Source: Crossaster papposus (taxonomy: Eukaryota; Echinodermata; Asteroidea; Velatida; Solasteridae). Taken from it: a stretch of 64,000 nt of DNA. The stretch's first letter is position 1. Every line of letters starts with the position of its first letter. This document shows, piece after piece, positions 1 through 64,000 of the stretch. The position numbers and the translations under genes were made by a program. The notes beneath the pieces are model-generated. The model had not been told where the DNA came from. It searched no databases and was given only the letters and a program-made list of their open reading frames with translations. The DNA lies in contig JBAIAA010000786.1 in NCBI GenBank assembly GCA_037893245.1, positions 124,001 through 188,000 on the forward strand, in the 5' to 3' direction.

Positions 1-26
1 TTTAGAAACATACATGTTAACAAAAT
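1..26 (-). other. Partial spacer at the left edge
   Basis: The last 26 bp of a unit spacer, with T4 at 22-25 for gene 27. It reads AGAAACATAC where most spacers have AGAAAAATAC. Confidence 0.85.
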
Positions 27-97
27 TGCACCGGCCGGGAATCGAACCCGGGCCTCCCGCGTGGGAGGCGAGAATTCTACCACTGAACCACCGGTGC
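27..97 (-). tRNA. tRNA-Gly(CCC)
   Basis: Single change G34 to C turns loop CTGCCAC into CTCCCAC, anticodon CCC (63-65), reading GGG. U33 and the rest of the cloverleaf are consensus, so this copy looks functional. First complete gene of the window; its right neighbour is a U27/U43 copy. Confidence 0.93.
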
Positions 98-167
98 TTC
101 GCACGATTTCCTAAACACTCATTTCAGTTGAAAATACAATATTTAGAAAAATACATGTTAACAAAAT

Positions 168-238
168 TGCACCGGCCGGGAATCGAACCCGGGCCTACCG
201 CGTGGCAGGCGAAAATTCTACCACTGAACCACCGGTGC
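168..238 (-). tRNA. tRNA-Gly(GCC), U27/U43 family (22 copies)
   Basis: C27 to U and G43 to U occur together and turn the outermost anticodon-stem pair into U-U. Other members start at 732, 1578, 4539, 5674, 6661, 7507, 8776, 11878, 13013, 14000, 14846, 16115, 27253, 47751, 48033, 50148, 50430, 51557, 51839, 56209 and 61143. Those at 48033, 50430, 51839, 56209 and 61143 also have A21 to G. Anticodon and remaining arms are intact. Confidence 0.88.
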
Positions 239-287
239 TTCGCACGATTTCCTAAACACTCATTTCAGTTGAAAATACAATATTTAG

Positions 288-292
288 AAAAA
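288..292 (-). terminator. Backup T5 tract in the spacer
   Basis: The minus strand reads TTTTT about 17-21 nt downstream of the tRNA 3' end, in a context present in most units. It could catch Pol III that reads through the minimal T4, giving a longer trailer. Its use is inferred. Confidence 0.55.
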
Positions 293-303
293 TAAATGTT
301 AAC

Positions 304-307
304 AAAA
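304..307 (-). terminator. Pol III T4 terminator of the reference copy
   Basis: After A73 the minus strand reads A then TTTT then G, so the predicted trailer is about one to five nucleotides. The element sits at S-5 to S-2 of nearly every unit. T4 is the minimal animal Pol III terminator. A T5 tract at 288-292 (S-21 to S-17) offers a backup. Confidence 0.85.
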
Positions 308-319
308 TTGCACCGGCCG

Positions 320-330
320 GGAATCGAACC
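320..330 (-). promoter_or_regulatory. Pol III B box of the reference copy
   Basis: On the minus strand this reads GGTTCGATTCC, the canonical TFIIIC B box (bases 52-62), at S+11 to S+21 of each gene. A common array variant has A at base 57, which the consensus tolerates. Copies with G53 to A (450, 1296), G52 to C (22742) or C61 to U weaken it. Confidence 0.92.
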
Positions 331-361
331 CGGGCCTCCCGCGTGGCAGGCGAGAATTCTA

Positions 362-372
362 CCACTGAACCA
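362..372 (-). promoter_or_regulatory. Pol III A box of the reference copy
   Basis: On the minus strand this reads TGGTTCAGTGG, tRNA bases 8-19, an exact fit to the eukaryotic A-box consensus. The same element lies at S+53 to S+63 in each gene. Copies with U8, U11, A14, U16 or G18 substitutions alter it. Confidence 0.9.
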
Positions 373-379
373 CCGGTGC

Positions 380-449
380 TTCGCACGATTTCCTAAACAC
401 TCATTTCAGTTGAAAATACAATATTTAGAAAAATACATGTTAACAAAAT
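380..449 (-). other. 70-bp spacer and 5' flank of the reference copy
   Basis: AT-rich spacer between consecutive genes. Reading the minus strand towards the gene it contains the terminator region of the neighbour, a GTTAAC palindrome, an AT-rich TATA-like stretch about 35-49 bp upstream (414-428) and a short leader ending GTGCGAA next to base 1. Common spacer variants across the array distinguish subfamilies at CATTTCAG (CATTCCAG, CATGCCAG, CATTTTAG, CATTTCATTTAA), at ACAATAT (GCAATAT, AAAATAT) and at TTCCTAAA (TTCTTAAA, TTCATAAA, TTACTAAA). I see no other gene or element in it. Confidence 0.8.
414..428 (-). promoter_or_regulatory. TATA-like AT-rich stretch upstream of the reference copy
   Basis: On the minus strand this reads CTAAATATTGTATTT, 35-49 bp upstream of base 1, repeated in every unit. 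Upstream AT-rich elements help TFIIIB placement on some animal tRNA genes. It is slightly far for a classical -30 TATA, so a role is uncertain. Confidence 0.35.
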
Positions 450-520
450 TGCACCGGCCGGGAATCGAATCCGGGCCTCCCGCGTGGGAGGCGAGAATTC
501 TACCACTGAACCACCGGTGC
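450..520 (-). tRNA. tRNA-Gly(CCC), B-box variant
   Basis: Anticodon CCC, plus G53 to A, which breaks G53-C61 and changes the B box to GATTCGATTCC. Transcription and T-arm folding are probably reduced. Confidence 0.85.
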
Positions 521-590
521 TTCGCACGATTTCCTAAACACTCATTTCAGTTGAAAATACAATATTTAGAAAAATACATGTTAACAAAAT

Positions 591-661
591 TGCACCGGCC
601 GGGAATCGAACCCGGGCCTCCCGCGTGGGAGGCGAGAATTCTACCACTGAACCACCGGTGC
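591..661 (-). tRNA. tRNA-Gly(CCC)
   Basis: Anticodon CCC with otherwise consensus body. Second of a CCC pair within the 6-unit repeat. Confidence 0.93.
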
Positions 662-1295
662 TTCGCACGATTTCCTAAACACTCATTTCAGTTGAAAATA
701 CAATATTTAGAAAAATACATGTTAACAAAATTGCACCGGCCGGGAATCGAACCCGGGCCTACCGCGTGGCAGGCGAAAATTCTACCACTGAACCACCGGT
801 GCTTCGCACGATTTCCTAAACACTCATTTCAGTTGAAAATACAATATTTAGAAAAATACATGTTAACAAAATTGCACCGGCCGGGAATCGAACCCGGGCC
901 TCCCGCGTGGCAGGCGAGAATTCTACCACTGAACCACCGGTGCTTCGCACGATTTCCTAAACACTCATTCCAGTTGAAAATACAATATTTAGAAAAATAC
1001 ATGTTAACAAAATTGCACCGGCCGGGAATCGAACCCGGGCCTCCCGCGTGGCAGGCGAGAATGCTACCACTGAACCACCGGTGCTTCGCACGATTTCCTA
1101 AACACTCATTTCAGTTGAAAATACAATATTTAGAAAAATACATGTTAACAAAATTTCACCGGCCGGGAATCGAACCCGGGCCTCCCGCGTGGCAGGCGAG
1201 AATTCTACCACTGAACCACCGGTGCTTCGCACGATTTCCTAAACACTCATTCCAGTTGAAAAAAAAATATTTAGAAAAATACATGTTAACAAAAT

Positions 1296-1366
1296 TGCAC
1301 CGGCCGGGAATCGAATCCGGGCCTCCCGCGTGGGAGGCGAGAATTCTACCACTGAACCACCGGTGC
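1296..1366 (-). tRNA. tRNA-Gly(CCC), B-box variant
   Basis: Same CCC plus G53 to A combination as the copy 846 bp to the left, showing block duplication. Confidence 0.85.
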
Positions 1367-1436
1367 TTCGCACGATTTCCTAAACACTCATTTCAGTTGA
1401 AAATACAATATTTAGAAAAATACATGTTAACAAAAT

Positions 1437-1507
1437 TGCACCGGCCGGGAATCGAACCCGGGCCTCCCGCGTGGGAGGCGAGAATTCTACCACTGAACCA
1501 CCGGTGC
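1437..1507 (-). tRNA. tRNA-Gly(CCC)
   Basis: Anticodon CCC, otherwise consensus; the +846 bp counterpart of the copy at 591. Confidence 0.93.
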
Positions 1508-4397
1508 TTCGCACGATTTCCTAAACACTCATTTCAGTTGAAAATACAATATTTAGAAAAATACATGTTAACAAAATTGCACCGGCCGGGAATCGAACCC
1601 GGGCCTACCGCGTGGCAGGCGAAAATTCTACCACTGAACCACCGGTGCTTCGCACGATTTCCTAAACACTCATTTCAGTTGAAAATACAATATTTAGAAA
1701 AATACATGTTAACAAAATTGCACCGGCCGGGAATCGAACCCGGGCCTCCCGCGTGGCAGGCGAGAATTCTACCACTGAACCACCGGTGCTTCGCACGATT
1801 TCCTAAACACTCATTCCAGTTGAAAATACAATATTTAGAAAAATACATGTTAACAAAATTGCACCGGCCGGGAATCGAACCCGGGCCTCCCGCGTGGCAG
1901 GCGAGAATGCTACCACTGAACCACCGGTGCTTCGCACGATTTCCTAAACACTCATTTCAGTTGAAAATACAATATTTAGAAAAATACATGTTAACAAAAT
2001 TTCACCGGCCGGGAATCGAACCCGGGCCTCCCGCGTGGCAGGCGAGAATTCTACCACTGAACCACCGGTGCTTCGCACGATTTCCTAAACACTCATTCCA
2101 GTTGAAAAAAAAATATTTAGAAAAATACATGTTAACAAAATTGCACCGGCCGGGAATCGAACCCGGGCCTCCCGCGTGGCAGGCGAGAATTCTACCACTG
2201 AACCACCGGTGCTTCGCACGATTTCCTAAACACTCATTTCAGTTGAAAATACAATATTTAGAAAAATACATGTTAACAAAATTGCACCGGCCGGGAATCG
2301 AACCCGGGCCTCCCGCGTGGCAGGCGAGAATTATACCACTGAACCACCGGTGCTTCGCACGATTTCCTAAACACTCATTCCAGTTGAAAATACAATATTT
2401 AGAAAAATACATGTTAACAAAATTGCACCGGCCGGGAATCGAACCCGGGCCTCCCGCGTGGCAGGCGAGAATTCTACCACTGAGCCACCGGTGCTTCGCA
2501 CGATTTACTAAACACTCATTTCAGTTGAAAATGCAATATTTAGAAAAATACATGTTAACAAAATTGCACCGGCCGGGAATTGAACCCGGGCCTCCCGCGT
2601 GGCAGGCGAGAATTCTACCACTGAACCACCGGTGCTTCGCACGATTTCTTAAACACTCATTTCAGTTGAAAATACAATATTTAGAAAAATACATGTTAAC
2701 AAAATTGCACCGGCCGGGAATCGAACCCGGGCCTCCCGCGTGGCAGGCGAGAATTCTACCACTGAACCACCGGTGCTTCGCACGATTTCCTAAACACTCA
2801 TTCCAGTTGAAAATACAATATTTAGAAAAATACATGTTAACAAAATTGCACCGGCCGGGAATCGAACCCGGACCTCCCGCGTGGCAGGCGAGAATTCTAC
2901 CACTGAACCACCGGTGCTTCGCACGATTTCCTAAACACTCATTCCAGTTGAAAATACAATATTTAGAAAAATACATGTTAACAAAATTGCACCGGCCGGG
3001 AATTGAACCCGGGCTTCCCGCGTGGCAGGCGAGAATTCTACCACTGAACCACCGGTGCTTCGCACGATTTCTTAAACACTCATTTCAGTTGAAAATACAA
3101 TATTTAGAAAAATACATGTTAACAAAATTGCACCGGCCGGGAATCGAACCCGGGCCTCCCGCGTGGCAGGCGAGAATTCTACCACTGAACCACCGGTGCT
3201 TCGCACGATTTCCTAAACACTCATTCCAGTTGAAAATACAATATTTAGAAAAATACATGTTAACAAAATTGCACCGGCCGGGAATCGAACCCGGACCTCC
3301 CGCGTGGCAGGCGAGAATTCTACCACTGAACCACCGGTGCTTCGCACGATTTCCTAAACACTCATTCCAGTTGAAAATACAATATTTAGAAAAATACATG
3401 TTAACAAAATTGCACCGGCCGGGAATCGAACCCGGGCCTCCCGCGTGGCAGGCGAGAATTCTACCACTGAACCACCGGTGCTTCGCACGATTTCCTAAAC
3501 ACTCATTCCAGATGAAAATACAATATTTAGAAAAATACATGTTAACAAAATTGCACCGGCCGGGAATCGAACCCGGGCCTCCCGCGTGGCAGGCGAGAAT
3601 TCTACCACTGAACCACCGGTGCTTCGCACGATTTCCTAAACACTCATGCCAGTTGAAAATACAATATTTAGAAAAATACATGTTAACAAAATTGCACCGG
3701 CCGGGAATCGAACCCGGGCCTCCCGCGTGGCAGGCGAGAATTCTACCACTGAACCACCGGTGCTTCGCACGATTTCCTAAACACTCATTCCAGTTGAAAA
3801 TACAATATTTAGAAAAATACATGTTAACAAAATTGCACCGGCCGGGAATCGAACCCGGGCCTCCCGCGTGGCAGGCGAGAATTCTACCCCTGAACCACCG
3901 GTGCTTCGCACGATTTCCTAAACACTCATTTCAGTTGAAAATACAATATTTAGAAAAATACATGTTAACAAAATTGCACCGGCCGGGAATCGAACCCGGG
4001 CCTCCCGAGTGGCAGGCGAGAATTCTACCACTGAACCACCGGTGCTTCGCACGATTTCCTAAACACTCATTTCAGTTGAAAATACAATATTTAGAAAAAT
4101 ACATGTTAACAAAATTGCACCGGCCGGGAATCGAACCCGGGCCTCCCGCGTGGCAGGCGAGAATTCTACCACTGAACCACCGGTGCTTCGCACGATTTCC
4201 TAAACACTCATTCCAGTTGAAAATACAATATTTAGAAAAATACCTGTTAACAAAATTGCACCGGCCGGGAATCGAACCCGGGCCTCCCGCGTGGCAGGCG
4301 AGAATTCTACCACTGAACCACCGGTGCTTCGCACGATTTCCTAAACACTCTTGCCAGTTGAAAATACAATATTTAGAAAAATACATGTTAACAAAAT

Positions 4398-4468
4398 TGC
4401 ACCGGCCGGGAATCGAACCCGGGCCTCCCGCGTGGGAGGCGAGAATTCTACCACTGAACCACCGGTGC
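4398..4468 (-). tRNA. tRNA-Gly(CCC)
   Basis: Isolated CCC copy with consensus body, followed on the right by a U27/U43 copy. Its counterpart in the 7339-bp duplication is 11737. Confidence 0.93.
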
Positions 4469-4934
4469 TTCGCACGATTTCCTAAACACTCATTTCAGTT
4501 GAAAATACAATATTTAGAAAAATACATGTTAACAAAATTGCACCGGCCGGGAATCGAACCCGGGCCTACCGCGTGGCAGGCGAAAATTCTACCACTGAAC
4601 CACCGGTGCTTCGCACGATTTCCTAAACACTCATTCCAGTTGAAAATACAATATTTAGAAAAATACATGTTAACAAAATTGTACCGGCCGGGAATCGAAC
4701 CCGGGCCTCCCGCGTGGCAGGCGAGAATTCTACCACTGAACCACCGGTGCTTCGCACGATTTCCTAAACACTCATGCCAGTTGAAAATACAATATTTAGA
4801 AAAATACATGTTAACAAAATTGCACCGGCCGGGAATCGAACCCGGGCCTCCCGCGTGGCAGGCGAGAATTCTACCACTGAACCACCGGTGCTTCGCACGA
4901 TTTCCTAAACACTCATTCCAGTTGAAAATACAAT

Positions 4935-4948
4935 ATTTAGAATTTAGA
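4935..4948. repeat. 7-bp spacer duplication (ATTTAGA x2), copy 1
   Basis: Tandem duplication that shifts the 141-bp phase by 7. It lies upstream of the gene on its left (4821) and separates runs 1 and 2. Confidence 0.92.
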
Positions 4949-5109
4949 AAAATACATGTTAACAAAATTGCACCGGCCGGGAATCGAACCCGGGCCTCCC
5001 GCGTGGCAGGCGAGAATTCTACCACTGAACCACCGGTGCTTCGCACGATTTCCTAAACACTCATTTCAGTTGAAAATACAATATTTAGAAAAATACATGT
5101 TAACAAAAT

Positions 5110-5180
5110 TGCACCGGCCGGGAATCGAACCCGGGCCTCCCGCGTGGGAGGCGAGAATTCTACCACCGAACCACCGGTGC
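5110..5180 (-). tRNA. tRNA-Gly(CCC), A14 to G
   Basis: CCC with A14 to G, which removes the conserved partner of U8 and alters the A box. Stability is probably lower. Confidence 0.85.
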
Positions 5181-5250
5181 TTCGCACGATTTCCTAAACA
5201 CTCATTTCAGTTGAAAATACAATATTTAGAAAAATACATGTTAACAAAAT

Positions 5251-5321
5251 TGCACCGGCCGGGAATCGAACCCGGGCCTCCCGCGTGGGAGGCGAGAATT
5301 ATACCACTGAACCACCGGTGC
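5251..5321 (-). tRNA. tRNA-Gly(CCC), G22 to U
   Basis: CCC with G22 to U, breaking D-stem pair C13-G22. Confidence 0.85.
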
Positions 5322-5391
5322 TTCGCACGATTTCCTAAACACTCATTTCAGTTGAAAATACAATATTTAGAAAAATACATGTTAACAAAAT

Positions 5392-5462
5392 TGCACCGGC
5401 CGGGAATCGAACCCGGGCCTCCCGCGTGGGAGGCGAGAATTCTACCACCGAACCACCGGTGC
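5392..5462 (-). tRNA. tRNA-Gly(CCC), A14 to G
   Basis: Repeat of the 5110 variant 282 bp away, part of a two-unit duplication. Confidence 0.85.
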
Positions 5463-5532
5463 TTCGCACGATTTCCTAAACACTCATTTCAGTTGAAAAT
5501 ACAATATTTAGAAAAATACATGTTAACAAAAT

Positions 5533-5603
5533 TGCACCGGCCGGGAATCGAACCCGGGCCTCCCGCGTGGGAGGCGAGAATTATACCACTGAACCACCGG
5601 TGC
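5533..5603 (-). tRNA. tRNA-Gly(CCC), G22 to U
   Basis: Repeat of the 5251 variant 282 bp away; last of four consecutive CCC genes. Confidence 0.85.
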
Positions 5604-6378
5604 TTCGCACGATTTCCTAAACACTCATTTCAGTTGAAAATACAATATTTAGAAAAATACATGTTAACAAAATTGCACCGGCCGGGAATCGAACCCGGGC
5701 CTACCGCGTGGCAGGCGAAAATTCTACCACTGAACCACCGGTGCTTCGCACGATTTCCTAAACACTCATTTCAGTTGAAAATACAATATTTAGAAAAATA
5801 CATGTTAACAAAATTGCACCGGCCGGGAATCGAACCCGGGCCTCCCGCGTGGCAGGCGAGAATTCTACCACTGAACCACCGGTGCTTCGCACGATTTCCT
5901 AAACACTCATTTCAGTTGAAAATACAATATTTAGAAAAATACATGTTAACAAAATTGCACCGGCCGGGAATCGAACCCGGGCCTCCCGCGTGGCAGGCGA
6001 GAATTCTACCACTGAACCACCGGTGCTTCGCACGATTTCCTAAACACTCATTTCAGTTGAAAATGCAATATTTAGAAAAATACATGTTAACAAAATTGCA
6101 CCGGCCGGGAATTGAACCCGGGCCTCCCGCGTGGCAGGCGAGAATTCTACCACTGAACCACCGGTGCTTCGCACGATTTCTTAAACACTCATTTCAGTTG
6201 AAAATACAATATTTAGAAAAATACATGTTAACAAAATTGCACCGGCCGGGAATCGAACCCGGGCCTCCCGCGTGGCAGGCGAGAATTCTACCACTGAACC
6301 ACCGGTGCTTCGCACGATTTCCTAAACACTCATTCCAGTTGAAAATACAATATTTAGAAAAATACATGTTAACAAAAT

Positions 6379-6449
6379 TGCACCGGCCGGGAATCGAACC
6401 CGGGCCTCCCGCGTGGGAGGCGAGAATTCTACCACCGAACCACCGGTGC
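6379..6449 (-). tRNA. tRNA-Gly(CCC), A14 to G
   Basis: CCC with A14 to G; the same pair order (A14G copy then G22U copy) as at 5110-5321. Confidence 0.85.
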
Positions 6450-6519
6450 TTCGCACGATTTCCTAAACACTCATTTCAGTTGAAAATACAATATTTAGAA
6501 AAATACATGTTAACAAAAT

Positions 6520-6590
6520 TGCACCGGCCGGGAATCGAACCCGGGCCTCCCGCCTGGGAGGCGAGAATTATACCACTGAACCACCGGTGC
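6520..6590 (-). tRNA. tRNA-Gly(CCC), G22 to U and C38 to G
   Basis: CCC with broken C13-G22 and a C38 to G change in the anticodon loop next to A37. Decoding competence is doubtful. Confidence 0.8.
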
Positions 6591-9480
6591 TTCGCACGAT
6601 TTCCTAAACACTCATTTCAGTTGAAAATACAATATTTAGAAAAATACATGTTAACAAAATTGCACCGGCCGGGAATCGAACCCGGGCCTACCGCGTGGCA
6701 GGCGAAAATTCTACCACTGAACCACCGGTGCTTCGCACGATTCCCTAAACACTCATTTCAGTTGAAAATACAATATTTAGAAAAATACATGTTAACAAAA
6801 TTGCACCGGCCGGGAATCGAACCCGGGCCTCCCGCGTGGCAGGCGAGAATTCTACCACTGAACCACCGGTGCTTCGCACGATTTCCTAAACACTCATTTC
6901 AGTTGAAAATACAATATTTAGAAAAAAACATGTTAACAAAATTGCACCGGCCGGGAATCGAACCCGGGCCTCCCGCGTGGCAGGCGAGAATTCTACCACT
7001 GAACCACCGGTGCTTCGCACGATTTCCTAAACACTCATTTCAGTTGAAAATGCAATATTTAGAAAAATACATGTTAACAAAATTGCACCGGCCGGGAATT
7101 GAACCCGGGCCTCCCACGTGGCAGGCGAGAATTCTACCACTGAACCACCGGTGCTTCGCACGATTTCTTAAACACTCGTTTCAGTTGAAAATACAATATT
7201 TAGAAAAATACATGTTAACAAAATTGCACCGGCCGGGAATCGAACCCGGGCCTCCCGCGTGGCAGGCGAGAATTCTACCACTGAACCACCGGTGCTTCGC
7301 ACGATTTCCTAAACACTCATTTCAGTTGAAAATACAATATTTAGAAAAATACATGTTAACAAAATTGCACCGGCCGGGAATCGAACCCGGGCCTCCCGCG
7401 TGGCAGGCGAGAATTATACCACTGAACCACCGGTGCTTCGCACGATTTCCTAAACACTCATTTCAGTTGAAAATACAATATTTAGAAAAATACATGTTAA
7501 CAAAATTGCACCGGCCGGGAATCGAAGCCGGGCCTACCGCGTGGCAGGCGAAAATTCTACCACTGAACCACCGGTGCTTCGCACGATTCCCTAAACACTC
7601 ATTTCAGTTGAAAATACAATATTTAGAAAAATACATGTTAACAAAATTGCACCGGCCGGGAATCGAACCCGGGCCTCCCGCGTGGCAGGCGAGAATTCTA
7701 CCACTGAACCACCGGTGCTTCGCACGATTTCCTAAACACTCATTTCAGTTGAAAATACAATATTTAGAAAAATACATGTTAACAAAATTGCACCGGCCGG
7801 GAATCGAACCCGGGCCTCCCGCGTGGCAGGCGAGAATTCTACCACTGAACCACCGGTGCTTCGCACGATTTCCTAAACACTCATTTCAGTTGAAAATGCA
7901 ATATTTAGAAAAATACATGTTAACAAAATTGCACCGGCCGGGAATTGAACCCGGGCCTCCCGCGTGGCAGGCGAGAATTCTACCACTGAACCACCGGTGC
8001 TTCGCACGATTTCTTAAACACTCATTTCAGTTGAAAATACAATATTTAGAAAAATACATGTTAACAAAATTGCACCGGCCGGGAATCGAACCCGGGCCTC
8101 CCGCGTGGCAGGCGAGAATTCTACCACTGAACCACCGGTGCTTCGCACGATTTCCTAAACACTCATTCCAGTTGAAAATACAATATTTAGAAAAATACAT
8201 GTTAACAAAATTGCACCGGCCGGGAATCGAACCCGGGCCTCCCGCGTGGCAGGCGAGAATTCTACCACTGAACCACCGGTGCTTCGCACGATTTCCTAAA
8301 CACTCCTTCCAGTTGAAAATACAATATTTAGAAAAATACATGTTAACAAAATTGCACCGGCCGGGAATTGAACCCGGGCCTCCCACGTGGCAGGCGAGAA
8401 TTCTACCACTGAACCACCGGTGCTTCGCACGATTTCTTAAACACTCATTTCAGTTGAAAATACAATATTTAGAAAAATACATGTTAACAAAATTGCACCG
8501 GCCGGGAATCGAACCCGGGCCTCCCGCGTGGCAGGCGAGAATTCTACCACTGAACCACCGGTGCTTCGCACGATTTCCTAAACACTCATTTCAGTTGAAA
8601 ATACAATATTTAGAAAAATACATGTTAACAAAATTGCACCGGCCGGGAATCGAACCCGGGCCTCCCGCGTGGCAGGCGAGAATTATACCACTGAACCACC
8701 GGTGCTTCGCACGATTTCCTAAACACTCATTTCAGTTGAAAATACAATATTTAGAAAAATACATGTTAACAAAATTGCACCGGCCGGGAATCGAACCCGG
8801 GCCTACCGCGTGGCAGGCGAAAATTCTACCACTGAACCACCGGTGCTTCGCACGATTCCCTAAACACTCATTTCAGTTGAAAATACAATATTTAGAAAAA
8901 TACATGTTAACAAAATTGCACCGGCCGGGAATCGAACCCGGGCCTCCCGCGTGGCAGGCGAGAATTCTACCACTGAACCACCGGTGCTTCGCACGATTTC
9001 CTAAACACTCATTTCAGTTGAAAATAAAATATTTAGAAAAATACATGTTAACAAAATTGCACCGGCCGGGAATCGAACCCGGGCCTCCCGCGTGGCAGGC
9101 GAGAATTCTACAACTGAACCACCGGTGCTTCGCACGATTTCCTAAACACTCATTTCAGTTGAAAATGCAATATTTAGAAAAATACATGTTAACAAAATTG
9201 CACCGGCCGGGAATTGAACCCGGGCCTCCCGCGTGGCAGGCGAGAATTCTACCACTGAACCACCGGTGCTTTGCACGATTTCTTAAACACTCATTTCAGT
9301 TGAAAATACAATATTTAGAAAAATACATGTTAACAAAATTGCACCGGCCGGGAATCGAACCCGGGCCTCCCGCGTGGCAGGCGAGAATTCTACCACTGAA
9401 CCACCGGTGCTTCGCACGAATTCCTAAACACTCATTCCAGTTGAAAATACAATATTTAGAAAAATACATGTTAACAAAAT

Positions 9481-9551
9481 TGCACCGGCCGGGAATCGAA
9501 CCCGGGCTTCCCGCGTGGCCGGCGAGAATTCTACCACTGAACCACCGGTGC
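9481..9551 (-). pseudogene. tRNA-Gly(GCC) with U33 to G
   Basis: The anticodon loop reads CGGCCAC instead of CTGCCAC. U33, which forms the U-turn of the anticodon loop, is replaced by G. Transcription signals are intact but decoding should be poor. Confidence 0.65.
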
Positions 9552-9762
9552 TTCGCACGATTTCCTAAACACTCATTACAGTTGAAAATACAATATTTAG
9601 AAAAATACATGTTAACAAAATTGCACCGGCCGGGAATTGAAACCGGGCCTCCCGCGTGGCAGGCGAGAATTCTACCACTGAACCACCGGTGCTTCGCACG
9701 ATTTCCTAAACACTCATGCCAGTTGAAAATACAATATTTAGAAAAATACATGTTAACAAAAT

Positions 9763-9833
9763 TGCACCGGCCGGGAATCGAACCCGGGCCTCCCGCGTGG
9801 CAGGCAAGAATTCTACCACTGAACCGCCGGTGC
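9763..9833 (-). tRNA. tRNA-Gly(GCC), U8 to C family (12 copies)
   Basis: U8 to C removes half of the conserved U8-A14 tertiary pair and changes the first A-box base. C29 to U accompanies it, leaving a U-G pair. Other members start at 17102, 26407, 29661, 30655, 32354, 33348, 35047, 36041, 37451, 38445 and 39855; 39855 also has C72 to A. Activity is probably reduced. Confidence 0.85.
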
Positions 9834-10467
9834 TTCGCACGATTTCCTAAACACTCATTCCAGTTGAAAATACAATATTTAGAAAAATACATGTTAACAA
9901 AATTGCACCGGCCGGGAATCGAACCCGGGCCTCCCGCGTGGCAGGCGAGAATTCTACCACTGAACCACCGGTGCTTCGCACGATTTCCTAAACACTCATT
10001 TCAGTTGAAAATACAATATTTAGAAAAATACATGTTAACAAAATTGCACCCGCCGGGAATCGAACCCGGGCCTCCCGCGTGGCAGGCGAGAATTCTACCA
10101 CTGAACCACCGGTGCTTCGCACGATTTCCTAAACACTCATTCCAGTTGAAAATACAATATTTAGAAAAATACATGTTAACAAAATTGCACCGGCCGGGAA
10201 TCGAACCCGGGCCTCCCGCGTGGCAGGCGAGAATTCTACCACTGAACCACCGGTGCTTCGCACGATTTCCTAAACACTCATTCCAGTTGAAAATACAATA
10301 TTTAGAAAAATACATGTTAACAAAATTGCACCTGCCGGGAATCGAACCCGGGCCTCCCGCGTGGCAGGCGAGAATTCTACCACTGAACCACCGGTGCTTC
10401 GCACGATTTCCTAAACACTCATTTCAGTTGAAAATACAATATTTAGAAAAATACATGTTAACAAAAT

Positions 10468-10538
10468 TGCATCGGCAGGGAATCGAACCCGGGCCTCCCG
10501 CGTGGCAGGCGAGAATTCTACCACTGAACCACCGGTGC
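10468..10538 (-). tRNA. tRNA-Gly(GCC), G69A/G64U family (15 copies)
   Basis: G69 to A mispairs with C4 in the acceptor stem and G64 to U mispairs with C50 in the T stem. Other members start at 17807, 19217, 19640, 20909, 23024, 31360, 34053, 36746, 39150, 40560, 42111, 55645, 60579 and 63680. The anticodon is GCC throughout. Confidence 0.85.
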
Positions 10539-11736
10539 TTCGCACGATTTCCTAAACACTCATTTTAGTTGAAAATACAATATTTAGAAAAATACATGTT
10601 AACAAAATTGCACCGGACGGGAATCGAACCTGGGCCTCCCGCGTGGCAGGCGAGAATTCTACCACTGAACCACCGGTGCTTCGCACGATTTCCTAAACAC
10701 TCATTCCAGTTGAAAATACAATATTTAGGAAAATACATGTTAACAAAATTGCACCGGCCGGGAATCGAACCCGGGCCTCCCGCGTGGCAGGCGAGAATTC
10801 TACCACTGAACCACCGGTGCTTCGCACGATTTCATAAACACTCATGCCAGTTGAAAATACAATATTTAGAAAAATACATGTTAACAAAATTGCACCGGCC
10901 GGGAATCGAACCCGGGCCTCCCGCGTGGCAGGCGAGAATTCTACCACTGAACCACCGGTGCTTCGCACGATTTCCTAAACACTCATTCCAGTTGAAAATA
11001 CAATATTTAGAAAAATACATGTTAACAAAATTGCACCGGCCGGGAATCGAACCCGGGCCTCCCGCGTGGCAGGCGAGAATTCTACCACTGAACCACCGGT
11101 GCTTCGCACGATTTCCTAAACACTCATTCCAGTTGAAAATACAATATTTAGAAAAATACATGTTAACAAAATTGCACCGGCCGGGAATCGAACCCGGGCC
11201 TCCCGCGTGGCAGGCGAGAATTCTACCCCTGAACCACCGGTGCTTCGCACGATTTCCTAAACACTCATTTCAGTTGAAAATACAATATTTAGAAAAATAC
11301 ATGTTAACAAAATTGCACCGGCCGGGAATCGAACCCGGGCCTCCCGAGTGGCAGGCGAGAATTCTACCACTGAACCACCGGTGCTTCGCACGATTTCCTA
11401 AACACTCATTTCAGTTGAAAATACAATATTTAGAAAAATACATGTTAACAAAATTGCACCGGCCGGGAATCGAACCCGGGCCTCCCGCGTGGCAGGCGAG
11501 AATTCTACCACTGAACCACCGGTGCTTCGCACGATTTCCTAAACACTCATTCCAGTTGAAAATACAATATTTAGAAAAATACCTGTTAACAAAATTGCAC
11601 CGGCCGGGAATCGAACCCGGGCCTCCCGCGTGGCAGGCGAGAATTCTACCACTGAACCACCGGTGCTTCGCACGATTTCCTAAACACTCTTGCCAGTTGA
11701 AAATACAATATTTAGAAAAATACATGTTAACAAAAT

Positions 11737-11807
11737 TGCACCGGCCGGGAATCGAACCCGGGCCTCCCGCGTGGGAGGCGAGAATTCTACCACTGAACCA
11801 CCGGTGC
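11737..11807 (-). tRNA. tRNA-Gly(CCC)
   Basis: Clean CCC copy, identical in position within the unit to 4398 (offset 7339). Confidence 0.93.
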
Positions 11808-12273
11808 TTCGCACGATTTCCTAAACACTCATTTCAGTTGAAAATACAATATTTAGAAAAATACATGTTAACAAAATTGCACCGGCCGGGAATCGAACCC
11901 GGGCCTACCGCGTGGCAGGCGAAAATTCTACCACTGAACCACCGGTGCTTCGCACGATTTCCTAAACACTCATTCCAGTTGAAAATACAATATTTAGAAA
12001 AATACATGTTAACAAAATTGTACCGGCCGGGAATCGAACCCGGGCCTCCCGCGTGGCAGGCGAGAATTCTACCACTGAACCACCGGTGCTTCGCACGATT
12101 TCCTAAACACTCATGCCAGTTGAAAATACAATATTTAGAAAAATACATGTTAACAAAATTGCACCGGCCGGGAATCGAACCCGGGCCTCCCGCGTGGCAG
12201 GCGAGAATTCTACCACTGAACCACCGGTGCTTCGCACGATTTCCTAAACACTCATTCCAGTTGAAAATACAAT

Positions 12274-12287
12274 ATTTAGAATTTAGA
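12274..12287. repeat. 7-bp spacer duplication, copy 2
   Basis: Same junction, +7339 from copy 1. Confidence 0.92.
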
Positions 12288-12448
12288 AAAATACATGTTA
12301 ACAAAATTGCACCGGCCGGGAATCGAACCCGGGCCTCCCGCGTGGCAGGCGAGAATTCTACCACTGAACCACCGGTGCTTCGCACGATTTCCTAAACACT
12401 CATTTCAGTTGAAAATACAATATTTAGAAAAATACATGTTAACAAAAT

Positions 12449-12519
12449 TGCACCGGCCGGGAATCGAACCCGGGCCTCCCGCGTGGGAGGCGAGAATTCT
12501 ACCACCGAACCACCGGTGC
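12449..12519 (-). tRNA. tRNA-Gly(CCC), A14 to G
   Basis: Duplicate of 5110 at +7339. Confidence 0.85.
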
Positions 12520-12589
12520 TTCGCACGATTTCCTAAACACTCATTTCAGTTGAAAATACAATATTTAGAAAAATACATGTTAACAAAAT

Positions 12590-12660
12590 TGCACCGGCCG
12601 GGAATCGAACCCGGGCCTCCCGCGTGGGAGGCGAGAATTATACCACTGAACCACCGGTGC
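12590..12660 (-). tRNA. tRNA-Gly(CCC), G22 to U
   Basis: Duplicate of 5251 at +7339. Confidence 0.85.
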
Positions 12661-12730
12661 TTCGCACGATTTCCTAAACACTCATTTCAGTTGAAAATAC
12701 AATATTTAGAAAAATACATGTTAACAAAAT

Positions 12731-12801
12731 TGCACCGGCCGGGAATCGAACCCGGGCCTCCCGCGTGGGAGGCGAGAATTCTACCACCGAACCACCGGTG
12801 C
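12731..12801 (-). tRNA. tRNA-Gly(CCC), A14 to G
   Basis: Duplicate of 5392 at +7339. Confidence 0.85.
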
Positions 12802-12871
12802 TTCGCACGATTTCCTAAACACTCATTTCAGTTGAAAATACAATATTTAGAAAAATACATGTTAACAAAAT

Positions 12872-12942
12872 TGCACCGGCCGGGAATCGAACCCGGGCCT
12901 CCCGCGTGGGAGGCGAGAATTATACCACTGAACCACCGGTGC
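12872..12942 (-). tRNA. tRNA-Gly(CCC), G22 to U
   Basis: Duplicate of 5533 at +7339. Confidence 0.85.
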
Positions 12943-13717
12943 TTCGCACGATTTCCTAAACACTCATTTCAGTTGAAAATACAATATTTAGAAAAATACA
13001 TGTTAACAAAATTGCACCGGCCGGGAATCGAACCCGGGCCTACCGCGTGGCAGGCGAAAATTCTACCACTGAACCACCGGTGCTTCGCACGATTTCCTAA
13101 ACACTCATTTCAGTTGAAAATACAATATTTAGAAAAATACATGTTAACAAAATTGCACCGGCCGGGAATCGAACCCGGGCCTCCCGCGTGGCAGGCGAGA
13201 ATTCTACCACTGAACCACCGGTGCTTCGCACGATTTCCTAAACACTCATTTCAGTTGAAAATACAATATTTAGAAAAATACATGTTAACAAAATTGCACC
13301 GGCCGGGAATCGAACCCGGGCCTCCCGCGTGGCAGGCGAGAATTCTACCACTGAACCACCGGTGCTTCGCACGATTTCCTAAACACTCATTTCAGTTGAA
13401 AATGCAATATTTAGAAAAATACATGTTAACAAAATTGCACCGGCCGGGAATTGAACCCGGGCCTCCCGCGTGGCAGGCGAGAATTCTACCACTGAACCAC
13501 CGGTGCTTCGCACGATTTCTTAAACACTCATTTCAGTTGAAAATACAATATTTAGAAAAATACATGTTAACAAAATTGCACCGGCCGGGAATCGAACCCG
13601 GGCCTCCCGCGTGGCAGGCGAGAATTCTACCACTGAACCACCGGTGCTTCGCACGATTTCCTAAACACTCATTCCAGTTGAAAATACAATATTTAGAAAA
13701 ATACATGTTAACAAAAT

Positions 13718-13788
13718 TGCACCGGCCGGGAATCGAACCCGGGCCTCCCGCGTGGGAGGCGAGAATTCTACCACCGAACCACCGGTGC
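13718..13788 (-). tRNA. tRNA-Gly(CCC), A14 to G
   Basis: Duplicate of 6379 at +7339. Confidence 0.85.
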
Positions 13789-13858
13789 TTCGCACGATTT
13801 CCTAAACACTCATTTCAGTTGAAAATACAATATTTAGAAAAATACATGTTAACAAAAT

Positions 13859-13929
13859 TGCACCGGCCGGGAATCGAACCCGGGCCTCCCGCCTGGGAGG
13901 CGAGAATTATACCACTGAACCACCGGTGC
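13859..13929 (-). tRNA. tRNA-Gly(CCC), G22 to U and C38 to G
   Basis: Duplicate of 6520 at +7339, retaining both loop and stem changes. Confidence 0.8.
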
Positions 13930-16819
13930 TTCGCACGATTTCCTAAACACTCATTTCAGTTGAAAATACAATATTTAGAAAAATACATGTTAACAAAATT
14001 GCACCGGCCGGGAATCGAACCCGGGCCTACCGCGTGGCAGGCGAAAATTCTACCACTGAACCACCGGTGCTTCGCACGATTCCCTAAACACTCATTTCAG
14101 TTGAAAATACAATATTTAGAAAAATACATGTTAACAAAATTGCACCGGCCGGGAATCGAACCCGGGCCTCCCGCGTGGCAGGCGAGAATTCTACCACTGA
14201 ACCACCGGTGCTTCGCACGATTTCCTAAACACTCATTTCAGTTGAAAATACAATATTTAGAAAAAAACATGTTAACAAAATTGCACCGGCCGGGAATCGA
14301 ACCCGGGCCTCCCGCGTGGCAGGCGAGAATTCTACCACTGAACCACCGGTGCTTCGCACGATTTCCTAAACACTCATTTCAGTTGAAAATGCAATATTTA
14401 GAAAAATACATGTTAACAAAATTGCACCGGCCGGGAATTGAACCCGGGCCTCCCACGTGGCAGGCGAGAATTCTACCACTGAACCACCGGTGCTTCGCAC
14501 GATTTCTTAAACACTCGTTTCAGTTGAAAATACAATATTTAGAAAAATACATGTTAACAAAATTGCACCGGCCGGGAATCGAACCCGGGCCTCCCGCGTG
14601 GCAGGCGAGAATTCTACCACTGAACCACCGGTGCTTCGCACGATTTCCTAAACACTCATTTCAGTTGAAAATACAATATTTAGAAAAATACATGTTAACA
14701 AAATTGCACCGGCCGGGAATCGAACCCGGGCCTCCCGCGTGGCAGGCGAGAATTATACCACTGAACCACCGGTGCTTCGCACGATTTCCTAAACACTCAT
14801 TTCAGTTGAAAATACAATATTTAGAAAAATACATGTTAACAAAATTGCACCGGCCGGGAATCGAACCCGGGCCTACCGCGTGGCAGGCGAAAATTCTACC
14901 ACTGAACCACCGGTGCTTCGCACGATTCCCTAAACACTCATTTCAGTTGAAAATACAATATTTAGAAAAATACATGTTAACAAAATTGCACCGGCCGGGA
15001 ATCGAACCCGGGCCTCCCGCGTGGCAGGCGAGAATTCTACCACTGAACCACCGGTGCTTCGCACGATTTCCTAAACACTCATTTCAGTTGAAAATACAAT
15101 ATTTAGAAAAATACATGTTAACAAAATTGCACCGGCCGGGAATCGAACCCGGGCCTCCCGCGTGGCAGGCGAGAATTCTACCACTGAACCACCGGTGCTT
15201 CGCACGATTTCCTAAACACTCATTTCAGTTGAAAATGCAATATTTAGAAAAATACATGTTAACAAAATTGCACCGGCCGGGAATTGAACCCGGGCCTCCC
15301 GCGTGGCAGGCGAGAATTCTACCACTGAACCACCGGTGCTTCGCACGATTTCTTAAACACTCATTTCAGTTGAAAATACAATATTTAGAAAAATACATGT
15401 TAACAAAATTGCACCGGCCGGGAATCGAACCCGGGCCTCCCGCGTGGCAGGCGAGAATTCTACCACTGAACCACCGGTGCTTCGCACGATTTCCTAAACA
15501 CTCATTCCAGTTGAAAATACAATATTTAGAAAAATACATGTTAACAAAATTGCACCGGCCGGGAATCGAACCCGGGCCTCCCGCGTGGCAGGCGAGAATT
15601 CTACCACTGAACCACCGGTGCTTCGCACGATTTCCTAAACACTCCTTCCAGTTGAAAATACAATATTTAGAAAAATACATGTTAACAAAATTGCACCGGC
15701 CGGGAATTGAACCCGGGCCTCCCACGTGGCAGGCGAGAATTCTACCACTGAACCACCGGTGCTTCGCACGATTTCTTAAACACTCATTTCAGTTGAAAAT
15801 ACAATATTTAGAAAAATACATGTTAACAAAATTGCACCGGCCGGGAATCGAACCCGGGCCTCCCGCGTGGCAGGCGAGAATTCTACCACTGAACCACCGG
15901 TGCTTCGCACGATTTCCTAAACACTCATTTCAGTTGAAAATACAATATTTAGAAAAATACATGTTAACAAAATTGCACCGGCCGGGAATCGAACCCGGGC
16001 CTCCCGCGTGGCAGGCGAGAATTATACCACTGAACCACCGGTGCTTCGCACGATTTCCTAAACACTCATTTCAGTTGAAAATACAATATTTAGAAAAATA
16101 CATGTTAACAAAATTGCACCGGCCGGGAATCGAACCCGGGCCTACCGCGTGGCAGGCGAAAATTCTACCACTGAACCACCGGTGCTTCGCACGATTCCCT
16201 AAACACTCATTTCAGTTGAAAATACAATATTTAGAAAAATACATGTTAACAAAATTGCACCGGCCGGGAATCGAACCCGGGCCTCCCGCGTGGCAGGCGA
16301 GAATTCTACCACTGAACCACCGGTGCTTCGCACGATTTCCTAAACACTCATTTCAGTTGAAAATACAATATTTAGAAAAATACATGTTAACAAAATTGCA
16401 CCGGCCGGGAATCGAACCCGGGCCTCCCGCGTGGCAGGCGAGAATTCTACAACTGAACCACCGGTGCTTCGCACGATTTCCTAAACACTCATTTCAGTTG
16501 AAAATGCAATATTTAGAAAAATACATGTTAACAAAATTGCACCGGCCGGGAATTGAACCCGGGCCTCCCGCGTGGCAGGCGAGAATTCTACCACTGAACC
16601 ACCGGTGCTTTGCACGATTTCTTAAACACTCATTTCAGTTGAAAATACAATATTTAGAAAAATACATGTTAACAAAATTGCACCGGCCGGGAATCGAACC
16701 CGGGCCTCCCGCGTGGCAGGCGAGAATTCTACCACTGAACCACCGGTGCTTCGCACGAATTCCTAAACACTCATTCCAGTTGAAAATACAATATTTAGAA
16801 AAATACATGTTAACAAAAT

Positions 16820-16890
16820 TGCACCGGCCGGGAATCGAACCCGGGCTTCCCGCGTGGCCGGCGAGAATTCTACCACTGAACCACCGGTGC
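16820..16890 (-). pseudogene. tRNA-Gly(GCC) with U33 to G, duplicate
   Basis: Same U33 to G copy at +7339, so the defect was carried by the large duplication. Confidence 0.65.
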
Positions 16891-19800
16891 TTCGCACGAT
16901 TTCCTAAACACTCATTACAGTTGAAAATACAATATTTAGAAAAATACATGTTAACAAAATTGCACCGGCCGGGAATTGAAACCGGGCCTCCCGCGTGGCA
17001 GGCGAGAATTCTACCACTGAACCACCGGTGCTTCGCACGATTTCCTAAACACTCATGCCAGTTGAAAATACAATATTTAGAAAAATACATGTTAACAAAA
17101 TTGCACCGGCCGGGAATCGAACCCGGGCCTCCCGCGTGGCAGGCAAGAATTCTACCACTGAACCGCCGGTGCTTCGCACGATTTCCTAAACACTCATTCC
17201 AGTTGAAAATACAATATTTAGAAAAATACATGTTAACAAAATTGCACCGGCCGGGAATCGAACCCGGGCCTCCCGCGTGGCAGGCGAGAATTCTACCACT
17301 GAACCACCGGTGCTTCGCACGATTTCCTAAACACTCATTTCAGTTGAAAATACAATATTTAGAAAAATACATGTTAACAAAATTGCACCCGCCGGGAATC
17401 GAACCCGGGCCTCCCGCGTGGCAGGCGAGAATTCTACCACTGAACCACCGGTGCTTCGCACGATTTCCTAAACACTCATTCCAGTTGAAAATACAATATT
17501 TAGAAAAATACATGTTAACAAAATTGCACCGGCCGGGAATCGAACCCGGGCCTCCCGCGTGGCAGGCGAGAATTCTACCACTGAACCACCGGTGCTTCGC
17601 ACGATTTCCTAAACACTCATTCCAGTTGAAAATACAATATTTAGAAAAATACATGTTAACAAAATTGCACCTGCCGGGAATCGAACCCGGGCCTCCCGCG
17701 TGGCAGGCGAGAATTCTACCACTGAACCACCGGTGCTTCGCACGATTTCCTAAACACTCATTTCAGTTGAAAATACAATATTTAGAAAAATACATGTTAA
17801 CAAAATTGCATCGGCAGGGAATCGAACCCGGGCCTCCCGCGTGGCAGGCGAGAATTCTACCACTGAACCACCGGTGCTTCGCACGATTTCCTAAACACTC
17901 ATTTTAGTTGAAAATACAATATTTAGAAAAATACATGTTAACAAAATTGCACCGGACGGGAATCGAACCTGGGCCTCCCGCGTGGCAGGCGAGAATTCTA
18001 CCACTGAACCACCGGTGCTTCGCACGATTTCCTAAACACTCATTCCAGTTGAAAATACAATATTTAGGAAAATACATGTTAACAAAATTGCACCGGCCGG
18101 GAATCGAACCCGGGCCTCCCGCGTGGCAGGCGAGAATTCTACCACTGAACCACCGGTGCTTCGCACGATTTCATAAACACTCATGCCAGTTGAAAATACA
18201 ATATTTAGAAAAATACATGTTAACAAAATTGCACCGGCCGGGAATCGAACCCGGGCCTCCCGCGTGGCAGGCGAGAATTCTACCACTGAACCACCGGTGC
18301 TTCGCACGATTTCCTAAACACTCATTCCAGTTGAAAATACAATATTTAGAAAAATACATGTTAACAAAATTGCACCGGCCGGGAATCGAACCCGGGCCTC
18401 CCGCGTGGCAGGCGAGAATTCTACCACTGAACCACCGGTGCTTCGCACGATTTCCTAAACACTCATTTCATTTAAAAATACAATATTTAGAAAAATACAT
18501 GTTAACAAAATTGCACCGGCCGGGAATCGAACCCGGGCCTCCCGCGTGGCAGGCGAGAATTCTACCACTGAACCACCGGTGCTTCGCACGATTTCCTAAA
18601 CACTCATTTTAGTTGAAAATACAATATTTAGAAAAATACATGTTAACAAAATTGCACCGGCCGGGAATCGAACCCGGGCCTCCCGCGTGGCAGGCGAGAA
18701 TTCTACCACTGAACCACCGGTGCTTCGCACGATTTCCTAAACACTCATTTCAGTTGAAAATACAATATTTAGAAAAATACATGTTAACAAAATTGCACCG
18801 GGCGGGAATCGAACCCGGGCCTCCCGCGTGGCAGGCGAGAATTCTACCACTGAACCACCGGTGCTTCGCACGATTTCCTAAACACTCATTTTAGTTGAAA
18901 ATACAATATTTAGAAAAATACATGTTAACAAAATTGCACCGGCCGGGAATCGAACCCGGGCATCCCGCGTGGCAGGCGAGAATTCTACCACTGAACCACC
19001 GGTGCTTCGCACGATTTCCTAAACACTCATTTCAGTTGAAAATATAATATTTAGAAAAATACATGTTAACAAAATTGCACCGGCCGGGAATCGAACCCGG
19101 GCCTCCCGCGTGGCAGGCGAGAATTCTACCACTGAACCACCGGTGCTTCGCACGATTTCCTAAACACTCATTTCAGTTGAAAATAAAATATTTAGAAAAA
19201 TACATGTTAACAAAATTGCATCGGCAGGGAATCGAACCCGGGCCTCCCGCGTGGCAGGCGAGAATTCTACCACTGAACCACCGGTGCTTCGCACGATTTC
19301 CTAAACACTCATTCCAGTTGAAAATACAATATTTAGAAAAATACATGTTAACAAAATTGCACCGGCCGGGAATCGAACCCGGGCCTCCCGCGTGGCAGGC
19401 GAGAATTCTACCACTGAACCACCGGTGCTTCGCACGATTTCCTAAACACTCATTCCAGTTGAAAATACAATATTTAGAAAAATACATGTTAACAAAATTG
19501 CACCTGCCGGGAATCGAACCCGGGCCTCCCGCGTGGCAGGCGAGAATTCTACCACTGAACCACCGGTGCTTCGCACGATTTCCTAAACACTCATTTCAGT
19601 TGAAAATACAATATTTAGAAAAATACATGTTAACAAAATTGCATCGGCAGGGAATCGAACCCGGGCCTCCCGCGTGGCAGGCGAGAATTCTACCACTGAA
19701 CCACCGGTGCTTCGCACGATTTCCTAAACACTCATTTTAGTTGAAAATACAATATTTAGAAAAATACATGTTAACAAAATTGCACCGGACGGGAATCGAA

Positions 19801-22741
19801 CCTGGGCCTCCCGCGTGGCAGGCGAGAATTCTACCACTGAACCACCGGTGCTTCGCACGATTTCCTAAACACTCATTCCAGTTGAAAATACAATATTTAG
19901 GAAAATACATGTTAACAAAATTGCACCGGCCGGGAATCGAACCCGGGCCTCCCACGTGGCAGGCGAGAATTCTACCACTGAACCACCGGTGCTTCGCACG
20001 ATTTCATAAACACTCATGCCAGTTGAAAATACAATATTTAGAAAAATACATGTTAACAAAATTGCACCGGCCGGGAATCGAACCCGGGCCTCCCGCGTGG
20101 CAGGCGAGAATTCTACCACTGAACCACCGGTGCTTCGCACGATTTCCTAAACACTCATTCCAGTTGAAAATACAATATTTAGAAAAATACATGTTAACAA
20201 AATTGCACCGGCCGGGAATCGAACCCGGGCCTCCCGCGTGGCAGGCGAGAATTCTACCACTGAACCACCGGTGCTTCGCACGATTTCCTAAACACTCATT
20301 TTAGTTGAAAATACAATATTTAGAAAAATACATGTTAACAAAATTGCACCGGCCGGGAATCGAACCCGGGCCTCCCGCGTGGCAGGCGAGAATTCTACCA
20401 CTGAACCACCGGTGCTTCGCACGATTTCCTAAACACTCATTTCAGTTGAAAATACAATATTTAGAAAAATACATGTTAACAAAATTGCACCGGGCGGGAA
20501 TCGAACCCGGGCCTCCCGCGTGGCAGGCGAGAATTCTACCACTGAACCACCGGTGCTTCGCACGATTTCCTAAACACTCATTTCAGTTGAAAATACAATA
20601 TTTAGAAAAATACATGTTAACAAAATTGCACCGGCCGGGAATCGAACCCGGGCATCCCGCGTGGCAGGCGAGAATTCTACCACTGAACCACCGGTGCTTC
20701 GCACGATTTCCTACACACTCATTTCAGTTGAAAATACAATATTTAGAAAAATACATGTTAACAAAATTGCACCGGCCGGGAATCGAACCCGGGCCTCCCG
20801 CGTGGCAGGCGAGAATTCTACCACTGAACCACCGGTGCTTCGCACGATTTCCTAAACACTCATTTCAGTTGAAAATAAAATATTTAGAAAAATACATGTT
20901 AACAAAATTGCATCGGCAGGGAATCGAACCCGGGCCTCCCGCGTGGCAGGCGAGAATTCTACCACTGAACCACCGGTGCTTCGCACGATTTCCTAAACAC
21001 TCATTTTAGTTGAAAATACAATATTTAGAAAAAAACATGTTAACAAAATTGCACCCGACGGGAATCGAACCTGGGCCTCCCGCGTGGCAGGCGAGAATTC
21101 TACCACTGAACCACCGGTGCTTCGCACGATTTCCTAAACACTCATTCCAGTTGAAAATACAATATTTAGGAAAATACATGTTAACAAAATTGCACCGGCC
21201 GGGAATCGAACCCGGGCCTCCCGCGTGGCAGGCGAGAATTCTACCACTGAACCACCGGTGCTTCGCACGATTTCCTAAACACTCATGCCAGTTGAAAATA
21301 CAATATTTAGAAAAATACATGTTAACAAAATTGCACCGGCCGGGAATCGAACCCGGGCCTCCCGCGTGGCAGGCGAGAATTCTACCACTGAACCACCGGT
21401 GCTTCGCACGATTTCCTAAACACTCATTCCAGTTGAAAATACAATATTTAGAAAAATACATGTTAACAAAATTGCACCGGCCGGGAATCGAACCCGGGCC
21501 TCCCGCGTGGCAGGCGAGAATTCTACCACTGAACCACCGGTGCTTCGCACGATTTCATAAACACTCATTTCAGTTGAAAATACAATATTTAGAAAAATAC
21601 ATGTTAACAAAATTGCACCGGCCGGGAATCGAACCCGGGCCTCCCGCGTGGCAGGCGAGAATTCTACCACTGAACCACCGGTGCTTCGCACGATTTCCTA
21701 AACACTCATTTTAGTTGAAAATACAATATTTAGAAAAATACATGTTAACAAAATTGCACCGGCCGGGAATCGAACCCGGGCATCCCGCGTGGCAGGCGAG
21801 AATTCTACCACTGAACCACCGGTGCTTCGCACGATTTCATAAACACTCATTTCAGTTGAAAATACAATATTTAGAAAAATACATGTTAACAAAATTGCAC
21901 CGGCCGGGAATCGAACCCGGGCCTCCCGCGTGGCAGGCGAGAATTCTACCACTGAACCACCGGTGCTTCGCACGATTTCCTAAACACTCATTTTAGTTGA
22001 AAATACAATATTTAGAAAAATACATGTTAACAAAATTGCACCGGCCGGGAATCGAACCCGGGCCTCCCGCGTGGCAGGCGAGAATTCTACCACTGAACCA
22101 CCGGTGCTTCGCACGATTTCCTAAACACTCATTTCAGTTGAAAATACAATATTTAGAAAAATACATGTTAACAAAATTGCACCGGCCGGGAATCGAACCC
22201 GGGCCTCCCGCGTGGCAGGCGAGAATTCTACCACTGAACCACCGGTGCTTCGCACGATTTCCTAAACACTCATTTTAGTTGAAAATACAATATTTAGAAA
22301 AATACATGTTAACAAAATTGCTCCGGCCGGGAATCGAACCCGGGCCTCCCGCGTGGCAGGCGAGAATTCTACCACTGAACCACCGGTGCTTCGCACGATT
22401 TCCTAAACACTCATTTCAGTTGAAAATACAATATTTAGAAAAATACATGTTAACAAAATTGCACCGGCCGGGAATCGAACCCGGGCCTCCCGCGTGGCAG
22501 GCGAGAATTCTACCACTGAACCACCGGTGCTTCGCACGATTTCCTAAACACTCATTTTAGTTGAAAATACAATATTTAGAAAAATACATGTTAACAAAAT
22601 TGCACCGGTCGGGAATCGAACCCGGGCATCCCGCGTGGCAGGCGAGAATTCTACCACTGAACCACCGGTGCTTCGCACGATTTCCTAAACACTCATTTCA
22701 GTTGAAAATACAATATTTAGAAAAATACATGTTAACAAAAT

Positions 22742-22812
22742 TGCACCGGCCGGGAATCGAACGCGGGCCTCCCGCGTGGGAGGCGAGAATTCTACCACTG
22801 AACCACCGGTGC
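22742..22812 (-). tRNA. tRNA-Gly(CCC), G52 to C
   Basis: Single CCC copy in a GCC neighbourhood. G52 to C breaks T-stem pair 52-62 and the first base of the B box, so expression is doubtful. Confidence 0.82.
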
Positions 22813-23869
22813 TTCGCACGATTTCCTAAACACTCATTTCAGTTGAAAATACAATATTTAGAAAAATACATGTTAACAAAATTGCACCGGCCGGGAATCG
22901 AACCCGGGCCTCCCGCGTGGCAGGCGAGAATTCTACCACTGAACCACCGGTGCTTCGCACGATTTCCTAAACACTCATTTCAGTTGAAAATACAATATTT
23001 AGAAAAATACATGTTAACAAAATTGCATCGGCAGGGAATCGAACCCGGGCCTCCCGCGTGGCAGGCGAGAATTCTACCACTGAACCACCGGTGCTTCGCA
23101 CGATTTCCTAAACACTCATTTTAGTTGAAAATACAATATTTAGAAAAATACATGTTAACAAAATTGCACCGGACGGGAATCGAACCTGGGCCTCCCGCGT
23201 GGCAGGCGAGAATTCTACCACTGAACCACCGGTGCTTCGCACGATTTCCTAAACACTCATTCCAGTTGAAAATACAATATTTAGGAAAATACATGTTAAC
23301 AAAATTGCACCGGCCGGGAATCGAACCCGGGCCTCCCGCGTGGCAGGCGAGAATTCTACCACTGAACCACCGGTGCTTCGCACGATTTCCTAAACACTCA
23401 TGCCAGTTGAAAATACAATATTTAGAAAAATACATGTTAACAAAATTGCACCGGCCGGGAATCGAACCCGGGCCTCCCGCGTGGCAGGCGAGAATTCTAC
23501 CACTGAACCACCGGTGCTTCGCACGATTTCCTAAACACTCATTCCAGTTGAAAATACAATATTTAGAAAAATACATGTTAACAAAATTGCACCGGCCGGG
23601 AATCGAACCCGGGCCTCCCGCGTGGCAGGCGAGAATTCTACCACTGAACCACCGGTGCTTCGCACGATTTCCTAAACACTCATTTCATTTAAAAATACAA
23701 TATTTAGAAAAATACATGTTAACAAAATTGCACCGGCCGGGAATCGAACCCGGGCCTCCCGCGTGGCAGGCGAGAATTCTACCACTGAACCACCGGTGCT
23801 TCGCACGATTTCATAAACACTCATTTCAGTTGAAAATACAATATTTAGAAAAATACATGTTAACAAAAT

Positions 23870-23940
23870 AGCACCGGCCGGGAATCGAACCCGGGCCTCC
23901 CGCGTGGCAGGCGAGAATTCTACCACTGAACCACCGGTGC
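23870..23940 (-). tRNA. tRNA-Gly(GCC) with U73
   Basis: Discriminator A73 is replaced by U73; body otherwise consensus. Eukaryotic cytosolic tRNA-Gly normally has A73, so charging may be weaker. The most leftward member of this variant family. Confidence 0.85.
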
Positions 23941-24292
23941 TTCGCACGATTTCCTAAACACTCATTTTAGTTGAAAATACAATATTTAGAAAAATACATG
24001 TTAACAAAATTGCACCGGCCGGGAATCGAACCCGGGCCTCCCGCGTGGCATGCGAGAATTCTACCACTGAACCACCGGTGCTTTGCACGATTTCCTAAAC
24101 ACTCATTTCAGTTGAAAATACAATATTTAGAAAAATACATGTTAACAAAATTGCACCGGGCGGGAATCGAACCCGGGCCTCCCGCGTGGCAGGCGAGAAT
24201 TCTACCACTGAACCACCGGTGCTTCGCACGATTTCCTAAACACTCATTTTAGTTGAAAATACAATATTTAGAAAAATACATGTTAACAAAAT

Positions 24293-24363
24293 TGCACCGG
24301 CCGGGAATCGAACCCGGGCATCCCGCGTCGCAGGCGAGAATTCTACCACTGAACCACCGGTGC
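24293..24363 (-). tRNA. tRNA-Gly body with GCG (Arg) anticodon
   Basis: C36 to G gives loop CTGCGAC and anticodon GCG, which would pair with arginine codon CGC. The only other change I see in the gene is G45 to U in the variable loop. Stems, U33, A73, A box and B box are intact, so it should be transcribed. GlyRS uses C35 and C36 as identity elements, so charging with glycine may be weak; if it happens, glycine would be placed at CGC. It may be a simple pseudogene-like mutation or a sequencing error. Confidence 0.8.
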
Positions 24364-24433
24364 TTCGCACGATTTCTTAAACACTCATTTCAGTTGAAAA
24401 TACAATATTTAGAAAAATACATGTTAACAAAAT

Positions 24434-24504
24434 TGCACCGGCCGGGAATCGAACCCGGGCCTCCCGCGTGGGAGGCGAGAATTCTACCACTGAACCACCG
24501 GTGC
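24434..24504 (-). tRNA. tRNA-Gly(CCC)
   Basis: Consensus body with CCC; immediately right of the unique GCG-anticodon copy. Confidence 0.93.
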
Positions 24505-24574
24505 TTCGCACGATTTCCTAAACACTCATTTCAGTTGAAAATACAATATTTAGAAAAATACATGTTAACAAAAT

Positions 24575-24645
24575 TGCACCGGCCGGGAATCGAACCCGGG
24601 CCTCCCGCGTGGGAGGCGAGAATTCTACCACTGAACCACCGGTGC
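24575..24645 (-). tRNA. tRNA-Gly(CCC)
   Basis: Consensus body with CCC; next to the deletion copy 24716. Confidence 0.93.
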
Positions 24646-24715
24646 TTCGCACGATTTCCTAAACACTCATTTCAGTTGAAAATACAATATTTAGAAAAAT
24701 ACACGTTAACAAAAT

Positions 24716-24785
24716 TGCACGGCCGGGAATCGAACCCGGGCCTTCCGCGTGGCAGGCGAAAATTCTACCACTGAACCACCGGTGC
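24716..24785 (-). pseudogene. tRNA-Gly(GCC) with acceptor deletion, 70 nt
   Basis: One of the adjacent G68/G69 bases is missing, so the acceptor 3' strand has six bases and cannot pair fully with GCACCGG. It also has C27 to U and G43 to A, which form a U27-A43 pair; related copies elsewhere have U27 opposite U43. Spacer reads ACACGTTAAC rather than ACATGTTAAC. Confidence 0.75.
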
Positions 24786-26970
24786 TTCGCACGATTTCCT
24801 AAACACTCATTTCAGTTGAAAATACAATATTTAGAAAAATACATGTTAACAAAATTGCACCGGCCGGGAATCGAACCCGGGCCTCCCGCGTGGCAGGCGA
24901 GAATTCTACCACTGAACCACCGGTGCTTCGCACGATTTCCTAAACACTCATTTTAGTTGAAAATACAATATTTAGAAAAATACATGTTAACAAAATTGCA
25001 CCGGCCGGGAATCGAACCCGGGCCTCCCGCGTGGCAGGCGAGAATTCTACCACTGAACCACCGGTGCTTCGCACGATTTCCTAAACACTCATTTCAGTTG
25101 AAAATGCAATATTTAGAAAAATACATGTTAACAAAATTGCACCGGCCGGGAATTGAACCAGGGCCTCCCGCGTGGCAGGCGAGAATTCTACCACTGAACC
25201 ACCGGTGCTTCGCACGATTTCTTAAACACTCATTTCAGTTGAAAATACAATATTTAGAAAAATACATGTTAACAAAATTGCACCGGCTGGGAATCGAACC
25301 CGGGCCTCCCGCGTGGCAGGCGAGAATTCTACCACTGAACCACCGGTGCTTCACACGATTTCCTAAACACTCATTTTAGTTGAAAATACAATATTTAGAA
25401 AAATACATGTTAACAAAATTGCACCGGCCGGGAATCGAACCCGGGCCTCCCGCGTGGCAAGCGAGAATTCTACCACTGAACCACCGGTGCTTCGCACGAT
25501 TTCCTAAACTCTCATTCCAGTTGAAAATACAATATTTAGAAAAATACATGTTAACAAAATTGCACCGGCCGGGAATCGAACCCGGGCCTCCCGCGTGGCA
25601 GGCGAGAATTCTACCACTGAACCACCGGTGCTTAGCACGATTTCCTAAACACTCATTCCAGTTGAAAATACAATATTTAGAAAAATACATGTTAACAAAA
25701 TTGCACCGGCCGGGAATCGAACCCGGGCCTCCCGCGTGGCAGGCGAGAATGCTACCACTGAACCACCGGTGCTTCGCACGATTTCCTAAACACTCATTCC
25801 AGTTGAAAAAACAATATTTAGAAAAATACATGTTAACAAAATTGCACCGGCCGGGAATCGAACCCGGGCCTCCCGCGTGGCAGGCGAGAATTATACCACT
25901 GAACCACCGGTGCTTCGCACGATTTCCTAAACACTCATTCCAGTTGAAAATACAATATTTAGAAAAATACATGTTAAGAAAATTGCACCGGCCGGGAATC
26001 GAACCCGGGCCTCCCGCGTGGCAGGCGAGAATTCTACCACTGAACCACCGGTGCTTCGCACGATTTACTAAACACTCATTTCAGTTGAAAATGCAATATT
26101 TAGAAAAATACATGTTAACAAAATTGCACCGGCCGGGAATTGAACCCGGGCCTCCCGCGTGGCAGGCGAGAATTCTACGACTGAACCACCGGTGCTTCGC
26201 ACGATTTCTTAAACACTCATTTCAGTTGAAAATACAATATTTATAAAAATACATGTTAACAAAATTGCACCGGCCGGGAATCGAACCCGGGCCTCCCGCG
26301 TGGCAGGCGAGAATTCTACCACTGAACCACCGGTGCTTCGCACGATTTCCTAAACACTCATTTCAGTTGAAAATACAATATTTAGAAAAATACATGTTAA
26401 CAAAATTGCACCGGCCGGGAATCGAACCCGGGCCTCCCGCGTGGCAGGCAAGAATTCTACCACTGAACCGCCGGTGCTTCGCACGATTTCCTAAACACTC
26501 ATTCCAGTTGAAAATACAATATTTAGAAAAATACATGTTAACAAAATTGCACCGGCCGGGAATCGAACCCGGGCCTCCCGCGTGGCAGGCGAGAATTCTA
26601 CCACTGAACCACCGGTGCTTCGCACGATTTCCTAAACACTCATTCCAGTTGAAAATACAATATTTAGAAAAATACATGTTAACAAAATTGCACCGGCCGG
26701 GAATCGAACCCGGGCCTCCCGCGTGGCAGGCGAGAATTCTACCACTGAACCACCGGTGCTTCGCACGATTTCCTAAACACTCATTTCAGTTGAAAATACA
26801 ATATTTAGAAAAATACATGTTAACAAAATTGCACCGGCCGGGAATCGAACCCGGGCCTCCCGCGTGGCAGGCGAGAATTCTACCACTGAACCACCGGTGC
26901 TTCGCACGATTTCCTAAACACTCATTTCAGTTGAAAATACAATATTTAGAAAAATACATGTTAACAAAAT

Positions 26971-27041
26971 TGCACCGGCCGGGAATCGAACCCGGGCCTC
27001 CCGCGTGGGAGGCGAGAATTCTACCACTGAACCACCGGTGC
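26971..27041 (-). tRNA. tRNA-Gly(CCC)
   Basis: Consensus body with CCC, first of a CCC, CCC, U27/U43 trio. Confidence 0.93.
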
Positions 27042-27111
27042 TTCGCACGATTTCCTAAACACTCATTTCAGTTGAAAATACAATATTTAGAAAAATACAT
27101 GTTAACAAAAT

Positions 27112-27182
27112 TGCACCGGCCGGGAATCGAACCCGGGCCTCCCGCGTGGGAGGCGAGAATTATACCACTGAACCACCGGTGC
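27112..27182 (-). tRNA. tRNA-Gly(CCC), G22 to U
   Basis: CCC with broken D-stem pair 13-22; second of the trio. Confidence 0.85.
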
Positions 27183-28243
27183 TTCGCACGATTTTCTAAA
27201 CACTCATTTCAGTTGAAAATACAATATTTAGAAAAATACATGTTAACAAAATTGCACCGGCCGGGAATCGAACCCGGGCCTACCGCGTGGCAGGCGAAAA
27301 TTCTACCACTGAACCACCGGTGCTTCGCACGATTCCCTAAACACTCATTTCAGTTGAAAATACAATATTTAGAAAAATACATGTTAACAAAATTGCACCG
27401 GCCGGGAATCGAACCCGGGCCTCCCGCGTGGCAGGCGAGAATTCTACCACTGAACCACCGGTGCTTCGCACGATTTCCTAAACACTCATTTCAGTTGAAA
27501 ATACAATATTTAGAAAAATACATGTTAACAAAATTGCACCGGCCGGGAATCGAACCCGGGCCTCCCGCGTGGCAGGCGAGAATGCTACCACTGAACCACC
27601 GGTGCTTCGCACGATTTCCTAAACACTCATTCCAGTTGAAAATACAATATTTAGAAAAATACATGTTAACAAAATTGCACCGGCCGGGAATCGAACCCGG
27701 GCCTCCCGCGTGGCAGGCGAGAATTATACCACTGAACCACCGGTGCTTCGCACGATTTCCTAAACACTCATTCCAGTTGAAAATACAATATTTAGAAAAA
27801 TACATGTTAAGAAAATTGCACCGGCCGGGAATCGAACCCGGGCCTCCCGCGTGGCAGGCGAGAATTCTACCACTGAACCACCGGTGCTTCGCACGATTTA
27901 CTAAACACTCATTTCAGTTGAAAATGCAATATTTAGAAAAATACATGTTAACAAAATGGCACCGGCCGGGAATTGAACCCGGGCCTCCCGCGTGGCAGGC
28001 GAGAATTCTACCACTGAACCACCGGTGCTTAGCACGATTTCTTAAACACTCATTTCAGTTGAAAATACAATATTTATAAAAATACATGTTAACAAAATTG
28101 CACCGGCCGGGAATCGAACCCGGGCCTCCCGCGTGGCAGGCGAGAATTCTACCACTGAACCACCGGTGCTTCGCACGATTTCCTAAACACTCATTTCAGT
28201 TGAAAATACAATATTTAGAAAAATACATGTTAACAAAATAAAT

Positions 28244-29442
28244 TGCACCGGCCGGGAATCGAACCCGGGCCTCCCGCGTGGCAGGCGAGAATTATACCAC
28301 TGAACCACCGGTGCTTCGCACGATTTCCTAAACACTCATTCCAGTTGAAAATACAATATTTAGAAAAATACATGTTAACAAAATTGCACCGGCCGGGAAT
28401 CGAACCCGGGCCTCCCGCGTGGCAGGCGAGAATTCTACCACTGAACCACCGGTGCTTCGCACGATTTACTAAACACTCATTTCAGTTGAAAATGCAATAT
28501 TTAGAAAAATACATGTTAACAAAATTGCACCGGCCGGGAATTGAACCCGGGCCTCCCGCGTGGCAGGCGAGAATTCTACCACTGAACCACCGGTGCTTCG
28601 CACGATTTCTTAAACACTCATTTCAGTTGAAAATACAATATTTAGAAAAATACATGTTAACAAAATTGCACCGGCCGGGAATCGAACCCGGGCCTCCCGC
28701 GTGGCAGGCGAGAATTCTACCACTGAACCACCGGTGCTTCGCACGATTTCCTAAACACTCATTCCAGTTGAAAATACAATATTTAGAAAAATACATGTTA
28801 ACAAAATTGCACCGGCCGGGAATCGAACCCGGGCCTCCCGCGTGGCAGGCGAGAATTCTACCACTGAACCACCGGTGCTTCCCACGATTTCCTAAACACT
28901 CATTCCAGTTGAAAATACAATATTTAGAAAAATACATGTTAACAAAATTGCACCGGCCGGGAATCGAACCCGGGCCTCCCGCGTGGCAGGCGAGAATTCT
29001 ACCACTGAACCACCGGTGCTTCGCACGATTTCCTAAACACTCATTCCAGTTGAAAATACAATATTTAGAAAAATACATGTTAACAAAATTGCACCGGCCG
29101 GGAATCGAACCCGGGCCTCCCGCGTGGCAGGCGAGAATGCTACCACTGAACCACCGGTGCTTCGCACGATTTCCTAAACACTCATTCCAGTTGAAAATAC
29201 AATATTTAGAAAAATACATGTTAACAAAATTGCACCGGCCGGGAATCGAACCCGGGCCTCCCGCGTGGCAGGCGAGAATTCTACCACTGAACCACCGGTG
29301 CTTCGCACGATTTCCTAAACACTCATGCCAGTTGAAAATACAATATTTAGAAAAATACATGTTAACAAAATTGCACCGGCCGGGAATCGAACCCGGGCCT
29401 CCCGCGTGGCAGGCGAGAATTCTACCACTGAACCACCGGTGC
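28244..29442 (-). tRNA. Run 5: 9 tRNA-Gly(GCC) genes, S = 28244+141k, k=0-8
   Basis: All GCC. The first copy (28244) has G22 to U and a 4-bp insertion in its trailer, so the sequence after A73 is A, TTT, A, TTTT and the full T4 lies 6-9 nt downstream. 29090 has A23 to C. From about 28740 the run belongs to the first 2693-bp higher-order unit. Confidence 0.95.
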
Positions 29443-29485
29443 TTCGCACGATTTCCTAAACACTCATTCCAGTTGAAAATACAAT

Positions 29486-29499
29486 ATTTAGAATTTAGA
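29486..29499. repeat. 7-bp spacer duplication, copy 3
   Basis: Marks the left end of a 7-copy segment in the 2693-bp repeat. Confidence 0.92.
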
Positions 29500-29519
29500 A
29501 AAATACATGTTAACAAAAT

Positions 29520-30436
29520 TGCACCGGCCGGGAATCGAACCCGGGCATCCCGCGTGGCAGGCGAGAATTCTACCACTGAACCACCGGTGCTTCGCACGAT
29601 TTCCTAAACACTCATTTCAGTTGAAAATACAATATTTAGAAAAATACATGTTAACAAAATTGCACCGGCCGGGAATCGAACCCGGGCCTCCCGCGTGGCA
29701 GGCAAGAATTCTACCACTGAACCGCCGGTGCTTCGCACGATTTCCTAAACACTCATTCCAGTTGAAAATACAATATTTAGAAAAATACATGTTAACAAAA
29801 TTGCACCGGCCGGGAATCGAACCCGGGCCTCCCGCGTGGCAGGCGAGAATTCTACCACTGAACCACCGGTGCTTCGCACGATTTCCTAAACACTCATTTC
29901 AGTTGAAAATACAATATTTAGAAAAATACATGTTAACAAAATTGCACCGGCCGGGAATCGAACCCGGGCCTCCCGCGTGGCAGGCGAGAATTCTACCACT
30001 GAACCACCGGTGCTTCGCACGATTTCCTAAACACTCATTCCAGTTGAAAATACAATATTTAGAAAAATACATGTTAACAAAATTGCACCGGCCGGGAATC
30101 GAGCCCGGGCCTCCCGCGTGGCAGGCGAGAATGCTACCACTGAACCACCGGTGCTTCGCACGATTTCCTAAACACTCATTCCAGTTGAAAATACAATATT
30201 TAGAAAAATACATGTTAACAAAATTGCTCCGGCCGGGAATCGAACCCGGGCCTCCCGCGTGGCAGGCGAGAATTCTACCACTGAACCACCGGTGCTTCGC
30301 ACGACTTCCTAAACACTCATGCCAGTTGAAAATACAATATTTAGAAAAATACATGTTAACAAAATTGCACCGGCCGGGAATCGAACCCGGGCCTCCCGCG
30401 TGGCAGGCGAGAATTCTACCACTGAACCACCGGTGC
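29520..30436 (-). tRNA. Run 6: 7 tRNA-Gly(GCC) genes, S = 29520+141k, k=0-6
   Basis: Lies between two 7-bp spacer duplications and is the short segment of the 2693-bp repeat. 29520 has G45 to U, 29661 has U8 to C with C29 to U, 30084 has A23 to C, and 30225 has U70 to A, mispairing with A3. Confidence 0.95.
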
Positions 30437-30479
30437 TTCGCACGATTTCCTAAACACTCATTCCAGTTGAAAATACAAT

Positions 30480-30493
30480 ATTTAGAATTTAGA
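30480..30493. repeat. 7-bp spacer duplication, copy 4
   Basis: 994 bp after copy 3 (7 units + 7). Confidence 0.92.
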
Positions 30494-30513
30494 AAAATAC
30501 ATGTTAACAAAAT

Positions 30514-32135
30514 TGCACCGGCCGGGAATCGAACCCGGGCCTCCCGCGTGGCAGGCGAGAATTCTACCACTGAACCACCGGTGCTTCGCACGATTTCCTA
30601 AACACTCATTTCAGTTGAAAATACAATATTTAGAAAAATACATGTTAACAAAATTGCACCGGCCGGGAATCGAACCCGGGCCTCCCGCGTGGCAGGCAAG
30701 AATTCTACCACTGAACCGCCGGTGCTTCGCACGATTTCCTAAACACTCATTCCAGTTGAAAATACAATATTTAGAAAAATACATGTTAACAAAATTGCAC
30801 CGGCCGGGAATCGAACCCGGGCCTCCCGCGTGGCAGGCGAGAATTCTACCACTGAACCACCGGTGCTTCGCACGATTTCCTAAACACTCATTTCAGTTGA
30901 AAATACAATATTTAGAAAAATACATGTTAACAAAATTGCACCGGCCGGGAATCGAACCCGGGCCTCCCGCGTGGCAGGCGAGAATTCTACCACTGAACCA
31001 CCGGTGCTTCGCACGATTTCCTAAACACTCATTCCAGTTGAAAATACAATATTTAGAAAAATACATGTTAACAAAATTGCACCGGCCGGGAATCGAACCC
31101 GGGCCTCCCGCGTGGCAGGCGAGAATTCTACCACTGAACCACCGGTGCTTCGCACGATTTCCTAAACACTCATTCCAGTTGAAAATACAATATTTAGAAA
31201 AATACATGTTAACAAAATTGCACCTGCCGGGAATCGAACCCGGGCCTCCCGCGTGGCAGGCGAGAATTCTACCACTGAACCACCGGTGCTTCGCACGATT
31301 TCCTAAACACTCATTTCAGTTGAAAATACAATATTTAGAAAAATACATGTTAACAAAATTGCATCGGCAGGGAATCGAACCCGGGCCTCCCGCGTGGCAG
31401 GCGAGAATTCTACCACTGAACCACCGGTGCTTCGCACGATTTCCTAAACACTCATTCCAGTTGAAAATACAATATTTAGAAAAATACATGTTAACAAAAT
31501 TGCACCGGCCGGGAATCGAACCCGGGCCTCCCGCGTGGCAGGCGAGAATTCTACCACTGAACCACCGGTGCTTCCCACGATTTCCTAAACACTCATTCCA
31601 GTTGAAAATACAATATTTAGAAAAATACATGTTAACAAAATTGCACCGGCCGGGAATCGAACCCGGGCCTCCCGCGTGGCAGGCGAGAATTCTACCACTG
31701 AACCACCGGTGCTTCGCACGATTTCCTAAACACTCATTCCAGTTGAAAATACAATATTTAGAAAAATACATGTTAACAAAATTGCACCGGCCGGGAATCG
31801 AACCCGGGCCTCCCGCGTGGCAGGCGAGAATGCTACCACTGAACCACCGGTGCTTCGCACGATTTCCTAAACACTCATTCCAGTTGAAAATACAATATTT
31901 AGAAAAATACATGTTAACAAAATTGCACCGGCCGGGAATCGAACCCGGGCCTCCCGCGTGGCAGGCGAGAATTCTACCACTGAACCACCGGTGCTTCGCA
32001 CGATTTCCTAAACACTCATGCCAGTTGAAAATACAATATTTAGAAAAATACATGTTAACAAAATTGCACCGGCCGGGAATCGAACCCGGGCCTCCCGCGT
32101 GGCAGGCGAGAATTCTACCACTGAACCACCGGTGC
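30514..32135 (-). tRNA. Run 7: 12 tRNA-Gly(GCC) genes, S = 30514+141k, k=0-11
   Basis: Long segment of the 2693-bp repeat. 30655 has U8 to C, 31219 has C67 to A, 31360 has G69A/G64U, 31783 has A23 to C. The others are consensus or carry spacer changes only, as far as I could check. Confidence 0.95.
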
Positions 32136-32178
32136 TTCGCACGATTTCCTAAACACTCATTCCAGTTGAAAATACAAT

Positions 32179-32192
32179 ATTTAGAATTTAGA
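32179..32192. repeat. 7-bp spacer duplication, copy 5
   Basis: 1699 bp after copy 4 (12 units + 7). Confidence 0.92.
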
Positions 32193-32212
32193 AAAATACA
32201 TGTTAACAAAAT

Positions 32213-33129
32213 TGCACCGGCCGGGAATCGAACCCGGGCCTCCCGCGTGGCAGGCGAGAATTCTACCACTGAACCACCGGTGCTTCGCACGATTTCCTAA
32301 ACACTCATTTCAGTTGAAAATACAATATTTAGAAAAATACATGTTAACAAAATTGCACCGGCCGGGAATCGAACCCGGGCCTCCCGCGTGGCAGGCAAGA
32401 ATTCTACCACTGAACCGCCGGTGCTTCGCACGATTTCCTAAACACTCATTCCAGTTGAAAATACAATATTTAGAAAAATACATGTTAACAAAATTGCACC
32501 GGCCGGGAATCGAACCCGGGCCTCCCGCGTGGCAGGCGAGAATTCTACCACTGAACCACCGGTGCTTCGCACGATTTCCTAAACACTCATTTCAGTTGAA
32601 AATACAATATTTAGAAAAATACATGTTAACAAAATTGCACCGGCCGGGAATCGAACCCGGGCCTCCCGCGTGGCAGGCGAGAATTCTACCACTGAACCAC
32701 CGGTGCTTCGCACGATTTCCTAAACACTCATTCCAGTTGAAAATACAATATTTAGAAAAATACATGTTAACAAAATTGCACCGGCCGGGAATCGAGCCCG
32801 GGCCTCCCGCGTGGCAGGCGAGAATGCTACCACTGAACCACCGGTGCTTCGCACGATTTCCTAAACACTCATTCCAGTTGAAAATACAATATTTAGAAAA
32901 ATACATGTTAACAAAATTGCACCGGCCGGGAATCGAACCCGGGCCTCCCGCGTGGCAGGCGAGAATTCTACCACTGAACCACCGGTGCTTCGCACGATTT
33001 CCTAAACACTCATGCCAGTTGAAAATACAATATTTAGAAAAATACATGTTAACAAAATTGCACCGGCCGGGAATCGAACCCGGGCCTCCCGCGTGGCAGG
33101 CGAGAATTCTACCACTGAACCACCGGTGC
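32213..33129 (-). tRNA. Run 8: 7 tRNA-Gly(GCC) genes, S = 32213+141k, k=0-6
   Basis: Counterpart of run 6 at +2693. 32354 has U8 to C and 32777 has A23 to C. Unlike run 6, the first copy has consensus G45. Confidence 0.95.
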
Positions 33130-33172
33130 TTCGCACGATTTCCTAAACACTCATTCCAGTTGAAAATACAAT

Positions 33173-33186
33173 ATTTAGAATTTAGA
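33173..33186. repeat. 7-bp spacer duplication, copy 6
   Basis: 994 bp after copy 5. Confidence 0.92.
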
Positions 33187-33206
33187 AAAATACATGTTAA
33201 CAAAAT

Positions 33207-34828
33207 TGCACCGGCCGGGAATCGAACCCGGGCCTCCCGCGTGGCAGGCGAGAATTCTACCACTGAACCACCGGTGCTTCGCACGATTTCCTAAACACTC
33301 ATTTCAGTTGAAAATACAATATTTAGAAAAATACATGTTAACAAAATTGCACCGGCCGGGAATCGAACCCGGGCCTCCCGCGTGGCAGGCAAGAATTCTA
33401 CCACTGAACCGCCGGTGCTTCGCACGATTTCCTAAACACTCATTCCAGTTGAAAATACAATATTTAGAAAAATACATGTTAACAAAATTGCACCGGCCGG
33501 GAATCGAACCCGGGCCTCCCGCGTGGCAGGCGAGAATTCTACCACTGAACCACCGGTGCTTCGCACGATTTCCTAAACACTCATTTCAGTTGAAAATACA
33601 ATATTTAGAAAAATACATGTTAACAAAATTGCACCGGCCGGGAATCGAACCCGGGCCTCCCGCGTGGCAGGCGAGAATTCTACCACTGAACCACCGGTGC
33701 TTCGCACGATTTCCTAAACACTCATTCCAGTTGAAAATACAATATTTAGAAAAATACATGTTAACAAAATTGCACCGGCCGGGAATCGAACCCGGGCCTC
33801 CCGCGTGGCAGGCGAGAATTCTACCACTGAACCACCGGTGCTTCGCACGATTTCCTAAACACTCATTCCAGTTGAAAATACAATATTTAGAAAAATACAT
33901 GTTAACAAAATTGCACCTGCCGGGAATCGAACCCGGGCCTCCCGCGTGGCAGGCGAGAATTCTACCACTGAACCACCGGTGCTTCGCACGATTTCCTAAA
34001 CACTCATTTCAGTTGAAAATACAATATTTAGAAAAATACATGTTAACAAAATTGCATCGGCAGGGAATCGAACCCGGGCCTCCCGCGTGGCAGGCGAGAA
34101 TTCTACCACTGAACCACCGGTGCTTCGCACGATTTCCTAAACACTCATTCCAGTTGAAAATACAATATTTAGAAAAATACATGTTAACAAAATTGCACCG
34201 GCCGGGAATCGAACCCGGGCCTCCCGCGTGGCAGGCGAGAATTCTACCACTGAACCACCGGTGCTTCCCACGATTTCCTAAACACTCATTCCAGTTGAAA
34301 ATACAATATTTAGAAAAATACATGTTAACAAAATTGCACCGGCCGGGAATCGAACCCGGGCCTCCCGCGTGGCAGGCGAGAATTCTACCACTGAACCACC
34401 GGTGCTTCGCACGATTTCCTAAACACTCATTCCAGTTGAAAATACAATATTTAGAAAAATACATGTTAACAAAATTGCACCGGCCGGGAATCGAACCCGG
34501 GCCTCCCGCGTGGCAGGCGAGAATGCTACCACTGAACCACCGGTGCTTCGCACGATTTCCTAAACACTCATTCCAGTTGAAAATACAATATTTAGAAAAA
34601 TACATGTTAACAAAATTGCACCGGCCGGGAATCGAACCCGGGCCTCCCGCGTGGCAGGCGAGAATTCTACCACTGAACCACCGGTGCTTCGCACGATTTC
34701 CTAAACACTCATGCCAGTTGAAAATACAATATTTAGAAAAATACATGTTAACAAAATTGCACCGGCCGGGAATCGAACCCGGGCCTCCCGCGTGGCAGGC
34801 GAGAATTCTACCACTGAACCACCGGTGC
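33207..34828 (-). tRNA. Run 9: 12 tRNA-Gly(GCC) genes, S = 33207+141k, k=0-11
   Basis: Counterpart of run 7 at +2693. 33348 has U8 to C, 33912 has C67 to A, 34053 has G69A/G64U, 34476 has A23 to C. Confidence 0.95.
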
Positions 34829-34871
34829 TTCGCACGATTTCCTAAACACTCATTCCAGTTGAAAATACAAT

Positions 34872-34885
34872 ATTTAGAATTTAGA
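34872..34885. repeat. 7-bp spacer duplication, copy 7
   Basis: 1699 bp after copy 6. Confidence 0.92.
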
Positions 34886-34905
34886 AAAATACATGTTAAC
34901 AAAAT

Positions 34906-35822
34906 TGCACCGGCCGGGAATCGAACCCGGGCCTCCCGCGTGGCAGGCGAGAATTCTACCACTGAACCACCGGTGCTTCGCACGATTTCCTAAACACTCA
35001 TTTCAGTTGAAAATACAATATTTAGAAAAATACATGTTAACAAAATTGCACCGGCCGGGAATCGAACCCGGGCCTCCCGCGTGGCAGGCAAGAATTCTAC
35101 CACTGAACCGCCGGTGCTTCGCACGATTTCCTAAACACTCATTCCAGTTGAAAATACAATATTTAGAAAAATACATGTTAACAAAATTGCACCGGCCGGG
35201 AATCGAACCCGGGCCTCCCGCGTGGCAGGCGAGAATTCTACCACTGAACCACCGGTGCTTCGCACGATTTCCTAAACACTCATTTCAGTTGAAAATACAA
35301 TATTTAGAAAAATACATGTTAACAAAATTGCACCGGCCGGGAATCGAACCCGGGCCTCCCGCGTGGCAGGCGAGAATTCTACCACTGAACCACCGGTGCT
35401 TCGCACGATTTCCTAAACACTCATTCCAGTTGAAAATACAATATTTAGAAAAATACATGTTAACAAAATTGCACCGGCCGGGAATCGAGCCCGGGCCTCC
35501 CGCGTGGCAGGCGAGAATGCTACCACTGAACCACCGGTGCTTCGCACGATTTCCTAAACACTCATTCCAGTTGAAAATACAATATTTAGAAAAATACATG
35601 TTAACAAAATTGCACCGGCCGGGAATCGAACCCGGGCCTCCCGCGTGGCAGGCGAGAATTCTACCACTGAACCACCGGTGCTTCGCACGATTTCCTAAAC
35701 ACTCATGCCAGTTGAAAATACAATATTTAGAAAAATACATGTTAACAAAATTGCACCGGCCGGGAATCGAACCCGGGCCTCCCGCGTGGCAGGCGAGAAT
35801 TCTACCACTGAACCACCGGTGC
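34906..35822 (-). tRNA. Run 10: 7 tRNA-Gly(GCC) genes, S = 34906+141k, k=0-6
   Basis: Third instance of the 7-copy segment (runs 6 and 8). 35047 has U8 to C and 35470 has A23 to C. Confidence 0.95.
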
Positions 35823-35865
35823 TTCGCACGATTTCCTAAACACTCATTCCAGTTGAAAATACAAT

Positions 35866-35879
35866 ATTTAGAATTTAGA
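35866..35879. repeat. 7-bp spacer duplication, copy 8
   Basis: 994 bp after copy 7. Confidence 0.92.
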
Positions 35880-35899
35880 AAAATACATGTTAACAAAAT

Positions 35900-38226
35900 T
35901 GCACCGGCCGGGAATCGAACCCGGGCCTCCCGCGTGGCAGGCGAGAATTCTACCACTGAACCACCGGTGCTTCGCACGATTTCCTAAACACTCATTTCAG
36001 TTGAAAATACAATATTTAGAAAAATACATGTTAACAAAATTGCACCGGCCGGGAATCGAACCCGGGCCTCCCGCGTGGCAGGCAAGAATTCTACCACTGA
36101 ACCGCCGGTGCTTCGCACGATTTCCTAAACACTCATTCCAGTTGAAAATACAATATTTAGAAAAATACATGTTAACAAAATTGCACCGGCCGGGAATCGA
36201 ACCCGGGCCTCCCGCGTGGCAGGCGAGAATTCTACCACTGAACCACCGGTGCTTCGCACGATTTCCTAAACACTCATTTCAGTTGAAAATACAATATTTA
36301 GAAAAATACATGTTAACAAAATTGCACCGGCCGGGAATCGAACCCGGGCCTCCCGCGTGGCAGGCGAGAATTCTACCACTGAACCACCGGTGCTTCGCAC
36401 GATTTCCTAAACACTCATTCCAGTTGAAAATACAATATTTAGAAAAATACATGTTAACAAAATTGCACCGGCCGGGAATCGAACCCGGGCCTCCCGCGTG
36501 GCAGGCGAGAATTCTACCACTGAACCACCGGTGCTTCGCACGATTTCCTAAACACTCATTCCAGTTGAAAATACAATATTTAGAAAAATACATGTTAACA
36601 AAATTGCACCTGCCGGGAATCGAACCCGGGCCTCCCGCGTGGCAGGCGAGAATTCTACCACTGAACCACCGGTGCTTCGCACGATTTCCTAAACACTCAT
36701 TTCAGTTGAAAATACAATATTTAGAAAAATACATGTTAACAAAATTGCATCGGCAGGGAATCGAACCCGGGCCTCCCGCGTGGCAGGCGAGAATTCTACC
36801 ACTGAACCACCGGTGCTTCGCACGATTTCCTAAACACTCATTCCAGTTGAAAATACAATATTTAGGAAAATACATGTTAACAAAATTGCACCGGCCGGGA
36901 ATCGAACCCGGGCCTCCCGCGTGGCAGGCAAGAATTCTACCACTGAACCACCGGTGCTTCGCACGATTTCCTAAACACTCATGCCAGTTGAAAATACAAT
37001 ATTTAGAAAAATACATGTTAACAAAATTGCACCGGCCGGGAATCGAACCCGGGCCTCCCGCGTGGCAGGCGAGAATTCTACCACTGAACCACCGGTGCTT
37101 CGCACGATTTCCTAAACACTCATTCCAGTTGAAAATACAATATTTAGAAAAATACATGTTAAAAAAATTGCACCGGCCGGGAATCGAACCCGGGCCTCCC
37201 GCGTGGCAGGCGAGAATTCTACCACTGAACCACCGGTGCTTCGCACGATTTCCTAAACACTCATTTCATTTAAAAATACAATATTTAGAAAAATACATGT
37301 TAACAAAATTGCACCGGCCGGGAATCGAACCCGGGCCTCCCGCGTGGCAGGCGAGAATTCTACCACTGAACCACCGGTGCTTCGCACGATTTCATAAACA
37401 CTAATTTCAGTTGAAAATACAATATTTAGAAAAATACATGTTAACAAAATTGCACCGGCCGGGAATCGAACCCGGGCCTCCCGCGTGGCAGGCAAGAATT
37501 CTACCACTGAACCGCCGGTGCTTCGCACGATTTCCTAAACACTCATTCCAGTTGAAAATACAATATTTAGAAAAATACATGTTAACAAAATTGCACCGGC
37601 CGGGAATCGAACCCGGGCCTCCCGCGTGGCAGGCGAGAATTCTACCACTGAACCACCGGTGCTTCGCACGATTTCCTAAACACTCATTTCAGTTGAAAAT
37701 ACAATATTTAGAAAAATACATGTTAACAAAATTGCACCGGCCGGGAATCGAACCCGGGCCTCCCGCGTGGCAGGCGAGAATTCTACCACTGAACCACCGG
37801 TGCTTCGCACGATTTCCTAAACACTCATTCCAGTTGAAAATACAATATTTAGAAAAATACATGTTAACAAAATTGCACCGGCCGGGAATCGAGCCCGGGC
37901 CTCCCGCGTGGCAGGCGAGAATGCTACCACTGAACCACCGGTGCTTCGCACGATTTCCTAAACACTCATTCCAGTTGAAAATACAATATTTAGAAAAATA
38001 CATGTTAACAAAATTGCACCGGCCGGGAATCGAACCCGGGCCTCCCGCGTGGCAGGCGAGAATTCTACCACTGAACCACCGGTGCTTCGCACGATTTCCT
38101 AAACACTCATGCCAGTTGAAAATACAATATTTAGAAAAATACATGTTAACAAAATTGCACCGGCCGGGAATCGAACCCGGGCCTCCCGCGTGGCAGGCGA
38201 GAATTCTACCACTGAACCACCGGTGC
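35900..38226 (-). tRNA. Run 11: 17 tRNA-Gly(GCC) genes, S = 35900+141k, k=0-16
   Basis: Starts like runs 7 and 9 but switches near 36840 into a different series, making the 2404-bp repeat with the start of run 12. U8 to C at 36041 and 37451, C67 to A at 36605, G69A/G64U at 36746, C29 to U alone at 36887. 37169 has a T7 instead of a T4 terminator. Confidence 0.95.
37169..37239 (-). tRNA. tRNA-Gly(GCC) with T7 terminator
   Basis: A spacer C to A change on the plus strand extends the T4 terminator to T7 (37161-37167). Copies at 39573 and 41124 have the same change. Pol III release should be more efficient than at T4. Confidence 0.8.
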
Positions 38227-38269
38227 TTCGCACGATTTCCTAAACACTCATTCCAGTTGAAAATACAAT

Positions 38270-38283
38270 ATTTAGAATTTAGA
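38270..38283. repeat. 7-bp spacer duplication, copy 9
   Basis: 2404 bp after copy 8 (17 units + 7); the last one in the window. Confidence 0.92.
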
Positions 38284-41200
38284 AAAATACATGTTAACAA
38301 AATTGCACCGGCCGGGAATCGAACCCGGGCCTCCCGCGTGGCAGGCGAGAATTCTACCACTGAACCACCGGTGCTTCGCACGATTTCCTAAACACTCATT
38401 TCAGTTGAAAATACAATATTTAGAAAAATACATGTTAACAAAATTGCACCGGCCGGGAATCGAACCCGGGCCTCCCGCGTGGCAGGCAAGAATTCTACCA
38501 CTGAACCGCCGGTGCTTCGCACGATTTCCTAAACACTCATTCCAGTTGAAAATACAATATTTAGAAAAATACATGTTAACAAAATTGCACCGGCCGGGAA
38601 TCGAACCCGGGCCTCCCGCGTGGCAGGCGAGAATTCTACCACTGAACCACCGGTGCTTCGCACGATTTCCTAAACACTCATTTCAGTTGAAAATAAAATA
38701 TTTAGAAAAATACATGTTAACAAAATTGCACCGGCCGGGAATCGAACCCGGGCCTCCCGCGTGGCAGGCGAGAATTCTACCACTGAACCACCGGTGCTTC
38801 GCACGATTTCCTAAACACTCATTCCAGTTGAAAATACAATATTTAGAAAAATACATGTTAACAAAATTGCACCGGCCGGGAATCGAACCCGGGCCTCCCG
38901 CGTGGCAGGCGAGAATTCTACCACTGAACCACCGGTGCTTCGCACGATTTCCTAAACACTCATTCCAGTTGAAAATACAATATTTAGAAAAATACATGTT
39001 AACAAAATTGCACCTGCCGGGAATCGAACCCGGGCCTCCCGCGTGGCAGGCGAGAATTCTACCACTGAACCACCGGTGCTTCGCACGATTTCCTAAACAC
39101 TCATTTCAGTTGAAAATACAATATTTAGAAAAATACATGTTAACAAAATTGCATCGGCAGGGAATCGAACCCGGGCCTCCCGCGTGGCAGGCGAGAATTC
39201 TACCACTGAACCACCGGTGCTTCGCACGATTTCCTAAACACTCATTCCAGTTGAAAATACAATATTTAGGAAAATACATGTTAACAAAATTGCACCGGCC
39301 GGGAATCGAACCCGGGCCTCCCGCGTGGCAGGCAAGAATTCTACCACTGAACCACCGGTGCTTCGCACGATTTCCTAAACACTCATGCCAGTTGAAAATA
39401 CAATATTTAGAAAAATACATGTTAACAAAATTGCACCGGCCGGGAATCGAACCCGGGCCTCCCGCGTGGCAGGCGAGAATTCTACCACTGAACCACCGGT
39501 GCTTCGCACGATTTCCTAAACACTCATTCCAGTTGAAAATACAATATTTAGAAAAATACATGTTAAAAAAATTGCACCGGCCGGGAATCGAACCCGGGCC
39601 TCCCGCGTGGCAGGCGAGAATTCTACCACTGAACCACCGGTGCTTCGCACGATTTCCTAAACACTCATTTCATTTAAAAATACAATATTTAGAAAAATAC
39701 ATGTTAACAAAATTGCACCGGCCGGGAATCGAACCCGGGCCTCCCGCGTGGCAGGCGAGAATTCTACCACTGAACCACCGGTGCTTCGCACGATTTCATA
39801 AACACTAATTTCAGTTGAAAATACAATATTTAGAAAAATACATGTTAACAAAATTTCACCGGCCGGGAATCGAACCCGGGCCTCCCGCGTGGCAGGCAAG
39901 AATTCTACCACTGAACCGCCGGTGCTTCGCACGATTTCCTAAACACTCATTCCAGTTGAAAATACAATATTTAGAAAAATACATGTTAACAAAATTGCAC
40001 CGGCCGGGAATCGAACCCGGGCCTCCCGCGTGGCAGGCGAGAATTCTACCACTGAACCACCGGTGCTTCGCACGATTTCCTAAACACTCATTTCAGTTGA
40101 AAATACAATATTTAGAAAAATACATGTTAACAAAATTGCACCGGCCGGGAATCGAACCCGGGCCTCCCGCGTGGCAGGCGAGAATTCTACCACTGAACCA
40201 CCGGTGCTTCGCACGATTTCCTAAACACTCATTCCAGTTGAAAATACAATATTTAGAAAAATACATGTTAACAAAATTGCACCGGCCGGGAATCGAACCC
40301 GGGCCTCCCGCGTGGCAGGCGAGAATTCTACCACTGAACCACCGGTGCTTCGCACGATTTCCTAAACACTCATTCCAGTTGAAAATACAATATTTAGAAA
40401 AATACATGTTAACAAAATTGCACCTGCCGGGAATCGAACCCGGGCCTCCCGCGTGGCAGGCGAGAATTCTACCACTGAACCACCGGTGCTTCGCACGATT
40501 TCCTAAACACTCATTTCAGTTGAAAATACAATATTTAGAAAAATACATGTTAACAAAATTGCATCGGCAGGGAATCGAACCCGGGCCTCCCGCGTGGCAG
40601 GCGAGAATTCTACCACTGAACCACCGGTGCTTCGCACGATTTCCTAAACACTCATTTTAGTTGAAAATACAATATTTAGAAAAATACATGTTAACAAAAT
40701 TGCACCGGACGGGAATCGAACCTGGGCCTCCCGCGTGGCAGGCGAGAATTCTACCACTGAACCACCGGTGCTTCGCACGATTTCCTAAACACTCATTCCA
40801 GTTGAAAATACAATATTTAGGAAAATACATGTTAACAAAATTGCACCGGCCGGGAATCGAACCCGGGCCTCCCGCGTGGCAGGCGAGAATTCTACCACTG
40901 AACCACCGGTGCTTCGCACGATTTCCTAAACACTCATGCCAGTTGAAAATACAATATTTAGAAAAATACATGTTAACAAAATTGCACCGGCCGGGAATCG
41001 AACCCGGGCCTCCCGCGTGGCAGGCGAGAATTCTACCACTGAACCACCGGTGCTTCGCACGATTTCCTAAACACTCATTCCAGTTGAAAATACAATATTT
41101 AGAAAAATACATGTTAAAAAAATTGCACCGGCCGGGAATCGAACCCGGGCCTCCCGCGTGGCAGGCGAGAATTCTACCACTGAACCACCGGTGCTTCGCA

Positions 41201-41405
41201 CGATTTCCTAAACACTCATTTCATTTAAAAATACAATATTTAGAAAAATACATGTTAACAAAATTGCACCGGCCGGGAATCGAACCCGGGCCTCCCGCGT
41301 GGCAGGCGAGAATTCTACCACTGAACCACCGGTGCTTCGCACGATTTCATAAACACTAATTTCAGTTGAAAATACAATATTTAGAAAAATACATGTTAAC
41401 AAAAT

Positions 41406-41476
41406 AGCACCGGCCGGGAATCGAACCCGGGCCTCCCGCGTGGCAGGCGAGAATTCTACCACTGAACCACCGGTGC
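41406..41476 (-). tRNA. tRNA-Gly(GCC) with U73
   Basis: U73, body consensus. Preceded on the left by a spacer with CACTAATTTC rather than CACTCATTTC, a tag shared by most of the family. Confidence 0.85.
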
Positions 41477-42392
41477 TTCGCACGATTTCCTAAACACTCA
41501 TTTTAGTTGAAAATACAATATTTAGAAAAATACATGTTAACAAAATTGCACCGGCCGGGAATCGAACCCGGGCCTCCCGCGTGGCAGGCGAGAATTCTAC
41601 CACTGAACCACCGGTGCTTCGCACGATTTCCTAAACACTCATTTCAGTTGAAAATACAATATTTAGAAAAATACATGTTAACAAAATTGCACCGGGCGGG
41701 AATCGAACCCGGGCCTCCCGCGTGGCAGGCGAGAATTCTACCACTGAACCACCGGTGCTTCGCACGATTTCCTAAACACTCATTTTAGTTGAAAATACAA
41801 TATTTAGAAAAATACATGTTAACAAAATTGCACCGGCCGGAAATCGAACCCCGGCATCCCGCGTGGCAGGCGAGAATTCTACCACTGAACCACCGGTGCT
41901 TCGCACGATTTCCTAAACACTCATTTCAGTTGAAAATACAATATTTAGAAAAATACATGTTAACAAAATTGCACCGGCCGGGAATCGAACCCGGGCCTCC
42001 CGCGTGGCAGGCGAGAATTCTACCACTGAACCACCGGTGCTTCGCACGATTTCCTAAACACTCATTTCAGTTGAAAATACAATATTTAGAAAAATACATG
42101 TTAACAAAATTGCATCGGCAGGGAATCGAACCCGGGCCTCCCGCGTGGCAGGCGAGAATTCTACCACTGAACCACGGGTGCTTCGCACGATTTCCTAAAC
42201 ACTCATTTTAGTTGAAAATACAATATTTAGAAAAATACATGTTAACAAAATTGCACCGGACGGGAATCGAACCCGGGCCTCCCGCGTGGCAGGCGAGAAT
42301 TCTACCACTGAACCACCGGTGCTTCGCACGATTTCCTAAACACTCATTTCAGTTGAAAATACAACATTTAGAAAAATACATGTTAACAAAAT

Positions 42393-42463
42393 TGCACCGG
42401 CCGGGAATCGAACCCGGGCCTCCCGCGTGGGAGGCGAGAATTATACCACTGAACCACCGGTGC
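42393..42463 (-). tRNA. tRNA-Gly(CCC), G22 to U
   Basis: Lone CCC copy with G22 to U. Its 5' spacer has TCGCTCGATT in place of TCGCACGATT, a tag shared with 52684, 57054 and 61565. Confidence 0.85.
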
Positions 42464-42956
42464 TTCGCTCGATTTCCTAAACACTCATTTTAGTTGAAAA
42501 TACAATATTTAGAAAAATACATGTTAACAAAATTGCACCGGCCGGGAATCGAACCCGGGCATCCCGCGTGGCAGGCGAGAATTCTACCACTGAACCACCG
42601 GTGCTTCGCACGATTTCCTAAACACTCATTTCAGTTGAAAATACAATATTTAGAAAAATACATGTTAACAAAATTGCACCGGCCGGGAATCGAACCCGGG
42701 CCTCCCGCGTGGCAGGCGAGAATTCTACCACTGAACCACCGGTGCTTCGCACGATTTCCTAAACACTCATTTCAGTTGAAAATACAATATTTAGAAAAAT
42801 ACATGTTAACAAAATTGCACCGGCCGGGAATCGAACCCGGGCCTCCCGCTTGGCAGGCGAGAATTCTACCACTGAACCACCGGTGCTTCGCACGATTCCC
42901 TAAACACTCATTTTAGTTGAAAATACAATATTTAGAAAAATACATGTTAACAAAAT

Positions 42957-43027
42957 TGCACCGTTCAAGAATCGAACCCGGGCATCCCGCGTGGCAGGCG
43001 AGAATTCTACCACTGAACCACCTGTGC
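42957..43027 (-). pseudogene. Degenerate tRNA-Gly(GCC)
   Basis: Changes at bases 66, 65, 63 and 62 (acceptor and T stem), C5 to A and G45 to U. Plus-strand signature CCGTTCAAGAATCG replaces CCGGCCGGGAATCG. T stem and B box are damaged. Confidence 0.8.
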
Positions 43028-44084
43028 TTCGCACGATTTCCTAAAGACTCATTTCAGTTGAAAATACAATATTTAGTAAAATACATGTTAACAAAATTGC
43101 ACCGGCCGGGAATCGAACCCGGGCCTCCCGCGTGGCAGGCGAGAATTCTACCACTGAACCACCGGTGCTTCGCACGATTTCCTAAACACTCATTTCAGTT
43201 GAAAATACAATATTTAGAAAAATACATGTTAACAAAATTGCACCGGCCGGGAATCGAACCCGGGCCTCCCGCGTGGCAGGCGAGAATTCTACCACTGAAC
43301 CACCGGTGCTTCGCACGATTTCTTAAACACTCATTTCAGTTGAAAATACAATATTTAGAAAAATACATGTTAACAAAATTGCACCGGCCGGGAATCGAAC
43401 CCGGGCCTCCCGCGTGGCAGGCGAGCATTCTACCACTGAACCACAGGTGCTTCGCACGATTTCCTAAACACTCATTCCAGTTGAAAATACAATATTTAGA
43501 AAAATACATGTTAACAAAATTGCACCGGCCGGGAATCGAACCCGGGCCTCCCGCGTGGCAGGCGAGAATTCTACCACTGAACCACCAGTGCTTCCCACGA
43601 TTTCCTAAACACTCATTCCAGTTGAAAATACAATATTTAGAAAAATACATGTTAACAAAATTGCACCGGCCGGGAATCGAACCCGGGCCTCCCGCGTGGC
43701 AGGCGAGAATTCTACCACTGAACCACCGGTGCTTCGCACGATTTCCTAAACACTCATTCCAGTTGAAAATACAATATTTAGAAAAATACATGTTAACAAA
43801 ATTGCACCGGCCGGGAATCGAACCCGGGCCTCCCGCGTGGCAGGCGAGAATTCTACCACTGAACCACCGGTGCTTCGCACGATTTCCTAAACACTCATTT
43901 CATTTAAAAATACAATATTTAGAAAAATACATGTTAACAAAATTGCACCGGCCGGGAATCGAACCCGGGCCTCCCGCGTGGCAGGCGAGAATTCTACCAC
44001 TGAACCACCGGTGCTTCGCACGATTTCATAAACACTAATTTCAGTTGAAAATACAATATTTAGAAAAATACATGTTAACAAAAT

Positions 44085-44155
44085 AGCACCGGCCGGGAAT
44101 CGAACCCGGGCCTCCCGCGTGGCAGGCGAGAATTCTACCACTGAACCACCGGTGC
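44085..44155 (-). tRNA. tRNA-Gly(GCC) with U73
   Basis: U73 with the CACTAATTTC neighbour spacer. Confidence 0.85.
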
Positions 44156-45212
44156 TTCGCACGATTTCCTAAACACTCATTTTAGTTGAAAATACAATAT
44201 TTAGAAAAATACATGTTAACAAAATTGCACCGGCCGGAAATCGAACCCGGGCCTCCCGCGTGGCAGGCGAGAATTCTACCACTGAACCACCGGTGCTTCG
44301 CACGATTTCCTAAACACTCATTTTAGTTGAAAATACAATATTTAGAAAAATACATGTTAACAAAATTGCGCCGGCCGGAAATCGAACCCGGGCATCCAGC
44401 GTGGCAGGCGAGAATTCTACCACTGAACCACCGGTGCTTCGCACGATTTCCTAAACACTCATTTCAGTTGAAAATACAATATTTAGAAAAATACATGTTA
44501 ACAAAATTGCACCGGCCGGGAATCGAAACCGGGCCTCCCGCGTGGCAGGCGAGAATTCTACCACTGAACCACCGGTGCTTCGCACGATTTCCTAAACACT
44601 CATTTTAGTTGAAAATACAATATTTACAAAAATACATGTTAACAAAATTGCACCGGCCGGGAATCGAACCCGGGCCTCCCGCGTGGCAGGCGAGAATTCT
44701 ACCACTGAACCACCGGTGCTTCGCACGATTTCCTAAACACTCATTTCAGTTGAAAATACAATATTTAGAAAAATACATGTTAACAAAATTGCACCGGCCG
44801 GGAATCGAACCCGGGCCTCCCGCGTGGCAGGCGAGAATTCTACCACTGAACCACCGGTGCTTCGCACGATTTCCTAAACACTCATTTTAGTTGAAAATAC
44901 AATATTTAGAAAAATACATGTTAACAAAATTGCTCCGGCCGGGAATCGAACCCGGGCCTCCCGCGTGGCAGGCGAGAATTCTACCACTGAACCACCGGTG
45001 CTTCGCACGATTTCCTAAACACTCATTTCAGTTGAAAATACAATATTTAGAAAAATACATGTTAACAAAATTGCACCGGCCGGGAATCGAACCCGGGCCT
45101 CCCGCGTGGCAGGCGAGAATTCTACCACTGAACCACCGGTGCTTCGCACGATTCCCTAAACACTCATTTTAGTTGAAAATACAATATTTAGAAAAATACA
45201 TGTTAACAAAAT

Positions 45213-45283
45213 TGCACCGTTCAAGAATCGAACCCGGGCATCCCGCGTGGCAGGCGAGAATTCTACCACTGAACCACCTGTGC
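45213..45283 (-). pseudogene. Degenerate tRNA-Gly(GCC), duplicate
   Basis: Same set of changes as 42957 at +2256 bp. Confidence 0.8.
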
Positions 45284-46340
45284 TTCGCACGATTTCCTAA
45301 AGACTCATTTCAGTTGAAAATACAATATTTAGTAAAATACATGTTAACAAAATTGCACCGGCCGGGAATCGAACCCGGGCCTCCCGCGTGGCAGGCGAGA
45401 ATTCTACCACTGAACCACCGGTGCTTCGCACGATTTCCTAAACACTCATTTCAGTTGAAAATACAATATTTAGAAAAATACATGTTAACAAAATTGCACC
45501 GGCCGGGAATCGAACCCGGGCCTCCCGCGTGGCAGGCGAGAATTCTACCACTGAACCACCGGTGCTTCGCACGATTTCTTAAACACTCATTTCAGTTGAA
45601 AATACAATATTTAGAAAAATACATGTTAACAAAATTGCACCGGCCGGGAATCGAACCCGGGCCTCCCGCGTGGCAGGCGAGCATTCTACCACTGAACCAC
45701 AGGTGCTTCGCACGATTTCCTAAACACTCATTCCAGTTGAAAATACAATATTTAGAAAAATACATGTTAACAAAATTGCACCGGCCGGGAATCGAACCCG
45801 GGCCTCCCGCGTGGCAGGCGAGAATTCTACCACTGAACCACCAGTGCTTCCCACGATTTCCTAAACACTCATTCCAGTTGAAAATACAATATTTAGAAAA
45901 ATACATGTTAACAAAATTGCACCGGCCGGGAATCGAACCCGGGCCTCCCGCGTGGCAGGCGAGAATTCTACCACTGAACCACCGGTGCTTCGCACGATTT
46001 CCTAAACACTCATTCCAGTTGAAAATACAATATTTAGAAAAATACATGTTAACAAAATTGCACCGGCCGGGAATCGAACCCGGGCCTCCCGCGTGGCAGG
46101 CGAGAATTCTACCACTGAACCACCGGTGCTTCGCACGATTTCCTAAACACTCATTTCATTTAAAAATACAATATTTAGAAAAATACATGTTAACAAAATT
46201 GCACCGGCCGGGAATCGAACCCGGGCCTCCCGCGTGGCAGGCGAGAATTCTACCACTGAACCACCGGTGCTTCGCACTATTTCATAAACACTAATTTCAG
46301 TTGAAAATACAATATTTAGAAAAATACATGTTAACAAAAT

Positions 46341-46411
46341 ATCACCGGCCGGGAATCGAACCCGGGCCTCCCGCGTGGCAGGCGAGAATTCTACCACTGA
46401 ACCACCGGTGC
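46341..46411 (-). tRNA. tRNA-Gly(GCC) with U73 and A72
   Basis: Block copy of 44085 (+2256) that also has C72 to A, breaking the first acceptor pair G1-C72. Charging and 5' processing may be affected. Confidence 0.8.
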
Positions 46412-47609
46412 TTCGCACGATTTCCTAAACACTCATTTTAGTTGAAAATACAATATTTAGAAAAATACATGTTAACAAAATTGCACCGGCCGGAAATCGA
46501 ACCCGGGCCTCCCGCGTGGCAGGCGAGAATTCTACCACTGAACCACCGGTGCTTCGCACGATTTCCTAAACACTCATTTTAGTTGAAAATACAATATTTA
46601 GAAAAATACATGTTAACAAAATTGCGCCGGCCGGAAATCGAACCCGGGCATCCAGCGTGGCAGGCGAGAATTCTACCACTGAACCACCGGTGCTTCGCAC
46701 GATTTCCTAAACACTCATTTCAGTTGAAAATACAATATTTAGAAAAATACATGTTAACAAAATTGCACCGGCCGGGAATCGAACCCGGGCCTCCCGCGTG
46801 GCAGGCGAGAATTCTACCACTGAACCACCGGTGCTTCGCACGATTTCCTAAACACTCATTTTAGTTGAAAATACAATATTTACAAAAATACATGTTAACA
46901 AAATTGCACCGGCCGGGAATCGAACCCGGGCCTCCCGCGTGGCAGGCGAGAATTCTACCACTGAACCACCGGTGCTTCGCACGATTTCCTAAACACTCAT
47001 TTCAGTTGAAAATACAATATTTAGAAAAATACATGTTAACAAAATTGCACCGGCCGGGAATCGAACCCGGGCCTCCCGCGTGGCAGGCGAGAATTCTACC
47101 ACTGAACCACCGGTGCTTCGCACGATTTCCTAAACACTCATTTTAGTTGAAAATACAATATTTAGAAAAATACATGTTAACAAAATTGCTCCGGCCGGGA
47201 ATCGAACCCGGGCCTCCCGCGTGGCAGGCGAGAATTCTACCACTGAACCACCGGTGCTTCGCACGATTTCCTAAACACTCATTTCAGTTGAAAATACAAT
47301 ATTTAGAAAAATACATGTTAACAAAATTGCACCGGCCGGGAATCGAACCCGGGCCTCCCGCGTGGCAGGCGAGAATTCTACCACTGAACCACCGGTGCTT
47401 CGCACGATTTCCTAAACACTCATTTTAGTTGAAAATACAATATTTAGAAAAATACATGTTAACAAAATTGCACCGGCCGGGAATCGAACCCGGGCATCCC
47501 GCGTGGCAGGCGAGAATTCTACCACTGAACCACCGGTGTTTCGCACGATTTCCTAAACACTCATTTCAGTTGAAAATACAATATTTAGAAAAATACATGT
47601 TAACAAAAT

Positions 47610-47680
47610 TGCACCGGCCGGGAATCGAACCCGGGCCTCCCGCGTGGGAGGCGAGAATTCTACCACTGAACCACCGGTGC
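47610..47680 (-). tRNA. tRNA-Gly(CCC)
   Basis: Consensus body with CCC, followed on the right by the U27/U43 copy 47751. Confidence 0.93.
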
Positions 47681-48737
47681 TTCGCACGATTTCCTAAACA
47701 CTCATTTCAGTTGAAAATACAATATTTAGAAAAATACATGTTAACAAAATTGCACCGGCCGGGAATCGAACCCGGGCCTACCGCGTGGCAGGCGAAAATT
47801 CTACCACTGAACCACCGGTGCTTCGCACGATTTCCTAAACACTCATTTCAGTTGAAAATACAATATTTAGAAAAATACATGTTAACAAAATTGCACCGGC
47901 TGGGAATCGAACCCGGGCCTCCCGCGTGGCAGGCGAGAATTCTACCACTGAACCACCGGTGCTTCGCACGATTTCCTAAACACTCATTTCAGTTGAAAAT
48001 ACAATATTTAGAAAAATACATGTTAACAAAATTGCACCGGCCGGGAATCGAACCCGGGCCTACCGCGTGGCAGGCGAAAATTCCACCACTGAACCACCGA
48101 TGCTTCGCACGATTTCCTAAACACTCATTTCAGTTGAAAATACAATATTTAGAAAAATACATGTTAACAAAATTGCACCGGCCGGGAATCGAACCCGGGC
48201 CTCCCGCGTGGCAGGCGAGAATTCTACCACTGAACCACCAGTGCTTCCCACGATTTCCTAAACACTCATTCCAGTTGAAAATACAATATTTAGAAAAATA
48301 CATGTTAACAAAATTGCACCGGCCGGGAATCGAACCCGGGCCTCCCGCGTGGCAGGCGAGAATTCTACCACTGAACCACCGGTGCTTCGCACGATTTCCT
48401 AAACACTCATTCCAGTTGAAAATACAATATTTAGAAAAATACATGTTAACAAAATTGCACCGGCCGGGAATCGAACCCGGGCCTCCCGCGTGGCAGGCGA
48501 GAATTCTACCACTGAACCACCGGTGCTTCGCACGATTTCCTAAACACTCATTTCATTTAAAAATACAATATTTAGAAAAATACATGTTAACAAAATTGCA
48601 CCGGCCGGGAATCGAACCCGGGCCTCCCGCGTGGCAGGCGAGAATTCTACCACTGAACCACCGGTGCTTCGCACTATTTCATAAACACTAATTTCAGTTG
48701 AAAATACAATATTTAGAAAAATACATGTTAACAAAAT

Positions 48738-48808
48738 ATCACCGGCCGGGAATCGAACCCGGGCCTCCCGCGTGGCAGGCGAGAATTCTACCACTGAACC
48801 ACCGGTGC
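48738..48808 (-). tRNA. tRNA-Gly(GCC) with U73 and A72
   Basis: Block copy of 46341 at +2397. Confidence 0.8.
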
Positions 48809-50006
48809 TTCGCACGATTTCCTAAACACTCATTTTAGTTGAAAATACAATATTTAGAAAAATACATGTTAACAAAATTGCACCGGCCGGAAATCGAACC
48901 CGGGCCTCCCGCGTGGCAGGCGAGAATTCTACCACTGAACCACCGGTGCTTCGCACGATTTCCTAAACACTCATTTTAGTTGAAAATACAATATTTAGAA
49001 AAATACATGTTAACAAAATTGCGCCGGCCGGAAATCGAACCCGGGCATCCAGCGTGGCAGGCGAGAATTCTACCACTGAACCACCGGTGCTTCGCACGAT
49101 TTCCTAAACACTCATTTCAGTTGAAAATACAATATTTAGAAAAATACATGTTAACAAAATTGCACCGGCCGGGAATCGAACCCGGGCCTCCCGCGTGGCA
49201 GGCGAGAATTCTACCACTGAACCACCGGTGCTTCGCACGATTTCCTAAACACTCATTTTAGTTGAAAATACAATATTTACAAAAATACATGTTAACAAAA
49301 TTGCACCGGCCGGGAATCGAACCCGGGCCTCCCGCGTGGCAGGCGAGAATTCTACCACTGAACCACCGGTGCTTCGCACGATTTCCTAAACACTCATTTC
49401 AGTTGAAAATACAATATTTAGAAAAATACATGTTAACAAAATTGCACCGGCCGGGAATCGAACCCGGGCCTCCCGCGTGGCAGGCGAGAATTCTACCACT
49501 GAACCACCGGTGCTTCGCACGATTTCCTAAACACTCATTTTAGTTGAAAATACAATATTTAGAAAAATACATGTTAACAAAATTGCTCCGGCCGGGAATC
49601 GAACCCGGGCCTCCCGCGTGGCAGGCGAGAATTCTACCACTGAACCACCGGTGCTTCGCACGATTTCCTAAACACTCATTTCAGTTGAAAATACAATATT
49701 TAGAAAAATACATGTTAACAAAATTGCACCGGCCGGGAATCGAACCCGGGCCTCCCGCGTGGCAGGCGAGAATTCTACCACTGAACCACCGGTGCTTCGC
49801 ACGATTTCCTAAACACTCATTTTAGTTGAAAATACAATATTTAGAAAAATACATGTTAACAAAATTGCACCGGCCGGGAATCGAACCCGGGCATCCCGCG
49901 TGGCAGGCGAGAATTCTACCACTGAACCACCGGTGTTTCGCACGATTTCCTAAACACTCATTTCAGTTGAAAATACAATATTTAGAAAAATACATGTTAA
50001 CAAAAT

Positions 50007-50077
50007 TGCACCGGCCGGGAATCGAACCCGGGCCTCCCGCGTGGGAGGCGAGAATTCTACCACTGAACCACCGGTGC
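50007..50077 (-). tRNA. tRNA-Gly(CCC)
   Basis: Counterpart of 47610 at +2397. Confidence 0.93.
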
Positions 50078-50570
50078 TTCGCACGATTTCCTAAACACTC
50101 ATTTCAGTTGAAAATACAATATTTAGAAAAATACATGTTAACAAAATTGCACCGGCCGGGAATCGAACCCGGGCCTACCGCGTGGCAGGCGAAAATTCTA
50201 CCACTGAACCACCGGTGCTTCGCACGATTTCCTAAACACTCATTTCAGTTGAAAATACAATATTTAGAAAAATACATGTTAACAAAATTGCACCGGCTGG
50301 GAATCGAACCCGGGCCTCCCGCGTGGCAGGCGAGAATTCTACCACTGAACCACCGGTGCTTCGCACGATTTCCTAAACACTCATTTCAGTTGAAAATACA
50401 ATATTTAGAAAAATACATGTTAACAAAATTGCACCGGCCGGGAATCGAACCCGGGCCTACCGCGTGGCAGGCGAAAATTCCACCACTGAACCACCGATGC
50501 TTCGCACGATTTCCTAAACACTCATTTCAGTTGAAAATACAATATTTAGAAAAATACATGTTAACAAAAT

Positions 50571-50640
50571 TGCACCGGCCGGGAATCGAACCCGGGCCTC
50601 CCGCGTGGCAGGCGAGAATTCCTTACTGAACAACCGGTGC
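50571..50640 (-). pseudogene. tRNA-Gly(GCC) with D-loop deletion, 70 nt
   Basis: The D arm is scrambled: the minus strand reads GTTGTTCAGTAAGGAATTC, where consensus has GGTGGTTCAGTGGTAGAATTC. One base is lost and G18G19 moves. The A box loses its TGG 3' end and base 8-9 context changes. Probably inactive. First of four such copies. Confidence 0.75.
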
Positions 50641-50710
50641 TTCGCACGATTTCCTAAAGACTCATTTCAGTTGAAAATACAATATTTAGTAAAATACATG
50701 TTAACAAAAT

Positions 50711-51909
50711 TGCACCGGCCGGGAATCGAACCCGGGCCTCCCGCGTGGCAGGCGAGAATTCTACCACTGAACCACCGGTGCTTCGCACGATTTACTAAAC
50801 ACTCATTTCAGTTGAAAATGCAATATTTAGAAAAATACATGTTAACAAAATTGCACCGGCCGGGAATTGAACCCGGGCCTCCCGCGTGGCAGGCGAGAAT
50901 TCTACCACTGAACCACCGGTGCTTCGCACGATTTCCTAAACACTCATTTTAGTTGAAAATACAATATTTAGAAAAATACATGTTAACAAAATTGCTCCGG
51001 CCGGGAATCGAACCCGGGCCTCCCGCGTGGCAGGCGAGAATTCTACCACTGAACCACCGGTGCTTCGCACGATTTCCTAAACACTCATTTCAGTTGAAAA
51101 TACAATATTTAGAAAAATACATGTTAACAAAATTGCACCGGCCGGGAATCGAACCCGGGCCTCCCGCGTGGCAGGCGAGAATTCTACCACTGAACCACCG
51201 GTGCTTCGCACGATTTCCTAAACACTCATTTTAGTTGAAAATACAATATTTAGAAAAATACATGTTAACAAAATTGCACCGGCCGGGAATCGAACCCGGG
51301 CATCCCGCGTGGCAGGCGAGAATTCTACCACTGAACCACCGGTGTTTCGCACGATTTCCTAAACACTCATTTCAGTTGAAAATACAATATTTAGAAAAAT
51401 ACATGTTAACAAAATTGCACCGGCCGGGAATCGAACCCGGGCCTCCCGCGTGGGAGGCGAGAATTCTACCACTGAACCACCGGTGCTTCGCACGATTTCC
51501 TAAACACTCATTTCAGTTGAAAATACAATATTTAGAAAAATACATGTTAACAAAATTGCACCGGCCGGGAATCGAACCCGGGCCTACCGCGTGGCAGGCG
51601 AAAATTCTACCACTGAACCACCGGTGCTTCGCACGATTTCCTAAACACTCATTTCAGTTGAAAATACAATATTTAGAAAAATACATGTTAACAAAATTGC
51701 ACCGGCTGGGAATCGAACCCGGGCCTCCCGCGTGGCAGGCGAGAATTCTACCACTGAACCACCGGTGCTTCGCACGATTTCCTAAACACTCATTTCAGTT
51801 GAAAATACAATATTTAGAAAAATACATGTTAACAAAATTGCACCGGCCGGGAATCGAACCCGGGCCTACCGCGTGGCAGGCGAAAATTCCACCACTGAAC
51901 CACCGATGC
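50711..51909 (-). tRNA. Run 13: 9 tRNA-Gly genes, S = 50711+141k, k=0-8
   Basis: CCC at 51416; U27/U43 at 51557 and 51839. The copy at 50993 has U70 to A. The run lies between two identical deletion copies and repeats the preceding block at +1409 bp. Confidence 0.95.
51416..51486 (-). tRNA. tRNA-Gly(CCC)
   Basis: Counterpart of 50007 at +1409. Confidence 0.93.
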
Positions 51910-51979
51910 TTCGCACGATTTCCTAAACACTCATTTCAGTTGAAAATACAATATTTAGAAAAATACATGTTAACAAAAT

Positions 51980-52049
51980 TGCACCGGCCGGGAATCGAAC
52001 CCGGGCCTCCCGCGTGGCAGGCGAGAATTCCTTACTGAACAACCGGTGC
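51980..52049 (-). pseudogene. tRNA-Gly(GCC) with D-loop deletion, copy 2
   Basis: Same lesion as 50571, at +1409 bp. Confidence 0.75.
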
Positions 52050-52542
52050 TTCGCACGATTTCCTAAAGACTCATTTCAGTTGAAAATACAATATTTAGTA
52101 AAATACATGTTAACAAAATTGCACCGGCCGGGAATCGAACCCGGGCCTCCCGCGTGGCAGGCGAGAATTCTACCACTGAACCACCGGTGCTTCGCACGAT
52201 TTACTAAACACTCATTTCAGTTGAAAATGCAATATTTAGAAAAATACATGTTAACAAAATTGCACCGGCCGGGAATTGAACCCGGGCCTCCCGCGTGGCA
52301 GGCGAGAATTCTACCACTGAACCACCGGTGCTTCGCACGATTTCCTAAACACTCATGCCAGTTGAAAATACAATATTTAGAAAAATACATGTTAACAAAA
52401 TTGCACCGGCCGGGAATCGAACCCGGGCCTCCCGCGTGGCAGGCGAGAATTCTACCACTGAACCACCGGTGCTTCGCACGATTTCCTAAACACTCATTTC
52501 AGTTGAAAATACAATATTTAGAAAAATACATGTTAACAAAAT

Positions 52543-52613
52543 TGCACCGGCCGGGAATCGAACCCGGGCCTCCCGCGTGGGAGGCGAGAATTCTACCACT
52601 GAACCACCGGTGC
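52543..52613 (-). tRNA. tRNA-Gly(CCC)
   Basis: Consensus body with CCC, first of a pair. Confidence 0.93.
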
Positions 52614-52683
52614 TTCGCACGATTTCCTAAACACTCATTTCAGTTGAAAATACAATATTTAGAAAAATACATGTTAACAAAAT

Positions 52684-52754
52684 TGCACCGGCCGGGAATC
52701 GAACCCGGGCCTCCCGCGTGGGAGGCGAGAATTATACCACTGAACCACCGGTGC
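52684..52754 (-). tRNA. tRNA-Gly(CCC), G22 to U
   Basis: CCC with G22 to U and the TCGCTCGATT 5' spacer tag. Confidence 0.85.
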
Positions 52755-53106
52755 TTCGCTCGATTTCCTAAACACTCATTTTAGTTGAAAATACAATATT
52801 TAGAAAAATACATGTTAACAAAATTGCACCGGCCGGGAATCGAACCCGGGCATCCCGCGTGGCAGGCGAGAATTCTACCACTGAACCACCGGTGCTTCGC
52901 ACGATTTCCTAAACACTCATTTCAGTTGAAAATACAATATTTAGAAAAATACATGTTAACAAAATTGCACCGGCCGGGAATCGAACCCGGGCCTCCCGCG
53001 TGGCAGGCGAGAATTCTACCACTGAACCACCGGTGCTTCGCACGATTCCCTAAACACTCATTTTAGTTGAAAATACAATATTTAGAAAAATACATGTTAA
53101 CAAAAT

Positions 53107-53177
53107 TGCACCGGCCAAGAATCGAACCCGGGCATCCCGCGTGGCAGGCGAGAATTCTACCACTGAACCACCTGTGC
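53107..53177 (-). pseudogene. Degenerate tRNA-Gly(GCC), partly changed form
   Basis: Shares C5 to A, G45 to U and the base 62-63 changes with 42957 but keeps consensus bases 65-66. It is an intermediate of, or a partly converted form of, the same lineage. Confidence 0.75.
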
Positions 53178-54234
53178 TTCGCACAATTTCCTAAAGACTC
53201 ATTTCAGTTGAAAATACAATATTTAGTAAAATACATGTTAACAAAATTGCACCGGCCGGGAATCGAACCCGGGCCTCCCGCGTGGCAGGCGAGAATTCTA
53301 CCACTGAACCACCGGTGCTTCGCACGATTTCCTAAACACTCATTTCAGTTGAAAATACAATATTTAGAAAAATACATGTTAACAAAATTGCACCGGCCGG
53401 GAATCGAACCCGGGCCTCCCGCGTGGCAGGCGAGAATTCTACCACTGAACCACCGGTGCTTCGCACGATTTCTTAAACACTCATTTCAGTTGAAAATACA
53501 ATATTTAGAAAAATACATGTTAACAAAATTGCACCGGCCGGGAATCGAACCCGGGCCTCCCGCGTGGCAGGCGAGCATTCTACCACTGAACCACAGGTGC
53601 TTCGCACGATTTCCTAAACACTCATTCCAGTTGAAAATACAATATTTAGAAAAATACATGTTAACAAAATTGCACCGGCCGGGAATCGAACCCGGGCCTC
53701 CCGCGTGGCAGGCGAGAATTCTACCACTGAACCACCAGTGCTTCCCACGATTTCCTAAACACTCATTCCAGTTGAAAATACAATATTTAGAAAAATACAT
53801 GTTAACAAAATTGCACCGGCCGGGAATCGAACCCGGGCCTCCCGCGTGGCAGGCGAGAATTCTACCACTGAACCACCGGTGCTTCGCACGATTTCCTAAA
53901 CACTCATTCCAGTTGAAAATACAATATTTAGAAAAATACATGTTAACAAAATTGCACCGGCCGGGAATCGAACCCGGGCCTCCCGCGTGGCAGGCGAGAA
54001 TTCTACCACTGAACCACCGGTGCTTCGCACGATTTCCTAAACACTCATTTCATTTAAAAATACAATATTTAGAAAAATACATGTTAACAAAATTGCACCG
54101 GCCGGGAATCGAACCCGGGCCTCCCGCGTGGCAGGCGAGAATTCTACCACTGAACCACCGGTGCTTCGCACGATTTCATAAACACTAATTTCAGTTGAAA
54201 ATACAATATTTAGAAAAATACATGTTAACAAAAT

Positions 54235-54305
54235 AGCACCGGCCGGGAATCGAACCCGGGCCTCCCGCGTGGCAGGCGAGAATTCTACCACTGAACCACC
54301 GGTGC
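54235..54305 (-). tRNA. tRNA-Gly(GCC) with U73
   Basis: U73 with consensus G1-C72. Confidence 0.85.
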
Positions 54306-55080
54306 TTCGCACGATTTCCTAAACACTCATTTTAGTTGAAAATACAATATTTAGAAAAATACATGTTAACAAAATTGCACCGGCCGGGAATCGAACCCGG
54401 GCCTCCCGCGTGGCAGGCGAGAATTCTACCACTGAACCACCGGTGCTTCGCACGATTTCCTAAACACTCATTTTAGTTGAAAATACAATATTTAGAAAAA
54501 TACATGTTAACAAAATTGCGCCGGCCGGAAATCGAACCCGGGCATCCAGCGTGGCAGGCGAGAATTCTACCACTGAACCACCGGTGCTTCGCACGATTTC
54601 CTAAACACTCATTTCAGTTGAAAATACAATATTTAGAAAAATACATGTTAACAAAATTGCACCGGCCGGGAATCGAACCCGGGCCTCCCGCGTGGCAGGC
54701 GAGAATTCTACCACTGAACCACCGGTGCTTCGCACGATTTCCTAAACACTCATTCCAGTTGAAAATACAATATTTAGAAAAATACATGTTAACAAAATTG
54801 CACCGGCCGGGAATCGAACCCGGGCCTCCCGCGTGGCAGGCGAGAATTCTACCACTGAACCACCGGTGCTTCGCACGATTTCCTAAACACTCATTTCATT
54901 TAAAAATACAATATTTAGAAAAATACATGTTAACAAAATTGCACCGGCCGGGAATCGAACCCGGGCCTCCCGCGTGGCAGGCGAGAATTCTACCACTGAA
55001 CCACCGGTGCTTCGCACGATTTCATAAACACTAATTTCAGTTGAAAATACAATATTTAGAAAAATACATGTTAACAAAAT

Positions 55081-55151
55081 AGCACCGGCCGGGAATCGAA
55101 CCCGGGCCTCCCGCGTGGCAGGCGAGAATTCTACCACTGAACCACCGGTGC
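55081..55151 (-). tRNA. tRNA-Gly(GCC) with U73
   Basis: Copy of 54235 at +846. Confidence 0.85.
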
Positions 55152-56349
55152 TTCGCACGATTTCCTAAACACTCATTTTAGTTGAAAATACAATATTTAG
55201 AAAAATACATGTTAACAAAATTGCACCGGCCGGGAATCGAACCCGGGCCTCCCGCGTGGCAGGCGAGAATTCTACCACTGAACCACCGGTGCTTCGCACG
55301 ATTTCCTAAACACTCATTTTAGTTGAAAATACAATATTTAGAAAAATACATGTTAACAAAATTGCGCCGGCCGGAAATCGAACCCGGGCATCCAGCGTGG
55401 CAGGCGAGAATTCTACCACTGAACCACCGGTGCTTCGCACGATTTCCTAAACACTCATTTCAGTTGAAAATACAATATTTAGAAAAATACATGTTAACAA
55501 AATTGCACCGGCCGGGAATCGAACCCGGGCCTCCCGCGTGGCAGGCGAGAATTCTACCACTGAACCACCGGTGCTTCGCACGATTTCCTAAACACTCATT
55601 TCAGTTGAAAATACAATATTTAGAAAAATACATGTTAACAAAATTGCATCGGCAGGGAATCGAACCCGGGCCTCCCGCGTGGCAGGCGAGAATTCTACCA
55701 CTGAACCACCGGTGCTTCGCACGATTTCCTAAACACTCATTTTAGTTGAAAATACAATATTTAGAAAAATACATGTTAACAAAATTGCACCGGACGGGAA
55801 TCGAACCCGGGCCTCCCGCGTGGCAGGCGAGAATTCTACCACTGAACCACCGGTGCTTCGCACGATTTCCTAAACACTCATTCCAGTTGAAAATACAATA
55901 TTTAGGAAAATACATGTTAACAAAATTGCACCGGCCGGGAATCGAACCCGGGCCTCCCGCGTGGCAGGCGAGAATTCTACCACTGAACCACCGGTGCTTC
56001 GCACGATTTCCTAAACACTCATGCCAGTTGAAAATACAATATTTAGAAAAATACATGTTAACAAAATTGCACCGGCCGGGAATCGAACCCGGGCCTCCCG
56101 CGTGGCAGGCGAGAATTCTACCACTGAACCACCGGTGCTTCGCACGATTTCCTAAACACTCATTCCAGTTGAAAATACAATATTTAGAAAAATACATGTT
56201 AACAAAATTGCACCGGCCGGGAATCGAACCCGGGCCTACCGCGTGGCAGGCGAAAATTCCACCACTGAACCACCGGTGCTTCGCACGATTTCATAAACAC
56301 TCATTTCAGTTGAAAATACAATATTTAGAAAAATACATGTTAACAAAAT

Positions 56350-56419
56350 TGCACCGGCCGGGAATCGAACCCGGGCCTCCCGCGTGGCAGGCGAGAATTC
56401 CTTACTGAACAACCGGTGC
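56350..56419 (-). pseudogene. tRNA-Gly(GCC) with D-loop deletion, copy 3
   Basis: Same lesion; preceded by the U27/U43 plus A21 to G copy 56209. Confidence 0.75.
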
Positions 56420-56912
56420 TTCGCACGATTTCCTAAAGACTCATTTCAGTTGAAAATACAATATTTAGTAAAATACATGTTAACAAAATTGCACCGGCCG
56501 GGAATCGAACCCGGGCCTCCCGCGTGGCAGGCGAGAATTCTACCACTGAACCACCGGTGCTTCGCACGATTTACTAAACACTCATTTCAGTTGAAAATGC
56601 AATATTTAGAAAAATACATGTTAACAAAATTGCACCGGCCGGGAATTGAACCCGGGCCTCCCGCGTGGCAGGCGAGAATTCTACCACTGAACCACCGGTG
56701 CTTCGCACGATTTCCTAAACACTCATGCCAGTTGAAAATACAATATTTAGAAAAATACATGTTAACAAAATTGCACCGGCCGGGAATCGAACCCGGGCCT
56801 CCCGCGTGGCAGGCGAGAATTCTACCACTGAACCACCGGTGCTTCGCACCATTTCCTAAACACTCATTTCAGTTGAAAATACAATATTTAGAAAAATACA
56901 TGTTAACAAAAT

Positions 56913-56983
56913 TGCACCGGCCGGGAATCGAACCCGGGCCTCCCGCGTGGGAGGCGAGAATTCTACCACTGAACCACCGGTGC
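56913..56983 (-). tRNA. tRNA-Gly(CCC)
   Basis: Consensus body with CCC; block copy of 52543 (offset 4370). Confidence 0.93.
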
Positions 56984-57053
56984 TTCGCACGATTTCCTAA
57001 ACACTCATTTCAGTTGAAAATACAATATTTAGAAAAATACATGTTAACAAAAT

Positions 57054-57124
57054 TGCACCGGCCGGGAATCGAACCCGGGCCTCCCGCGTGGGAGGCGAGA
57101 ATTATACCACTGAACCACCGGTGC
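57054..57124 (-). tRNA. tRNA-Gly(CCC), G22 to U
   Basis: Block copy of 52684 (offset 4370), including the spacer tag. Confidence 0.85.
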
Positions 57125-57758
57125 TTCGCTCGATTTCCTAAACACTCATTTTAGTTGAAAATACAATATTTAGAAAAATACATGTTAACAAAATTGCACC
57201 GGTCGGGAATCGAACCCGGGCATCCCGCGTGGCAGGCGAGAATTCTACCACTGAACCACCGGTGCTTCGCACGATTTCCTAAACACTCATTTCAGTTGAA
57301 AATACAATATTTAGAAAAATACATGTTAACAAAATTGCACCGGCCGGGAATCGAACCCGGGCCTCCCGCGTGGCAGGCGAGAATTCTACCACTGAACCAC
57401 CGGTGCTTCGCACGATTCCCTAAACACTCATTTTAGTTGAAAATACAATATTTAGAAAAATACATGTTAACAAAATTGCACCGGCCGGGAATCGAACCCG
57501 GGCATCCCGCGTGGCAGGCGAGAATTATACCACTGAACCACCGGTGCTTCGCACGATTTCTTAAACACTCATTTCAGTTGAAAATACAATATTTAGAAAA
57601 ATACATGTTAACAAAATTGCACCGGCCAGGAATTGAACCCGGGCCTCCCGCGTGGCAGGCGAGAATTCTACCACTGAACCACCGGTGCTTCGCACGATTT
57701 CCTAAACACTCATTCCAGTTGAAAATACAATATTTAGAAAAATACATGTTAACAAAAT

Positions 57759-57829
57759 TGCACCGGCCGGGAATCGAACCCGGGCCTCCCTCGTGGGAGG
57801 CGAGAATTATACCACTGAACCACCGGTGC
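57759..57829 (-). tRNA. tRNA-Gly(CCC), G22 to U and C40 to A
   Basis: CCC with a broken D-stem pair and C40 to A, which breaks G30-C40 in the anticodon stem. Probably non-functional. Confidence 0.78.
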
Positions 57830-58745
57830 TTCGCACGATTTCCTAAACACTCATTTCAGTTGAAAATACAATATTTAGAAAAATACATGTTAACAAAATT
57901 GCACCGGCCGGGAATCGAACCCGGGCCTCCCGCGTGGCAGGCGAGAATTCTACCACTGAACCACCGGTGCTTCGCACGATTTCCTAAACACTCATTCCAG
58001 TTGAAAATACAATATTTAGAAAAATACATGTTAACAAAATTGCACCGGCCGGGAATCGAACCCGGGCCTCCCGCGTGGCAGGCGAGCATTCTACCACTGA
58101 ACCACCGGTGCTTCGCACGATTTCCTAAACACTCATTCCAGTTGAAAATACAATATTTAGAAAAATACATGTTAACAAAATTGCACCGGCCGGGAATCGA
58201 ACCCGGGCCTCCCGCGTGGCAGGCGAGAATTCTACCACTGAACCACCAGTGCTTCCCACGATTTCCTAAACACTCATTCCAGTTGAAAATACAATATTTA
58301 GAAAAATACATGTTAACAAAATTGCACCGGCCGGGAATCGAACCCGGGCCTCCCGCGTGGCAGGCGAGAATTCTACCACTGAACCACCGGTGCTTCGCAC
58401 GATTTCCTAAACACTCATTCCAGTTGAATATACAATATTTAGAAAAATACATGTTAACAAAATTGCACCGGCCGGGAATCGAACCCGGGCCTCCCGCGTG
58501 GCAGGCGAGAATTCTACCACTGAACCACCGGTGCTTCGCACGATTTCCTAAACACTCATTTCATTTAAAAATACAATATTTAGAAAAATACATGTTAACA
58601 AAATTGCACCGGCCGGGAATCGAACCCGGGCCTCCCGCGTGGCAGGCGAGAATTCTACCACTGAACCACCGGTGCTTCGCACGATTTCATAAACACTAAT
58701 TTCAGTTGAAAATACAATATTTAGAAAAATACATGTTAACAAAAT

Positions 58746-58816
58746 AGCACCGGCCGGGAATCGAACCCGGGCCTCCCGCGTGGCAGGCGAGAATTCTACC
58801 ACTGAACCACCGGTGC
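58746..58816 (-). tRNA. tRNA-Gly(GCC) with U73
   Basis: U73 copy, first member of the 987-bp repeat pair. Confidence 0.85.
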
Positions 58817-59168
58817 TTCGCACGATTTCCTAAACACTCATTTTAGTTGAAAATACAATATTTAGAAAAATACATGTTAACAAAATTGCACCGGCCGGGA
58901 ATCGAACCCGGGCCTCCCGCGTGGCAGGCGAGAATTCTACCACTGAACCACCGGTGCTTCGCACGATTTCCTAAACATTCATTTTAGTTGAAAATACAAT
59001 ATTTAGAAAAATACATGTTAACAAAATTGCACCGGCCGGAAATCGAACCCGGGCATCCCGCGTGGCAGGCGAGAATTCTACCACTGAACCACCGGTGCTT
59101 CGCACGATTTCCTAAACACTCATTTCAGTTGAAAATACAATATTTAGAAAAATACATGTTAACAAAAT

Positions 59169-59239
59169 AGCACCGGCCGGGAATCGAACCCGGGCCTCCC
59201 GCGTGGCAGGCGAGAATTCTACCACTGAACCACCGGTGC
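59169..59239 (-). tRNA. tRNA-Gly(GCC) with U73
   Basis: U73 copy whose left spacer has the ordinary CACTCATTTC, unlike 58746. Confidence 0.85.
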
Positions 59240-59732
59240 TTCGCACGATTTCCTAAACACTCATTTTAGTTGAAAATACAATATTTAGAAAAATACATGT
59301 TAACAAAATTGCACCGGCCGGGAATCGAACCCAGGCCTCCCGCGTGGCAGGCGAGAATTCTACCACTGAACCACCGATGCTTCGCACCATTTCCTAAACA
59401 CTCATTTCAGTTGAAAATACAATATTTAGAAAAATACATGTTAACAAAATTGCACCGGCCGGGAATCGAACCCGGGCCTCCCGCGTGGCAGGCGAGAATT
59501 CTACCACTGAACCACCGGTGCTTCGCACGATTTCCTAAACACTCATTTCATTTAAAAATACAATATTTAGAAAAATACATGTTAACAAAATTGCACCGGC
59601 CGGGAATCGAACCCGGGCCTCCCGCGTGGCAGGCGAGAATTCTACCACTGAACCACCGGTGCTTCGCACGATTTCATAAACACTAATTTCAGTTGAAAAT
59701 ACAATATTTAGAAAAATACATGTTAACAAAAT

Positions 59733-59803
59733 AGCACCGGCCGGGAATCGAACCCGGGCCTCCCGCGTGGCAGGCGAGAATTCTACCACTGAACCACCGG
59801 TGC
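59733..59803 (-). tRNA. tRNA-Gly(GCC) with U73
   Basis: Copy of 58746 at +987. Confidence 0.85.
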
Positions 59804-60155
59804 TTCGCACGATTTCCTAAACACTCATTTTAGTTGAAAATACAATATTTAGAAAAATACATGTTAACAAAATTGCACCGGCCGGGAATCGAACCCGGGC
59901 CTCCCGCGTGGCAGGCGAGAATTCTACCACTGAACCACCGGTGCTTCGCACGATTTCCTAAACATTCATTTTAGTTGAAAATACAATATTTAGAAAAATA
60001 CATGTTAACAAAATTGCACCGGCCGGAAATCGAACCCGGGCATCCCGCGTGGCAGGCGAGAATTCTACCACTGAACCACCGGTGCTTCGCACGATTTCCT
60101 AAACACTCATTTCAGTTGAAAATACAATATTTAGAAAAATACATGTTAACAAAAT

Positions 60156-60226
60156 AGCACCGGCCGGGAATCGAACCCGGGCCTCCCGCGTGGCAGGCGA
60201 GAATTCTACCACTGAACCACCGGTGC
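60156..60226 (-). tRNA. tRNA-Gly(GCC) with U73
   Basis: Copy of 59169 at +987. Confidence 0.85.
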
Positions 60227-61283
60227 TTCGCACGATTTCCTAAACACTCATTTTAGTTGAAAATACAATATTTAGAAAAATACATGTTAACAAAATTGCC
60301 CCGGCCGGGAATCGAACCCGGGCCTCCCGCGTGGCAGGCGAGAATTCTACCACTGAACCACCGGTGCTTCGCACGATTTCCTAAACACTCATTTTAGTTG
60401 AAAATACAATATTTAGAAAAATACATGTTAACAAAATTGCGCCGGCCGGAAATCGAACCCGGGCATCCAGCGTGGCAGGCGAGAATTCTACCACTGAACC
60501 ACCGGTGCTTCGCACGATTTCCTAAACACTCATTTCAGTTGAAAATACAATATTTAGAAAAATACATGTTAACAAAATTGCATCGGCAGGGAATCGAACC
60601 CGGGCCTCCCGCGTGGCAGGCGAGAATTCTACCACTGAACCACCGGTGCTTCGCACGATTTCCTAAACACTCATTTTAGTTGAAAATACAATATTTAGAA
60701 AAATACATGTTAACAAAATTGCACCGGACGGGAATCGAACCCGGGCCTCCCGCGTGGCAGGCGAGAATTCTACCACTGAACCACCGGTGCTTCGCACGAT
60801 TTCCTAAACACTCATTCCAGTTGAAAATACAATATTTAGGAAAATACATGTTAACAAAATTGCACCGGCCGGGAATCGAACCCGGGCCTCCCGCGTGGCA
60901 GGCGAGAATTCTACCACTGAACCACCGGTGCTTCGCACGATTTCCTAAACACTCATGCCAGTTGAAAATACAATATTTAGAAAAATACATGTTAACAAAA
61001 TTGCACCGGCCGGGAATCGAACCCGGGCCTCCCGCGTGGCAGGCGAGAATTCTACCACTGAACCACCGGTGCTTCGCACGATTTCCTAAACACTCATTCC
61101 AGTTGAAAATACAATATTTAGAAAAATACATGTTAACAAAATTGCACCGGCCGGGAATCGAACCCGGGCCTACCGCGTGGCAGGCGAAAATTCCACCACT
61201 GAACCACCGGTGCTTCGCACGATTTCATAAACACTCATTTCAGTTGAAAATACAATATTTAGAAAAATACATGTTAACAAAAT

Positions 61284-61353
61284 TGCACCGGCCGGGAATC
61301 GAACCCGGGCCTCCCGCGTGGCAGGCGAGAATTCCTTACTGAACAACCGGTGC
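61284..61353 (-). pseudogene. tRNA-Gly(GCC) with D-loop deletion, copy 4
   Basis: Same lesion at +4934 relative to copy 3. Confidence 0.75.
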
Positions 61354-61564
61354 TTCGCACGATTTCCTAAAGACTCATTTCAGTTGAAAATACAATATTT
61401 AGTAAAATACATGTTAACAAAATTGCACCGGCCGGGAATCGAACCCGGGCCTCCCGCGTGGCAGGCGAGAATTCTACCACTGAACCACCGGTGCTTCGCA
61501 CGATTTCCTAAACACTCATTTCAGTTGAAAATACAATATTTAGAAAAATACATGTTAACAAAAT

Positions 61565-61635
61565 TGCACCGGCCGGGAATCGAACCCGGGCCTCCCGCGT
61601 GGGAGGCGAGAATTATACCACTGAACCACCGGTGC
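61565..61635 (-). tRNA. tRNA-Gly(CCC), G22 to U
   Basis: Block copy of 57054 at +4511, with the TCGCTCGATT spacer tag; last CCC gene in the window. Confidence 0.85.
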
Positions 61636-63115
61636 TTCGCTCGATTTCCTAAACACTCATTTTAGTTGAAAATACAATATTTAGAAAAATACATGTTAAC
61701 AAAATTGCACCGGTCGGGAATCGAACCCGGGCATCCCGCGTGGCAGGCGAGAATTCTACCACTGAACCACCGGTGCTTCGCACGATTTCCTAAACACTCA
61801 TTTCAGTTGAAAATACAATATTTAGAAAAATACATGTTAACAAAATTACACCGGCCGGGAATCGAACCCGGGCCTCCCGCGTGGCAGGCGAGAATTCTAC
61901 CACTGAACCACCGGTGCTTCGCACGATTCCCTAAACACTCATTTTAGTTGAAAATACAATATTTAGAAAAATACATGTTAACAAAATTGCACCGGCCGGG
62001 AATCGAACCCGGGCATCCCGCGTGGCAGGCGAGAATTCTACCACTGAACCACCTGTGCTTCGCACGATTTCCTAAAGACTCATTTCAGTTGAAAATACAA
62101 TATTTAGTAAAATACATGTTAACAAAATTGCACCGGCCGGTAATCGAACCCGGGCCTCCCGCGTGGCAGGCGAGAATTCTACCACTGAACCACCGGTGCT
62201 TCGCACGATTTCCTAAACACTCATTTCAGTTGAAAATACAATATTTAGAAAAATACATGTTAACAAAATTGCACCGGCCGGGAATCGAACCCGGGCCTCC
62301 CGCGTGGCAGGCGAGAATTATACCACTGAACCACCGGTGCTTCGCACGATTTCTTAAACACTCATTTCAGTTGAAAATACAATATTTAGAAAAATACATG
62401 TTAACAAAATTGCACCGGCCGGGAATCGAACCCGGGCCTCCCGCGTGGCAGGCGAGCATTCTACCACTGAACCACCGGTGCTTCGCACGATTTCCTAAAC
62501 ACTCATTCCAGTTGAAAATACAATATTTAGAAAAATACATGTTAACAAAATTGCACCGGCCGGGAATCGAACCCGGGCCTCCCGCGTGGCAGGCGAGAAT
62601 TCTACCACTGAACCACCAGTGCTTCCCACGATTTCCTAAACACTCATTCCAGTTGAAAATACAATATTTAGAAAAATACATGTTAACAAAATTGCACCGG
62701 CCGGGAATCGAACCCGGGACTCCCGCGTGGCAGGCGAGAATTCTACCACTGAACCACCGGTGCTTCGCACGATTTCCTAAACACTCATTCCAGTTGAATA
62801 TACAATATTTAGAAAAATACATGTTAACAAAATTGCACCGGCCGGGAATCGAACCCGGGCCTCCCGCGTGGCAGGCGAGAATTCTACCACTGAACCACCG
62901 GTGCTTCGCACGATTTCCTAAACACTCATTTCATTTAAAAATACAATATTTAGAAAAATACATGTTAACAAAATTGCACCGGCCGGGAATCGAACCCGGG
63001 CCTCCCGCGTGGCAGGCGAGAATTCTACCACTGAACCACCGGTGCTTCGCACGATTTCATAAACACTAATTTCAGTTGAAAATACAATATTTAGAAAAAT
63101 ACATGTTAACAAAAT

Positions 63116-63186
63116 AGCACCGGCCGGGAATCGAACCCGGGCCTCCCGCGTGGCAGGCGAGAATTCTACCACTGAACCACCGGTGC
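63116..63186 (-). tRNA. tRNA-Gly(GCC) with U73
   Basis: Last U73 copy in the window, with the CACTAATTTC neighbour spacer. Confidence 0.85.
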
Positions 63187-63961
63187 TTCGCACGATTTCC
63201 TAAACACTCATTTTAGTTGAAAATACAATATTTAGAAAAATACATGTTAACAAAATTGCACCGGCCGGGAATCGAACCCGGGCCTCCCGCGTGGCAGGCG
63301 AGAATTCTACCACTGAACCACCGGTGCTTCGCACGATTTCCTAAACATTCATTTTAGTTGAAAATACAATATTTAGAAAAATACATGTTAACAAAATTGC
63401 ACCGGCCGGAAATCGAACCCGGGCATCCCGCGTGGCAGGCGAGAATTCTACCACTGAACCACCGGTGCTTCGCACGATTTCCTAAACACTCATTTCAGTT
63501 GAAAATACAATATTTAGAAAAATACATGTTAACAAAATTGCACCGGCCGGGAATCGAACCCGGGCCTCCCGCGTGGCAGGCGAGAATTCTACCACTGAAC
63601 CACCGGTGCTTCGCACGATTTCCTAAACACTCATTTCAGTTGAAAATACAATATTTAGAAAAATACATGTTAACAAAATTGCATCGGCAGGGAATCGAAC
63701 CCGGGCCTCCCGCGTGGCAGGCGAGAATTCTACCACTGAACCACCGGTGCTTCGCACGATTTCCTAAACACTCATTTTAGTTGAAAATACAATATTTAGA
63801 AAAATACATGTTAACAAAATTGCACCGGACGGGAATCGAACCCGGGCCTCCCGCGTGGCAGGCGAGAATTCTACCACTGAACCACCGGTGCTTCGCACGA
63901 TTTCCTAAACACTCATTCCAGTTGAAAATACAATATTTAGGAAAATACATGTTAACAAAAT

Positions 63962-64000
63962 TGCACCGGCCGGGAATCGAACCCGGGCCTCCCGCGTGGC
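63962..64000 (-). tRNA. tRNA-Gly(GCC), 5' part cut by window end
   Basis: Bases 73 down to 34 are present (39 of 71 nt). The anticodon complement GGC is the last thing visible, so this is a GCC copy. The D arm and acceptor 5' strand lie outside the window. Confidence 0.95.

What the first reader, a model, noticed from the sequence alone, without database searches (positions are those of the whole stretch)
1..64000. Uninterrupted array of more than 450 same-strand tRNA-Gly genes
Seen: 453 complete 71-nt genes at a 141-bp period with no other sequence in 64 kb. The unit count closes exactly once the fifteen indels are summed. Known: animal tRNA genes can be clustered, but arrays of hundreds of one isotype are exceptional. 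Inference: either a dosage array for glycine-rich protein synthesis (silk, collagen, cuticle or mucin-like products) or a tRNA-derived satellite, possibly both.
Basis: partly seen in the sequence, partly recalled or inferred. Interest (0 to 1): 0.9.

Follow-up and report, generated by a model that had tools for sequence, protein, structure and literature searches.

The report
Tandem array of 453 glycine-tRNA genes
This 64,000-base stretch of DNA from an unknown organism is one small glycine-tRNA gene repeated head to tail about 453 times, and the copies mutate and spread like satellite DNA, which makes it a striking but not unprecedented kind of gene array.

Summary
ARAGORN and Rfam each find 453 tRNA genes; ARAGORN puts all on the minus strand. 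Segmentation gives 452 full 141-bp units plus two cut ends and exactly 15 indels, with nothing else in the window.

Refinements: 418 genes have anticodon GCC, 34 CCC (still Gly), one GCG; 448 are 71 nt, five 70 nt.

The copies evolve like satellite DNA. Gene and spacer vary at similar fractions of sites. Variants that break stem pairs are about as common as the spacer's spectrum predicts and reach as many copies as spacer variants. 144 of 452 genes have a broken pair; 272 of 452 pass every check made. Growth is in blocks: 52 units (7.3 kb) are duplicated head to tail with two differences.

Best reading: a tRNA-Gly gene has become the monomer of a satellite-like array, homogenised by block-wise exchange, many copies still able to make tRNA. 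The glycine-rich-product idea has no support here; a maternal tRNA reservoir is a better dosage idea, untested.

Source organism unknown. Arrays with a lone Gly-GCC gene per unit are already tabulated for Entamoeba, so the kind is not new.

The parts
98..63891 (-). 452 complete 141-bp units (71-bp tRNA-Gly gene plus 70-bp AT-rich spacer), head to tail
   Evidence: unit starts
27..97 (-). 453rd tRNA gene (anticodon CCC), in the unit cut by the low end of the window
   Evidence: (reverse-complement 63904-63974)
63892..64000 (-). partial unit cut by the high end of the window (3' part of a gene and its spacer)
   Evidence: 32 of 141 positions missing
11103..18441 (.). 52-unit block, first copy of a head-to-tail duplication
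3764..11102 (.). 52-unit block, second copy; 2 substitutions relative to the first
30437..36816 (.). 19-unit periodic zone: a 26-unit run repeats identically at a lag of 19 units (30437-34123 and 33130-36816, overlapping)
45848..50500 (.). 17-unit periodic zone: a 16-unit run repeats identically at a lag of 17 units (45848-48103 and 48245-50500)
24293..24363 (-). single gene copy with anticodon GCG (called Arg by ARAGORN)
4398..61635 (-). span holding 29 of the 33 Gly-CCC genes in full units, scattered among GCC genes; the other four are at 450-520, 591-661, 1296-1366 and 1437-1507, and a 34th is the end gene at 27-97

Best explanation
A Pol III tRNA-Gly gene, together with 70 bp of flank, has become the monomer of a satellite-like array. 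The array grows and is homogenised by exchange of multi-unit blocks (unequal crossing-over or an equivalent); each copy mutates about as freely as the spacer beside it. Shown: the array itself in this assembly, the recurrent blocks, the absence of detectable per-copy constraint, and that 272 of 452 copies keep all stem pairs, the recalled tRNA core positions, a Gly anticodon, the A discriminator and a TTTT tract just downstream. Inferred: that these copies are transcribed by Pol III through internal A and B boxes and feed the glycine-tRNA pool, probably in a regulated way, for example as a germline or early-embryo reservoir that is silenced elsewhere. Selection, if any, acts on the array as a whole and not on single copies.
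For: 453 genes by two methods. Copies equal to the consensus score 66.9 bits against a 29-bit cut-off. Variable sites in gene and spacer: G/C sites 36 of 48 against 15 of 18 (p 0.74), A/T sites 12 of 23 against 17 of 52 (p 0.13). Distinct stem alleles: 10 keep and 34 break the pair, against 9.9 and 40.0 expected from the spacer's own mutation spectrum. Copy number of pair-breaking alleles does not differ from that of spacer alleles (p 0.89; all gene alleles p 0.88). A 52-unit duplication with 2 differences. Longest identical run of units at any lag 26, against 2-4 in 20 shuffles of unit order. 291 of 452 units lie in recurrent blocks of 5 or more. 31 of 61 alleles with 3-30 copies have a span along the array in the lowest 5% of random draws. 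TTTT downstream in 452 of 452.
Against: The tests for constraint have limited power, and 453-fold redundancy would weaken per-copy selection even if total dosage mattered. Gene alleles (69 against 75.1) and pair-breaking alleles (34 against 40.0) are slightly fewer than the spacer spectrum predicts, the direction that weak constraint would give; no formal test was made of these. The better fit of the whole-unit spectrum (68.0, 33.6) is partly circular because it includes the gene. The invariance of TTTT and of gene positions 53, 54 and 56 hints at constraint, though many A/T sites are invariant anywhere in the unit. Nothing here shows transcription. No second species and no flanking sequence could be compared.
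Confidence: 0.6

Rival explanations
1. Dosage array kept by selection for glycine-tRNA supply, either for a glycine-rich product or for stocking the oocyte and early embryo. It overlaps with the best explanation and differs in making supply the reason the array exists.
For: Consensus is a sound tRNA and 272 of 452 copies pass all checks; both GCC and CCC Gly anticodons are present. In zebrafish maternally deposited tRNAs come from highly repetitive regions and late ones from single or few isolated copies (PMC11417395, passages); [quoted passage not shown]
Against: No clear purging of broken copies; in Entamoeba no link between tRNA gene number and codon usage is reported (PMC2652664); nothing is known of the source organism's products.
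Confidence: 0.25
2. Transcriptionally inert satellite or structural block (heterochromatin, insulator, centromere or subtelomere) that merely began from a tRNA gene.
For: Neutral-like divergence of single copies, recurrent blocks, a monomer of 141 bp (that many satellites have monomers near this size is recalled). A human tRNA tandem repeat carries both H3K4me3 and H3K9me3 and is proposed as a boundary element (PMC4041453, title and passages).
Against: The consensus stays a complete tRNA with TTTT after the gene in 452 of 452 copies. No excess of CpG transitions, as heavy germline methylation would leave: transition alleles at 11 of 20 CpG and 21 of 46 other C/G sites, 67 and 183 copies; but the source species may not methylate CpG.
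Confidence: 0.22
3. Assembly inflation: a real but shorter array lengthened by misassembly.
For: The 52-unit block is duplicated with only 2 differences in 7.3 kb, which could also be two haplotypes joined or an assembly loop; no reads or depth are available.
Against: 135 distinct unit haplotypes, 64 of them seen once, among 452 units; simple collapse and re-expansion would not invent these.
Confidence: 0.06
4. Protein-coding repeat: the plus strand has a stop-free frame through the consensus unit (141 = 47 codons), so the array could be a giant repeat-protein gene read antisense to the tRNAs.
For: Zero stops in the consensus unit in one plus-strand frame; longest stop-free stretch 1,875 codons.
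Against: Alleles fall as expected without constraint: 81 nonsynonymous, 28 synonymous, 6 stop observed against 79.1, 27.8 and 8.1 expected; stop alleles sit in 88 copies. The 15 indels (+7, +4, -1) all shift the frame.
Confidence: 0.01

Closest known systems
Entamoeba tRNA gene arrays, in particular the array tabulated as [Gly-GCC] (PMC2652664)
   Same: Tandem units of 1 to 5 tRNA genes, one type tabulated with a lone Gly-GCC gene in the species of the table; most units uniform within an isolate; an estimated 4,500 tRNA genes in E. histolytica; function unclear (passages).
   Different: E. histolytica has 25 distinct array units that hold almost all its tRNA genes, with short tandem repeats between genes in E. 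histolytica and E. dispar; Gly-CCC is marked '#', which I read as dispersed; that survey saw no clear evidence of nonfunctional copies. Here 144 of 452 genes have a broken pair, CCC genes lie inside the array, and the spacer is a plain 70 bp. Unit size and copies per array were not seen for the Entamoeba Gly array.
[quoted passage not shown] PMC2888827)
   Same: Very high copy tRNA genes in repetitive DNA, some of them deposited maternally (passages).
   Different: Adjacent zebrafish tRNA genes are mostly of different isotypes (PMC2888827); here only Gly-type genes.
[quoted passage not shown]
   Same: Tandem tRNA repeats in an animal genome, activated at zygotic genome activation (passages).
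   Different: The passages seen do not give unit size or gene content; a larger multi-isotype unit is recalled, not tested.
Human 1q23.3 tRNA VNTR (PMC4041453)
   Same: Tandem repeat containing tRNA-Gly genes, copy number varies.
   Different: 7.3-kb unit with five tRNA genes (Leu, Glu, Asp, two Gly) on both strands, 9-43 units (start of abstract, passages).
Plant tRNA tandem clusters, e.g. 27 tRNA-Pro in Arabidopsis and 28 tRNA-Ile in maize (PMC12652284)
   Same: Homogeneous tandem runs of one isotype.
   Different: Clusters in that survey of 50 plant species hold two to 110 genes (passages); here at least 453.

Membership tests
Nuclear-type tRNA-Gly gene (RF00005) | Scores above the family cut-off | tested here: met
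   453 matches at or above gathering; best 68.8 bits
Nuclear-type tRNA-Gly gene (RF00005) | Glycine anticodon (NCC) and A discriminator | tested here: met
   438 of 452 copies; the 14 exceptions are 1 GCG and 13 with T or C at the last gene position
Functional Pol III gene | T-run terminator close downstream | tested here: met
   TTTT within the first nine spacer bases in 452 of 452
Functional Pol III gene | Internal A and B boxes | not tested
   Read by eye from the consensus against recalled motifs; no scan was run
Functional Pol III gene | Transcribed into mature, charged tRNA | not testable with these tools
   no RNA data
Satellite DNA | Long uninterrupted head-to-tail array with homogenised monomers and higher-order blocks | tested here: met
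Satellite DNA | Monomers evolve without gene-like constraint | tested here: met
   no difference found; limited power, slight deficit of gene alleles against the spacer spectrum
Satellite DNA | Heterochromatic or centromeric/telomeric location | not testable with these tools
   no flanks, no genome held
Entamoeba-type tRNA array | Tandem units of 1-5 tRNA genes | tested here: met
   one gene per unit
Entamoeba-type tRNA array | Short tandem repeats between genes (E. histolytica and E. dispar only) | tested here: not met
   plain 70-bp spacer; only the 141-bp period reported, in 1-12000
Entamoeba-type tRNA array | Source organism is an Entamoeba | not testable with these tools
   no genome held; no eukaryote collection on hand
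tRNA-derived SINE | tRNA-related head plus body and LINE-like or A-rich tail, dispersed insertions | tested here: not met
   units abut head to tail with a T-run after the gene and no tail seen in the consensus; dispersed copies could not be looked for
Protein-coding repeat gene | Constraint on the reading frame | tested here: not met
   allele classes as expected without constraint; 15 of 15 indels shift the frame

The most novel reading that the evidence does not exclude
An essential housekeeping gene has become a true satellite monomer. Selection sees only the array, single genes drift freely, and block-wise turnover both keeps the pool usable and acts as a nursery for new tRNAs: the GCC-to-CCC anticodon change now sits in 34 of 453 genes (33 of them in full units, in 13 unit haplotypes), still glycine but reading another codon.
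Probability: 0.35. Interest if true: 0.72.

Novelty: new variant of a known kind. Interest (0 to 1): 0.57.

Why it matters
If real and expressed, the locus lets one test how an essential gene evolves when copy number makes each copy dispensable: how many of some 450 copies are active, whether broken copies pollute the tRNA pool, and how anticodon variants spread. Array-private variants would make groups of copies traceable in tRNA-seq. It also warns annotators that tRNA counts, and copy-number-based estimates of codon adaptation, can be dominated by one satellite-like array.

Tried and rejected
Identifying the source: no whole genome is held for the window. A 40-base spacer pattern gave 0 matches in viral contigs and genome contigs, and the whole gene with anticodon GCC or CCC gave 0 in both; these collections hold viruses, bacteria and archaea, so little was to be expected. 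A two-unit query against phages found only 44-bp matches in two Stenotrophomonas phage records, one annotated tRNA-Asp there. Gene-end sequences searched as text found 0 papers. That the gene body looks animal is recalled, not tested.

Protein-coding reading of the open plus-strand frame: rejected. Excess CpG decay: not seen. Strand-biased mutation (sense-strand G-to-T alleles 13 at 26 G sites against C-to-A 8 at 22 C sites in the gene): too few events to claim. Distance decay of identity: only weak, 97.6% at lags 1-5 to 97.3% at lags over 300; adjacent units are slightly more alike than in shuffled order (3.33 against 3.50 differences, 0 of 500 shuffles as low). Within-unit exchange: 55 of 857 pairs of alleles with five or more copies show all four combinations, which may be exchange or recurrent mutation.

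Precedents were looked for only in ten searches of an open-access library that lacks most subscription papers. Several listings were capped (for example 15 of 931 papers shown, 40 of 211, 15 of 158), so a closer precedent may exist unseen. Of the papers used, passages were read, none in full; PMC3706591 (transposons aimed at multicopy small RNA genes, passages) was looked at and not needed.
Full report
OBSERVATION. The window is a single tandem array. ARAGORN finds 453 tRNA genes, all on the minus strand (tally), and Rfam RF00005 gives 453 matches at or above the gathering score (150 listed, all on the minus strand). Wrap-around alignment to the 141-bp unit (71-bp gene, 70-bp spacer) gives 452 complete units and a cut unit at each end; the only indels are nine insertions of 7 bp, one of 4 bp and five 1-bp deletions. 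Base composition is flat across the window (GC 0.458-0.472 in 4-kb steps). The array leaves the window at both ends, so 453 is a lower bound in this assembly.

ANATOMY. In the direction of transcription each consensus unit is: tRNA gene; ATTTTG, giving a T4 tract one base after the gene; an AT-rich spacer with a second T-run; then the next gene. The T4 columns are unchanged in 452 of 452 units. Anticodons are GCC in 418, CCC in 34 and GCG in one of 453; the GCG gene is at 24293-24363. Of the 34 CCC genes, 33 lie in full units, in 13 unit haplotypes; 14 of these 33 are 7 plus 7 in the two copies of the 52-unit block (from the indices), so the count partly reflects that one duplication. Five genes lack one base.

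CONDITION OF THE COPIES. Of 452 full units there are 135 distinct unit sequences and 73 distinct genes; 208 genes equal the consensus. All 21 stem pairs are kept in 308; 113 have one broken pair, 27 two and 4 three. Checks of pairs, core positions (list recalled; 51 and 59 left to the pair check), NCC anticodon with A discriminator, and TTTT together are passed by 272 of 452. So roughly 60% look sound and 40% carry a change that might matter; none was tested for function. Broken-pair copies occur along the whole array (22-38% in the nine bins of 50 units; a last bin of two units has one of two).

CONSTRAINT. If single copies were under selection, genes should vary less than spacers. That is not seen: G/C sites vary at 36 of 48 in the gene and 15 of 18 in the spacer; A/T sites at 12 of 23 and 17 of 52. 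Mean difference from consensus is 1.31% per gene base and 1.43% per spacer base; about half of the spacer differences come from two variable positions, 114 and 115, and without them the spacer would vary less than the G+C-richer gene. Distinct stem alleles keep the pair in 10 cases and break it in 34; the spacer's own spectrum predicts 9.9 and 40.0, and 75.1 gene alleles in all against 69 observed. The whole-unit spectrum predicts 10.5, 33.6 and 68.0, but it includes the gene and is partly circular. Broken-pair alleles reach as many copies as spacer alleles (medians 3.0 and 2.5, p 0.89). The slight deficits against the spacer spectrum point towards weak constraint; no formal test was made of them and the power is limited.

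HOW IT GROWS. Identical runs of units recur at specific lags: 52, 19, 17, 10 and others. The largest case is a head-to-tail duplication of 52 units, 3764-11102 and 11103-18441, with two substitutions. The longest identical run is 26 units; 20 shuffles of unit order gave 2-4. Recurrent blocks of five or more units cover 291 of 452, and 31 of 61 alleles with 3-30 copies are clustered along the array, where about 3 would be expected at the 5% level. Mean identity hardly falls with distance, though neighbours are slightly more alike than in shuffled order. Few allele pairs (55 of 857) show all four combinations, so units mostly move as whole haplotypes. This fits unequal exchange between sister or homologous arrays; other amplification routes are not excluded.

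THE OPEN PLUS-STRAND FRAME. Because 141 is a multiple of three and one plus-strand frame of the consensus lacks stops, the window contains stop-free stretches of up to 1,875 codons antisense to the tRNAs. Allele classes match expectation without constraint and all 15 indels shift the frame. It is incidental.

FUNCTION. The gene consensus is intact and the copies are numerous enough to supply much glycine tRNA if transcribed. I favour a satellite-like array of competent genes, perhaps active mainly in germline and early embryo, by analogy with zebrafish, where maternally deposited tRNAs come from highly repetitive regions (PMC11417395, passages), and with Xenopus oocyte-specific tandem tRNA genes (PMC11500080, a comment, passages). 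This last step is inference only. The silk/collagen/cuticle idea has no support in the window and none in the one search made for it. The readings overlap (a satellite can also supply tRNA), so their odds need not add to one.

KNOWN KINDS. Entamoeba has long tRNA arrays, among them one tabulated as a lone Gly-GCC gene (PMC2652664, passages); those authors report no clear evidence of nonfunctional copies and no link to codon usage. A 2010 survey called tRNA tandem repeats known only from Entamoeba at that date and found adjacent zebrafish genes mostly of different isotypes (PMC2888827, passages). In 50 plant species clusters held two to 110 genes (PMC12652284, passages). The human 1q23.3 repeat has a 7.3-kb unit (PMC4041453, start of abstract and passages). 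The window differs in its minimal unit, its single isotype with two Gly anticodons, its size, and its partly decaying copies. Hence 'new variant of a known kind'; 'new member' would be defensible too. The organism is unknown; animal origin is recalled from the gene's look and is not tested, and an Entamoeba-like source is not formally excluded.

CAVEATS. No reads, no genome, no flanks, no RNA. The near-perfect 7.3-kb duplication is where an assembler could err; removing one copy would still leave 401 genes.

Noticed in passing
window 1-64000, plus strand: One frame of the 141-bp consensus unit (47 codons) has no stop, giving stop-free stretches up to 1,875 codons antisense to the tRNA genes; tests show no coding constraint. 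Automated gene callers may report a spurious giant protein here.
   Followed up: yes
33 full units between 450 and 61635, plus the end gene at 27-97: Anticodon changed from GCC to CCC in 34 genes, the most frequent single allele within the gene, in 13 unit haplotypes among 33 full units; 18 of these 33 keep all stem pairs, against 290 of the 419 other full units.
   Followed up: partly
24293-24363: One copy has anticodon GCG; ARAGORN calls it tRNA-Arg, though the body is the Gly tRNA.
   Followed up: no
nine units, genes at 4969-5039 to 38304-38374: A 7-bp insertion in the spacer, which duplicates TTCTAAA, recurs at lags of 7, 12, 17 and 52 units and so tracks block duplications.
   Followed up: partly
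gene positions 26 and 42: In 22 copies C26T and G42T occur together and turn a C-G pair into a U-U mismatch, a double change that spread without restoring the pair; in one further copy the two positions read T and A, which does pair.
   Followed up: no
genes at 62411, 58041, 53530, 45636 and 43380: Five copies have G at gene position 25; two of them are the best Rfam matches of all, above the consensus copies.
   Followed up: no
window, gene columns: Sense-strand G-to-T changes outnumber C-to-A in copies (119 against 23), but by distinct alleles only 13 against 8, so transcription-linked mutation cannot be claimed.
   Followed up: partly
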